Program-made: the position numbers and the translations under genes
Notes under the pieces: model-generated
Seen by the model: the letters and a program-made list of their open reading frames with translations, nothing else
What the model was told of the DNA's origin: nothing
Database searches by the model: none
DNA from: Mucidula mucida
Lineage: Eukaryota; Basidiomycota; Agaricomycetes; Agaricales; Physalacriaceae
Reading direction: 5' to 3'
Assembly (NCBI GenBank): GCA_015501055.1
Contig: JADNYV010000089.1
Coordinates: 1 to 64,000, forward strand
Length of the DNA stretch: 64,000 bases
Part shown: positions 1 through 64,000 of the stretch, piece after piece
Layout of the letters: each line of letters begins with the position of its first letter
How positions within the stretch are numbered: position 1 is the first letter of the stretch

Positions 1-597
1 CAGGGTAGAGCTTAAAAGCTTAGCAAAACAAAAGACTAGGATCATGACTTCTCCGGCATAAATCCTGTCTCGGTATACATGGTATGTCTCCTCATGTCCA
101 TGGAGCTGAACTAATGTGTGCTTGTTTCTGTAAGTATATAATCTTGCTTAAAGCCGGTACCGGTGGTTGTTGCAGCAAGCAAAACTGAATTTCTGTTTTT
201 TGATTTGAACATGCCTGAAACGGCATAGTCCACTCGAAGTTCAAAAGTTCACTGTGTCAAGGGCGGTGATGCATTGTCCAAACCTTAAAAATTGTATGGC
301 GGGGCAGTGGCTTAGGAGCTCAACAGCCAGTTGCATGCTCTGCAAAGCTGTCTCTACAAGATGGGCAAGAAGGCATACAATCTCCTTATTAGATATCTCA
401 ACCATGAACATTACAGCCACAAATTTGGCTAGGCTCAACGAGCTCAATGAAGAGAAGGATGTTCAACAATAAGACTGTTTTTGACAGACAAGCCACTACA
501 TGCATCATGTAGACACTGTGGTACTTTTCGCTGTGTGTTTGGTTTAGGTATGCCGCTAGACAACTTTTTTTTTAAATAGTGGTAGTTTCATCATCAT
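1..597. other. No supported gene; low-CpG sequence
   Basis: Short open frames occur on both strands but none has a recognisable motif or splice structure. CG dinucleotides are scarce. It lies beside an F-box/LRR relic and is probably decayed sequence of the same kind; nothing specific can be supported. Confidence 0.5.
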
Positions 598-792
598 TGT
601 AAAGCATAAAAGCAAGAAGAAGACATTTCATTGCGCCAAAGAAAACTCTTTGGAAGATAGGTAGCATCACAGACATTGCCTAAAACATTTAATGCAGTAA
701 ATACCTTCAGGCAATGTCTGTGATGCTACCTATCTTCCGAAGAGTTTTCTTCGGCGCAATGAAATGTCTTCTTCTCGCTTTTATGCTTTACA
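598..792. repeat. Near-perfect 84-bp inverted repeat (hairpin) with 27-bp loop
   Basis: Arms 598-681 and 709-792 are reverse complements with only a few mismatches. At the mismatches the right arm carries CG (for example CTTCGGCGC) where the left arm, read on the same strand, carries TG or CA (CTTTGGCGC). The asymmetry suggests the left arm has lost CpG by C-to-T change. A transcript across it would fold into a long stem. Confidence 0.9.
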
Positions 793-1013
793 TCCAGTCT
801 TGCCCTCAATGTCAGCTTAAGAAAGATCTCCTGCCGCTCGGTCCTCGTCTGTACATACAACTCATGCAGAAGCTGTATTGTTTTCAGACATCTGGAAGGA
901 CAATTTGAATCCAACCTGGAGCCTTCCAATCCAATCTCAGTCATGGCTGCATTGCCATCCCTACCAGCATTACAGGAAGCGATAGCCTCCTCCCTCCCTT
1001 TTATGCCTGGCAG

Positions 1014-1676
1014 TCATGTGAAAAGCATCTCACAAATTGTGTTGACATCACTGGCACTGCTTAGAGGGAACACAAAACTGCAGTTGCCAATGTTTAACAA
1101 CTGCAGACAAGGCAACCTAAGAGGTGACCCATCCACGAGCTTATCAAGATTGAGACCATCAACAAACACAAGGATTATCTCAGTATCAAAAAGCCACAAT
1201 GATTCGATGTGGTGGGTAACAGTTAGGAAGTCCAACAGCTCTCGGGTGTTCTCATCATATGAATTCATCTCACAAGCAATGTCCAACTTTATCAAATTTC
1301 CGCATGGGAGGAGGGGCAACATCAAAAAATGAAGCATCAATGTGTCGTGATAGTCGAGGGTAAGTTTTGACAGAGCAGGAATTGCTAATGCACCAATAAA
1401 CTCTTTGCTACAACCAGCGGCATCTTTGTCCTCAGTAATGCTTAGACAGCAAAGCTTTGGAAGCGAAATGACATCCTGCATGGAATGGTGAGTTTCAGAA
1501 CGGGCCAAGACATTAAGCTCTGTCAACTCCGTCATGGTACACAAATAACTCAAAGCATCCACGTTAAAGGCAGGAAATTGCATGACAGAGGTAAGTTGAG
1601 ACCAAGGAAGCGAGACATATTCAAAGATGCGCCACAATTCACTGAGCAGTACTTCAAACATTTGAAGGAGAGGTAA
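1014..1676 (-). pseudogene. F-box/LRR-type protein, C-terminal relic
   Basis: The frame on the minus strand carries the LRR-like body seen in the gene at 6352-7608. Shared landmarks are 'VSLPWSQLT', a 'LTELNV' strand and 'LPKLCCLSITED', followed by 'GNLIKLDI' and a 'LPCLQLLNIG' repeat before a ragged end. The frame opens directly after a TGA, so the N-terminal half including any F-box is missing. Related proteins are usually 400-550 residues; about 220 remain. The downstream minus-strand sequence to about 726 is out of frame and runs into the hairpin. CpG is scarce. It is probably a dead member of the local F-box/LRR family. Confidence 0.6.
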
Positions 1677-1773
1677 TCAAGATGCATTAAGGAGAAACCA
1701 CGCGGATGCAAGCCTGTACATAGTATCCACTCTATTTTTGAACCAACGGAGACATGGTCCAGGACTCATCCTT

Positions 1774-2162
1774 GGAATAATCTATTTGGGAACCCCGGTT
1801 CGTCACGTTTGTGACATGAACCCTCCGGCCCGATTCCCCGACCCAGGTCCTCTTCAAACCGCGGTAGGGCCCTACAGCCTCATTCCCATCTTTAAAGCAT
1901 CCATCTGTGGCAGCTGTCAACAGAGGAATATGTGGTGCTGTTTAGTAGCTGTCAACAGAGGAATATGTGGTGCTGTTTAGTAGATCATGTTATCATGTGT
2001 TATGATGTCTAAATTCATTTGTTGGCTCAGCATATATGTTTTGCAATGAAAGGGGGCCCAATTCTGCCGGGAGAGCACCTTAGAGCACCCGTTTACGCCA
2101 CATCATTTCTTAGGGTTCATGTCACAAACGTGACAAACCGGGGTTCCCAAATAGATTATTCC
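1774..2162. mobile_element. 389-bp MITE with 51-bp terminal inverted repeats, MULE-like
   Basis: Terminal inverted repeats 1774-1824 and 2112-2162 (starting GGAATAATCTATTTGGGAAC) differ at a single base. They are flanked by a 9-bp direct repeat, CTCATCCTT at 1765-1773 and CTCATCCTC at 2163-2171 (8 of 9 match). Long TIRs plus a 9-bp duplication fit Mutator-like elements. No transposase frame is present, so it would be non-autonomous. Confidence 0.8.
1912..1981. repeat. 35-bp tandem duplication
   Basis: Two identical adjacent copies of a 35-base unit beginning AGCTGTCAACAGAGG lie at 1912-1946 and 1947-1981, inside the MITE. No third copy is seen. Confidence 0.95.
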
Positions 2163-2437
2163 CTCATCCTCTTAAATACTTTTGACTACTGTTACACCCA
2201 ATCCTTTTTCTGGATGTTCTTAGACTTCATGTAATTGAACCGACCTGGACGCGTTAATGCTGGACGCGCCTTGGACCAGTGGCGCGCGACAAGACTTCTC
2301 TCTTCATTCGCAGTCTGAGCTTACTACTATGACGCGGTCCTCCACGAAATGGAATCCGTCAACTTCAAGTTCGCGCACGCCACCCTTGAGAAAGGCTTTC
2401 CATCCACCTTCTCCTTGCATTCCAAACCCTCGTTCAA

Positions 2438-5400
2438 TTATAGAATATCAGTAACACCACGCCTCGACGAAATCACACCGACAACTTTACTCTCAAACTC
2501 CAACAACGTTCCACCCCTCGTCGCCACCATATCGTACTCCTGCACATCCAGCCCCAACAAAGAAGCGACATTAACGGAAGCGAGCGCCAACGTATCCGCG
2601 CCCGACAGTTCCCCGTCCATCTCCAACGCAGCCTAATGAACATTAGTTTCCACCAACGATACCTCGGAGAGGGAGCTTACCCAGGAAGCATCAAATCGGG
2701 CGTTTCGTGCAAAGCTTTGCGAAGGACCTCGAGGGAGGGGGATCGATCCCAATCGCGACCGACACGTTATGCTTGAGCAGAACACCGAGTGTCGTGTCTT
2801 CTGTAAGTGGAGGTCCTGCAAGTCTAAATGAGGAACGCAGATGTGAGCCTACAGTAGGTACGGGAGCGAGCAACCACACTTACATGCGTCGAGCTTGCCA
2901 ATCCGTCGGGAAGGGGCGCGAGTTGCCTAGGATCACGCCGACGCCAGCAACAGCAATTTCCGCAGCAATTAGGTGACTTTCAGCTGCCCCGACAAAAGTC
3001 ATCTTGATGGTATTTCCAGTACGCGCCTCTATCTCGGCTTTGAGAGCAAGCATTGACGCCATGATATCCGCGTTGTGCACGTATATCGCCAATGGCAATT
3101 GACCCTATGGAATATTGAATATCTGGGGTAAAAAGTAAAAACCCAGCCACTGACCTCCACGATACGCTTGGACTGTTCCCCGATATTGCCGTGTGACGCG
3201 CCAGACAAAAGTCGCCTCAGCGTCCCTATCATAGTACTGATACTATGGGAAGCCGACATCGACAACGTCACATGCAAACCCGATACATCCTTGATCACCG
3301 CGCCACGCTCCAGCTTATGTTTCGCGCCCGTTGAGAACGCTGTAGCTAGGCCAGAGAAGAACCCATGCATCTCCGAAGAGATTTGCGGGGAGACCACTGC
3401 AGACGTGACACCGGATCGATAGGCCAACCTTTAGAGTGTGAGTACAGTGACATTTCGAAATTGAGAAGAGCGGACGTACAGCATATCGCGGGATTGAAAT
3501 TTGAGTCCATCAACAGCACGTATGACCGTTTCTTCACCGACGATTGACGGCACTTCTCCAGCCAAAAGGTCGAAACCAACGCCATCCGTCGTACTGGCTT
3601 CAAATTGAAGATCGTTGAGACCAATATCCGTCCCGACACTGACAAGACCCGGACTGCCAAAGAGTATTAGCTATGGCCCCCTCACCAAAAAAACCACTGA
3701 CGCAATCGAGCCACCCTCTAAATCAATCCTCGTTGCACCCGCAAATGCCTTTGTCTCTAAGCAGATGTACTGCGGCCCATAACACACCGTCCTCCCATTC
3801 TCGACACGTACCACACCATGATCAAGACCATCTCGTGCAAGATACGCCTCTACCACTTTTCCCGCACGCTGCACATATACGCTTTTTACGTTCTCGAACA
3901 CCACCGCTCCCGAGATGGTGGCTTTGGGGTCCAGCGGCTGTGTACCGTCGTACTCGATCGCCTCTTGTGCTTCCGTATCAAAACTGGGTGTGAGCGGGAC
4001 CTTCTGAGAAGAAAAGGGTTTTGTTTTCAGGTGAGGTTTCTCCAGTTGAGGGATGCCATCGATAAACACTTGCTTCGGGGCTGCTCCAAGGGCTAGTGGA
4101 TGACTATCCCAGACGACGACGTCTAGGCAGTGGGATTAGACTCATATTACAGGGGAAAACCTGTTGATCTTACCAGCATCGTGTCCTATGAAGTCGATTA
4201 GACTTCATGTATGTATCATTAGCATTTTCCTAACCTTTCACAAGAGAGCCAACCCGATGAGCCATTCCCATTATCCTCGCCGGCGTCGTTATCACGCTAG
4301 AAAGAGCGATATGTGCAGGAAGACCGTAGTAATGTGCTTGCTGCGCCTCATGTAGAAGGTATCTTGAGTTGACCAGGGGGTGATCGGTCTGTCGTTTAAT
4401 ACCTTAGAAAGAGTAGGCATTCTAAAGCGAATTGAAGCATACCTTCATGACGACGTCAATGCCTGCATCTGCTAGTATACGAGGTGCATACTCAGAGTGG
4501 CGATAGCTCTCCCGCTTGTATCGACCGATTATAGCGAATATGGCTGAGGCGGGGGTGGTTCCTAAAGCAATTCAGTGATACGCCTGACGATAGAACAAAG
4601 ATACACACCATACGCGTTCTTGAGCGCTTCAGGAATGAGATAACTTTCATGAGCGTGATGGAAAGCGGCGATGGAAAACTTGAATTCATTTGTTAGCTGT
4701 AAGACACATTAGAGGCATAGAAGACAACGTTAAGAGTATGGCGTACGCGAACCATGCCATCGATATCGACTGCCTCGTAACAGTGATTGTGTACCTGTGG
4801 TAATATTAGCTCACGCTCTGGACATATAAACCAAGGCTACCTTTACGCGTCCGCGAAGTACGTCGACCAATGCCTCCCACGCGAGGTCGTCAGGGAATTC
4901 ACCGAGACCTATCCACTGGCCAGCTAGCGCTTTGTCACAATATACATCTTGTTTCTCTTTGAGAATCCGAGCAGTGTTATACCTGGAGGGAGGTTAGTCA
5001 AAATAGGGTGATATACAATAGGACCATACGCCGTTCGGAAGTCCCATACGGTGTCCATGCGAGTGCCGCCATACACCCTAGCTGGTCAAGAGACTCAGAA
5101 GTTGTTGTGCAAGAAAACATCCTACGAACCAGGATTTTCACCACAAGCGTGCCTACACACGGTTAGTTGTATGTAGCGATGATAACGGAAACACGCACTT
5201 CATCTGCCGCCATCTAGGAGGGTCATATTCAGAGCCATTCAAATGGAACGGCGGTTCGAGGAGCATTGAAGATGATGACTTTTCTGCTGTGGGTCGAGGT
5301 TTAATGACGAAAGCTTGTCCGCCTTGTATTGCAGTCAGGTACGAAAGACGAGCAAGGTCAAAGAGAGGCATACCGATAGCATTGGCGGATCCGGGCAGTA

Positions 5401-6019
5401 CAAGGGCGGTGGTAAGCCCGCCAGCGATAGCAAGACGATAAGATTCATCGTGAGTGTTGAGTGCGTCCAGACTACGCAACCATGGCTGAACGCTGCCCTT
5501 GAGAGAGTTTCCGTCTATCGCGCCCGTAAGGCCTGGTGAAGCTCCGACTCCCATGTGAGAGTGCAGGTCGACAATGCTGCTGTTGGCTTAGGAAGGTAGA
5601 TGGAAATGGTACGAAAAGACACACCCAGGTGATACCCAGGCTCCTTCAACATCTACAACGTCCAGCTCATCGCCATATGCCCCAGCGTCTACGATTCCAA
5701 TAGACTTGATGATTCCTCCGTCGATTAAAAGGTCACCATGGACAACTTCCAATCCTGCATCCCGCCCAGTCCACAATGTCGCGTTTTTGAACAGCGTGGG
5801 GCGCGTCCCCGGCACGAATCTATCAGACTGCTCTCTGGCGCTGAATCCAGGAGGTGGGGAGGGTATCGAGTGCAATTTCTGGCACTTGGATATGGTTTCC
5901 TCGGCATGTAAAGGTAGTAGTGGTACGGCTGGGTCGTCCTGAGAAATGCGGTAAAATGTCAACATAGACAGACAGCCGCAGAGCAATAGCAGCGCTGTAC
6001 ATCGCCGAAGACGGTCCAT
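2438..6019 (-). CDS. Two-domain amidohydrolase-like protein (left copy)
   Basis: About 14 exons encode roughly 950 residues; the start is the ATG followed by 'MDRLRRCTALLLLCGC', a signal peptide or signal anchor. An N-terminal beta segment ('NATLWTGRDAG', 'GDLLIDGGIIKS') precedes the metal-binding 'DLHSHMG'. Later come 'KHACGENP', 'VHNHCYEAVDIDG', 'FHHAHESYLIPEAL', 'SDHPLV' and 'VVVWDSHPLALGA', all amidohydrolase landmarks. A second, more divergent amidohydrolase-like half follows ('SGVTSAVVSPQ', 'YVHNADIMAS'), ending 'SRRGVTDIL'. Fungal relatives are often annotated as carbohydrate esterase family 9; the true substrate is unknown. Exons checked are open with GT...AG borders, so this copy may be functional. 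It is divergent from the F-box/LRR gene, sharing about 330 bp upstream. Confidence 0.75.
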
Positions 6020-6136
6020 GGTTGTTGTCTCCAGTCAACCGATAGCGGTGCCTGTTCGCGCCATCGCACGGTCATATGCAGGGTGCCACCACCGATAAGA
6101 GATAGGCAGGCGGCTGATTTACCTCGCCGTTGCCGT

Positions 6137-6167
6137 TGTCGTCGTCGTCGGCGGCGGCGGCGGCGGG
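6137..6167. repeat. GTC/GGC trinucleotide run
   Basis: A run of GTC units followed by GGC units lies in the shared upstream region of the amidohydrolase and F-box genes. The matching place in the right arm (about 24046-24075) is clearly shorter, so the run has changed length since duplication. Confidence 0.85.
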
Positions 6168-6351
6168 GACGCGGGGACGCTGCAGTGCTCATGGAGGTAA
6201 GAGGCAAGCCCAAAGCTGCCATTCGAACGGAGGGCCGGGCCGACGTTCCGCATCTTGAGCCGCCACTTCCTTCGCGCACTTGCGTCTCATCTATAGAACG
6301 TGAGTTCAATACGCGTCTTTAATTTGAAGCCTTTGTTATCTTTCTCCCTAG

Positions 6352-7608
6352 GACGTTGACTTCTTGTTACACGTATGGCGCGACATCGCACTGTCATTGC
6401 CACAGCTGTGGACGTACGTCCGGTTTGATTTTGCAGAGTATAGCAAGTATTCCATTCGCCAGACTGTGTACAGGACAACACTGTTCCTTGAACGGTCTAA
6501 AGGCTATCCCTTATCCCTTGCTATCACCAACTGGAACGCACACACTCTCATAGCCATTCCAGCATTTGCAGCTCTAGAAGTCTCGATACCGCGTTGGAAG
6601 TTCCTTTCAATCGCACTACGCACACTGTCAGCCTTCTCCCACGGAAATATATTCTCCAGCCTCGAACACCTCGTAATTTATTCCACTCGAACAACTTCAA
6701 ACGTCAATTTGGATTTATTCGAGGCCAAAAAGGTGCCTTCCCTTCGCGTGCTCGAGACACGGAGCAGTATTCCATGGCGCGTGTTCCATCAGGTCTCCCT
6801 TCCATGGTCTCAACTGACCACTTTCCGTGATTTCTCCGCATTCGACCAAGACGGGCTCGACTTCCTCCAGCAGTCCACAAACCTGACGGACCTCGGCGTT
6901 ACCTTGGGGGAGGCCTGTAGGTCATTCGGTGGCGCTGTCGTCCGCCTCCCGAATGTTTTTCGATTCGAGATTACGGAAGATGCAGGTGCTGCACCTAGGT
7001 CCTTGGAGGAGGTCTTCAAAACTCTTGAATTACCGTCCCTATCCGAGCTTTCTCTTTCTTTCTCTTTCAAAGACGGAGTAAACTTCTTCCCCGATTTATT
7101 CGTGGGTGGGTGCAAAAGATTGGTCAAATTACATATCAATTTGGGCCTGGCGCTAAATGCAGACAATTCTTCCAATCTGCTTCGATTTCTGTCGTGCACT
7201 CCGTGCGTCCAGGACCTCTGTCTTGATGACAGGTTGTCTGTCGAGTTCATTGTGGGACTGACACTCACTCCCGTCTCCAAAAGGCTGCCACACCTTCACA
7301 TACTTGACTTTGGTGCCTGCTATCGGACTGTCGACCTAATCGATGACACTCCTGTGATTTACGACATGATAGAATCCAGATACTTGCAGCTTGAGGAGGG
7401 CGTCAAAGCAGAGGACACACAATTTGGCAGTATGGTGGACGTGACGATGAGCTCGAGCTCCTCAATATCGCGCGTGGAACGCCCTAGCTCATGCATGGAG
7501 CGAGTACGTGTTCCCCGATGGTTGTTCTTCAAAGAGGATCAACGATGGAAGGACATCTGTGGCGCAATCAAGGTAGAATGCGGTATCGTCATGAAGGATG
7601 CCAAGTAA
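6352..7608 (+). CDS. F-box/LRR-type protein lacking a visible F-box (left copy)
   Basis: A single long exon begins after a clear acceptor (CCCTAG at 6346-6351) and continues to the stop at 7608, about 418 residues. It opens with 'HVWRDIALSLPQLWTYVRF', the segment that follows the F-box in agaricomycete F-box proteins. LRR-like strands follow ('VPSLRVLE', 'VSLPWSQLTTF', 'STNLTDLGVTL', 'LPSLSELSLSF', 'LPHLHILDFG'). The tail has a Ser run and 'VRVPRWLFFKED'. No in-frame ATG or F-box exon could be found upstream, where the amidohydrolase promoter lies, so the first exon is unresolved or missing. The frame is open, unlike its right-arm copy. If expressed it would resemble the substrate-recognition part of an SCF ubiquitin ligase; without an F-box this is doubtful. 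Confidence 0.6.
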   Translation, partial: DVDFLLHVWRDIALSLPQLWTYVRFDFAEYSKYSIRQTVYRTTLFLERSKGYPLSLAITNWNAHTLIAIPAFAALEVSIPRWKFLSIALRTLSAFSHGNIFSSLEHLVIYSTRTTSNVNLDLFEAKKVPSLRVLETRSSIPWRVFHQVSLPWSQLTTFRDFSAFDQDGLDFLQQSTNLTDLGVTLGEACRSFGGAVVRLPNVFRFEITEDAGAAPRSLEEVFKTLELPSLSELSLSFSFKDGVNFFPDLFVGGCKRLVKLHINLGLALNADNSSNLLRFLSCTPCVQDLCLDDRLSVEFIVGLTLTPVSKRLPHLHILDFGACYRTVDLIDDTPVIYDMIESRYLQLEEGVKAEDTQFGSMVDVTMSSSSSISRVERPSSCMERVRVPRWLFFKEDQRWKDICGAIKVECGIVMKDAK

Positions 7609-7810
7609 ATTGCCTCGTGGATGAGTGAATCGAGGTAGTTAATCCTGGACCATGAACAGACATTTGTTACCATACAATTCTCTCCATTCATTCTTACATG
7701 TCCGTATACTACATGAAGGACACTACAGTGTTCAAGACTTTGATCACTCGATACTAAACAGTTACTCGTGTCATCGATACATGTTTCGGCAACGCTCGTT
7801 CGTACCATTC

Positions 7811-9770
7811 TTACTCATTAGCGACGACAATTACGCTTTTCCCCAAATTCTCGCCCATCTGGATCTTCCTAATTGCCTCACCGGCACCTTCCAGCCCTTT
7901 GGTGATCTCCTCCTTGTACTTGATCTCGCCGCTCGCCAACTTCTGCGGGACAACACGGTAAAACTCGTCAGTCCACTTTGGTGCGAGGAACCATTCGAGG
8001 AAGCCGTTGATGGAAAGGCTGCGAGCGAAGATTTGCCAGAGGTTCTAAGGCGGGAATCAGTCAAAATAAGATGGTTGAAGGTGTAAGACAGACCTTGTAC
8101 GTCTGGCCTTTCGCATCGTTGTAGGACGAAATCATGCCACAGACGATGATGCGACCAAAGTCCTTCATCGACTCGATCGCGGCATCGAGGGTAGAGCCGC
8201 CGACATTGTCCCAGTACCTGATCATAGCGATTAGATTTACGGAAGGCGCGAGCAGTAATAGCGACATACACATCCAGAGGGCCCTCTTTCTTCAACACCT
8301 CCAACGTATCCGTGGTCTTATAGTTGAACGCGACGTCCGCTCCGATTTCTTTCATGAACTGGACCTTTGCGTCCGAGCCTGCAGAGCCGATGACCTTCAA
8401 GCCATCAAGTTTGGCTAATTGTATGACCATTCTAGATGAAGCGCGTCAAGACCTTGATGAGTGGGAAAGTAAAGAACAACGAACGAGCCAACGGCACCAG
8501 CCCCAGTACTGACGAAGATAGTGTCTCCTTTCTTCGCTTTGGCGAATTCCTTGTACGCGAAATACGCAGTACGTCCAGGCATACCCGCCGCGCCGACGTA
8601 GACCGACCAAGGAAGCGAGGGTTCGGTTTTCGTTAGGACTTGCACTTTCGAAAAGTCGTTGATGACGAAGTATTCTTGAAACTCTGGGAGAGATAAATCA
8701 GAAGAAGATTGCGCTAGCTTAACGGGCGTACTAATCATGCCGGTAACATGGTCACCGACTTTGATGTTCGGGTTTTCAGAGCGCAGGACCCGCGCTACTC
8801 CGTAGTTGTATGACTTGTCAATATGTTACGAGGCGTCGCTTGCTAGGCTGATGAACGTACGGTTGTCCAAGTAGAAACGCGAGCTATCATGGTGGGTGAG
8901 AATGGCATGAAATTGAATGATTGAGAAACAAACGTACAGAGTAAGATTCTATACTCGCGTCACGCATCTTTCCTTGCATGTAAGGATCGACGGAAACGAC
9001 AAGTGTCTTGACCAAAATACCACCGTTGAGTGGTACGTTCTCGAGGTCGATAGTCTGGCTCGCGTCCTAGACTTAGGGATGTGCGCCGTACCGTATGTAC
9101 GGTGCATACGGTACGGCATACGGGTTACGGTACCCGTACCGTGAGCAATCTTGGAGTACGGTCAACGGATCGGTCATACGGCCGTGATACGGTCACTCAC
9201 CTGGTGGGCTCAGATCGTCTTCAAATCACTATCCATCCAGTAGCAGACCCCTCATGTAGAGTACCAAGGACAAACACAATCTGATGCTGGCTGAAATGTG
9301 TCGTGGATGTTGCTTGAAGACCTTGCCAGCAATGGCTTGTCCCAATCGGGACACCTACCACGTGGACCATCTTGTTGATGAACAACGACGTTCTCGGTGC
9401 ATTTGGCCTCCCGGACCACCCATTTACTGTCCGGAAAACATCAAAGGACATGAATCAACTTTTCTGGTGCAGTGTTTGAGCATTGAAGTTGCCTGAATGA
9501 CTGTCTTTCAGTGGTAATGGCTGAAGTAGGCTCCTTTCGGGCCCAAAGGTGACTTGTCAACTTATCCACACATCGAGAAAAACTAACTACATACTGACAG
9601 GTCAATAACTCTCAATATTTATAACTGAACGCCACACTACGGCCGTGTTCCGGCCATTACGGACCATATCTTACGGCCGTAAACCGAATACGGGTGGGCA
9701 ACTTACGGCCGTACCCGTAACGGTATGGCGCACATCCCTACCTAGACTGTTGTCTGACCGGGGACCAGAA
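7811..9770 (-). pseudogene. MDR-family reductase, disrupted left copy
   Basis: This is the counterpart of the open gene at 21075-22466. The downstream exons are well preserved: 'EFQEYFVINDFSK', the nucleotide-binding '[11 protein letters not shown]', '[16 protein letters not shown]', the 'YWDNVGG' region, and an end reading 'VANE' before TAA at 7811-7813. Two lesions hit the 5' end. A 667-bp hAT-like element (9074-9740) interrupts exon 2 after the segment encoding 'FLVPGQTT'. Upstream of exon 2 the first intron is only partly kept, and exon 1 with the promoter is gone compared with the right arm. The gene can hardly make full-length enzyme. Confidence 0.8.
9074..9740. mobile_element. Non-autonomous hAT-like element, 667 bp, with perfect 8-bp TSD
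   Basis: Terminal inverted repeats read TAGGGATGTGCGCC at 9074 and its exact reverse complement ending at 9740. The 8-bp duplication CCTAGACT is at 9066-9073 and 9741-9748. Both ends are dense in TACGG/CCGTA motifs, the subterminal repeat style of hAT elements (Ac starts TAGGGATG). The interior shows no transposase, only short open frames. The perfect target duplication suggests a fairly recent insertion; it sits in exon 2 of the left-arm reductase and is absent from the right arm. Confidence 0.9.
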
Positions 9771-10159
9771 AGCCTGTCCAATTCATGTCAGTTTGGCAGC
9801 ATTCTCGTTAAAGGAATCTGATGACCGATACACACAAATGACTCTGAGTGAGCGGTGAATAAGGACTTGAACAATTTGGACAATCAATAATGCACTGTTG
9901 CCACTCCGAAGCGACTTCAGCTTAAATGAAAGTACGCAAAGCATTGAATACGGAGTGCACAGCCATGACTACACGCTTGAAGCTTTCCTTGAAAGCATCC
10001 AAGTCTGTCGCCGCGTAAGTACTGTTGTCAAATCAGACGAGCATGTATCAGCATAAACCGTTGGAGACCTAAAAAGCCTAACAGATAGACACTGCAACGA
10101 TGCCCGTGGAACGTCCACATTCAGATATCTTCACTGAGGGATACTGACTCGATGATTTG

Positions 10160-10480
10160 CGATGCTGCCAAGATATACTTTCTTGGGGAGGGAGACCCGC
10201 TCTGTACGCTCCGTGATGTGTCCTAAATGCTTGTCACAATCAAGTAAAAGATGCATCCAGAGCTGCGGCATATTGAGCCCAAGCTCTCTTCACTTACGGC
10301 AAAATTCCAAAAGAAGAGCCAAGGTCCTCCTTGTGGGTTGTGCACAGCGGGGACCCCAAATCCATAAACCGTTGGGATACATTGTTGAACTGTCGGTGTG
10401 AGCGGTTCACTGGGAATCAAACACATAGTAGGATGGAGAATTAACTGCGCGGCCTCGAGGTGCACTTCTTATAAACCCTT
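10160..10480 (-). pseudogene. F-box family relic
   Basis: The minus strand keeps the signature 'NPQGGPWL' plus an upstream 'ILHP...IPSEPLT' segment corresponding to the F-box core of the relic at 16936-17651. Frame changes follow at once. It lies divergently upstream of the gene at 10651 and matches 15600-15850 in reverse. Confidence 0.6.
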
Positions 10481-10650
10481 CTTTATGTTGGTTACCACTG
10501 GCATATAAACCTCATCATGATGATATCTGAATGGAGTATCACTAGACTCAGCACTGCTGCCAAAGTAAAATGTTTGTAAAGTAAACTGACCCCCGCAATA
10601 GGTATTTAAAAGAAAGTCTCACCCTTCATCATCTCATACGTTCTCCCACC

Positions 10651-11372
10651 ATGTCCGCCACAAACACCTTGTATGGCCGTACCTGCGGGCAATGCATTGC
10701 CGGCTGGCTCTCGCCTCGCATGATAGACCTCCTTTGTAGTAAGTGCTTGTTCCTTCCATATCTCTTTGCCTCTCATGCCCTCTCTCTCCAGCTGAAGCCG
10801 CGGTATTCACCACCCTGATGCCCAAGAAGCACCGCAGATTTGAATGTAGCCCCAACCAGACCCTCACTCCTTATAATGCCATTGTCTTGCTCAACGCGGA
10901 GTACATCCTGCCCCCTCTCTACAGCAAAGGTCTCCAGCGCTCCTTCTATCATGGCTACATCACCGTGTTCCAGGCCGCCTTCAATCTACTCAGTAGCACC
11001 CCGACGTCCATGTTCACGACGGCGACGGTGCGTGCCCATGCACAGACTGTGTACGCCCAGCAGACAACGGATTACTTCAACAACGGAGGGCAGGTAGCGT
11101 TTGTCCTGGATGTATCACAAGAGAGGCGGAGGGGGGATCCTTGCCGCAAAGAAGACAGTGCATTGCCGCACTGCAGGAATGATACACAGTCCAAGTTTGT
11201 AAGGAGAATGATGGGCCTTGATTCTGACAAGTGTTGGGGAATGTATGGAGAAAAGTTTGTTGTTGACGAGGAACATAAGGAATTTGGGAATGATTGTTTC
11301 TTTGAGGAACATGAGGAGGATGGTCTGGATTTGTTTTATCTCTTGAAGCAGAGGCTGGCACAGTGCGGGTGA
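10651..11372 (+). CDS. Unrecognised protein, two exons
   Basis: Exon 1 (10651-10738) starts ATG and encodes 'MSATNTLYGRTCGQC'. A 53-bp intron (GTAAGT to CTCCAG, 10739-10791) joins in frame to exon 2, giving 'LLCTEAAVFTTLMPKKH' and about 220 residues in all. The first 145 residues look like a real protein ('LNAEYILPPLYSKGLQ', 'FYHGYITVFQAAFN'); the acidic C-terminus after about 11100 lies in CpG-poor sequence and may be altered. I do not recognise the family. The upstream sequence ATTTAAAAG near 10604 could be a TATA element. A decayed inverted copy of the promoter, exon 1 and the intron start is at 15315-15420. Confidence 0.5.
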
Positions 11373-11790
11373 TACCTAATGCACCTTTCTTGTACCTGTT
11401 TGTGCTAGTTAGCATCCATTGTAAATCTTCTAATGTGTAGAAATTACGGTGTACGCAGCTTGTACAATAGAAAAGTTACATTTCACTTGTGCGCGTAGAC
11501 AGTAGAGTTCCTCTTGATGGCCGCCTTAACTGCACTTGCCACCAGTTTGCGACAATAAAGTACATATTGTGCTGATGTGCTTGCCCAGTGATTGAAGAAT
11601 TAGAATCACAAAGGAACATGTCACATTTTATAAATTCTGTCATAAAACATGGCTAGGCAACATTGACAACTTCTCCTCGTACAAGTATCTGAAAGTTGGT
11701 CACATATGGCAAATCATAATAATAACTTTGCTCATATTTTAACAAACACGGACAAATTGTGGTGTCTTCAGCCTCTAGCGGAGAGAGCTG
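11373..11790. other. No supported gene
   Basis: AT-rich, CpG-poor sequence between the gene at 10651 and the third reductase relic. Only short open frames without motifs were seen. Confidence 0.5.
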
Positions 11791-11794
11791 TACT

Positions 11795-12310
11795 CAAGAT
11801 GTTTTCCACGGAAAGGACAAGTATCTTGACGAAAATACCACCATTGTACAATATGTTCTCAAGGTTGATAGTCTGGCTCGCATTATAGAATGCTGTCTGA
11901 CCACGGACTGGAAAGTCTGTCAAGACTCAAAGTTGTGTTAGTTCAGCCTTTTGAATTTGGACGAAAGGGACATACCAGTGGGGATCTTGTTTAAATGACA
12001 GATGAGTTCTGTACGGGCGTCATCAGGAAGTAGGGTTATGTCTTTCAGAAAGCATAACTGTGCCGGCTTTATAGTAGCAGCTGCAAGAGCATCTAGGTAA
12101 GAGACATCTCTGATCAAAATTGCTGGGGACTGTTATAGTGACATTTTTGTAACAAGAACTAAACATAGAACTTAATGACTGATACACATAGATGGCTTAT
12201 TCTGTCAATAAGATTTTGGGCCTTGAATAATGTGCTGTTGCACTCACCTTTATCCCAAAGAGACTTCATCTTAAATGACAGTACATGAAGCATTGAGTAC
12301 AGAGTGTGCA
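11795..12310 (-). pseudogene. MDR reductase relic: promoter, exon 1 and exon 2
   Basis: The minus strand aligns by eye with the promoter and first two exons of the gene at 21075. Exon 1 reads ATGACGCCCGTACAGAACTC and hits a TAA within 12 codons. Intron 1 and the exon 2 start (ACTTTCCAGTCCGTGGTCAG) follow. Differences from the intact gene are mostly CG-to-TG or CA changes. Upstream, the TATA-containing GCAGCTGCTACTATAAAG matches the right-arm promoter, and 12230-12320 matches the far-upstream part shared with 9880-9990. Confidence 0.75.
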
Positions 12311-12359
12311 GCTATAACTGCACACTGTCCCTGAGAGGATGTCTGTTTGTTGCGTGCGT

Positions 12360-12500
12360 AGGTTAGGCCTGGTGTAAACTTGATCCCAATGTGAGAACAC
12401 AGGTTGACAAAGCTGCTCTAAAGTCAGACAAGAAAGTATGACCTTGACATAAAAAGATGCACCTAATGATACCCTTCCGCCTTACAACTGCTCCGATGAA
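12360..12500 (-). pseudogene. Amidohydrolase relic (exon 1/2 junction)
   Basis: The plus-strand text GGCCTGGTGTAAACTTGATC through AAAGATGCACCTAATGATACCC tracks 5528-5650 of the left amidohydrolase, covering the 'HSHMGVGASPGLTGA' region and the first intron. It is interrupted and CpG-depleted. Confidence 0.6.
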
Positions 12501-13247
12501 CCACCATCAGTTTATATGCTGTCAAGGACGGAGTCCAGTGTAAACCAAACCACCACCCAAGTTTCACGGAGACGGGGGAACAATGGAGACAAGAGGCAAA
12601 AATAATGATAAGGTGAAGTAGGAGCAGGTCAGGCTCAATACAGTGCAGGGGGCTACCAAACAGTGTAGAGACAAAGTTGACAAACTGAGAAATCTACCTA
12701 GAAAGTCCGTGTATATATATAAAGAGTCTATGACTGTGTAAACAATAGAATGGCTCAAAGTTAAACAAGAGGCAGTGTGGATTGCGTCATGGGGTAATGA
12801 GCAGGTAACAGGCTATGCTGATGGGCTATACCTGGATCAGGCCTGGGCCAAGGCAGTGTGGACCGGACCTGGAGTGTATGATATGTGATGATGGAAGAGT
12901 GTGGTGTTGACGCGATGACGAGGTGGACCGAGGTGGGGGCAACAGAATAGAGGCAATTTGTGACATATGCACTCTACATTGTGCCCCAATGTCACTCTTT
13001 CCAATGGCACAGAGTGTATCTTGGTGCAAGCCTGTTAAACCCTCTTGAATCAGGCAATGGAAAAGGCACTGACTGCACTTGGCTATCATTACGGCCATGC
13101 AGGTTTAACATAGATTGTCAACGGTGACGAGCAAGGTCATATCATTGATGCGCGCGCCAGCTTGAGAGGGGCAAAGCCAAAGATGCTTTTTCCAACGGCT
13201 TCGTGAGACAAGGGCAATCAATGCTCTTAGTTGTGTCGCAAGTGTCA
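12501..13247. other. No supported gene
   Basis: Low-CpG sequence with a short TATATATATA run near 12712. No motif-bearing open frame was found; the minus-strand frames are short and low in complexity. Confidence 0.45.
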
Positions 13248-13252
13248 CAGAT

Positions 13253-13635
13253 TCCTCTTATTCTTACATGATTCTTTCATTTTTTCACCCTGCACAGCCA
13301 CACAGTCCGCCAAGGCGGTCTGCTCACACAGCCCGGAACAGCCTCAGCGTTAGATGGACAGCCCCATGACTCATGATGATGCGTGCACAGCATGGCACCA
13401 CACAGTAATCTGTCAAAGGCTATACACCTAGATTCCTGTATATATATTCATGCCCCCAGTAGCTAGTTCCTTACTCTGTCCTTAACATCTCTGTACTACA
13501 TGGTCACTCCCTGTACTACATTATAGGCTTAGCCCAGTGTTGCTCTTATTCATTTATTTGCCTATCCATACTCCTTCTGCCTTTCCACTGTGTAGTCCAA
13601 GCGGTTACTGTGTTCTGTGTGCATTGTTCTTAACA
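13253..13635. mobile_element. Probable solo LTR, 383 bp
   Basis: The segment begins TGTCACAG and ends TTCTTAACA, the TG...CA form of LTRs. It is flanked by GCAAG (13248-13252) and GCGAG (13636-13640), a 5-bp duplication differing by one CpG transition. It contains TGTATATATATTC as a plausible TATA box, followed by pyrimidine-rich sequence. No internal retroelement genes adjoin it, hence solo. Confidence 0.5.
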
Positions 13636-13969
13636 GCGAGGTTTATGCTTAGGCAGGTCAACCTGTCCATCCAATAAAATGTAGCTCTGTGAGGACAGTA
13701 CCAATGCATGTAAAGGGTATATACAAAGATAAAGAAGGATTCCAAGAGAATGTGGAGAACATCAAAGTCAATGACTATGAAAACAATGCATTAGTATTAC
13801 AATTTGAAATGCGAGATCTGTTAAGTTCTAGGTATATATCTTAAGAATGAACAATTATAAGTAAAACATAATGAAGGGACATACCAATAACTTTAGGTCC
13901 AACAAGTAATGAGCATTAGACGTCCAAGTGATGAAGCAGCCAGGTATGCCATTAACGTTGTTGACCATG

Positions 13970-14255
13970 GTATTAGTTCCATGAGCGGACAGCAAGATGT
14001 AAGGTTGACAAATGCTGTGGTCCAGTCAGAAGAAGAGTAGATTTAGGATATTGAAAGACGCACCTAGGATATAGCACCCAATGATCCTTTGCAGTCCAAC
14101 TTGTCAGCGTCAATGATTCCTTCGTAGTTTGGCCCAGGTTGTGTTTGTCAACTGTATAAGGCGCCTTTCCGGCATGAATCCATTGAACCATTTATGCCAC
14201 TGAATTCACGCACTAGGAGGCACTCGGCTATTGTTTTCTCAGCATGTAGTGCTGC
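13970..14255 (-). pseudogene. Amidohydrolase relic (second, exon 1 region)
   Basis: The plus strand AGGTTGACAAATGCTG, then GACGCACCTAGG, GTCAATGATTCCTTCG and CTCAGCATGTAG follow the order of 5565-5910 in the left amidohydrolase (exon 2 start, intron 1, exon 1). No open frame remains. It is separate from the relic at 12360, since both cover the same junction. Confidence 0.55.
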
Positions 14256-14326
14256 AGCTGGTTGACGCAGATAAAAACGGGCAGCTTAAAAGCGGTAGCA
14301 GCACCATTGAGGTGGTCAACCAATAT

Positions 14327-15313
14327 TAGAGACCTCAACGAGTTTCCGAGTCATGCGGAAACTCGAGTACTTGATCCGGCCGGGGATCTCGGCTACTTGA
14401 CTCGTTTGATCTGCGGATCAATAGCGAGTCGGGTCATAAACAGATTGCGAGTAGGGCATCTGAGCAGTGAGTACTTGTTACAAGTACTCGCACTTACTTG
14501 CACCTAATTGTAGTATCTGCGACCAAAAAAAATACATTCGCTGATCCGGTACGTTTTGTATTATCATTTATGCATCTTTATTGATCATCAAGTTACAGGC
14601 AGCGGCGGCGAATCCTTTCACGCACATAGCAACCTTCGGACTCAATCAGACCATGGACGTCTTGGAGGAATACCTGGCAACACCGCCAGTTGGAACTTGT
14701 GTCGATCCAGTCCGCTATTGAGCGGCTCTATTGGATGTACCCAACGACAAGGGTAAGACCACAATGACAATGCAAGAAGCCTTGGTGCTGATGGCGCTGG
14801 ACTTTCTGAGCATGCCGGGTGTGCTTCGCTTCTTTATTCCATCTTCTTCTACTGATGATCAGTCTAGCTACATCAACGGATGTTGAACGGATGTTTTCGG
14901 TGGCTGGCTTAACGGTCACCAAACATTGTTTCAACCTTTTGGATGAGTCTGTTTGCGCCTGTGTCGTGTTGAAGGATTGGTTCAAGTCAGGCCTTGTGCC
15001 TATTGAGCAAGTAATTTGGATTTTCAACAAAAAAGCCGCACGGAAAGGTAAATCTGATGAGTAGTTATTATAAAGTGGTTGTTTATGTACAGTTTTATTA
15101 CAATATTATGTAGCTTGATCTGCAAGTATTTGCGACTCGTTACTGATCCGGATCGTCTTTGAGTACTCGCCAAACTTGCGAGTACTCGACTCGTTTGACC
15201 CGCGAGTCAGCGCGGATCGAGTAAGTTCCGGATTACGAGTATGCCCTTTCGGCCTCGAGTACTCGGCTCTCGGATCGCGGGTCTGATCTGAGTATTACTC
15301 GTTGAGGTCTCTA
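14327..15313 (+). mobile_element. Degenerate hAT transposon with transposase C-terminal relic
   Basis: Ends TAGAGACCTCAACGAGT (14327) and its reverse complement (to 15313) form the TIRs; both flanks are full of GAGTACTCG-type subterminal motifs. Inside, on the plus strand, is the hAT dimerisation region: 'EEYLATPP', a TGA where a Trp codon is expected near 14718, then 'LVLMALDFLSMPG', 'LATSTDVERMFSVAGL', 'KHCFNLLDESV'. Full hAT transposases run to about 600 residues or more; only about 140 codons survive. No matching 8-bp target duplication is visible, so the copy is old. Confidence 0.8.
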
Positions 15314-15314
15314 C

Positions 15315-15420
15315 TGTAGAGGTGGAGTATCATGTGAGGCAAGAGCCAGCCGGTGACACATTGCCCGCAGGGCCATACAAGGTGTTTGTGGCAGTGGCAG
15401 CAGGTATGTGCACAGCGAAC
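15315..15420 (-). pseudogene. Decayed inverted copy of the gene at 10651 (exon 1)
   Basis: Reverse-complement similarity to 10640-10745: GAGAGCCAGCCGG versus AAGAGCCAGCCGG, TTGCCCGCAGG..GGCCATACAAGG, and continuing into promoter sequence to about 15560. CG sites of the other copy are TG or CA here. Confidence 0.7.
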
Positions 15421-15599
15421 ATGGTGGAGAATGTAAGAGATGACAAAGGGTGAGACATTCTTTTGAATGCTGTCAATTTTTCTCACATTTCGCTTTAACA
15501 ACAGTGCTGAGTCTAATAAATACAATTATCACGATGAGATTTGTATGCCAGTGGTAACAAAGGTCTTTTTAGAGGTAAAAGCTTGTACTTCTTCAAGTT

Positions 15600-15850
15600 G
15601 AGGACATGCAGTCAATTCTCCATTGCATGTGTTCCATTCCTAGTAAACCACTCACACAGACACCCCAACACCATATTCCAACGGCTTACAGATTCAAAGA
15701 CTCCACTGTGGACGACCCACAATAAGCACTTCAGAATCCGGATTTTCTTTCAAAATTTTGTTGCAAGTGCAGAGAGCTTGTGCTTGATACGCCGCGGCAC
15801 TGGATGCTTCTATTACTTAACCAAGTGCTTCCTTGTATCTCTCCCTTAGT
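15600..15850 (+). pseudogene. F-box family relic (pair of 10160-10480)
   Basis: The plus strand CAGTCAATTCTCCATTGCATG..GTTCCATTCCTAGTAAACCACTC parallels the F-box core of the relic at 17220-17400 and, reversed, 10160-10480. Several frameshifts; no usable frame. Confidence 0.55.
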
Positions 15851-15859
15851 GGAGATACC

Positions 15860-16930
15860 TGAACGTAGAGCTTTCGCGGACATTGCTGCAGTGCCTATCT
15901 GGTAAATCTTCAAAGACTTAAGCTGTTAGACAACAGATTGGATCTACATATTGGTGTATCTCGGCCCATGTGGGTGCCTGTCATTCGGGCCTTGAAAGTA
16001 TTGTCTGGCGAATTGTGGTGCACCTTTAATCATGTTTTGTTTCCTTTGTCTCATATTACACATCGGCCATATAAAGCACTATAATCATAGGCATCTGAAA
16101 ATGTTGCGCTTCCTGCATTGCTTGTACGTTTGGACAAGAATGTAGTGGCCACATGATATCCTTGAGCTGACATAGTGGCCTGGCCTTTTACTCAGGTTGG
16201 ACTTCAATTCTTCATTCTCATTTATTTTCTGATTTCTTAGTAAATGTTGCGTAGAACTTGCAAAAATAGTCATTATCAGGATAACAGGCAATACCAAGCT
16301 GAGTTTTACAAGTAATTTACATCGAATCAAAGGAGCAAATTTAAAAAGGTGTATGAGAATACATTAATGGTACCCCAAGCTGTGATTTGTGTACTTTCCA
16401 AGGGTGTCCATATCTGTTTCCTAAATCCTGTTCTTAAAACGACTGAGCCGTAAAACCCTCAAGTTTCCAATTTCATTTGCATATGTGACATTGATGCCCT
16501 AGGTGGCACCTACATGCATTCTGTGAGCCTAGTCATTTTTAAACAATGCTGGCAGCAGCGAGCAGAGATTAAAGCTGCAGACAGCATCACATGGTGAGCT
16601 GGGCATTGGTTGGGGCAATTACATTTGGCAAGTTTGGCGGTAGCACATGGGTGTTTTTTTCTTTACTTTCAATAATCATCATCTATAGGAACCGTTCTGC
16701 CCTTGCTAGTACTCAGTTCCTAGTTGTGGCTAAGAAACAGAACAGGCTCCGACAAATTGGCTCGCAAAAATTTGCGCTTGACATAAGTACTAGCAACACT
16801 ACATTGTTTTCAAGTAAGTCACTTTCATGTGTATATAAGAGATGTTAAAGATAAATAAACAGAACCAGCTTATGCTCACCAACTACTTTTTCAAATCTTT
16901 CTGTATTAAACTTTTATCCCAGTTGGCTTC
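15860..16930. other. No supported gene
   Basis: AT-rich, CpG-poor stretch. Short frames on both strands lack motifs. The first 150 bases may continue the F-box relic (a 'CLSG' codon run near 15890 resembles 17620). A TATATAAGAG near 16833 could be a TATA box for the F-box relic that follows. Confidence 0.45.
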
Positions 16931-16935
16931 CAGAC

Positions 16936-17651
16936 ATGGCGGATATAGCGACTATTGACCGCTACCCTAACTGCACCTTTCTTCTGCTCCAGCCCAAGGA
17001 CACTGTCAAGCCCTGCACAGCACGTGTTAACCAGCTTCTTGGGCAAAACAATCCCCCACTTAACATTGAACTCTCTGTATTCCGCAAGATTGCAGAGGAC
17101 ACGCGCACTGCGCTTGAAGATCTGAACTTGGAGAATGTTTTGGACTTGGAAACTGCTAGAAAACCTCCTTTCTGAACAGAAACAAGCACAGTCATGTCTC
17201 AAAGACACAAAGTCAATCCTTTATCTTATGTGTTCCATTTCTAGTGAACTGCTTACAGAGATACTTCAACATTGTATTCTTGACCATCTACCAAATTGCA
17301 GACCCCAATGTGCTCAACCCACAAGGAGGATCTTGGCTTTTATCTGGAGTCTGCCGTTGTTGGAGGGAGCTCGCGGTTAATACACCACAGCTCTGGACAC
17401 ATCTTCTACTTAATATTGACAAGCATGTTGGACATATCACGGATTGTCAGTGTGCAGATAAAGTGGGGCTCTTCATCACACGATCTAGAAGTCTACCCAT
17501 GGAAGTTCATTTTGGCAGCCTAATCAATGTAGCAGGTCATCCAGTAATACCAGCCCTTGAAGTTGGCATTCCTTTATGGAGATCCCTGGATGTTAACCTT
17601 CCACAGGCATTATTGCAGTGCCTATCTGGCAACAATTCTCTAAGCCTGTAA
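16936..17651 (+). pseudogene. F-box protein relic with frameshifts
   Basis: ATG at 16936 starts 'MADIATIDRYPNCT'. A coiled-coil-like stretch follows ('VFRKIAEDTRTALEDL'), then the frame shifts ('LLENLLSEQKQAQ', 'SSELLTEILQHCI') and shifts again ('VLNPQGGSWLLSGVCRCW', 'LAVNTPQLWTHLL'). This order (coiled coil, F-box with 'LLTEILQHC', then 'W...PQLW') is the standard agaricomycete F-box architecture. LRR-like text ('LPMEVHFG', 'ALEVGIPLW') ends at a stop at 17651. At least two frameshifts make it a probable pseudogene; introns could explain at most one of them. Confidence 0.65.
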
Positions 17652-18767
17652 AGGCTTCGGCTGGGGCTGCAAAGTGACACACCAAACTTACAGGTTAATG
17701 TCTTTCAGGCAATGCAAACATTTAGATAATAGTATCAAGTGCTGTACAGCCGTGTTCTGCTTCATTTATGGAAATCCCTTCGTCTTTGGAATACTTAAGG
17801 AAGTGTATCTCCCGTTTTTGTTTACCTTTATGAGATCTTAGTACATGCAAGGTTGTTGTTGTTCCTCTGCATAACACCCCTCGTATTAGGATGTTGTCCT
17901 GGTGGTCTCATAAAAACAAGCCTTGATTGGCTGCCTATTCTACGTTTTAGCTCCTGATGTCTTCGGAAGTATATCATTTCCCCATCAAGACCATGATTCC
18001 TCAGCGCTCAGCATGGGATGCAGTATAATATTTTGTGTGGTAACGCCGCTGGAGAGTGTTTTTGGGACAACTTATAGACTAACCTTTTTGGTTGAACTTT
18101 GAGTAGATGCATGCAAAGGTTGATTTGATGTCTAGGTGATTGAGCTTCTGAATCACAAGCCATAATGCCAGGAACTATGGTGCTCCAGTCAAAGAGTCTA
18201 TGTGCAGCGCGCACCGGCCCTGTAGGCAAGGCCATGTCTTGTAATTGCTGTATGTACTTATCTCTAAATAGGAAAGAGCACACTGTCCACGGTGAGGTTG
18301 GATGAGGGAGAGTGGCTGTGCTGTGTAAGTGTTTCTTTGGTGCCTTGAGTGTCACTGATATCCTTGTCAGCCCTGGACTTGCAAATGTTGGGAGTGGTCT
18401 CTGCGGCAAATTCAGTTCAAAACCAACCAAAACCTTTTGTAGTGCCGTTTTGGCTAAAAAAAATTCCTCTTTTGAAACCTGTTGCACGTTTGATTTTACG
18501 CAAACATTAATGACATAAAGATTGATGTGTTGCCTTTGCAGTGGTAATGTCGCCAGTCTTGTTGAAATAGTCACTTTGGAGTTGGCTTCGGGCCTCGGTG
18601 TTCTTGATGGCGGCAAAGATGAAGCATAAGTTAGCACAAAGGGTGTTTATCAACTCAAAGGATGTACAGGCGATTGAACATCTAATGTGAATGGTAATCT
18701 GTTATAATGTCAGTACCATGGTTGGGATGCTGAGACAGACGAGTCACTGATAATATCTGGGGGCAAA
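17652..18767. other. No supported gene
   Basis: Contains a 209-codon open frame on the minus strand (18008-18637) with no recognisable motif and an unconvincing composition. CpG is scarce, which lengthens chance open frames. Probably decayed duplicated sequence. Confidence 0.4.
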
Positions 18768-18990
18768 TCAAGAATGGCACATAGCTGAGGGATGACATAT
18801 TGCCCATTTTGTAGGGCTGCTTACCATGTATGGCATACGTGCTGGAATATCTTCACAGCCAGGATTGCTTTCAACGTTGGGACAAGGAAAGTACTGGACC
18901 TTAAAATGGATTAGAAGCGTGAGACACTGTAAGGTCACATGAATGGAGTCTGATCTGTTAGGGGCAAACACGCTTGCTCTTAATCTATCA
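18768..18990 (-). pseudogene. Possible F-box/LRR tail relic
   Basis: The minus strand encodes 'SIHVTLQCLTLLIHF' and 'YFPCPNVES', which resemble LRR-like strands of the local F-box family. It is short and without context; a weak call. Confidence 0.25.
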
Positions 18991-19264
18991 GAACTTAACC
19001 TGTACTTTCCACTACATGTCTAAAACAGCTTGCCTATGTGATCTGACAACTGAGCCGGGGTGCAATCTAGCATCTTTTCTTAAGAATGAACTGGTAAGTC
19101 AGTACACGTCTAACTCTTAGGTTTTGAGATCCATATATTTCTAGGTGCTTGACGGACTTGAATATCATATGGGGATGTCAAGGGGAGGTATCAATGATTG
19201 CTCATCTATGACAACTACAGAGTGTATGGCCGTCTCTTAGCTTCACAACTGCAGTTTCATTTTT

Positions 19265-20194
19265 TCTAGTCCATTCCAATATGATAGAACTCTTCAAGTC
19301 TGGTTCTTGGGGACTTCTTCCGCCCTGGGATGTTCTGCAGAAGATCTACAAGCTCTACAACCACAACCAGAAACTTTCAACACCAACATCTGCAGGGATG
19401 TTGTTTACTGTGGTACATTTAAAACTGAATTAGACATTGGCTTGCTAACACATATTTTAGGTGTTGCCGGAAAAAGAGTACGAGTATGAACTCTTGCCTG
19501 TCTGTACGGCCAATAACTTGCCTATCTACATTGGCGAGGAGCGCCATAACCATCCATACACAAACCTTCCTCGCGTCAAGTCTACAATCCACCCTTGCTT
19601 TGTCATTGAGTCCGCCTTCAACTATACACTTGGAGACCTTGATTATGCTCCCAACTCTCTCACTGACGACGAGTCGCTCGTCGGGCTGATATCATCGGCA
19701 TCATAAGTTCCCTTCGTGTTAACCTATTGTGGTTACATGGGACTTGGGATGACTTCAAGGATCGCCCCGTCCCGGTCGCGCGCCCGGATCCAAGACCCAA
19801 ACGCAAGCTTCCTCCTGTAGAGGTAGAGGACGCCGATAGCGAGGGTTATGCAAGTGACCAGCCACACAATCTCAATGACCCTCGTATTCTAAAGAGGCGA
19901 AAAGGATTACAGGCGTATATAGCGAAGCATAATCGGCGTTATGAGGACGAAGAAAATGACGAGGAGGAGGAACAGGGCGACGACAACAACGATGAGGATG
20001 GCGGCAAGAGCAATGATGAGGACGAGGGCGATGGCAGTCATCCTCGACATATCACCTCAGATATTGGGAGGCAAACACGCTCTGACTCTGGATCCCAAGA
20101 ACTTATCGATTGCACTGATGTGCGGGTGCCGAACGTCCGGCGGTCAAAGAGATTGCAGTCGTCGGATGCCTCTGTACAGTCTGTTGTCGGTTAG
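19265..20194 (+). pseudogene. Uncharacterised family shared with 29310-30442 and 45452-46537
   Basis: 'MIELFKSGSWGLLPP' at 19281 parallels 'MIDLLKEGQWALVP' of the gene at 29310-30442. Then come 'EYEYELLPVCT', 'LPRVKSTIHPCFVI' and 'LWLHGTWDDF', a long acidic Glu/Asp/Asn-rich segment and a basic end 'RRSKRLQ', suggesting a nuclear protein. The frame breaks near 19700: the 'LVGLISS' and 'SSLRVNLLW' parts are one base out of register, with no obvious splice pair. The 5' exons are not recognisable in the CpG-poor DNA upstream, while the 3' half is CpG-rich. Probably a broken gene. Confidence 0.5.
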
Positions 20195-20879
20195 AAGAAG
20201 GGAACAAGGTCTGCAACCTTGAGTTCAACGCCGGATTGCTTGGGTGTAACACCGCTAAAGTGACACCCTCCGACCATAGGAATGGCTTTGAAGAAGTATC
20301 CAGCTCGTAGTGCTCACGCGGTGGAAGAGTCTGTGGCGGATCGTTGCGGACCCGTAAGGTCATTTCCCGGTATAATAGTGTTACTTCTATACATTCACGG
20401 TTATTTAGTAGCGAAATCAAAATACTATCACTGTTATACACGACAGTAAACATGGTTTGACAATTGGCACCGACTAGCTCATTGTGAGCAGAGAGGAACG
20501 CTCACGTGCTCCTGGAAAAAATGACCAATTATGGCGAACACGGCTCTTGAAGAGTACCAACTTGTCCAGAACATCTCGGACAGCACCGGTATCTGCACCA
20601 GGGCGAACGGACACATTGAAGCCTCATGATACACAAAACGACTTCTATGACTGGCTGTGCCTGGGAGCATGGCAGCCTTTCAACTATTCGAGCTACCTCC
20701 CCTCGTTGACGAAGCTCGGGAACGCAGGCCCATACATTACGATCTGCAGTCTGTAATCGCCATGAAGCAAAAGTAATCGCTTGGTCATTCTGTTCGTCGG
20801 ACGACATGCCGGCTACTGTAACCTAGTATAAAATCGCTTCGGGACAAAGTGAGCGCAACGGCACGTTATTCATCGCCCA
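20195..20879. other. No supported gene
   Basis: Frames of 60-110 codons exist on both strands without motifs. A short plus-strand frame at 20530 starting ATGGCGAACACGGC was noted but ends after about 32 codons. The segment 20800-20870 recurs at 39610-39690 and belongs to the far-upstream region of the reductase. Confidence 0.4.
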
Positions 20880-21010
20880 AGTCCTTATTCACCGCTCACT
20901 CAGCGTGAGAATAAGCCATTCGTCATCAACTTATTTTCTTCGGTACTCGTGTTGGAAAAACGTCACCGCAACAGTCACCAGCGATGTTGATCGGATGTTC
21001 TTGCGGCTGC

Positions 21011-21027
21011 TATTATAAAGTATAAAG
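21011..21027 (+). promoter_or_regulatory. TATA-like element of the reductase gene
   Basis: TATTATAAAGTATAAAG lies about 50 bases before the ATG at 21075. The same GCTGCTAYTATAAAG context is kept in the decayed copy near 12085 on the minus strand, which supports a regulatory role. Confidence 0.5.
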
Positions 21028-21074
21028 ACAGAACGGTGGAGCTCTCTGGGAAGACATAACTCTAGTGCATCATC

Positions 21075-22466
<1,392 letters not shown>

Positions 22467-22661
22467 GAATGGTACGAGTCATACGAGCGTTGCCGAAACA
22501 TGTATCGATGACACGAATAACTGTTTAGTATTGAGTGATCAAAGTCTTGAACAATGTAGTGTCCTTCATGTAGTATACCGACAAGTAAGACTGAATAATG
22601 AGGATGGGATGTAAACAAACATCATTCCCCGGTTCCTCAATGCACTCGTCCACGAGCCGTT

Positions 22662-23866
22662 TTACTCGGCATCCTGCATGACGATACCACATTGTACCTT
22701 GATTGCGCCACAAATGTTATTCCATCGTTGATCCTCTTCGAAGAACAACCATCTGGGAACACGTACTCGCTCCAAGCATGAACTAGGGCGTTCCACGCGC
22801 GATATCGAGGAGCTTGAGCTCATTGTCACGTCCACCATGCTGCCGAATTGCGTGTCCTCTGGGTTGTCGCCCTCCTCGAGCTGCAAGTATCTGGATTCTA
22901 TCATGTCGTAAATCACAGGAGTGTCATCGATTAGGTCGACAGTCCGATAGCAGGCACCAAAGTCAAGTATGCGAAGGTGTGGCAGCCTTTTGGAGACGGG
23001 AGTGAGTGTCAGTCCCACAATGAACTCGACAGACAACATGTCATCAAGACATAGGTCCTGAACGCACGGGGTGCACGATAGAAATTGAAGCAGATTGGAA
23101 GAATTGTCTGCGTGTCGCCCTAGGCCCAAAATAATATGTAATTTGACCAATCTTCTGCACCCACCCACAAATGAGTCGGTATGAAAGCCGAAGCTCGGAC
23201 AGGGATGGTAATTTAAGAACTTTGAAGACCTCTTCCAAGGACCTAGGTGCAGCACCTGAATCTTCCCTAATCTCGAATCAAAAAACATTCGGGAGGCGGA
23301 CGACAGCGCCACCGAATGACCTACAGGCCTCCCTCAAGGTGACGTCGAGGTCCGTTAGGTTTGTGGACTGCTGGAGGAAGTCGAGCCCGTCTTGGTCGAA
23401 TACGGTCAACTGGGACCATGGAAAGGAGAGATGCTGGAGCTGACGCCATGATATATTGCTCCGTGCCTCGAGCACGCGAAGGGAAGGCACTTTCATGGCC
23501 TCGAATATATCCAAATTGGCGTTTAAATTTGGCTGGGCGGAGAAAATAATGAGTTGTTTGAGGCTGGAGAATATGTTTCCTTGGGAGAAGGCTGACAATG
23601 GGTAGTGCGATGGAAAGGACCTTCCAACGCGGTATCGAGACTTCTAGAGTTGCAAATGCCGGAATGGCTGTGAGGTCTGCGTTAGAGCTGGTGATATATA
23701 CGCATAAGGGATAGCCTTTAGAGCGTTCAATGAAGAGTGTTGTCCTGTACACTGTCTGGCCAATTGGATATTTGCTACACTCCGAAAAAGTAAACAGAAT
23801 GTAGGTCCAGAGCTGTGGCAATGACAGTGCGATGTCGCGCCATACGTGTAACAAGAAGTCAACGTC
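22662..23866 (-). pseudogene. F-box/LRR-type protein, broken right copy
   Basis: It matches 6352-7608 almost throughout but has three lesions. Near 23601 two bases are missing relative to the left copy, shifting the frame after 'LSIAL'. At 23278-23280 CGA (Arg) has become TGA after 'RLPNVF', a CpG transition. Near 23165 a deletion of about 25 bases removes the stretch between 'LSELRLSY' and 'FVGGCRRL'. The remaining C-terminal part ('LSCTPCVQDLCLDD', 'LPHLRILDFG', 'VRVPRWLFFEED') is well conserved. Confidence 0.8.
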
Positions 23867-24183
23867 CTAGGGAGAAAGATAACAAAGGCTTCAAATTAAA
23901 GACGCGTATTGAACTCACGTTCTATAGATGAGACGCAAGTGCGCGAAGGAAGTGGCGGCTCAAGATGCGGAACGTCGGCCCGGCCCTCCGTTCGAATGGC
24001 AGCTTTGGGCTTGCCTCTTACCTCCATGAGCACTGCAGCGTCCCCGCGTCCCCGCCGACGACGACAACGGCAACGGCGAGGTAAATTAGCCACCTGCCTA
24101 TCTCTTATCGGTGGTGGCACCCTGCATATGACCATGCGATGGCGCGAACAGGCACCGCTATCGGTTGACTGTAGACAACAACC

Positions 24184-27100
24184 ATGGACCGTCTTCGGCG
24201 ATGTACAGCTCTGCTATTGCTCTGCGGCTGTCTGTCTATCTCGACGCTTTACCGCGTTTCTCAGGACGACACCGCCGTACCACTACCTATACATGCCGAG
24301 GAAACGATATTCAAGTGCCGAACATTACATTCAGTGCCCTCCCCACCGCCTGGATTCAGCGACAGAGAGCAGTCTGATAGATTCGTGCCGGGGACGCGCC
24401 CTACCCTGTTAAAAAATGCGACATTGTGGACTGGGCGAGATGCAGGATTGGAAGTTGTCCAAGGTGACCTATTAATCGACGGAGGAATCATCAAGGCCGT
24501 CGGAAGCGTCGACGCTGGGGCATATGGCGACGAGCTGAACGTCGTTGACGTAGAAGGAGCCTGGGTATCACCTGGGTGTGTCTTTTCGTACCATTTCCAT
24601 CTACCTTCCTAAGCCAACAGCAGCATTGTCGACCTGCACTCTCACATGGGAGTCGGAGCTTCACCAGGCCTTACGGGCGCGATAGACGTAAATTCTCTCA
24701 AGGCCAGCGTTCAGCCATGGTTGCGTAGTCTAGACGCACTTAACACTCACGATGAATCTTATCGGCTTGCTATCGCTGGCGGGCTTACGACCGCCCTTGT
24801 GCTGCCTGGCTCAGCGAATGCTATCGGTATGCCTCTTTTCGGTCTTGTTCGTCTTATATACCTGACGGCAACACAAGGCGGACAGGCTTTCGTCATTAAA
24901 CCTCGACCCACAGCAGAAAAGTCATCATCTTCAATGCTCCTTGAGCCGCCGTTCCATTTGAATGGCTCCGAATATGATCCTCCTAGATGGCGGCAGATGA
25001 AGTGCGCGTTTCCGTTATTATCGCTATATACAACTAACCGGGCGTAGGCACGCTTGTGGTGAAAATCCTGGTTCGTAGGATGTTTTCTTGCACAACAACT
25101 TCTGAGTCTCTTGTCCAGCTAGGGTGTATGGTGGCACGCGTATGGACACCGTATGGGACTTCCGAACGGCGTATGGTCCTATTGTACATCACCCTATTTT
25201 GACTAACCTCCCTCCAGGTATAACACTGCTCGGATTCTCAAAGAGAAACAAGATGTATATTGTGACAAAGCGTTAGCTGGCCAATGGACAGGTCTCGGTG
25301 AATTCCCTGACGACCTTGCGTGGGAGGCATTGGTCGATGTACTTCGCGGACGTGTCAAGGTAGCCTTGGTTTATATGTTCAGAGCGTGAGTTAGAATTTA
25401 CCATAGGTACACAATCACTGTTATGAGGCAGTCGATATCGATGGCATGGTTCGCGTACGCCATATTTTCAACTTTGTCTTCGATGCCTCTAATATATCTT
25501 ACAGCTAACAAACGAATTCAAGTTTTCCATCGCCGCTTTCCATCACGCCCATGAAAGTTATCTTATTCCTGAAGCGCTCAAAAAGGCGTATGGTATGTGG
25601 CTTTATTCTATCTCCAGGCTTATCAACAGGTTGCTCTCTAGGAACTACCCCCGCCTCAGCCATATTCGCCATTATCGGTCGATACAAGCGGGAGAGCTAT
25701 CGCCACTCTGAGTATGCACCTCGTATACTAGCAGATGCAGGCATTGACGTCGTCATGAAGGTATGCTTCAATTCGCCCTAGAACACCTACGCTTTCTAAG
25801 GTATTAAACGACAGACCGATCACCCACTTGTCAACTCAAGATACCTTCTACATGAGGCGCAGCAAGCGCATTACTACGGTCTTCCTGCACATATAGCTCT
25901 GTCCAGCGTGATAACCACGCCGGCGAGGATTATGGGAATGGCTCATCGGATTGGCTCTCTCGTGAAAGGTAAGAAGAGTGCTGATGATACGTACATGACG
26001 CCTGACTCAACTTTGTAGGACATGATGCTGGTCAGATCGAAAGACCTTCCTGTGAGATGAATTTGATCTCTCTTACTAGACATCGTCGTGTGGGATAGTC
26101 ATCCTCTTGCCCTTGGCGCAGCCCCGAAGCAAGTTTACATCGATGGCATCCCGCAACTCGAGAGACCTTACCTTATAACCAAACCCTCATCCTCGCTGAA
26201 GGTCCCGCACACACCCGACTTTGATATGGAAGCAAGAGACGCGGTAGAATATGACGGCACACAGGCGCTGGAGCCCAAAGCTACGATCTCGGGAGCGGTA
26301 GTGTTCGAGAACGTAACAAGCGTATACATACAGCGTGAGGCAGAAGTGGTAGAGGCGTATCTTGCACAGGATGGTCTTGGGAATGGTGTGATACTTGTCG
26401 AGAATGGGAGGATGGTATGTTATGGTTCACAGTATGCGTGTCTGGAGACGAAGGCGTTTGCGGGGGCAACTAGGATCGATTTAGAGGGTGGTTCGGTTGC
26501 GTGAGTGTTCAATCTATCAGGCGGGCTTAGCTGATAGTTTCTGGTAGTCCGGGTCTCGTCAGTGTCGGGACGGACATTGGTCTCAACGATGTTCAATTTG
26601 AAGCCAGTACGACGGATGGCGTTGGTTTTGATCTTTTGTCTGGAGAAATACCGTCAATCGTCGGCGAAGAAACGGTCATACGTGCTGTTGATGGACTCAA
26701 ATTTCAATCACGCGATATGCTGTACATCCGCTCTTCTCATTTTCGAAATGTCACTGTACTCACACTCTAAAGGTTGGCCTATCGATCCGGTGTTACGTCT
26801 GCAGTGGTCTCCCCACAGATCTCCTCCGAGACGCATGGTTTCTTCTCTGGACTAGCTACGGCGTTCTCAACGGGCGCGAAACATAAGCTGGAGTGTGGCG
26901 CAGTGATCAAGAACGTATCGGGTTTGCATGTGACGTTGTCCATGTCGGCCTCCCATAGTATCAGTACTATGATAGGGACACTGAGGCGACTTTTGTCTGG
27001 CGCGTCACACGGCGATATCGGGGAACAGTTCAAGCGTATCGTGGAGGTCAGTGGCTGGGTTTCTACTTTTTACTCCAGATATTCAATATCTCATAGGGTG

Positions 27101-27758
27101 AAATGCCGTTGGTGTTATACGTGCACAACGCGGATATCATGGCGTCAATGCTTGCTCTGAAAGCCGAGATTGAGGCGCGTACTGGAACTACCATCAAGAT
27201 GACTTTTGTCGGGGCAGCTGAAAGTCACCTAATTGCTGCGGAAATTGCTGTTGCTGGCGTCGGCGTGATCGTAGGCAACTCGCGCCCCTTCCCGACGGAT
27301 TGGCAAACGCGACGCATGTAAGTGTGGTTGCTCGCTCTCGTACTATAGGCTAACATCTGCGTTCTTTGTTTAGACTTGCAGGACCTCCCTTCACCGAAGA
27401 CACGACACTCGGTGTTCTGCTCAAGCATAACGTCTCGGTCGCGATTGGGATCGATCCCCTCCCTCGAGGTCCTTTGCAGAGCTTTGCACGAAACGCCCGA
27501 TTCGATGCTGCCTGGGTAAGCTCCCTCTCCGAGGTATCGTTCGTGGGAACTAATGTTTATTAGGCTGCGTTGGAGATGGATGGGGAACTGTCGAGTGCGG
27601 ATACGTTGGCGCTCGCTTCTGTTAATGTCGCTTCTTTGTTGGGGTTGGATGTGGAGGAGTACGATTTGGTGGCGACGAGGGGTGGAACGTTGTTGGAGTT
27701 TGAGAGTAAAGTTGTCGGTGTGATTTCGTCCAGGCGTGGTGTTACTGATATTTTATGA
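24184..27758 (+). CDS. Two-domain amidohydrolase-like protein (right copy)
   Basis: Paralogue of 2438-6019 with the same exon layout. Exon 1 (24184-24575) encodes 'MDRLRRCTALLLLCGC' and ends 'WVSPG'; the first intron 24576-24623 joins in frame to 'IVDLHSHMGVGASPG'. Next are 'GLTTALVLPGSANAI', 'KHACGENP', 'VYGGTRMDT', 'VHNHCYEAVDIDGMVR', 'FHHAHESYLIPEALK', 'DAGIDVVMKTDHPLVNS', 'ITTPARIMGMAH' and 'DIVVWDSHPLALGA'. The C-terminal half has 'SGVTSAVVSPQISSE', 'LYVHNADIMASMLALK' and 'PFTEDTTLGVLL', ending at TGA 27756-27758. The N-terminal hydrophobic segment suggests secretion or membrane anchoring. All junctions checked are GT...AG and in frame. Family relatives act on amide or ester bonds of sugar or cyclic substrates; no specific reaction can be assigned. 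Confidence 0.8.
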
Positions 27759-27849
27759 TTGACTGTGGTTTTGGAATGCACGAAGCTCATTGAATGATGT
27801 TGTTTCAGATGATCATTTTCCTGTTAAGCGAGAGTTCATGCTCATAGGT

Positions 27850-28460
27850 CGAATGGTTGTTCATATCCTTTCGTATGTCGCCGCTCCCCATCTCAATCCC
27901 TCGCTGAATGTGATGATACTCCATCTATGGCTTCTTTTTGCCGATCTATTCGTTCTGCTGTATGAACGGATTCTTGTGGGGTAAAATTCGTTCTGTTGTC
28001 GGCGAGGACAAGGAGAAGAAGGTCATTATCAACGTGGATGAGAAGTTTGACGACAGCAAATCTCGCACGCGCCACCATCCCCGCGACGCAGCCCAGAGTT
28101 ATCAGTACTGACCGGGGTCTCAGTCTGGAGATTACTACTAGCGCGACACGAACTGAACAACAATGTGAACCCGAACATTCGCAGTCAACCATCCATCAAC
28201 AACATGTCATAGTGCGCCGCCGCCCAGCAACGGTCGATGTACGGTGGTATGCCTCAGCTCTGGCAGAGGCCCTTCTCGGGTGGCTCTGTGCATGGTTCGG
28301 ACTATGGACGTGGGCCATGCAGCCATTGGGTTATCAGACCATGGAATACCGGGGATGGGGATGGGGATGGATGGCAGATACGGTATGATGTCGCCTATTG
28401 GTACGCCTCGCAACACCTTGATGAGCACGAACCCAATGTTCACTAGCAGGAGCGTGCACT
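27850..28460 (+). pseudogene. 3' fragment of a chitin-synthase-like gene
   Basis: A membrane-type segment ('YVAAPHLNPSLNV') is followed, after a frame change, by 'WGKIRSVVGEDKEKKV' and 'NVDEKFDD'. This matches the end of the last membrane helices and the cytosolic start of the tail in chitin synthases with a C-terminal low-complexity tail. The tail itself (Met/Gly/Ser-rich, 'SMYGGMP', 'GSVHGSDYGRGP', 'PIGTPRNTLMSTN', 'SRSVHSEYSNMF') is scattered over three frames with a stop between. The catalytic domain is absent. It begins within 70 bases of the end of the right arm. Confidence 0.5.
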
Positions 28461-28631
28461 CTGAATACTCAAACATGTTCGTGCCGCCGATGATGCCTGC
28501 AGCGATGGGCGGTGGGAATCTCATTCTACTTCCTAACATAGCCCTGCCATTACTTACATGTCTTGGGACCAAATACAGAAAATCAAAATCCAGAAAATTC
28601 CGCTACGTTGAATATCATACAACCCGGCTGA

Positions 28632-29063
28632 TTATGTAGTAAGCCACAGTCGAAACTTGAATATTCGCACCGCAAGATCATCATTTGATAGAATGCCAAA
28701 GTCTTCATTGTAGAAAACAGTGAAGGACAGAATGTTCCTAAGGGTCAGAGAATCAAGAGCAATGGGATTATAAGCAAAGATGGCGCCAACAGCAGGAGGT
28801 GGGTTAACTGCTGCTGGAACTGGAGTGCCATTGGCGATACTGGTAGCCAATTCTTGACCACTACCGGAAACCTAGAGTGTGTAAGCAATGGATCCATGAA
28901 GAGCATGCACCCTTACGGTCTTTCGAAGCATATGAGTAGGATCTGGAGAGGCTCGTAAATTGAGAGCACGAGTCCGACCATTCTCAATCATTGCTTGCAT
29001 ACTATCAAGCCTCCCATTGACGCCATCGAAACCATTTTGCACGACTGAAGGCAGATGGATCAT
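28632..29063 (-). CDS. Small lineage-specific protein of unknown function
   Basis: Two exons on the minus strand join across a short intron (GTAAGG...CTCTAG, about 28873-28916). They give a helical segment ('VVQNGFDGVNGRLDSMQ'), 'RKTVSGSGQELATSI', a Pro-rich stretch and the end 'FYNEDFGILSNDDLAVR'. This ending resembles a common agaricomycete family of short hypothetical proteins finishing in 'FYNDDFGI...'. The 5' end is uncertain: an acceptor (TTCTAG near 29103) suggests a further exon upstream. Function unknown. Confidence 0.45.
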
Positions 29064-29309
29064 GACCGCTAAATTCCCAGCGCCATACTCTTCAGTGCCA
29101 TCTAGAATTCGTCATAAGAAAACAACTCGAACGGCAACCTTACGATGTGACTCACGCATGTCCCGGAGAAGACCTAGGGATGTACAGAAGATTGTAGAGC
29201 GATACGAGATCATGGAGACGATAGCGACGCTACAGTTGGGTATAAGAGGTCTCAAAATGGATATACCGTTGCGGATGCAGCAATACAGCATCCGCGCTGA
29301 GGCGCATAC

Positions 29310-30442
29310 TTATAAGCATGCCAAACGTGTACTGCGACGTCTCTGTGTAAGAGTTTCATCCGGGGACAATGTCTGGGGGGTCTTGCGTTTCCTGCCCGAG
29401 GGTATCACCGTGGAATGTTGTCTCCGAGGCTGCTTCTTGAAAAGGGCGTTCGACGTCTGCGGGCGCGGGATCTGTTTCTTCGCTGACAATTTTGCCCGTT
29501 TTGGAGACTTCGGGGACTCCGATGACGGTGACTGAATTCGAACGTGTTTTGAACCTCGGGTTTTGGATGGTTTATCTGGTGCTGGTGTGGCCTCCGAAAG
29601 CGCGGTGGGCTGACTAGCCGCCATACGAGTTTCGACGAGCGGGCGGTCTAAAATGACAGATGGAATCCTCCGACCGGGAAAATTGGATGTATGGGTGTTC
29701 CCCAAGAAAGAGAGGTAGACGAACATATTGAGAGCATGATCAATGGAGAACACAACGTCGAAGTCGTCGCCAAGCAGTGTGAGGTGGTCCTTCATATGAT
29801 TTGGTATTCGGGCGACATAGTTTGAAAGATAGGGAAACACGAAGCAGGGGTGTAGCGTTGCGCGGACGACGGGAAAGTCGGAATAAGGAAATGTATATGA
29901 TTGCGAGCATGCATGGAAAGACTGTCCATCGGGCTGCGTTTTACCTATGAATTTGTATTCATAGAACGGCTTCAAAGGAAGCTCCTGGTCGAAATCAGCA
30001 AGCAGCAAGACTATGCGAAGTGCGGATAACGTACAGTGGTAAATTTGGTACGATTGTGTGTACCTTTGGCATGGTTGCTCTTGTAAAGATCTGACATGGA
30101 TTGCAGATCTTCTCTCATCGGAACGAGTGCCCATTGCCCTTCCTTCAACAAGTCGATCATATCAGAACACACTAATGCCAGGTCAAGATCAGACAAACGT
30201 AGACGAGACAGGTGGCTTACATTCAGCCTGAAGGAGAGGTTTTCCATAATACTGGTGTATGTCGCCTCGTTCCAAACCAAGGCAGTATTCGAGTTCGTCC
30301 AGCTAACCCATCGTTAGTTCGATCCAACTATGGACTACTATCGAACACCCACCAAGTCGTGTTTATTCACGAACGAGTGCAATTGACGCTCATCCATTCC
30401 TTGTGTGGTTGTTATATCGCGCAAAGATACATAGGAAGACAT
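29310..30442 (-). CDS. Uncharacterised protein of the 19265/45452 family
   Basis: The probable start is ATG at 30440-30442 ('MSSYVSLRDITTTQGMD'), followed by an intron ending near 30303. The middle exon encodes 'LSRLRLSDLDLALV' and 'MIDLLKEGQWALVP', and after a 53-bp intron the last exon gives 'KPFYEYKFIG', 'FPVVRATLHPCFVF' and 'LLGDDFDVVFS'. The tail is Ser/Pro/Lys-rich with basic clusters ('SPKRAKLSAKKQ', 'RRRSTRLACL'), fitting a nuclear protein. About 330 residues. The junction between exons 1 and 2 does not close in frame with the obvious splice pair, so the 5' model is provisional. Function unknown; the 'HPCF' region also occurs in the HNH protein at 30863. Confidence 0.55.
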
Positions 30443-30862
30443 GGTCGGGTAGTAGCAGGTTCTTTGTCGACAGTCGTGATGGTGGTTGTATTCAGGTGTC
30501 CTTGTGACAGTGACGGTCTCGTGATGTTTTCTTTCTTGACTTAAATCAATACCGTGTCCCGTCGTGCAAAGAAGTTGTCTGCTATCACACTCGCTGTGGT
30601 AAATGTCTATAGTAAGGAGATCCCTGGACTACCTTCTACTGTACAAAAGCCTCGGACTGTGCCCGCGCCTTGTCTCCTAAGCGCCTTTCACTGATTCTTA
30701 ACCAAGATCAGAAGGTCAGGGCTTCAGCGCCTCTTGTTCCAAGATAAGGTTCCGTCACTCGTTAGCACCACCGGCCAGTCGACTACCCCCATTTTGAACA
30801 ACAATAGTCATCGGCTATTCCACTAGAAAAGGAACCGGATGGTCGCCGTCTTTTGGCTCTAC

Positions 30863-32128
30863 ATGGCCTCACCAGACGCCTCTGCTTCCCTTCCGGGCTC
30901 TCCAAATCGCTCAAATGCTTCATTGTTGCCTGGGTCAACGACACCGCAAAACACCAACTTCGTTCTGGAGCCCCGCGACGAGGACGACGACGTGTTTCTG
31001 GCAACACCACAAGACCCGAACGTGCAGCGGACGATGGGGCTACAGCTCCCTCCCATCAAACCTACCCCCAATATTCGAGATCCTATCGCTGAAAAGCGTA
31101 ATTCGGCTGCGACCCGTGCGCGTACAGCTGCGGCTGCACCAGCAGGTATTCGTTGTGTGCTGACCCAAGAGCCGAACGCAAAAGGTGGCACCGTGCAGGC
31201 AGCCCACGCCATTCCGCGAAGCTGGCAGAAATCTTTTCCAGACCGAGTACGGTCTATTCCTCATCTTCACACTCGTTCACTGATACCGCTTTTTTAATAG
31301 ATCCGGAATATAGAGTATCATCTAGGTTTTCCCAACGTGAAGATGTTGAATCTTGATACCCGTTGGAACATCATGTTTTGTGAGTTGAGTTCACAGTTGC
31401 CTTATGTCGGCTAATCTTCAAAGTGCTTGCTTGTCGTATACCATCTATTCTACGATCACGACGGTTTCATATTTCTTCCTGCGATGGAAGTCATCAACGC
31501 CATCTATAACTTCACCATGAAAAATCGGCAACTTGCAGCGGCAAAGCAGAACCTATCTCACGGTAGCACTGTCCTTTTCTCTTTCGGGCATTCTGGCTCA
31601 TCGGCTCTAGGCTTTTCCAACACCGCCTGAGGGATGGCAATACTCTACGGTGCCTGTCAAAATGTCTGCGCATCATTCTATCTTTCGTAAGATCTGGCGG
31701 AAGGTTAAACGAAACGGGAAGACTGAACACGAAGAGACAGTCAAATACCAACGATTCAAGTACCCTTTCCACACCCTCCCCTTGGCAAACATACATGTCC
31801 ATCCCTGCCTCATGATTATCAGTGCGTGGAAGACTATCAACAAGTTGACCGAACACCCTGTGTGGACCCAAGAACAGAAGGTTGCAATCTACCAAATTCG
31901 CTAGATCGTAAACGAATGGATATCTCCCGCGGATCCAAACTTCCAGCCCGACCCTCGTGTCGATCGTCCATTCGCTCATCCACGCAGGTTAGTCTGCAAT
32001 TCTCATCCGCGTCAGACAGACGACTCACCGGTGCATACAGGCCTCATAATACTAGAGCAACAGCTGCTAACAATGCCAATGCAGTAGCTGGACCCTCCAC
32101 TGCTCTACTCGGCAAGAGGAATGGATGA
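30863..32128 (+). CDS. HNH nuclease-domain (HNH_2-type) protein
   Basis: Start chosen at 'MASPDASASLPG'; an ATG 24 bases upstream is possible. The domain reads 'IRCVLTQEPNAKGGTVQAAH' and 'IPRSW' (first His), continues after a 54-bp intron with 'IRNIEYHLGFPNVKMLNL' and 'DTRWNIMF', then 'YHLFYDHDGFIFLPAM' (Asn and second His). This fits the HNH_2 family found in many copies in agaricomycetes; whether they cut DNA is not established. Then come 'YPFHTLPLANIHVHPCLM' and a Thr/Ala-rich end. An in-frame TAG at 31902-31904 interrupts 'VAIYQIR/IVNEWIS'; it may be removed by a 45-nt in-frame intron (31860-31904). If not, the protein ends there. Confidence 0.65.
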
Positions 32129-32788
32129 CGAGAACGCTGCCGCCGGACCCTCTTCGCAGCCGGCGACGCTGGAGGACTCCTCCGAGACTACTATTCCGCT
32201 TCGGCGCTCGAAGCGTAAGCTGGTGTGTCTGATGGTAAAGGGGGAGAGATGGTCGCTCAGGCCTTGAAGCGCGCGCGTAATGATTGGCATGACCGTTTCG
32301 GATTATCGTGTAGTACAGCGGGAAATGTGTATAATGTATTTACGACACTGTATAATGTAGAGGATTCGATGACAACTATATACCAGTCCCAACGAAGATG
32401 AGATCTAACTTGGTCGCTTGATCATCATCCTCTGAATCGTTTCGTTGCCGCTTGAAACTTCATGTTGGTCTAGATGTACAGACGAAAGGAAGTTCTGGTT
32501 CGGACAAAGCGACGCTGCGAACACTGATAGCCACACAAGTGATTATACTTGCCGGAAAGAACGTGACGGATGCGCCATTGCCTCGTCAATCATCAACATT
32601 TGGACGTTCGAAGAACATCACGTAAAAGATTCTTTCGTCTTGAGCGAGGAAACATACTACACGATAGAGTGCATGTACATGGGTCGGCTACTGTAGAATA
32701 CGATAATCAACAATCTTTGCGTTAAAAGGACTTGCGTGCATCACAGAACAGGCGTTGGTATCAATTACCTGCGGCAAGATTAAGTAGA
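32129..32788. other. No supported gene
   Basis: The first 120 bases contain a plus-strand stretch with 'PLRRSKRKLV', resembling the basic tails of the neighbouring family, so the HNH gene may extend here by another splice. The rest has only short frames. Confidence 0.4.
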
Positions 32789-34434
32789 TCAAGTAAGTAT
32801 TAATCGCGCAATTCTCATGCGGGACTTACCATGAAAAACAAGGCTTAGCCTTGGAGTACACGGACGCTCCGCGAGGTCTTTAAGGGAGCGATACACCTCT
32901 GTATCGATCACGTCGAGAGCGGAGGAAACCTGGGAATCAACAGAAGCCAATTGCACCCCGACATCCACCTGGATAGATCTCAATCGCGAAATTCCACGGC
33001 TGCGAATCGTACTTTGCCGACAACGTTCGATAAACACAGAGACATCCATCAAGATAGATTCAGTAAAATCATGAAGGACCTTGTCGCTTTCGTGGCCCTG
33101 GAAGGAATCATCGAGATCCATTTTGCTCCTGCGAGAGTGAAAGGACACGTCAAAGTCACTAGAAGTTCTCAGAACGATGCTGGTAAGACTCGGCAAAGAG
33201 AAGGGATCAATAATCTCGAGAATCTCGTAGTGAATGGCCCCCGGCAAAGGTGTAAACATCAGCTCAAGCTCGCTGAGTTGTGGCGCTTCGTGGAAGAGTT
33301 CACGAAGGTGTCGTCCGGAGTCCTGAGGGAGAATGCCATGGATCACAAGACGACCAAGCGCGTCACATCTGGAGCGGCGGATAAAGTTTAGAATGGGAGC
33401 AAGAGACATCGACGAAGGGGGCGTTTCTGGCGGTTCAAGAGGCATTACTTGCAAGGTCGTTACTGAAGGACCGATAAGAATATCCAGGAGTGCCGCACAT
33501 CCAACCGTGAGGTGTCGGACGGAAGAGGGAATCATGTATTCAATGCGGGAGGATTGTTGTGACCGGTATATTGCCCAGGAAATTGGGCAAGAGTTTTAGA
33601 TGAGTTAACTGCGTTGACAGGCGAAGGATACTAACGACGCAGAGATGCCGGTAATTGAATATCATGCGGCATGTTGTTGAGTTTGATTGTGAGATGAGTC
33701 AATTGATCCCAAGGCAAATCAAATAGGAGGCCGTAAGCGTACACTGCCACATGAGCGGTGCGCAGCCTCGGCGCCGCCGCAAAAGCGTGTATAGAAGATA
33801 TGTGTTTCACAGGATCTACAGCATCGCCGAAATCGAGGTGGATATGCTCGAGTCGAGGAAGACGAAGAGGCTCGTCCATGATATAACGAAGGATATCCCA
33901 ATAGGCAATGCGGTCGAACGTAAGCGAGCGCCACGTAAGTGAGCGCACAAACAGCAGGCGAAGAATAAGCTGGAGGGGTGCTGGCAAGGCTGTGCTCTGA
34001 ACGCGTGGAATCCACAGGCCCCTCGTCTCGAGCTTGAGGTCGAACGGCGCTCTATCCCGTTCCTTCAAGAGGCATTCGAGATTTCCCATGAGTGGAAGGA
34101 TTGCCGCCGTCCCAGCGTCAACGTTTCCGATGACCAGCCGTAGAGCAAATGGAACAGTGTTCATGATTGTCCTCCATTGATGACATACATGGGCCGGCAT
34201 TCCAAGGATTGGTGGGCCCTTTTTCCTAGGCCAGAAGCTCGGTCCCGCATAAAAGACGTAGGTCACCGCGGGCAAGTTGCTGAAAATCATCTGCAGCACC
34301 TCGGTAGGCAGATCATCGATGGACAAGCTGCCGAATGGGAGCAGAGCAAGACACGAGGAATCCTGCTGACGATTCATGTCCTCGGCGGGGCAGCGACGAG
34401 CTGGCGACGCAACATGCTGGCTATGGAGAGGCAT
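32789..34434 (-). CDS. F-box protein with LRR-like body
   Basis: The start chosen is the ATG of 'MPLHSQHVASPARR'; a later one, 'MNRQQDSSCLAL', is equally possible. The F-box core is 'IDDLPTEVLQMIFSNLP', followed by 'MPAHVCHQWRTIMNTVP'. LRR-like strands follow ('LTWRSLTFDRI', 'LPRLEHIHLDFG', 'WDQLTHLTIKL'), then after an intron 'FHEAPQLSELELMFTPLP', 'LPSLTSIVLRT' and 'RLRSIQVDV'. Splicing 33463-33635 (173 nt) restores the frame; a shorter intron ending near 33609 does not without a further one-base shift. About 490 residues. As in other F-box proteins it should link targets to Skp1-Cullin1 ubiquitin ligase. It is the only member here with an intact F-box and long open frames. Confidence 0.75.
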
Positions 34435-34819
34435 AGTCGTGACATAGCAAGGTGGACCGACTGGGATGCGACAGCTCCAAGATTGGGAGGATTGTCGTGG
34501 CGGTGATGGGTACACGAAGGCAGGACGTAAGATGCCTTGGCCTTCTACAGCTTTTGTTTTCGTGGGAAAATGACAGGAAGTCTGGTCCGTCTCAAATGGG
34601 GCCACACCATCCCAGGTCTTTGACACAGCATCCCTGTGGTCCAAGAGTCGAGGGGAAGGTAGAAAGGAACGAAGCCTGTTGCCTTTTTGTTAGCATTGTC
34701 TATGTAGAACAAAAAAACAATAAGCACGGTCGACACATGTACGATTACGTGGTCGAAGTGACGATGAAACGAGCTCTATTATCAACAGCCATGAGATACT
34801 CGGAGCCTGCGAGGTCAGG

Positions 34820-35790
34820 GTGGCGTCTGCCAACGCCGATGATGATCTACATGAATCCAAGAACTATCGTCGTCACCTCTGGAAGTTGAAAACTCAGGTT
34901 GATGATCTGGCCCGTGATTGTAAGAATGAAGAGATTCGATTCACATCAACAAGGGTCTATAATGTACTCAAACTCTTACTCAACGCATGTCACTCGATGC
35001 GACTGTGGTGCATACCTCAAAGTTCAAGGCGATAATCGATTTGCGTGAAATAAGGATGTCGACTTACTGCCAAGGATTTTGACCCCGCATCATTGCCTGC
35101 TATTGTGTTCATTTGTTTCATGGTAAGCTTATCAGTTATTTCTTCAACCAATCTGAATAATCTGTATCAGGTTGAATGACTGCTTAATAAGTGGTCTACA
35201 GGTCTCTTTATACAGTGTACACTCAATGTAGTGGAGGACTGCGTGCAATACAAGCAACATCTCGTGACGTTAAGAAGTGGGTGACTACCAACAAAGCTGT
35301 GACTAAAGTCATCTGGGCCAAGTGATACTGTAGCGTTTCAACCGTAACTTCACAGCCTGTGACCCATTATGGTCTGAAGTTACAGCGAACAGCTTCACAG
35401 ACCCTTAAATTGCCTTTTTTGGACAGTTCCGCTTATAGCGGGACCTGAAATTTCCTTATTTGGAGGCTCGTGCCTGACCAAAGTGGTCCATGACCCGTTA
35501 TGATGTATATATAGCTTCACTTCAAAGACCCCCGTGACCCGTTATGTGAATTTGCGGTCGAAACGCTACAGTATAGTCATGCGTGATATGTGCAGCTCTG
35601 GATCTTACATTGATGTGACGCCTGATTCTATACAGCAAAACTATTGATGCAAAACTGCGCAGCAACACATTAAACTTGACAGCTGCTGCAATAACTGAAA
35701 TGAAGGATGACTTGGCAGGCTGGACTGATGATACAAATAGTGAGCCGAACAAGGAGGCGGGGGCAGGCGGCAAAGCAAACAATTAAGAGG
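34820..35790 (+). pseudogene. Coding relic of unknown family, split by a MITE
   Basis: Two protein-like stretches flank the MITE at 35328-35571: 'SANADDDLHESKNYRRHLWK' at 34823 onward, and 'AAAITEMKDDLAGWTDD' ending in a Gly/Lys tail at 35787. Between them are stops and a possible intron. Composition is protein-like but I recognise no family, and CpG is low. It may be one decayed gene into which the MITE inserted. Confidence 0.3.
35328..35571. mobile_element. 244-bp MITE, TA-flanked (Tc1/mariner type), copy 1
   Basis: Terminal inverted repeats begin CTGTAGCGTTTC and are bounded by TA at 35326-35327 and 35572-35573. A second copy of identical length lies at 50920-51163 in the opposite orientation with only about five differences, four of them CpG transitions. 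Three internal copies of GTGACCCRTTATG are present. No coding capacity. Confidence 0.9.
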
Positions 35791-36315
35791 GCATAATATT
35801 AGGCAGTAATGACACATAATACTGTTTCTTCATGACAAAATGCATGGATCTTCTTCTTATAATCTTTTCCTTATAACTGCCAGTGATTGATTGTTTTGAG
35901 CAGCTGTATTTAACAAGCAAAGGTGGGTGCATTTGACATGGATTGTACTCCTTTAATAGCATTATTGTTGCTCTACAAAGATCTGTGTAGCTAGTCAGTT
36001 GCTGTAAGACTAGGTTACTGAGCTATCATAGCCTTTATAAGGGGGACTAGGGTTCCGGGCTATTATCATTACCAGAGCTATGTGCCAGTCCGTACACTTC
36101 TGATTTTTTACTGATGAGGTGAATGCAAGTGCCACTGTCTGTTCCTCATTATACTGAAACAAAGTATCATTTAGTCATAATTACTGACTATAACACTCTG
36201 TGCCAACTGTACTCTCCTCTTGGTTCCACCTCAAGAAGCAAACAATACATGCATATCATGCTTAACGGAACTTCTTCATTAGAGTCATCCTTCACTTAAT
36301 GGCAAAATCCCCGGG

Positions 36316-36930
36316 TTGTGCCGTGTCCTCCAGGATACATCCATTATTCTTGAAGATCTTAACCAAAAAATAGCTTGGGCTAGGGAAACATTGAATAACC
36401 TCCTCTTGGCGCGTAATCAAGCACAGTCAAACTTTGAGGACACAGAGGCGATCCTTCATCCCATATGCTGTGTTACTAACAAAGTCCTTGTTGAAGTTTT
36501 CCAGAACTGTATTCAAACTCCGGAGGGCTTAGTGTACAATTGCTTTGATTCACTCAATCCTTGGATGGTGCCTTGGCTTCTAACTCATATTTGCCGTTGT
36601 TGGAGGCAGCTTGGCCTTCAGTTGCCCAGGCTTTGAACATGTTTGTTGCTTGATGTTTACAAACAAAGCAGATGCGGCATGACAAGGCATCAGTGCACCT
36701 ATAAAATAAGGCTCTTTCTCAAAAGGTCTAATGGCCTTTCCATGACAGTCTACTTAGGCAGCAACAAGTGCCTTCTTGACCACCCAATCCTCTCTATGCT
36801 GAAGATCAGCATTCCTTGCTGGGTGCACCTTTGGGTTAACCTGTCTCCAACATCCTTGCAATATTTCTCTGGCAATCCTTTCCTAAGCCTTTACATCCTA
36901 GAGTTTTATAACCTTCTGAACAAAGGCTAG
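36316..36930 (+). pseudogene. F-box protein relic
   Basis: 'TSIILEDLNQKIAWARETL' (coiled coil), 'VLVEVFQNCIQTPEG' (F-box remnant) and 'VPWLLTHICRCWRQL' are followed by TGA after 'LQLPRL'. A second frame continues with 'LFLKRSNGLSMTVYLG' and 'ILSMLKISIPCWVHLWV'. The architecture matches 16936-17651. A stop and a frame change mark it as dead. Confidence 0.6.
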
Positions 36931-38840
36931 GATGTGAACCTTGATCTTTTCAGCTTAAATGCACCCTCACTTTGAGTACTCCGGTCAGAATTTCAATGAC
37001 AAGGTCTTTAATGGTTTCAAATGCCTTGGACACAGTTTCTCACTGATAAGAAATATCAGCCTATGACATTCATGGCTTCGAGTATCTCCGCAGGATGACA
37101 AACATTTATGGGACTATTTAACTTCCAAGTAACAGCCTGGTATAATTGATCAAGACCGTACTTGTGGCCTTAAAATTACAGGTAGTTCGTGAGAGTATAC
37201 TGATTGATAAAGAATGGTTGCACATCACTGTACTTATGAGGCTGACCTTAAATCTCTAAATCTGTTTTTTATGGACTTTTACGGTTACTTTATCTGCATT
37301 AAGGCTCCAAAAGCAAGGTACCACTTGTTCTGCCCCTTCACTTCTGCCGCCTGCAAAACTGGTTGCACAGTTTGTGTAGCGTGTTGAGGACATTTGTACG
37401 CACCTTGACAACACTAATAATTTGCATTAGTAAATTCCCATCTGTATGGTGGTGCATGGCGCAATATGGCGTATGGTGTGGCATAGTGCTAGCCGTGCCA
37501 TACGGAGCCAGACCCTGCAGCCATACATTGGCAGAGTTGCCATACTTACTTCTTGGAAGACAATCAAAGAGTCATTTAAAACACAATGTTTCCGCTCCAG
37601 TGTAATAGTGCTGAAGTTGCCAGTGGCCATTGCTCTCTCGTCATCAAAGTTGGGATGATGGATCTGGTTATAGACCGGTCTAAGGTGCATGGTCTGTGTG
37701 TGAGCACGCAATTGATTATGTGCATGTTGGTTTTAGTTTTTCATTAAGTCTTTTCTTACCTTCCCCCATCATCCCCAATGCCATCTCACTGGATGATGCT
37801 TATATGCCTTTGCTCACACTAGTTTCTCCATTGCATGCATTGTCACCCACGGATCCTGTGCCCCATTGCGCACAATTCTACTACTGGACAAATATAAATC
37901 GAGAACGGGCTGCGAGAACAAGGATAGCAACGACTCCAAGGCAATGGAAGCACGGCAATCACAATCCTACAAGGTGGCAATGATTTTAGCGAGGCGGACA
38001 TGACTATTTTGAGGCGCAATAATACTACTGTTCTGACTACAATTCTGATGCAACATAGACAAACAAGCTGTGGCTACGAGGACCAACAATAAGGACCACA
38101 ATGGTGACGTCTACGAGTACCACGATGTCAACAAGAACAATGGTTGTGACAATGGTGATGACACTGGATACTGAGACCAGGACAAGGACGAGAACCATAG
38201 ACAGCATCAATGAGAATTGAGCACCATGAGGCAACCCAGGACGATAGGCACAGGATAATGGTACAACCAACTCAGAGGACAAGAAAGACTTGCAGGAGGT
38301 CAGCAGTGAGGCAAAGGTCCCAAGTGCAAGTATGCAGTTACGGTAAGGCCTCCCAGTTGCTGTTCCCCCGTTCTTATCTATCTGCAGGTACTTTTGTGAC
38401 CGCCACTGGCGACGGGACACCCAGAGCAAGATTCTCCGCAAGCATGCGCCACCCACCCGCCATTCGCTTGAGCGCCGCTGCACCCTCCCTATGCATGCTC
38501 TACCAGTTTACCAGTATGGCACATCACATTCATATTTCTGGTAGATCCTGTGTGTGGTTTATGTAGTCAATGACAGTACACATTATTTTATCTTATTCTA
38601 TCTGTGTCATGAGTCAATTAAGCAATGAAGCCTGAAATATGTAGATTTGAGTATTGTATGGATAGTATGGTGCTGTATGGTTGACATGTATGGCCTTGTA
38701 TGGCTGGTGTCGGCGGTATGTATGGCGTGATGCAGGTCACTTTATATTGCCATACACAAACATGGCTGTATGATTTGCATGGTTCGTATAAAAACATACC
38801 AACCATACAGGCGGGTACTTACTGATGTGTCCAATCAGTT
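36931..38840. other. No supported gene; two clusters of TATGG/CCATA motifs
   Basis: Clusters at 37445-37550 and 38655-38820 are dense in GTATGG and CCATAC, resembling subterminal repeats of a DNA transposon, but no terminal inverted repeats or target duplication could be fixed. Between them 38040-38200 has imperfect repeats related to AACAATGGTGACG. Open frames there lack motifs. Confidence 0.4.
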
Positions 38841-39540
38841 GTGCTTGTCAGGACCAACCAACACGCCACCAACAGGTACCAAGTGTTCTGTGTCACTATT
38901 ATGCCCATTACTATTGTTAACATGTTCAAAGCTGCTGCTTGCTCCTATAAACAGAATCATGATGGTAAAAGAATTACTGATTATAAAAAGCCCACACACA
39001 ATATAATCCTCTGGACATGCAAGCTTTATAAGAAGGACTTGGCCTGCAACCATGCTTACTCAGAAGCTGTAACTAAGAACAAGTGGATGGTACAATGCTG
39101 GACTGACGTTTGTGAGGAATTTGACATGGATTATGTTATATCCAAGTCCATTTTGTGACTTGTAAGTTGTTTGTAAATACTAGATCATTACATACTCATG
39201 CTTTAGATTATTAAATGTGGGTCTTGTGAGCACAGTGCAGTTAAGGACCGTCTTTATGCACATGTGGCTGCCACATTTGGTTTTAAAGAGCTGAAAGATA
39301 AGTGCACCATTAGCTACAATAAGGATTTTTATGTCAAGTTGACAACTGGGGGTGCCTTTACCTATAAGGTAGTGATCCTACATGTCTTTATTGTAAAACT
39401 CACAATCACTTAGAACATCAACATAATAACTTATTGTTATGAAGGCAAGATCATTCTCAAGGAATTTTGTCTCACATGGTTTACCAAAAAGACTGATTTT
39501 AAAGTTGTTTTTATTGTTGACAAAGCTTGGAGATGCAGGC
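38841..39540 (+). pseudogene. Relic resembling a DUF6532-domain protein
   Basis: 'WMVQCWTDVCEEFDMDYVIS' is followed by a frame break, then 'EHSAVKDRLYAHVAATFGF' and 'FYVKLTTGGAFTYK'. The order (Trp-rich helix, 'VK..LYA.VAA.FGF', then 'G.AF.YK') is that of the DUF6532 domain common in agaricomycetes. Stops and an AT-rich, CpG-poor context indicate decay. Assignment is from memory of the family pattern and is tentative. Confidence 0.35.
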
Positions 39541-39609
39541 CCATCCATTAGACCTTAAGATCTGTATTCATTATAAAGAAACTTACACAGCTAGCTATTC
39601 CATTCATTG

Positions 39610-39770
39610 TATGACATTCCGCCTACTGTAACCTAGTATGAAATTGCTTTGTAACAAGGTAAGTGCAATGACATGCTTTTCACTGTTGCCCACAATTCTT
39701 TTTGAGGACATAGCTTTGCATTATAATGGCACCTGTAACAAAGAGCATTGCTATCTGTGAGGAACAATGT
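39610..39770 (+). pseudogene. Fourth relic of the MDR reductase 5' region
   Basis: CCTACTGTAACCTAGTATGA at 39620 matches 20808-20832 upstream of the open reductase, and similarity continues to about 39690. Then ATGGCACCTGTAACAAAGAG at 39726 parallels the reductase start ATGGCGCCCATCCAGAAC. The frame closes after about 15 codons. Plus strand. Confidence 0.5.
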
Positions 39771-41199
39771 GTGTAGCAAATCTTACTCTGTTGACATAAT
39801 ATGATAGCCCACATCTCTTCTGAGACAAGTGTTTGTTTTGACTGCCATAACATATTGAGTCCTATACCACATGGGGATTCAGACCACGGGTGCCGGTCTA
39901 TAAGTAATCATATATCTCATAATATTGATTGTAGAAGGCTACCTGTCACTATGTTCCTAAAACTGTCTGATGTCCATTCACCTACTAAACGGACAAAAAC
40001 ATGCCTTTCCTAAGATCCTGCCCGCTACATCATGTTGTACGCGCCAAACCTCAACCACTCCCTCTAATAATAATCATGCACAGAAACCTCGGCAACCTCC
40101 TCCATATTACCTCTACAAATATGCCCCATATGCGACTCGTGAAAGTGTGTCTTGAGCTGCCCAAGCTGAGCTCCAAGCTCCCACACAAACATCTCCGCAT
40201 AATTCCTCTTCGACACTGAAGAGCATATCAAATGCCATTCAATGTGCATCTGCCTCAGCAGAACACGGTCCCAGGAGGTCTGGAAGAAACAGAATGGACA
40301 AACCCAGTTTCTCCAAGTACGGGGAGCGTCAAACTCGTATTAGAACGCAACACCAGTCAACCACAGACACCATACTCACAACATGCATATTCTGAAAAAA
40401 CATCACAGGCCTGCCCACAATGCCGCGAAGCTGAACAGCACCTCACACTGCAAATGCAATCAATCACCTCTCCTCAACCGGCGATACATAACACTATTCC
40501 CCTCCCGATTCCAGCCATGGCACCCCGACAGCAGTAGTTCATAAACTCAGCCGCAAACGTGAGCCGGCGCAGCGACGATACCACATGTCCCGGAGAGGAT
40601 ACGCCCCGCTGAGGTGCGCGAGCACCATCTGAAAGAGCGGCGTCCCAAAGATGTGTGCATAGTCAAAGTAGATGTTACCGCATGATCAGGTTGAGCTGTG
40701 TTCCAAGAAGGGGCGCAAATTTTAAGTCAACTGTTCCGCAAAGCATGGTATGGTGTGCACTTTGGATCGGACGTGTATAGCTTTCGGCATCGGGAGTAGA
40801 ATATATGGTTCTCTAGAAGCGGGAGGTGGAGGTTGACAATTATATTTTATAAAGTAAGCCAGCGAGGATGGTGGGTGGGTGGTTCAAGAATAGTGTGTGC
40901 AGTGCAGATAACACTCTAGAGTCCAATGATTTTACGTGTAATTCTCCAAGTCATCTCTCCGTTACCCCACGGGATATCCGGTGAGGATAAGAAAGCCTTC
41001 TGAAATGGTGTCCGGAGTAGCTTCAGCTGTGGTGATGATGGGTATTGGTAAGGCGGAAGTGGAAAAAAAGGCAACTAACAAAATGAAGCACGCCAGGCCA
41101 TGGACAGTTGCCGTCTTGCGCACCAATCCAATCTGCAATCGACCTTTGAGAAGATGCATGATGCGCGGTCGAAATAAACTCATGTAGAACACGTATCCC
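39771..41199. other. No supported gene
   Basis: Between 39960 and 40540 the plus strand has a Pro/Ser/Gln-rich stretch in shifting frames ('SNNNHAQKPRQPPPYY'), possibly a decayed disordered tail. From 40540 to 41200 the CpG content rises again but no motif-bearing frame was found. The region may hold the unresolved 3' end of the carboxypeptidase. Confidence 0.4.
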
Positions 41200-43155
41200 A
41201 CTCTTCAGAAGCAGCTCGTACAAAAGATGATGCGGAGCCGCTCTTCAAAGATGTCAGTAATGCCGCTACCCGGTTCAAATAGACAAACACACATATTGGC
41301 GTTGTTTGTAAAAGCTGAGTGTACAGCCAGGCTTATAGAGGTAAAGTTCACCCCATTAGGGATACCCATTTCCGTGCGCGTTGAGGATTTTCCAAAGAAA
41401 TCAAGAGCCCAAGTAAACGAAGGATGACACGGCACGGGGTTCTCTTTAGAACGGTCATCGTCCAGATGGCACTGCACAAGCAGATCAGATATTGGTCCAT
41501 GTTTTGAGGAAAGTACCAACCACACGCCGAATGTCCTCAATAACGCAACCGTGAGCATCGCCATCCTTGAGTGCCTCACAATAATGGATAGCGGTTTTCT
41601 TGTTCTCGATTGTGAGCCTGTCCGTATAGAAGTTGATGAGCTCGAGACAGTGTGGAACAACAGCCTGCAGCTCCGCGCAGGTCATTGAATTATAGATGTT
41701 GTGGAGGTGACAGAAGTAGTAAAGGTGCCAACCAAAGTGTGACGCTGGATCCTAAGTACAAGAATGAGCGTGGTTCTAGATGAATAAGAGGAAGGCGCAC
41801 AAACAGACACTGGGTTGCTGACAAGCACCGCTTCCAAATTGATATTGAGGTTCCCAGGAATTGAAAGCGCGTTCTGCTCTTGGATCACTGTGGCAATGTT
41901 TGGGACATAGACACCTCCATAGGACCCTCCACTAACATAGAAACAATTCCTTGACAATGATATTAGTACATACATAATCAAACGCAAACAAGCTCAACAT
42001 ACTTTGCAAGGTTCAGATACAAAACGAAGAATTTCTGAACAAAGTCATAGACATCAAACGCGGTGTCTCTACTGCTGTTGACACCCGTGCCGTACGAGAA
42101 CCCCACACCGACTGGATGGTCAAGCGCCACAAGATTATAGTGCTCATTCCATCTGTTTGGATTCCTGACGAGACCGTCTTCCGTCAAGATACATCCGGAT
42201 TGGCCAAAGATTGGGTTCATCATCCTGCTGGTGCCGGGACTGCCACCAATCGTTAGGCTATCAGAAATCGGGGTGTGAATACAGACATGGAAGTAATAAA
42301 AAGTACAGTCGGATTCCCAATAACCCATACCCCTTGGTGGAGTCGAACAGGTATGGGTTGTAAGGGTCCATGGGTTTAGAGAGGTCTCGTTATAGGGTAA
42401 ACTTGAGACATTACTAAGGGATGCTACACTATTCTTCCCTTTCTTCTGCAGTCAAGCATCCAGAGCAACTCGACGCAACAGAATTTTGCCTTGAGGACGA
42501 CAAGGGCATCCTTCAAAAGGCAGAGGGTTGTTGACGACGTCGGAACGTGGTCAGAGCGTGACAGAACGTGACGTTACGAGAAGACGGCAAGCTCCGAAAG
42601 GCATCCGAGCCGGCATCTGGCGCCGCATATACAGATTAGATACGAGATTTGACGATATCCAACGTATATCAGCTGTGAACTACACGCAAAGCTGCTCAAA
42701 TGTGGTGCAGGTATGGGTTTTAACCTCTTTGTATGACCATGGATTATGGGGTATGAGAACACTATGGGTTTTACCTGCAAACGCTCTTGGTGGATCCCTA
42801 AATCTCATGGGTTACAGGGACCTATGGGTTAACAGGAGTATGGGTTGTTGGGAGCTCGACTGTAGTCATGCTTACATGACGGGAGCATCGTCTGGATTGT
42901 TTTCTGCCGGGAAATACCTGCATAGACGCGTCAGGACGGAGGGCACGCATCTGCTCTGAGAAAGACTCACCAGAAGAAAGACCTCTTGGGAGTCTTGTCG
43001 CTATCGCTCTTGAGCCCAATGTATCCGGAATGCGTCTCTACGCCAGGACATACGGTATCCGTGGTGGATACGTTGTGATAGAACGAGCCTAGGGCCCGTG
43101 TCGGGTGTTCGCGATTCGGGATGTGAATGTAAGAGCCTGACGCGATCCAGAACAA
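41200..43155 (-). pseudogene. Serine carboxypeptidase (S10)-like gene without a recognisable C-terminus
   Basis: Minus-strand exons give 'HIPNREHPTRALGSFYHN', 'DTVCPGVETHSGYIGL', 'TPKRSFFW/YFPAENNPDDA', then after a MITE-loaded intron 'LTIGGSPGTSRMMNPIFGQ', 'NRWNEHYNLVALDHPVGVGF', 'FYVSGGSYGGVYVPNIATVI', 'DPASHFGWHLYYFCHLHN' and 'MGIPNGVNFTSISLAVHSA'. These are S10 landmarks: oxyanion 'GG.PG', substrate loop, catalytic Ser in G-G-S-Y-G-G (usually G-E-S-Y-G-G), paired Cys. After 'LLLKSGIRVL' I cannot find the blocks carrying the catalytic Asp and His. The signal-peptide exon is also unresolved. It is either truncated or has a 3' exon I failed to see. S10 enzymes trim C-terminal residues in the vacuole or outside the cell. 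Confidence 0.6.
42306..42862. mobile_element. 557-bp TA-flanked MITE inside a carboxypeptidase intron
   Basis: Ends CAGTCGGATTCCCAATAACC and, reversed, CAGTCGAGCTCCCAACAACC form TIRs of 30 bp or more. TA flanks both sides (42304-42305, 42863-42864), as for Tc1/mariner-type elements, whose ends often start CAGT. Further CCCATA/TATGGG motifs recur inside. Removing the element joins GTAAGCATGAC to CTTTTTATTACTTCC, giving an ordinary intron of about 60 bp ending CTGATAG. Confidence 0.85.
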
Positions 43156-43309
43156 GACTCAATACGATGGTATGGATCATGCGACTCCTTCGATTGGCGC
43201 CTTTTGACGGTGGCGACGAGTGCAGCGACGTCGGTATGGTATCGCATTCGCTCTTTCCGAACATGATGAGCGAAGGAAGGAGGCGGATGACACCAGGAAC
43301 GCACCATGT

Positions 43310-44780
43310 GTCGCGGCAGCTGTCTTTATAAACGGCGAGGGAAATTGATATGAGTAAGCTCGAAAGATAGGCATCTTATCGTATCGGCTGCGCATTCGCT
43401 CAATTGAAGTGGTTGCGAGTCGTTGAAGCGCGTCCAATACAAGAATGGTCATATTTTCAACGCAATAAAGTAGTCCTATGGACATGAAGGGTTGAGTGTT
43501 GGTAAAGAGAAAAAAGGAAAGTATGCACGAGTAAAGTTGCAACTTGTTTAAATCGTCGAGCTTCCCGCCTCCTATAATCAAACCGCCCAGCCCTTTATCC
43601 CTTCCCGAAAACGCGCTTCTAACCCAGGGAAGAAATCTGCCAAAAACCCTGGCGGACTTGAGGTCGACTATGAACGCGATATACCAACGACTGCAAGACT
43701 AGTATCGCAGGGATGACGAGAATTAGGGGGAATAATTTGTCGGTGTGAAGCGGCATAGGACTCCATAGAGCGTGCTTCAGCACGGTTAAGCATCGATAAT
43801 GTAAAAGAAAGCTGCACTCACTAAAACAGCCGCATACATGCGCGGCTCGCCATTCCTTCGCCCATGCTGTCGCTTGGAGACAAGACGTTCGGCTCGCCTA
43901 CCAAGATTTCTTGGGAGCCCGAAATGTCCAGGTCCTCCTCAACGCCAGGAAGGGCATATGCGTGCTTTGGCGAAAACCATTTGCGGGTACCCAGGGAGAA
44001 GAATTCTGAATTTTGGACCGTTATTAGACGTATACAAGCCGAGAGCAGGGGTACGGCGACGCGATTATCTGACTGGCCTGTGGTAATCGTGGTGGAGGGG
44101 AAGAAGAGAAAGGTGTTGCCCGAAAAGGTAATAACCTTTTCCTTGCCGAGCCAGCATGATCGACGCTTGTGTCTACACCAGCGGTACCGTACACGCGTCT
44201 CCGACTTTCATGATCGCAGCGCCGCATGCTTAGGTTGATATTTGTCTGACTCGACGCGCCGTGTCGCGATGCAGGCTCTTGTTCAATCTCCTCCTTGTCA
44301 TGTTTTCTCACTGGATTTCTTTGTGAATTCCCTTCGCTGTGCCGTACTGTCTTGTAAGCGTCCGCCAATATACTTGCTGCCTATGACTATACTGCTCAGA
44401 CTTGCTACTTATCTGTGGTCTTGTAAATGAGAGCAAAACCTGGATACAGCACCTAAAAGACAGTAATTTTGATATGCTATCTCAACCACTTGAGCCTCCA
44501 TCTGCATTGATATCCCGCAAGTCAATAAGGCGGGTACGGACCCCACGTACTATCACGGCCCAGCCCAAGACGCCTCCTCACCAACCCAAACTTGAAATCA
44601 TTCTTGCATTTCGGCAAAGCCAGATAGTCCTTCCGATGCTCCTCCTTCGCACGTCAGTCGAGATCGATGCTAGAAGAGAAAGACCCACCAATGGCCACAT
44701 TATAACGCGAATGAAGAAATCGTTTGGCCTTCTGTAAACCCCAGTGATATTGTAATGTGATGATCTGTTGAATGGTAAGC
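43310..44780. other. No supported gene
   Basis: Overlapping open frames of 60-125 codons occur on both strands (for example 43864-44238 plus), but none has motifs or a convincing splice structure. CpG content is normal. A small undetected gene is possible. Confidence 0.35.
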
Positions 44781-44781
44781 A

Positions 44782-45099
44782 TCATCGGATGATTTCACAG
44801 AGTTCACTGACCTCTTCCTCGTTGAGGGCCTTGTCAATCATATGGACACAGCAGGTTGTTCTTCCGTTGTTGTTATTCCTGTGGCAGAAGAGACATACTT
44901 CCCGAAGCGGGCTTGCAGCAATGACGGCGTCCTCAGCGTCCTGCGACATAGCTTCTAGATAAACTACATGTCGATTTGGAGAGCCATGACTCACTTTGCG
45001 ATAGGCTGTCCGACGAGAGGTGTTCGCCGCTTCCTGGGAGGGACTGTAGGCAGGATCGGGTGGACCATTGCGTTTCCTTGAGCTTTTCTTGCGCGCCAT
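44782..45099 (-). CDS. Hypothetical small basic/Cys-containing protein
   Basis: A start at ATG 45099 gives 'MARKKSSRKRNGPPDPAYS', a basic N-terminus, and later 'REVCLFCHRNNNNGRTTCC' with a C-x2-C pair, ending 'EEEVSELCEIIR'. A 40-nt intron (GTGAGTC...TATCTAG near 44957-44996) may be spliced out. No family recognised; an isolated open frame with a plausible protein composition. Confidence 0.3.
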   Translation of the reverse strand: MARKKSSRKRNGPPDPAYSPSQEAANTSRRTAYRKVSHGSPNRHVVYLEAMSQDAEDAVIAASPLREVCLFCHRNNNNGRTTCCVHMIDKALNEEEVSELCEIIR

Positions 45100-45451
45100 G
45101 AGTGAAGCATCTACGACGCCAGCGCCAGAAAATACAGAGAAAGGAACGTATTGAGAGACAACGAACAACTAGATTGTGTGCGCCTCTTTTAAGACTCTTT
45201 ATACTGGGTAGCATCCTGTATTGACCGCATGAATGTACGAACAATGGCAGCCGAGCGACATCCTGTGCGCGCACTAGTCATCGGGCAATATACCATATTC
45301 AGGAAGTCAATGAGCAGTCCATGCGCGCAGGTAGCACAATACAGAGGCCGAAGGCCACACGTACAAGCATCACATGACCGGTTCTTTGTCGTTCATTGAT
45401 CGACTTAAGTCTTGACTTTCAGCCATCATCACCACCATCTCACTCGCGACA

Positions 45452-46537
45452 ATGCTCTTCCCTTCGCCCAACATAAGTACTAAGAAATCCTTTAGAAAAC
45501 CGCACGACATAGCACTCATAACTTCAAAAGACTTGAGTGTTAGTACATCTATTTCTCGTCGACGGATCTCATTAATCGTTCGATCAGCTTGACAACTACG
45601 AGTGCTGCTGGGGCCTGAGTCGAGGGCAGCTTGACGCGTATCGACACAGTCCTGGGAATCACCTGCGCCGTAAGTGTTCCCTGACTATTGTCTCGCTTCC
45701 CAAAATCTCAAAAACAATGGAACAGTCCAGCCAGCATTGAAATCGGCGCTCAACGGCGGACGAGTAATCATCCTTCCGTCTGATGCCATACTCGGTCAGC
45801 TTCTGGACCTGCAAAAAAGTAACGAGGCCGGCCGTTTTCAAGATAGACGTCTGTTCTTCGAGGTTCGTGGGCATGACACAATTCTATACACCCGCATTCT
45901 GACGCAAAACCAGACTGTTCCATTCGGGACGTACGAATATCGTGTGATTTCTCTCAAAAAGGATGTCACGCTCTACGCCAAAGATCCTATCACGCAAACG
46001 ATTGCTCCTCTTGACCCAGATGCCATAACAATCTCCGCCGACGTCCATCCATTCTTCCTCGTAGCCTACGTAGCTGAGATTATCCATCAACACCACATCA
46101 AATTGAGCGACGATCTCCATCGACTACTCTTCCGTATACGCATCCACTGGGCCATCCTTCCATGCTTAGAATTTGTCGAAGGCAGTTATGAGGGCGAGTT
46201 CGGCCGTCATCTTTCCTTTCGCAACATGAAGCGAAGACACCCTGGACCGCCTATAGCACCGCTCACGCGCACAGCGTCCGCGTCCACATTCACATCGTCT
46301 TATCGCTTGACCAAACGTCTCCGTGCTTCTTCCCCTCCGACGGATGAAGACAAAGACCTTAACATCCGTCAATGGGTCGCGAAATGCGATCCTAACGACT
46401 TTGACCGGATAGTCGCCAATGATGCAGACGTTGGATCGTACCGTTTTGAAGCAGTTACATTGATAGAAGATGCGATGGAGAATACGCCACGTCCGAAGAC
46501 CGAATCGGCATGTCTCGAAAGAAGGAAAAGAGTTTGA
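45452..46537 (+). CDS. Uncharacterised protein of the 19265/29310 family (open copy)
   Basis: Four exons: 'MLFPSPNISTKKSFRKPHD', then 'LDNYECCWGLSRGQLDAYR' and 'LKSALNGGRVIILPSDAIL', then after a 51-bp intron 'TVPFGTYEYRVISLKK' and 'YAKDPITQTIAPLDPDA'. The conserved core is 'ADVHPFFLVAYVAEI' and 'LFRIRIHWAILPCLEFVEG'. A Ser/Thr/Arg-rich end with 'RLTKRLRASSPPTDEDKD' closes with 'CLERRKRV', suggesting nuclear location. About 310 residues. The order 'tyr-rich strand, HPFF, basic tail' is shared with the two other members in this window. Function unknown. The inverted copy at 51977-53093 has a frameshift. Confidence 0.6.
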
Positions 46538-46593
46538 ATCAGCGTTCCTTGGGAAATTGTATTCACTTTTGGCTGAGAATGACGTGCATTTAT

Positions 46594-46785
46594 TCATTTT
46601 GTCTCCCCTTTCTGAGACCTTTTAGAGTGAGGAGCCTCATCAATCTTCAGAGGTTGCGTCGTTGGCGGTACGTTACGCGGCATCAGTAGCGCCACTGCGG
46701 CTTCTGAACGCGGTGAAGACGCGAAAAGGAGTAAGTAGTGCATGTTGACAGCCGATCTGCCTAACAGAATGGTATGCGAATTCAA
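46594..46785 (-). CDS. 3' end of an unrecognised gene
   Basis: An exon after a TCTGTTAG acceptor encodes 'EAAVALLMPRNVPPTTQPLK' and ends 'KRSQKGETK'. It is convergent with the gene at 45452, the stops being about 57 bases apart. The inverted copy at about 51735-51920 keeps the same text with changes, and further upstream in that arm 'SHEWIDILSDSVLTFELVYH' (51680-51740) may be its earlier exon. Upstream exons in this arm are unclear. Confidence 0.25.
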   Translation of the reverse strand: MNSHTILLGRSAVNMHYLLLFASSPRSEAAVALLMPRNVPPTTQPLKIDEAPHSKRSQKGETK

Positions 46786-46982
46786 GTGTTAGAACCTCTA
46801 CTCATCCCGCTGAGAGGTTTCAGCCGGAGATTTGAAGAAGAGAGAGCGAATGATGGCGTGCGGGAACATAAGCTTTCAAAATCAGAACAATTTCTGAAGG
46901 TCGTGTCAATGAGATCACATGATCGTGTCAACATGTTTGTCATTTTCTTTAGTTGACAGACGCGCGGATGATTTGAACCACC

Positions 46983-48132
46983 ATGGGGCTTCACTTCTTC
47001 GACAAGAGTCCCAGCTGGCCTTCAGAACAGCTTGCTCGTCTTGGACCGCCCACCGTCCTTCTCCAAGCTGGCATTCCCTGCGTCGTCTGGGCAGAAGACG
47101 CGTTGTCCATTGTTCACAGCGTCCCAACCGTCCTTTTTGATACACAGCTCCTCGTATCAGACGATAACCTCTATCAGGCGACCGAAGCTATCTGCTCGAA
47201 GCTACCGTACGCCTTGGCCAATGACGACGAACGAGCTTGGAAGGACCTACGATTATTCAACAAATACCGACCTCACGCATTCGACATTGGGGGACCCACA
47301 TTATTTCTGCGCCACCACAATCCTGAATGGGCGCGTAAGAATGTACGTGCATTGCTTCCGAAATACTGGGATCCCTGTCTGATAATTACTTCTCAGGAAA
47401 TGGCGGATCGAATATTCCTACACGCCGCCTCTGTCTTCCACTTCGACGTGAACGACCCTTCTCGTACATGTCTCAATCCAGAACCGCCGTCAGAGGAATC
47501 CCGGGATGTCCGCTTCCCAACGCTGGCCGCATTCTACGACGCGCTCATCGCTACGCAAGTTTATCCTCCACGGCCGTTTATCCACCGCATGTTCGAGCAG
47601 CGCCTGGAGTGTTGGATATCCTACCTCACACAGTACACCCTCTCCGACAAGGGAATCTGCACGGAACCTAGCTCTGGCCCGGACAAGGTTCTCATCCCCG
47701 CCTGCTTCGATCTGCTAGAGAAAGTAAAGCCAGAAACTCGGCCCTACCTGATTCGACATCTGATTACCGTCACGCCTCCGGAGATATGGGACGCTGCAGT
47801 GGAGATGGAAGCGATCCGCGAGGAGGAGTGGTACTCGTTCGTTGGGCATTTCGCTGGTGATTTAACTGATATCTCTTGACAGTGAGCGCTTGGGACTTCC
47901 GGTACCGCCGCCACGTCCTCTGCCCTACTCTCCTTACCTCCGCGCTCGAGGTGTCGAAATGCTCGTGTCGCCACCGCCTCTGACGCCGTAAGTACTATTT
48001 TTTTCAGTCGTTTCCTCCATATTAAACTTATTATTGGATAGGTACTTGGTTCGTCATTTGAATGGAAAGCGGGCAATTCAATGGCGACCGCTTGCGAAGT
48101 ATGCATCTATAGCCAGAACCATATTGCGCTAG
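46983..48132 (+). CDS. Uncharacterised protein, three exons (left copy)
   Basis: ATG 46983 opens 'MGLHFFDKSPSWPSEQLARL', then 'TVLLQAGIPCVVWAEDAL', 'VPTVLFDTQLLVSD' and 'YALANDDERAWKDLRL', then an all-helical part ('FPTLAAFYDALIATQVYP', 'VTPPEIWDAAVEMEAI'). A short intron (GTGATT..GACAG) leads to 'ERLGLPVPPPRPLPYSP', and a third exon after 48052 ends 'SIARTILR'. About 360 residues. 'GIPCVVWAEDAL...VPTVLFD.QLLV' is a pattern common in fungal hypothetical proteins and somewhat like the small nucleotidyltransferase fold; that is a guess, not an assignment. Both arm copies are open. Confidence 0.6.
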
Positions 48133-48290
48133 TTATCATGCCAATCTCTTGTAGCAATTATAGCTTTCTTGAAGTAATGCAAAGTACTCCATCCAACATG
48201 TAGACATTCTGACAAGTAGATGTACTTGTTACAATCGACTTCGTGTGGGATCGTACAGCCCCGGTCGCAGTTTGGGAAAAAGAGCGAGTG

Positions 48291-49374
48291 CCAAACAGGA
48301 GTAGCCCTGAAGAATTGTCCAGACTCGAGAATTCATTCATGATCACTGGTAGCGTATACCTGATTTTCTTGAGAAACCTTAAATTTCGAAATCTCCGAAA
48401 ATGTTTGATTCTGAAAACAGTGGCGCATGGTCCAGATGCGCATTTGTAGCTTGTATACTATATAACCCATGTACAGCTCTCGTACGATCTCGATATGCAC
48501 ATCCTATTGTCAACATACATAACACCCCTTCGCGTATCGGTGTCCAGATGCACTTTTATTCCGATCAGCCGCGTGTATCTCCGCGTCCGCGTCGAGTATC
48601 GCGCCTTTGACCATGGCTGGCTGTACCTCTGGGTCTCTCTTCCAGGATGATACCACCCATGAGTGATTAGCTTCAATTGTGCGGAAGGTTGGAATCTCAG
48701 TCAAGTCGACCATGATTTGTGGTCAGTGATTTGTGGCACATCCTTACATATTTCTGGTTGCTTAGCTTGCATCGGGCTTCAATAATTCTCTTTGAAAGCC
48801 ACGAAGATTGATGGTTTGAGTTAGCTCTGCTGTTGATCTGAGCAGCAGAGAGTCGGCACCGTCATCCAGAGAAGGAGTTGAGTCTACAGCACCATCGTGC
48901 AAGACCACACTTCGTTAGCTCACGAACACCAATTAATCGGCAGTCGTGGCAACTTTCTAAACTAAGAAGCTACCGCATTGCTGCACCTTTTTTGTACGCA
49001 CAAGCCGACGCGCCTTGCCATCATAATCGCCGGACCAAGACGAGTCAACACTCTGTGATCCATCCGGTCTGCGTTGAGGATATTCAACACTACAGTGAGG
49101 TATGGAGAAGCCCGGGAGCAAGGATAAGCCTGTTGCCTCAGAAGGCGCGACACTGGAGTCTGGACGCGGACGTGGAGATGCACGCGGCCGATCGGAATAA
49201 AAGTGCATTTAGACACCGATATTCGCGCCCTGGGTACTTACCCCGCGGCCTGAAGCTGCTATCGCGCGCGCTTCAGCGCTACTGAGGCCGGGTAAATCAT
49301 CACGTCAAAGTTGGCGCCTGCTGAGTCAAGATTCGACCTCTGGGGACGAAGGGCTCAGAGAAGGCAAGCGAAAT
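48291..49374. other. Spacer of the second inverted duplication
   Basis: No convincing gene. About 70 bp near 48535-48605 and 49150-49215 also match in reverse, coding on outward strands for 'LDADxExHAADRNKSA', so the inverted homology is patchy into the spacer and the true centre may be near 48.85 kb. Confidence 0.5.
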
Positions 49375-49542
49375 TACAAACTGCGACCGGGGCTGTACGA
49401 TCCCACACGAAATCGATGAGTCGTAAACCGAATGCACTTATGGTAACAAGTACATCTACTTGTCAGAATGTCTACATGTTGGATGGAGTACTTTGCATTA
49501 CTTCAAGAAAGCTATAATTGCTACAAGAGATTGGCGTGATAA

Positions 49543-50692
49543 CTAGCGCAATATGGTTCTGGCTATAGATGCATACTTCACAAGCGGTCGCCATTGAATT
49601 GCCCGCTTTCCATTCAAATGACGAACCAAGTACCTATCCAATAATAAGTTTAATATGGAGGAAATGACTGAAAAAAATAGTACTTACGGCGTCAGAGGCG
49701 GTGGCGACACGAGCATTTCGACACCTCGAGCGCGGAGGTAAGGAGAGTAGGGCAGAGGACGTGGCGGCGGTACCGGAAGTCCCAAGCGCTCACTGTCAAG
49801 AGATATCAGTTAAATCACCAGCGAAATGCCCGACGAACGAGTACCACTCCTCCTCGCGGATCGCTTCCATCTCCACTGCAGCGTCCCATATCTCCGGAGG
49901 CGTGACGGTAATCAGATGTCGAATCAGGTAGGGCCGAGTTTCTGGCTTTACTTTCTCTAGCAGATCGAAGCAGGCGGGGATGAGAACCTTGTCGGGGCCA
50001 GAGCTAGGTTCCGTGCAGATTCCCTTGTCGGAGAGGGTGTACTGTGTGAGGTAGGATATCCAACACGCCAGGCGCCGCTCGAACATTCGATGGATGAACG
50101 GCCGTGGAGGAAAAACTTGCGTAGCGATGAGCGCGTCGTAGAATGCGGCTAGGGTGGGGAAGCGGACTCCCCGGGATTCCTCTGATGGAGGTTCTGGATT
50201 GAGACATGTTCGAGAAGGGTCGTTCACGTCAAAGTGGAAGACAGAGGCGGCGTGTAGGAATATTCGATCCGCCATTTCCTGAGAAGTAGTTATCAGACAG
50301 GGATCCCAGTATTTCGGAAGCAATGCACGTACATTCTTACGCGCCCATTCAGGATTGTGGTGGCGCAGAAATAATGTGGCTCCCCCAATATTGAATGCGT
50401 GAGGTCGGTCTTTGTTGAATAATCGTACGTCCTTCCAAGCTCGTTCGTCGTCATTGGACAAGGCGTACGGTAGCTTTGAGCAAATAGTTCGGGCCGCGCT
50501 ATGGAGGTCATCGTCCGATACTAGGAGCTGTGTGTCGAAAAGGACGGTCGGGACGCGGTGAACGATGGACAACGCGTCTTCAGCCCAGACGACGCAAAGA
50601 ATGCCTGCTTGGAGAAGAACAGTGGGGGGTCCCAGACGAGCAAGCTGTTCGGAAGGCCAGCTGGGACTCTTGTCGAAGAAATGAAGCCCCAT
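49543..50692 (-). CDS. Uncharacterised protein, three exons (right copy)
   Basis: Paralogue of 46983-48132 with the same start ('MGLHFFDKSPSWPSEQLARL'), splice sites and end ('LR' then TAG at 49543-49545). Only scattered substitutions separate them, for example 'AARTICSKLPYAL' for 'ATEAICSKLPYAL'. An ATG 30 bases upstream is in frame, but the shared start is preferred. Open throughout. Function unknown. Confidence 0.6.
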
Positions 50693-50919
50693 AGTGGTTG
50701 AAAGCGGCCTCGCAACTGTCAATTAAAGAAAATAACAAAGTTGACACGATCATGTGATCACATGGACCCAAACTTCTGCATTTGCGAAAGAGGCTTACGC
50801 TGCTGAAAAAAATGTGTCACGATGCAACAGCGAGTGTAATCAGTGCCTATGCTCCTGTTCGCTATTGTCAGCTATACTATTTCCATTTTTTTTTCAGTCC
50901 GGCTTCAGAATCGCGCATA

Positions 50920-51163
50920 CTGTAGTGTTTCGACCGCAAATTCACATAACGGGTCACGGGGGTCTTTGAAGTGAAGCTATATATACATCATAACGGGTCA
51001 CGGACCACTTTGGTCAGGCACGAGCCTCCAAATAAGGAAATTTCAGATCCCGCTATAAGCGGAACTGTCCAAAAAAGGCAATTTAAGGGTCTGTGAAGCT
51101 GTTCGCTGTAACTTCAGACCATAATGGGTCACAGGCTGTGAAGTTACGGTCGAAACACTACAG
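50920..51163. mobile_element. 244-bp MITE, TA-flanked, copy 2
   Basis: Reverse orientation copy of 35328-35571, same length, TA at 50918-50919 and 51164-51165. TIRs begin CTGTAGTGTTTC. It lies in the part of the right arm that has no counterpart in the left arm. Confidence 0.9.
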
Positions 51164-51976
51164 TAGTACTTACTTACTTTTTGCAACGTTGCTATGAGCA
51201 CTTTCTGTAAATCATAAGTGGGCGTTGTGGAAGTACGGATAGACGCACTGGTAGATTCGATCCGGACTTGGACATGTACGCTTCTTCGTGTTTCCCTATC
51301 TTTTACATTCATTTCTATATCTCACTCCCCTTTATGCCTCAACAGACACTTTACAGGTCCATATTACCTATGTAGCCTCCTTACTATAACCATCTACAGT
51401 ATCATTACTTACATTACCTTCCTATCTGTCTACACTTACGTTTCGTCTCGACAGCTCTAGTCGAGTACTTAAGCTCTAGCTAGGAAAATAGACCTCACCT
51501 TTGTTCCCCAGATCAAGAAAGATTTGACTGTGAGCTATTGTTGTTAAAGGTCCAACAGTACTCTCGATTCGATACCTCGTACTCTCCAAACTCTACGCTA
51601 CGTGTACTTCCATAATCTCCATAACCCGGCTCGACAACTGCTTCCGGCACGGTCTCCGTACCTATCCGACACCCTCAACACATCATCTCACGAGTGGATC
51701 GACATCCTCTCCGACAGCGTTCTAACATTTGAGCTCGTATACCATTCTACTAGACATGTCGGCTGTCAACATGCACTACCCATTCACCACTTCGTAAGCG
51801 TTTCCCCCGCGTCTAAAAGCCGCAGTGGCGCTACTGATGCCGCGTAACGTGCCGCCAACGAAGCAATATCTGAAATCCATGCCTTCACTTAAAGGTCTCG
51901 AAAAGGGGAGACAAAATGAATAATTGCACGTCATTCTCAGCCAAAAGTGAAGACAATTTGCCAAGAAACGCTGGGT

Positions 51977-53093
51977 TTACGATCTTTTCCTCTTTTTGAG
52001 GCACGCCGATTCGGCCTTCCGACGTGGCGTATTCTCCATCGGATCTTCTATCGATGTGACTGCTTCAAAACGGTACCATCCAACGTCTGCATCATGGTCG
52101 ACTATCGGGTCAAAGTCGTCAGGATCGCATTTCGCGACCCATGTGCGGATGTCAACGTCTTCGTCTTCATCCGGCGCAGGGGCAAAAGAGCGGAGACGTT
52201 TGGTCGAGCGATAAGAGCATGTGGAGGATGTGGATGTGGACGCCGACGCCGACGCTGCACGCGTGAGCGATGGTGTAGGCGGTCTGAAAGTGTCTTCGCT
52301 TCATGTTGCGAAAGGGAAGATGACGTCCGAACTCGCCCTCATAACTGCCTTGGATGAATTCAAAGCATGGAAGGATGGCCCAGTGGATGCGAATACGGAA
52401 GAGCAGTCGATGGAGCTCGTCGCTCAATTTGATGTGATGTTGATGGAAAATCTCAGCTACGTAGGCTACGAGGAAGAATGGATGGGCGTCAGCGGAGATT
52501 GTTATGGCATCTGGGTCAAGAGGAGTAATAGTTTGGGTAACAGGATCTTTGGCGTAGAGCGTGATATTCTTTTTGGGAGGAATCACGCGATATTCGTACG
52601 TCCCAAATGGAACAGTCTGGTTTTGCGTCAGAATGCGGGTTTATAGATGTGTTTCAAGATGCCTACGAACCTCGAAGAACAGACGTCTATCTTGGAAACG
52701 GCCGGCCTCATTACTTTTTTGCAGGTCCAATAGCTGAAGGAGTATGGAATCGGACGGAAGGATGCTTACTCGTCCGCCGTTGAGCGCCGATTTCAATGCT
52801 GGCTGGACTGTTCCATTGTTTGTGTAATTTTGGGAAGCGAGACAACAGTCAGGGAAAACTTACGGCGGAGGTGATTCCCAGGACCCTGTTGATAGGCATT
52901 GAGCTTACCTCGATTCAGTCCCCAGCAGCAATCGTAGTTGTCAAGCTGATTGAAAGTTTAGTAAGATCCGTCGATAGGAATCAGACGTACTAACACTCAA
53001 GTCTTTTGAAGTTATGAGTGCCAAGTCGTGCGGTTTCCAAGTAGGAATTTCTTGATGCTTAGGTTGTCCGATGGGCAAAGCATTGTCGCTAGT
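51977..53093 (-). pseudogene. Frameshifted right copy of the 45452 gene
   Basis: It keeps the start 'MLCPSDNLSIKKFLLGNRT', the exon ending before the 'FGTYEYRVIPPKK' exon, and 'ISADAHPFFLVAYVAEI'. After 'RNMKRRH' one extra base shifts the frame relative to the left copy. The C-terminal codons remain readable in the other frame ('WVAKCDPDDFDPIVDHDADV') to TAA at 51977-51979. An internal CTC/CAC repeat region is also changed. Probably inactive, unless the shifted short form is used. Confidence 0.6.
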
Positions 53094-53652
53094 GAGAGGG
53101 AGGCGGTGAGGATGGGGGTCGAAACCTGGGTCAATCAATGAACGATGCAGCCAACAAAGAACCGGTCATGTGATGCCCGTTCAGTTTCCCTGTCGCGCGG
53201 CTCCGGTAGTACACGCATACACCACTGAGAACGTGGTCCGAGACGCGTACTTTACGCACAGAGTAGGTTGTCGATAGAATGGGTATCAACCTTTCGGGTT
53301 AGCATCTTTGTCTTCCTCGTATGCTTCTCGTCTTTGCACAGATGTTTGACAATAGTGTGGAATGATACCAGACGCGACACAGTCTTGGCCTTGTTCATGA
53401 TGCTGTCCTCCTTTCTGCCAGCTTCCGAACAACATCTTTGCCATCTCAGCAACGGTCATAGAGACGCGCTAGTTCTGGGTGCTTGCGAAACGGGCATGCC
53501 GGATCGTGCGACTTCTTCTCTCCGCACTTGGCATCCAGCTTGTCTCGTTAGCTTTGCATAAGAGCTATGTTGTTCGCTGACCCGCTTACCGCACTTGCAG
53601 TCCTTGAGCAACGTATTCAAGATCCATTGGGTGAGAACAAGATTGTAGTCAA

Positions 53653-54634
53653 CTACTTCTCAGGTGTAAATGTGTAGAACCCCCCTTCACGTTTAGCCGC
53701 AGAAAAGAAGAGCTTGGAGAGCACGGGGCCAGACGGGATACTCAATGTGCATTCGACCTTATCGCCAGGCTTAACAGGGCCAACACCGGAGGGCGTGCCA
53801 GTAAGAACGAGGTCGCCTTCCTATTAGCCGATGTGAGCGATAATAGCGCAGGCGCACAAGACAAACCTCGAGTGTCATGATCGATGAAATATGTTCGATG
53901 AGGCGGGGGATGCGGAAGATCATGTCGGAAGTCAAGCCATCTTGCTTGGTTTCCCCATTGATCTGACCATCGTTGAGAGGATGTTTCAAAAAGACCATTC
54001 ATTAGATTAGACTTACAGTCAGCGCGAGGGCCAGGTTCTGCGGATCAATGCTGGATGCTTTCTCAATGAAGGGCCTAGATGTGAGACGCGTTAGTAACGC
54101 GCGTCGGACATCAGTGCACGACCTGCCCTATGGGGGTGAAGGTGTCAAACCCTTTCGCAGCAGACCAAGGGAGTCCATTCTTCTTGACTTGATTCTGGAG
54201 ATTCCTGGCAGTCATATCGACAGCCAAGGCTTGGCAAACTCAGTCTGGTGTCAGAGCTGCCAGAAAGAGCGCACACCGTAACCAGCTATGTGCGCCTCGG
54301 CATTCGCTTGAGGGATATCGCGGCCTCCTTTGCCTATGACAAGACCAAGTTCGACTGAAGTAATTGTGTAACGATCTGCTATTGTAGGAGAAGGAAAACG
54401 GACCTTCATGATGGGCATCAATGCCCGGGGGAATCAAGACAACGCCGCCAGACGCCACATAGCTCGTGGTAGGCTTTGTGAAGAAGAAAGGCTCCGGCGG
54501 CATGGCGTTAGACAGTTCCTTGACATGTTCAGCGTAGTTTCGGCCAATGGCAACGATCTGATTATGGAATGTCAATTGAACGGTCGGTACGACAGCAGGC
54601 TTACCTTCTTTCCGTGTCTGACAAATGAAGCCAT
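53653..54634 (-). CDS. Fumarylacetoacetate-hydrolase-family protein (FAHD1-like)
   Basis: Start ATG 54634 gives '[10 protein letters not shown]'; a 45-bp intron leads to '[20 protein letters not shown]' and '[12 protein letters not shown]', then '[14 protein letters not shown]', '[20 protein letters not shown]', '[11 protein letters not shown]', '[10 protein letters not shown]', '[12 protein letters not shown]' and '[20 protein letters not shown]', ending 'GFYTFTPEK'. This is the complete FAH fold with acidic metal ligands. The closest known type is FAHD1 (acylpyruvase/oxaloacetate decarboxylase, mitochondrial or cytosolic). About seven short introns; about 220 residues, as in FAHD1. The upstream 430 bp separates it from a divergent membrane-protein gene. 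Confidence 0.88.
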
Positions 54635-55065
54635 TGTATATTCAAAGAACTCAGCACCGCGCCACGCGAAGCCGACTTAGAATTTTGCTTGACGTTGTTT
54701 GCTGCCAAGGAGGAGATCGTCACAGCGTGACGTGATTTGATCGGAATCAGATGGACCGCCACACGCCAACAGGTTCATGCGCACTGGTAGATCACCCTGT
54801 GGAATCTCGTACTTGCTGAAAAGCATTCACTTCTTACACCGTAGAGGACTTGGATGAAACTCAATATTTCTCTCATCTTAAATCAAGAGCTCCTGCCGAA
54901 TCTCATTTGTCTTGGCATGCTCAGCCCGAAGCTTGATCTCCAGCTGTCTTGGCGAGCACATAAGGGCAACGGCACCTTTGCCCAGAGCGCTTGGTGATTC
55001 CGGTATCATATAAGATTCAGCGTCGCGCCTGTCTTGCTTGTTCGCCCGCCTCTCCCTTTGTCACC

Positions 55066-55578
55066 ATGTCTTCCTCAGAAACAGAGTCCATCGATTCCGA
55101 TTCGTCCCCACCGTAAGTCGTCGTTCACAACCACTTTCGTCTTCTCACGCGCCTTCTCAGGGAGCAGACAGCCCATCTCGGGACTTCTTGGGAGATTGCC
55201 GTCGTATCCGTCTTTGGTGGGTTCTCCGTTCACGCTTGTCAACGGGGAATTGACCATTCCTCTTCCGCCTATAACAGTCGTGGTCATCATTACGCTCATT
55301 GCAACCACCATCTTCCAACTTCGGCGCAAAGCGCGAAGAAAGCGACAAATGCAGTACGACGCCGAGCGGGCGCAGGCCGTTGGATCAGAAAAATCGCCCG
55401 AGACCGAGGGAGCAGCCATCAGGAGGGTATGTGATTTCCCGCCTCACCGTTGGCCTGTATTCACATCTAGGAACAGCCTCCGCCCATCCACTCTTCCGAT
55501 TCCAAGCGTCCTTCTTCCAGACATTCACAAGTTAGCGATCATCGAGAGCCTACGCGATATTATTGGGATCGTCGTTGA
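55066..55578 (+). CDS. Small single-pass membrane protein
   Basis: Exon 1 starts 'MSSSETESIDSDSSPP'; an intron ending GGGAGCAG joins in frame to 'QPISGLLGRLPSYPSL'. A membrane helix 'ITVVVIITLIATTIFQL' is followed by the stop-transfer cluster 'RRKARRKRQ' and a hydrophilic tail, continued in exon 3 by 'EQPPPIHSSDSKRPSSRHSQ' and ending 'WDRR' at TGA 55576-55578. About 140 residues. The layout (Ser-rich N-terminus, one helix, basic flank) is common in fungal membrane proteins of unknown role. Confidence 0.6.
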
Positions 55579-56990
55579 GCCTTGCGCATAGAGCTGTTGG
55601 AGATTTGGGTTGATTACCAGCTGTCATGGTCTGTACGTCGTTGTTGATCTCTCCTCGCGCCTTGTCGGTGTCTGATTGAGGTTGTCTAGGGTTACTTGCC
55701 GCCACACGTCACGCACACGTCGGGCTATTCATCGGCGATCGTACGCCACTACCCCTCAAGGAGCGGAAATGACGCTGACTCTGGTCTGAGGGTACCCAGG
55801 CGAGTGGCATAGGAGCGCTGCGAAACATAACTCGAAATTGGAGGAGGAAGGACGCTTCAAGAACGTTGTACTATTTCTTGCACTTTATACCGTAAAATAC
55901 CTACGGCTGAGTTTAGGCCTACGGTCTGGCCAGTGACTTATACTTTAATTTATGCTCTTCCTGTACTCCTGTTAATCGTAAAACCATTCGGCATGATAGA
56001 TGTCAGTGATATCGACACGGACTGCGCGACGAACGACACCCTCGCAAATCTTCATAGCCTGCTAACTGAAGTAAGATAATGCCAGATTTTCTGGTCGTGT
56101 CACGGCGTGCTATGCTTTCAAGAGTGTATTCAGTAACCTTTTCTAATAGTAGTATTTGCAGTCAATTGTCAATTAGATGAGATGCCTCGACGGGGTTGTA
56201 AGTCGACTCGAAGGGTTGGATTGGCCGCGAAAAGATACACCCGGGATGTCTTTATGGCCGAGATATCCGTCTGTAGAGAGTATGGGCATCGAAATGATAT
56301 GTATAGACCTTCATTCAGAATCAACTACGAGAAGAAACATATGCCGCCAACAAAAGCAATCCGGAAGTTTTCCATGATAAAAATGCGGTGGAGGCTTAAG
56401 GAAGCGCCTGCTCAAGAAGGAGCTGCGAGAGCGTTACCAATACTACCCATGACAGAGTATAATGATATCTCCACGCGTACAGTGCTGAGCACAATCAGGA
56501 TGTGTTGAAGAAGACTTTAGACAATATGTAGCCAGTAATATTCTCCTAGTAAAGCGCTTACAAAAGTTCGGTTGATAGCTTTGAGTTCAGATCGGAAGAC
56601 AATTGTCATCCCAGCATGAAATGAGCAACCGAAAGAGATGAATCCATAACGCGCACGCCCACATTCAATATATATACAGACCTTTTACATAGATCGAGAG
56701 AGAAATCTGCGCCACGGCATACTCACCGACTAGTACCTATAACACCGTCATCAGTACAAGCGCACCGCCAGCAAGAATAAGTTCTACATCAACATTAGAT
56801 ACACCTTCCCTGTGGAGTGGGTTTCTCCAAGCCGGGCACTACAACAACCTAGGGAGCGTTAGTAAGATGTACGTGATGCTAATCAGACTGCAAGCAATGA
56901 AGGTAAACTACGTAGAGACTAGCCGGTACTTATACGGTATTAGAGTATCAAGGCGTAGCCATATGCAGAGAATGACGAGGTACTAAGTAA
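55579..56990. other. No supported gene
   Basis: Only short frames. A plus-strand frame 56182-56508 is basic and lacks motifs. A TATATATACAG near 56671 has no clear partner gene. Confidence 0.45.
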
Positions 56991-56993
56991 TAG

Positions 56994-57510
56994 TTATATG
57001 AGGCGTTTCTGAACCTGCCCGCGCGCAAGATGATCCTCCTCCGTGGCTTTGATTCCGAAGGGTGATGTCGTCCACTGCCCTAGGTATACTTCGGGATATG
57101 GAGTACTTCCGTCATCTGGTAAAGCCAAGACTGTTCGTCTCTTTGCTCCAAAAGACTCGCTGGGCTTGAGCAGGGAGGGCATCCTTGGCGACCTGGAATG
57201 GCGGCGGAAACGTAGCCTCTTGACTAAAACAATTATGAGTGACTGTATTCAAGAGCGATCGAGCGGTCGTACCTCCCAGGGGCTGAAGTACAGCCCGTCA
57301 CTTTTCGCAACCGGTACTTCAGTCCTGCAATTCCTCGCCAACGACTCGTTCATCCTCCTGTTCTACGCTCGCACTCTCAACCTGTCGTCTTATCCACCGA
57401 GGGCTATCCACCACTACCACCATAATTTCAGTGTCGGACTCAGAACTGTCGCGCGCGCGAATCGCATAAACCACGTAGCGTTCACCTAACGAAAAGCACA
57501 GCGTTGTCAA
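56994..57510 (-). CDS. Hypothetical coding segments
   Basis: Two minus-strand open stretches look protein-like: 'ERYVVYAIRARDSSESDTEI' after a TCGTTAG acceptor near 57490, and 'LPDDGSTPYPEVYLGQW' ending 'GQVQKRLI'. The splice connection between them was not found and no family is recognised. Confidence 0.25.
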
Positions 57511-58416
57511 TGTAGAAGCTTCTACACCGATTCATTGCATCACACGACACGTCCATTCGAAGGAGGCAAAGGGATACCAATCACCGTTTGGTTAGGACGG
57601 GGCATTTTGAAGGGGACCCACACCCAGCTCGTATATCATCGACTCTTTCCCGCGCGCGTCACTCCTCGTTGTCGGTGGAAGCTAGACAGAAGACTGCGAG
57701 CGGCTCGGCTGATATATTTGGCGACCTTTAATGAGGAACCTCCAGCGTTCCGCAATCCTCGGCACCGGATATATTCGCGCTGCAATATTGGCGCCAACTC
57801 TAGTTCTGAATGAAAATGAAAGGTGAGGCAAAAAATCTGATGGAAGAGGCAGCGCAAGCCTCAAAAGGAGAAAACTGGTGTTTCGAACCAGCGGGTACCT
57901 CTATCCTGCCCATACCCGTTAGACCCACAAAGGACTGGAAGGACGACAAGACAGGATCAAAAGCTCACCTTTTACAGTAAAGAATCTTCAAGGTTGTAAA
58001 GAGAATATGGGCTCCTGCTTAACAAATCAAACATGAAATAGAACGGGGGCGCGGACACCGAGACAGAGAACGAAAAGTCGTTTCTCCCAGGCTGGAACGT
58101 GCTTCTTGTCTGTAACGGCCTTTCATTGCACTCCAACATTTTTATCGCCGGTACTGTGGACCACATATTGGGTTAAATTGCTCCTCGCAATACTAGTCGT
58201 CGAGCGAACGCGTCTTGCACTGCACGGCCCCGGCTCGGAGAATACCTTGGAAGAGGCATCGGAAATGGGAGAGCGTGTGCATTGGACGCACACTCACGGA
58301 GGTAAGAGAAGACGCCTTTCTTCCGTGAGCTAGCGTCGGGATAATGGTACACCATATTCTGCAGGGAAGAAATGAGAATGAAGAAAGGAGCATCCACGGC
58401 GGCGTACCATGCTTAG

Positions 58417-58653
58417 CATCCCCAGCGCGCTCGCATTGTCAAACAGAGCCCAGGGCCAAATTCACAAGCGATACAGATACAAACCGCAGCGCGATACCTG
58501 CAGGCCACGGGTGCATATACTAGGTCCCCCGTACCGGTTCCTGTACTGGCCTATGAGATGGATGAGGTCAAGTTCGAGCGGCAGCATAAGTCAGATGAAC
58601 AAGGTCAAGAGGTGGATATCCCATATCGGATGGTGGCAGGCAGAAAAGAATAG
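58417..58653 (+). CDS. 3' exon of a hypothetical gene
   Basis: Directly after an acceptor (CATGCTTAG at 58408-58416) an open exon of 78 codons reads 'HPQRARIVKQSPGPNSQAIQ' to 'VDIPYRMVAGRKE' and stops at TAG 58651-58653. A possible upstream exon ends near 58300 ('SEMGERVHWTHTHGG'), but the frames do not join with the splice sites seen. Unrecognised. Confidence 0.3.
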   Translation, partial: HPQRARIVKQSPGPNSQAIQIQTAARYLQATGAYTRSPVPVPVLAYEMDEVKFERQHKSDEQGQEVDIPYRMVAGRKE

Positions 58654-58914
58654 GTTAAGACCGCTCACTATAGAAGTCGTGAACTAGTCACCTCACCTGA
58701 CTCTGTCACACCCGATCGAACCAGGTCCAACCTTGAACCTCATCGATCATATATGTAGCAGATCAGTCAATGCATGGAGAGGCGACGCCGGGGCCCAACG
58801 GTAAGTAATTGTGGGGACCAATACAAATCTCGGTAATTGCGAGTCTCCCATCATCCATCACGATGAACAGCCCTCAGCGCGGAACAAGTGCCCGTTGGCT
58901 TGTCTTCTTCTGTC

Positions 58915-60360
58915 ATGTCCGATACGACAACCACTGCAGGGTACCTACGTCGTACAGGCGAATGGATTGTTTTATCCGGTCTGCCTCTCATTGTCGAGAG
59001 CATTGTTTATAGTGCGTCGTTTTCTATCCATCCTCTGTCCCGCAACGTTTATGATGTCAATCAGCTGCTGTGCTAGCATGCTTCGCTACCATTCTCGCCG
59101 TTCATTCAAAACGAAACCGGTGAGAGAACGATTCGACAGGATGTCGAAATCGGGAATTCACCAAGCTCTGTCAGCCGACGTCGTTCTCCTATTCTCTTCA
59201 TCTTTTCGACCATGTTCACTCTAGTGTCTATAAGCTATGCCGTCGATCTGTTTTGGTTCTTCATCCAGACACGGGAGATCCTTCTACAGGCTGTAGGAGA
59301 CGAGGGCAAAATAACCCCCGCGGAGAAGGCGGTGCAGTTGACTGCCAAGGAGTATGTACGTGTGCTGATTGTAGTTGACAATGGATCCTGGCTGGTTTCA
59401 GTGAGTACTATGAGCACACATCAGCTGTTCATCTAACCCCTCCAGACAATGCTTGGTGATTTAGTGGTCTTCTGGCGTGCATGGGAGCTTTCATCGCATA
59501 ATGTGACAGCGAAACGAATCCTGGTGTGCGCCGGTCTTGTGTTATTGTCGCACATAGGTACTTATTGAGCTTACTCGTAACGAGGTTCATACTCATATCC
59601 TTACTCGTTTTACTAGGCACAATCCCTGTTGTACTTGCCTGTCAGCTACGCGATGTTGTGACCCGGCAGCCCTACTTTTCAGGCGTATGTGGAAACAAAA
59701 CCCTTGTCAACTGGTGCTTGTCAATAATCTCCAATCTGTTGTCAACGTGCGGAATCGCATATATTGGCTGGTGAGTGAGATTGAGATCCTCTCAAAGATA
59801 CTTCCTAATCCCAAGGCCCCTAGGGGCCACCGCACCGAAATGAGAAATCTGTTCCAGTCAGCGCGGCGTAGATCCACAGCCGAGAAGATTCTTGGACTCC
59901 TTGCCGAGTCGGGTTTCATCTACTTCTCTGTCAATGTGAGGAGCAGCTTCTCTTGTTTCCAGCGGCGTTTTACTAAAGCGCCTGTGTGCCAGGTCCTTAA
60001 CGTGATAATCATTCTAGTCACTCCAACGACTTACGGCGCAGGCGATGTTATCGCTACCGTCTCTGTTACCATCATAGCTTTTGTCGGGGTACGTTTCCGG
60101 AATGATTCTCCGTGCAGACATGTACTTATACCTTCCAGACCTTAGTCCCGATGGCGACGCAAGTTACTGTACTCATCTATGGATCCTTGTGGGATAGGAT
60201 GATGGAGGATAGCGGCCTCCCCACGCGTACCCACACGCTTACATCAGTACGGTTCGCCATGGCGTCCAGCACCTCCGATTCTGAGGCCTCCCTCGAATCT
60301 CCGGAAAGCGTCGCGCACGTTCAGGACGTGTCGAAGGAAACGGTGAATCCCATCAATTAG
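58915..60360 (+). CDS. Multi-pass membrane protein, DUF6534-like
   Basis: Start 'MSDTTTTAGYLRRTGEWIVL' (58915), first helix 'LSGLPLIVESIVY', then after an intron 'CFATILAVHSKRNR', a 46-bp intron, 'SPILFIFSTMFTLVSISYAV', 'IVVDNGSWLVS', 'MLGDLVVFWRAWELS', 'ILVCAGLVLLSHIG', 'IISNLLSTCGIAYIGW', 'AESGFIYFSVN', 'LNVIIILVTPTTYGAGDVI' and 'VSVTIIAFVG', and a cytosolic tail rich in Ser/Glu to TAG 60358-60360. Six or seven helices plus 'GD..V.WRAW' match the agaricomycete family usually annotated DUF6534. Role unknown; such proteins have a receptor-like layout. Confidence 0.75.
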
Positions 60361-61495
60361 CATGAGAGAGTGGCCTCTCTCCAGTTGGACTTCCGAGACT
60401 TGTCGTCGAAGGCAGTCAAGGCGCGTCTTTGATGCACAGGGAGTCATATAAACTAGCATTCACATTAAATATCAGCTCCGACCTGGCAGAGATTGTTTCG
60501 TCAATGTTTTCTTGATTTTGACTGTGAGAAAATCGCGTGCAAGTGCAGTGGGAATAGCCTATGGATGGGATCGTTCTGAGTAGAATCCGATTAAAATCTG
60601 CCATGGACGCACTCTCTTGTGAAGGTTATTGAGCGGGGCGAAGAGACAGCCGCGTCACGTAAATCGCGTCACTGTCACTCACCAGGTTTCCTTCGTGCCA
60701 CCACTTGCCAATGCCATGATGTCCACCCGCTCTCTTTTGCGCTTCCGGCCTGACCTCTCCTCCACCTCATTCTTGAACGGAATACTCATCGACTCTGCAT
60801 CGACCTCAGGTCGCCGGTCCGAATATCGTGCAGATATCAACTTAACACCATGATCCAATTCAAAAGCAGTTATTCGACGGATTGCTTATTCGACTAGAAC
60901 TCATTCGCAGCCTCGTCCTCGCCTAAGTAGTGTGTAGAATAAAGGGTATGTTCAAATGTTTACACAACTTTTGTTTTCAAAAGGCTGACATATTTACTCT
61001 AAACAGTACCCTACTTGTACCCTACAGTATTTTCAATAATCCTGGCTCCACCTTCTTCGTTCGTTTTCCTGTAAATCGCATATGGATCCTATTCGTATTC
61101 CTGGATGTATTCGCGTCGCCGAAATGGACGTTTTCATTCCTGCAGGTACTGTATTTGATTGATTAATGCAGAGAAATCGTAATTGAGAAGAGCGCTGAGA
61201 CCTTGGTATGTCGTCTGCTTCCTGCCTGTGCTTTTCTAACCAGGGAATGTGAAACAGGACTTGTTCGTTCACTCCCCAAATACTGCGCCGCGGCGGCGGT
61301 TGGTTACCAGCACTGTCATAAGTAAAGTTGGAATCGGTTGAAGAGAGCGGTGTCCAGTCACGAGGACGATGTACACTGGAAGAGAACGTTGGAACAGACG
61401 CGGACATGCTAACTGGCCATCGGGCGGAAACTGGTCCGCGGATGCTCAGCATGTCCTGATCTGATAGGGCTCGTCTCGTGCAGCGGTGAACTTCG
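60361..61495. other. No supported gene
   Basis: Contains a 194-codon open frame on the minus strand running into the next feature (61033-61617), Ser/Arg-rich and without motifs, plus short frames. Nothing can be assigned. Confidence 0.35.
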
Positions 61496-61963
61496 GTGTA
61501 CTCTACCATCGCCGCCGAGCTTGACAGAAGGGCCTTTACCCTTTTCGTCCTCCACTTAGATCCGTATGTCAACGATCCACCCGTGATTGAGCGCCGGCGA
61601 CACGACATCGAGCGCATCTACTACCACCTGCTTGTGTGGCGACAATGGCCTTGCCTCCATCGCATGGCCCTTGCTCTGATGTTCAGCTCTGTCGGGCGGA
61701 ATATGGACGCACACAGATGGCAGTTCGACCTAAATGGCAAGGGCTCTAGGTATGGGATGATATTAGTTGTCCGTGCGCTCTGTAGGGTGGACGCTACCTG
61801 TGTAGAATCCGCGTTGTCTTGGACTGGAGACATTCCGCCGCGACAGATGTCCCAACAGGCATCGACGCGGTCTGGTCCTCGGTGCAGTCCGTATCCACGA
61901 CTTCGTGCCCAACAGCGATATTCCCATCATCTGCGCTTTGAGACGGCGACTAAGGCTATATAG
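61496..61963 (+). CDS. Hypothetical open frame, unrecognised
   Basis: An open frame of 155 codons includes 'RRAFTLFVLHLDPYVNDPPV' and 'YYHLLVWRQWPCLH'. The opposite strand is also open over part of it, so coding status is unsure. No motif recognised. Confidence 0.22.
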   Translation: MYSTIAAELDRRAFTLFVLHLDPYVNDPPVIERRRHDIERIYYHLLVWRQWPCLHRMALALMFSSVGRNMDAHRWQFDLNGKGSRYGMILVVRALCRVDATCVESALSWTGDIPPRQMSQQASTRSGPRCSPYPRLRAQQRYSHHLRFETATKAI

Positions 61964-62179
61964 GCCGGGCGATTGGAAGTCGATGGCGACCTTGAAGCAC
62001 TACGAGGAATCATTGCTTGTCTGGCGGCGCATCATCTGACGACAGGCCAACGTCGCGTCGCTCATGGATGACCGTAGCGAATATGGAGGTAGACATGTTT
62101 GTCCTACAAGACAGCGCGGCTGTCTATCCGAATACACCACCTCACGCTGATGTTCCAACTCTCCGTTTCAACATCCGGT

Positions 62180-62560
62180 GATGATGTTACTTGCACCTGT
62201 TCTTTGTTGTACTTCCACTTGGAAGGGCGATGCCTCCCGCCACGTTGCTCTTATCCACACTCTCATCGTTTCTGAGCGAGCACAAGGGTGACCATCTGAA
62301 GAGGATGCGTTCCAGTACCAACCCCGCCGCCCGCATGAAGCGGTCTTCTGTTACCTCACGGCGCGCTGTTTTGATGTTAAGCCCGCTTTATAGAACATCA
62401 TCACCGCCCCACTGGGAACCTCCCTTGCTGTTGATCCCGCCTCCGTCGGTGCTTGTGAGCGTGTGTCAGACGACGCGCCGAATCAATTGTACATACTTGG
62501 CTATACAGACTCATACATCACTTGTAACCGTCACGGATAGGACTCGGCCGTTACTACTAC
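62180..62560 (+). pseudogene. Unrecognised coding relic
   Basis: In one frame the plus strand reads 'CTSTWKGDASRHVALIHTLI', TGA, 'EAVFCYLTARCFDVKPAL', TAG, then 'LGTSLAVDPASVGACERV'. The text looks protein-like across two stops about 100 codons apart, suggesting a dead gene or missed introns. Family not recognised. Confidence 0.25.
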
Positions 62561-62914
62561 ATGCATCGGGAGTACGAGTACAGTTAGTTTTGCCTCGAAC
62601 TGTTTAAAACACGAGACTGATTTTCTGTAGCGCCACTTTGTTCATCGTCGAGCCAGCGCGGTTGATGGACACAGTCGGCGCGATTTGGCAATATTTGTAT
62701 GTTGTCTCCTTGTAAGTCTACCTTCGCGCCATTCATCCATGCTGTTTGCTAGAGTATTTCTTTTTCCGTATCATCCATACACATTAAAGCTGTCGTGGTC
62801 ATACCTCTGTACGTCGCGTACTAAGAATAAAAACATCTTGCATACAACTATCCAGGTTATTGAAAGTTCTAATCGAGTTTCCGACTAATATGTACTATAT
62901 CGATAGGTGCGCAA

Positions 62915-64000
62915 CTAGCGGGTGGCATATATATATACTAAGGAGGAGATGGCGGCTCCAGCGACAAGAAGAACCGCAGTCATACGATACGTATCCACTC
63001 CTCCAGAAGCCTGCGTTGTATGAGAAACGGCATGTTCATTGAGTACCTTGTCGGAAGGAATGTGAGCAAGAGTGCTGTCGGCAGGGACTGGTTCGACCGC
63101 CGGCGCAGAGCTATCCTTTGCTTCGATCGCTTCTACGGTCTGGGGAACGACATGCGCGTTATCACCGGGAATATGACTAGGATGCGCAGGGTTGAGAATA
63201 CTGCCGGCGGGGCCTGCTTCAACCGTAGCACAGATATCGCTTGCTTTAAGCACTTGCGGCGCACGGTCGGAAATGGCGTTATGGGCAAGCACTTTTGTAT
63301 TGCGAACTTGGTCGGAAATGCTGACATCGGGGACATTGGCAACCGGGCGTCGCGCGTATGGACGTAGCACTTCCAGTATCACCTGTTTTCGTGTATCGAG
63401 ATGGGTGTGCCATGGAAGCATCAACAGCGCAAGCAAGATCTCTGGGGGTACCATATGCGTGATGTGCGCATCAAAATCTATCTTAGCTCTCTGCAGGAAT
63501 ACTGCGATGACATGGAGGATATCTGGGGGGTGGGATCTCGGAGGACTTGGAGGGGAATATACCGGGAACCGCGTTGGCTGATAGGGATTACTGGTTGTAT
63601 CGCGGGACAGGCGTTCGAGGATTAATTTGATGTTCTCGAGTGCTCTGTCGCACTCATACCAGGACCACCGACGCGCATCCCAGTAACATAATGCACAGCC
63701 AAGTAGGCTATCATGGCGCGGGCAACATAGGGAAGTACTTGGATGGTCAATGAATGACCGACAGAGTTCCACACTGACCCTAAAGGTGGAGAAAGTGACA
63801 AGTCTACATGCAGCGGTACAGCCGATCTCGTCACAGAAAATATTGATGTCATAGTCCCCGCATTTCCAAACCTTATGCACGACGTCCCAGTAATCCCGTT
63901 TTATCAAGACGGTCGTGACGCGACGAAAATGACGTTCGTCCGGAGCCTGTACTTCTTGAGCAAGTCCAAATGTATGAGGAATTCCGAGTATTGCGGCGTA
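62915..64000 (-). CDS. Tail-anchored protein of unknown function, 5' end outside the window
   Basis: The minus-strand frame is open from the window edge ('GIPHTFGLAQEVQAPDERHF', 'TVLIKRDYWDVVHKVWKCGD') to the stop at 62915. The N-terminal half is Cys-rich ('CDEIGCTAACRL', 'LCCPRHDSLLGCALCYWDA'), the middle Pro-rich, the C-terminal third acidic and disordered. The last residues form a helix 'MTAVLLVAGAAISSLVYIYA' followed by 'TR', a typical C-terminal anchor. At least 360 residues, no intron seen. The Cys/His spacing does not fit a zinc-finger family I know. Confidence 0.55.
   Translation of the reverse strand, partial: YAAILGIPHTFGLAQEVQAPDERHFRRVTTVLIKRDYWDVVHKVWKCGDYDINIFCDEIGCTAACRLVTFSTFRVSVELCRSFIDHPSTSLCCPRHDSLLGCALCYWDARRWSWYECDRALENIKLILERLSRDTTSNPYQPTRFPVYSPPSPPRSHPPDILHVIAVFLQRAKIDFDAHITHMVPPEILLALLMLPWHTHLDTRKQVILEVLRPYARRPVANVPDVSISDQVRNTKVLAHNAISDRAPQVLKASDICATVEAGPAGSILNPAHPSHIPGDNAHVVPQTVEAIEAKDSSAPAVEPVPADSTLAHIPSDKVLNEHAVSHTTQASGGVDTYRMTAVLLVAGAAISSLVYIYATR

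What the first reader, a model, noticed from the sequence alone, without database searches (positions are those of the whole stretch)
2405..27785. Large inverted duplication with reciprocal gene loss between the arms
A three-gene block is present twice in opposite orientation. The left arm keeps an open F-box/LRR frame but a dead reductase (exon 1 lost, hAT-like insertion); the right arm keeps the reductase but a dead F-box/LRR copy with three lesions. Both amidohydrolases appear open. Each broken gene still has one open copy, as expected if decay proceeded under selection to keep one of each.
Basis: partly seen in the sequence, partly recalled or inferred. Interest (0 to 1): 0.8.

Follow-up and report, generated by a model that had tools for sequence, protein, structure and literature searches.

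The report
Inverted duplicate arms trading gene damage
In a wood-decay mushroom a three-gene block is duplicated back to back, and the two copies appear to keep overwriting one another, so gene damage moves between them; the tidy 'each arm keeps what the other lost' pattern seen in one version of the region is different, and partly mirrored, in the other version.

Summary
The inverted duplication is real: window 2411-9869 (minus) against 20878-27785, 90.1% over 6,673 aligned bases. The genome is Mucidula mucida. A second contig, C154, probably the other nuclear haplotype, carries the same inverted duplication, giving four arms. The reductase is intact in window-right and C154-left, dead in the other two. 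The F-box/LRR gene is full length only in C154-right: both window arms lack the same 406 coding bases holding the start codon and F-box, so the left frame called open has no F-box. The left amidohydrolase has a 1-base frameshift; the other three are open. So 'each broken gene still has one open copy' fails for the window but holds in C154, where the intact reductase is on the opposite arm. Of 364 informative sites, 255 group arms by position, 71 across and 38 by haplotype, in 27 runs against 169 expected: inter-arm conversion or crossover. A second inverted repeat in the same contigs gives 189 of 190 sites by position. Known kind of process, instructive instance.

The parts
2411..9869 (-). Left arm of the inverted duplication (WL); includes the 667-bp insertion
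20878..27785 (+). Right arm (WR)
2438..6019 (-). Left amidohydrolase (CE9 / imidazolonepropionase-like): splice sites kept, but a 1-nt insertion in exon 16 (2741, in a C run) shifts the frame
   Evidence: the low end of the frame is read from the tblastn match
6352..7608 (+). Left F-box/LRR remnant: 418-aa open frame lacking about the first 135 codons (start and F-box region); deletion junction at 6376/6377
7811..9073 (-). Left reductase remnant: later exons open, 5' part interrupted by the insertion, exon 1 lost beyond it
9074..9740 (+). Non-autonomous hAT-like element, 21-nt TIRs, 8-bp target duplication on both sides; absent from the other three arms
9870..20877 (.). Spacer, about 11 kb (about 3.5 kb in C154); of the part tested, 12400-19500, the listed matches elsewhere are three dispersed repeats (40 of 167 candidates scored)
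19519..20880 (-). Spacer flank shared with C154 25653-24276 in opposite orientation and beside the opposite arm, about 89% identical (my sum of the rows)
21075..22466 (+). Right reductase (MDR family, ADH_N_2 + ADH_zinc_N), intact. The model gives 360 aa; comparison with relatives suggests a further in-frame 48-nt intron 21544-21591 (read by eye), hence about 344 aa
22662..23842 (-). Right F-box/LRR pseudogene: same N-terminal deletion as the left copy, plus a 2-nt deletion (shared with C154-left), a premature TGA and a 29-nt deletion
24184..27758 (+). Right amidohydrolase, intact, 17 exons, 928 aa as modelled (927 if intron 1 ends 3 nt later, as the public models suggest)
45367..53176 (.). 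Second inverted repeat (arms 45367-48274 and 49377-53176, about 90%), used as an internal control: no mosaic

Best explanation
An old inverted duplication of a three-gene block (MDR reductase, F-box/LRR gene, CE9-type amidohydrolase) in the mushroom Mucidula mucida exists in both nuclear haplotypes of the sequenced strain. Since duplicating, its two arms have repeatedly exchanged sequence by ectopic gene conversion and/or crossover, so each arm is a mosaic and lesions have been copied from arm to arm. In the window haplotype this spread a deletion of the F-box gene's front end to both arms; in the other haplotype the same stretch was homogenised the other way, leaving the front end in both arms. 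The apparent reciprocal loss is a snapshot of this process plus ordinary decay and one hAT-like insertion. Shown: four arms, their lesions, the mosaic, the control repeat. Inferred: that C154 is the allelic haplotype; that recombination rather than assembly made the mosaic; the direction of each transfer.
For: C154 is colinear with C926 from the window's first base (C154 14500) to C926 68109 (C154 64630), about 95-98% in the blocks outside the inner arms, apart from large indels; both arms lie in each contig. Four-arm site patterns: 364 two-against-two sites (255 by position, 71 across, 38 by haplotype) in 27 runs against a permutation mean of 169, minimum 145 of 2000. The 33-site by-haplotype tract (left 6462-6110) sits on the deletion: identity window-left/window-right 95.3%, C154-left/C154-right 98.8%, across haplotypes 83.5-87.5%; a 245-base perfect window-left/window-right match spans the junction, and an 837-base perfect match joins the two C154 arms. 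At one edge of that tract no pair of arms is identical over more than 86 bases, arm-crossing pairs over no more than 46. The control repeat 45367-53176 in the same contigs, arms also about 90%, gives 189 of 190 sites by position, 1 by haplotype, 0 across. The genome search found four close amidohydrolase copies (91-100%; every other match covers at most 384 bases) and F-box relatives outside the four loci of at most 56% identity (80 of 461 candidates scored). The deleted front end is ancestral: Hymenopellis radicata proteins have it.
Against: No reads were available. I checked 9 of the 26 run boundaries; at the other eight the longest identical stretch between some pair of arms is 146-837 bases, long enough for a mis-join in a short-read assembly. 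The paper for this genome lists both Illumina and PacBio, and the passages seen do not say which was used here. Allelism is inferred: on the right C154 ends 4.1 kb inside a dispersed repeat, so that end proves little; stretches on both sides have a third similar contig (C144 on the right; C374 and C236 matching C154 1-9251); of eight conserved genes looked at, seven occur once and one twice; 59.9 Mb is near the 53.13 Mb reported for a relative (listing), so only part of the genome would be held twice. The spacers of the two haplotypes share only one longer segment.
Confidence: 0.72

Rival explanations
1. One reading: independent decay of redundant copies under selection to keep one working copy of each gene (reciprocal loss).
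For: In C154 every gene has at least one intact copy, on different arms for reductase and F-box. Reductase and amidohydrolase are constrained: dN/dS 0.07 between the intact reductases, 0.13-0.20 among the six amidohydrolase pairs.
Against: In the window haplotype no complete F-box copy remains; the same deletion is in both arms. The six F-box pairs show weaker constraint, dN/dS 0.41-0.50 over codons 136-538. Two dead copies fall on opposite arms half the time by chance. In the other haplotype the intact reductase is on the other arm.
Confidence: 0.12
2. Assembly artefact: the mosaic and the spacer arrangement come from mis-joins between near-identical arms and haplotypes.
For: At eight of the nine run boundaries checked some pair of arms is identical over 146-837 bases. 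A 1-nt difference in a C run is the kind of error long-read assemblies leave (that statement from general knowledge).
Against: The second inverted repeat in the same contigs shows no mosaic (189 of 190 sites); one boundary has no identity above 86 bases; no N in the 299,972 bases of fetched loci.
Confidence: 0.12
3. Crossover between the inverted arms inverted the middle of the region in one haplotype, which by itself put the working reductase on the other arm (a special case of the best explanation, not exclusive of it).
For: Window-right and C154-left share the intact reductase, the F-box 2-nt lesion and a spacer flank in opposite orientation; 71 sites group across, including a 10-site tract that is the innermost run longer than two sites.
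Against: The shared spacer flank is only about 89% identical, at the level of arms rather than alleles; window-left does not carry the deletions of the C154-right reductase; by-position tracts lie between the across tracts. An older, longer arm trimmed differently in each haplotype would also fit.
Confidence: 0.35
4. C154 is not the allele but a second genomic locus (segmental duplication) in a single haplotype.
For: Of eight conserved genes looked at, seven occur once. Stretches on both sides of the overlap have a third similar contig: C144, and C374 and C236. On the right the overlap ends in a dispersed repeat.
Against: The overlap starts exactly at the first base of C926; window 55000-63000 has exactly two close full-length matches, itself and C154 at 97%; other retained pairs exist: C549/C572 at 99.5% over 4,410 bases, and seven MCM loci, two with nearly equal scores, where from general knowledge six genes are expected; the public protein clusters of the amidohydrolase and reductase count one contig only, of 144,329 bases.
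Confidence: 0.15

Closest known systems
Human Y-chromosome palindrome P6 (Hallast et al. 2013, PMC3723533; abstract and passages seen)
   Same: Inverted repeat arms exchanging sequence by gene conversion, with occasional crossover that inverts the middle.
   Different: The human palindromes' arms exceed 99.9% identity on a haploid chromosome; here arms are about 90%, homogenised only in patches, and two haplotypes are compared.
Duplicate genes evolving under gene conversion in general (Genes 2011, PMC3924837; search listing and start of abstract only)
   Same: Exchange of fragments between duplicates that keeps them alike.
   Different: Here a loss-of-function deletion is what both copies of one haplotype share.
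Reciprocal gene loss between duplicates (concept recalled)
   Same: Different genes broken in different copies.
   Different: Arms are not independent: lesions are shared across arms and the pattern differs between haplotypes.
hAT-type non-autonomous elements (MITEs); family features recalled
   Same: Short TIRs beginning TAGGG, 8-bp target duplication, dozens of near-identical copies.
   Different: No transposase was sought; superfamily inferred from TIR and target duplication only.

Membership tests
Reciprocal loss after duplication | Each gene keeps at least one intact copy within the haplotype | tested here: not met
   Window haplotype: both F-box copies lack the front end. Met in C154.
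Reciprocal loss after duplication | Lesions arose independently in each copy | tested here: not met
   Front-end deletion shared by both window arms; 2-nt deletion shared by window-right and C154-left. Other lesions are private to one arm.
Inverted repeat under ectopic gene conversion | Tracts in which paralogous arms are more alike than alleles | tested here: met
   38 by-haplotype and 71 across sites, mostly in long runs; 33-site tract at the deletion.
Inverted repeat under ectopic gene conversion | Not explained by assembly of repeats | tested here: inconclusive
   Control repeat clean, but eight of nine boundaries checked have identical stretches of 146 bases or more; reads not available.
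Inversion by crossover between inverted repeats | Spacer in opposite orientation in the other haplotype | tested here: inconclusive
   Only one 1.36-kb flank is clearly shared, opposite in orientation, about 89%.
hAT-like MITE | TIRs and 8-bp target duplication, multicopy | tested here: met
hAT-like MITE | Mobilised by a hAT transposase | not tested
   No transposase search was made.
F-box protein | F-box domain in the intact copy | tested here: inconclusive
   PF12937 at residues 89-152, E 0.0064, 16.7 bits, below the curated 24.3; relatives P0002 and P0003 pass it.
Amidohydrolase (CE9-like) | Amidohydrolase domains | tested here: met
   PF07969 and PF01979 above cut-off; many relatives named carbohydrate esterase family 9 by their sources.
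MDR reductase | ADH_N_2 and ADH_zinc_N domains | tested here: met
   PF16884 and PF00107 above cut-off.

The most novel reading that the evidence does not exclude
The locus is a recurrent flip-and-copy switch: crossovers between the arms invert the middle and conversions copy patches, so haplotypes of one species differ in which arm holds which working gene, and the F-box gene has been driven to opposite fates in the two haplotypes (front end erased from both arms in one, kept or re-copied in both arms of the other).
Probability: 0.3. Interest if true: 0.6.

Novelty: new member of a known kind. Interest (0 to 1): 0.42.

Why it matters
It suggests, with an internal control in the same contigs, that a reciprocal-loss pattern between duplicate arms can be produced and rearranged by arm-to-arm exchange, so such a pattern in one haploid sequence should not be read as selection to keep one of each without the other haplotype. 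It marks a small, PCR-testable locus in a mushroom for measuring conversion and inversion between inverted repeats of about 90% identity, and it shows public gene models that hide broken genes.

Tried and rejected
Rejected: that 11805-12283 (68-76% like the reductase 5' end) is the continuation of the left arm; the arm ends at 9869, where 23 bases match 20878-20900 perfectly, and 11805-12283 is a more distant fragment. Rejected: that the insertion is 2.7 kb; the element is 9074-9740. Left open: whether the spacer is inverted. Led nowhere: expression evidence (no RNA data), genome relatives (none held for this genome), papers on such a locus in Agaricomycetes: the lists show none on this locus, but they are capped (for example 12 of 183, 12 of 1,488) and only listings were seen. 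Dropped rows: BLAST pieces under 60, 100, 200 or 300 bases; columns before 3200, columns with a gap and columns with more than two states were left out, and 514 singleton sites were counted but not used. The dN/dS used the 360-codon reductase model, which probably includes 16 intron codons, and reads dead copies in the intact frame. On rechecking, the right end of the C926/C154 overlap proved to be a dispersed repeat; for that I lowered the best explanation from 0.74 to 0.72 and raised the second-locus rival from 0.12 to 0.15.
Full report
The thing. The window is bases 1-64000 of a 144,329-base contig (C926) of a 59.9-Mb genome. A protein search puts a gene of the window on a 144,329-base contig of Mucidula mucida, a mushroom of the Physalacriaceae; the paper of a M. 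mucida (Oudemansiella mucida) genome describes it as a white-rot wood decayer (PMC8480192, passages). The inverted duplication is there: 2416-9073 against 27780-21198 at 90.1% over 6,673 aligned bases, with a 23-base perfect match that carries the arms to 9869 and 20878.

The second haplotype. Searching the genome with part of the right arm found a second contig, C154 (68,767 bases), with both arms. C154 is colinear with C926 from the first base of C926 (C154 14500) to C926 68109 (C154 64630), apart from large insertions, at about 95-98% in the blocks outside the inner arms. The last 4.1 kb of C154 is a dispersed repeat found at some thirty places, so the right end of the overlap proves little. 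For allelism: the overlap starts exactly at a contig end; window 55000-63000 has exactly two close full-length matches; C549 and C572 are 99.5% alike over 4,410 bases; seven MCM loci where six are expected from general knowledge, two with nearly equal scores; the public protein clusters of amidohydrolase and reductase count one contig only. Against: of eight conserved genes looked at seven occur once, so most of the genome is held once; stretches right and left of the overlap have a third similar contig (C144; C374 and C236). A dikaryotic strain filed as Hymenopellis radicata was reported at 4.23% heterozygosity (PMC9961838, passages), close to the difference seen here.

Genes in four arms. 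Call WL and WR the window's left and right arms, CL and CR those of C154. Reductase: WR and CL open with all splice sites; WL has lost exon 1 and carries an insertion; CR has several deletions and 9 stops in the intact frame. Amidohydrolase: WR, CL and CR open with 16 introns; WL has one extra base in a C run. F-box/LRR: CR is a single open frame of 538 codons (C154 29206-30822); CL has the same front end but a 2-nt and a 1-nt deletion; WL and WR both lack 406 coding bases from the start onward; WR has in addition the 2-nt deletion seen in CL, a TGA and a 29-nt deletion. The lost part holds the F-box region (PF12937 at residues 89-152, below cut-off in this protein, above it in relatives), and Hymenopellis radicata relatives have it, so the window has a deletion rather than C154 an insertion. 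No other close copy was found in the genome: four for the amidohydrolase (91-100%), and F-box relatives outside these four loci are at most 56% identical (80 of 461 candidates scored).

The insertion in WL is 667 bases (9074-9740), with 21-nt terminal inverted repeats starting TAGGG and an 8-base perfect target duplication; 33 other places match at least 624 bases at 92-98% (40 of 82 candidates scored).

Mosaic. In a four-way alignment I classed each gap-free site that splits the arms two against two. Of 364 sites, 255 group WL with CL and WR with CR (by position), 71 group WL with CR and WR with CL (across) and 38 group by haplotype. They fall in 27 runs; shuffling gives 169 on average and never under 145 in 2000. 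A 144-site by-position run covers left 4377-3221. The first half of the amidohydrolase is across (28 and 17 sites, with one by-position site between). The F-box front and the promoter region it shares with the amidohydrolase are by haplotype (33 sites), just where the window arms share the deletion. There the two window arms are 95.3% alike and the two C154 arms 98.8%, while comparisons across haplotypes are 83.5-87.5%.

Control. The window holds a second inverted repeat, 45367-48274 and 49377-53176, also about 90% between arms and 96-98% between haplotypes. There 189 of 190 informative sites are by position, one by haplotype, none across. So such mosaics are not a general product of this assembly or of the alignment. 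I checked nine of the 26 run boundaries for identical stretches. At one edge of the by-haplotype tract no pair of arms is identical over more than 86 bases (arm-crossing pairs no more than 46); at the other eight some pair is identical over 146 to 837 bases, where a short-read mis-join is possible.

What it means. The simplest account is an old inverted duplication whose arms exchange patches by gene conversion, with ordinary decay and one transposon insertion on top. A deletion of the F-box gene's front end ended up in both arms of one haplotype, and the complete front end in both arms of the other. This is not what independent decay under selection to keep one of each predicts. Selection on the reductase and amidohydrolase is likely (dN/dS 0.07 between the intact reductases and 0.13-0.20 among amidohydrolase pairs), but 'reciprocal' by itself carries little weight: two single losses lie on opposite arms half the time.

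Inversion. WR and CL share the intact reductase, the F-box 2-nt lesion and a 1.36-kb spacer flank that lies in opposite orientation beside opposite arms. A crossover between the arms would do this, but the flank is only about 89% alike and WL does not share the CR reductase deletions, so I leave it at 0.35.

Known kind. Conversion with rare inversion between palindrome arms is well described, for example human P6 (PMC3723533, abstract and passages). I found no paper on this locus in the capped lists.

Noticed in passing
window 45367-48274 and 49377-53176: A second inverted repeat, arms about 90% alike, present in both contigs and grouping by position at 189 of 190 sites. Each arm holds a similar open frame of about 300 aa, not identified.
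   Followed up: partly
window 34440-44180: About 9.7 kb present in C926 and absent from C154 at the matching place; it contains a broken F-box/LRR relative at 36205-37041.
   Followed up: no
window 35320-35574 and 50917-51171: A 250-base repeat in opposite orientation, 97% alike, also on C154 and C494 at 98-99%; both window copies lie in stretches absent from the matching place of C154.
   Followed up: no
window 598-792: A hairpin with 87-base arms (95% complementary) and a 21-base loop, also in C154.
   Followed up: no
C154:29206-30822 (minus): A complete 538-aa F-box/LRR frame; in the protein search the only close M. mucida hit is the truncated window-left model at 79% (7,991 candidates scored).
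   Followed up: partly
window 2438-9454: Public gene models of the left arm seem to hide its damage: P0133 takes its first residues from inside the hAT-like insertion, P0012 reads past the frameshift, P0001 starts in another frame without the F-box.
   Followed up: partly
Hymenopellis radicata proteins P0135 and P0002: A reductase relative (80%) and an F-box relative (35%) lie on contigs of the same length, 68,957 bases, so the reductase/F-box linkage may be old; the amidohydrolase relative is on a 56,418-base contig.
   Followed up: no
C926 64001-70230, C144 6175-12348, C154 60526-64630: Three copies at about 97-98%, and related copies along C926 86-134 kb and on C839, C956 and C570: a multi-copy region right of the window.
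   Followed up: no
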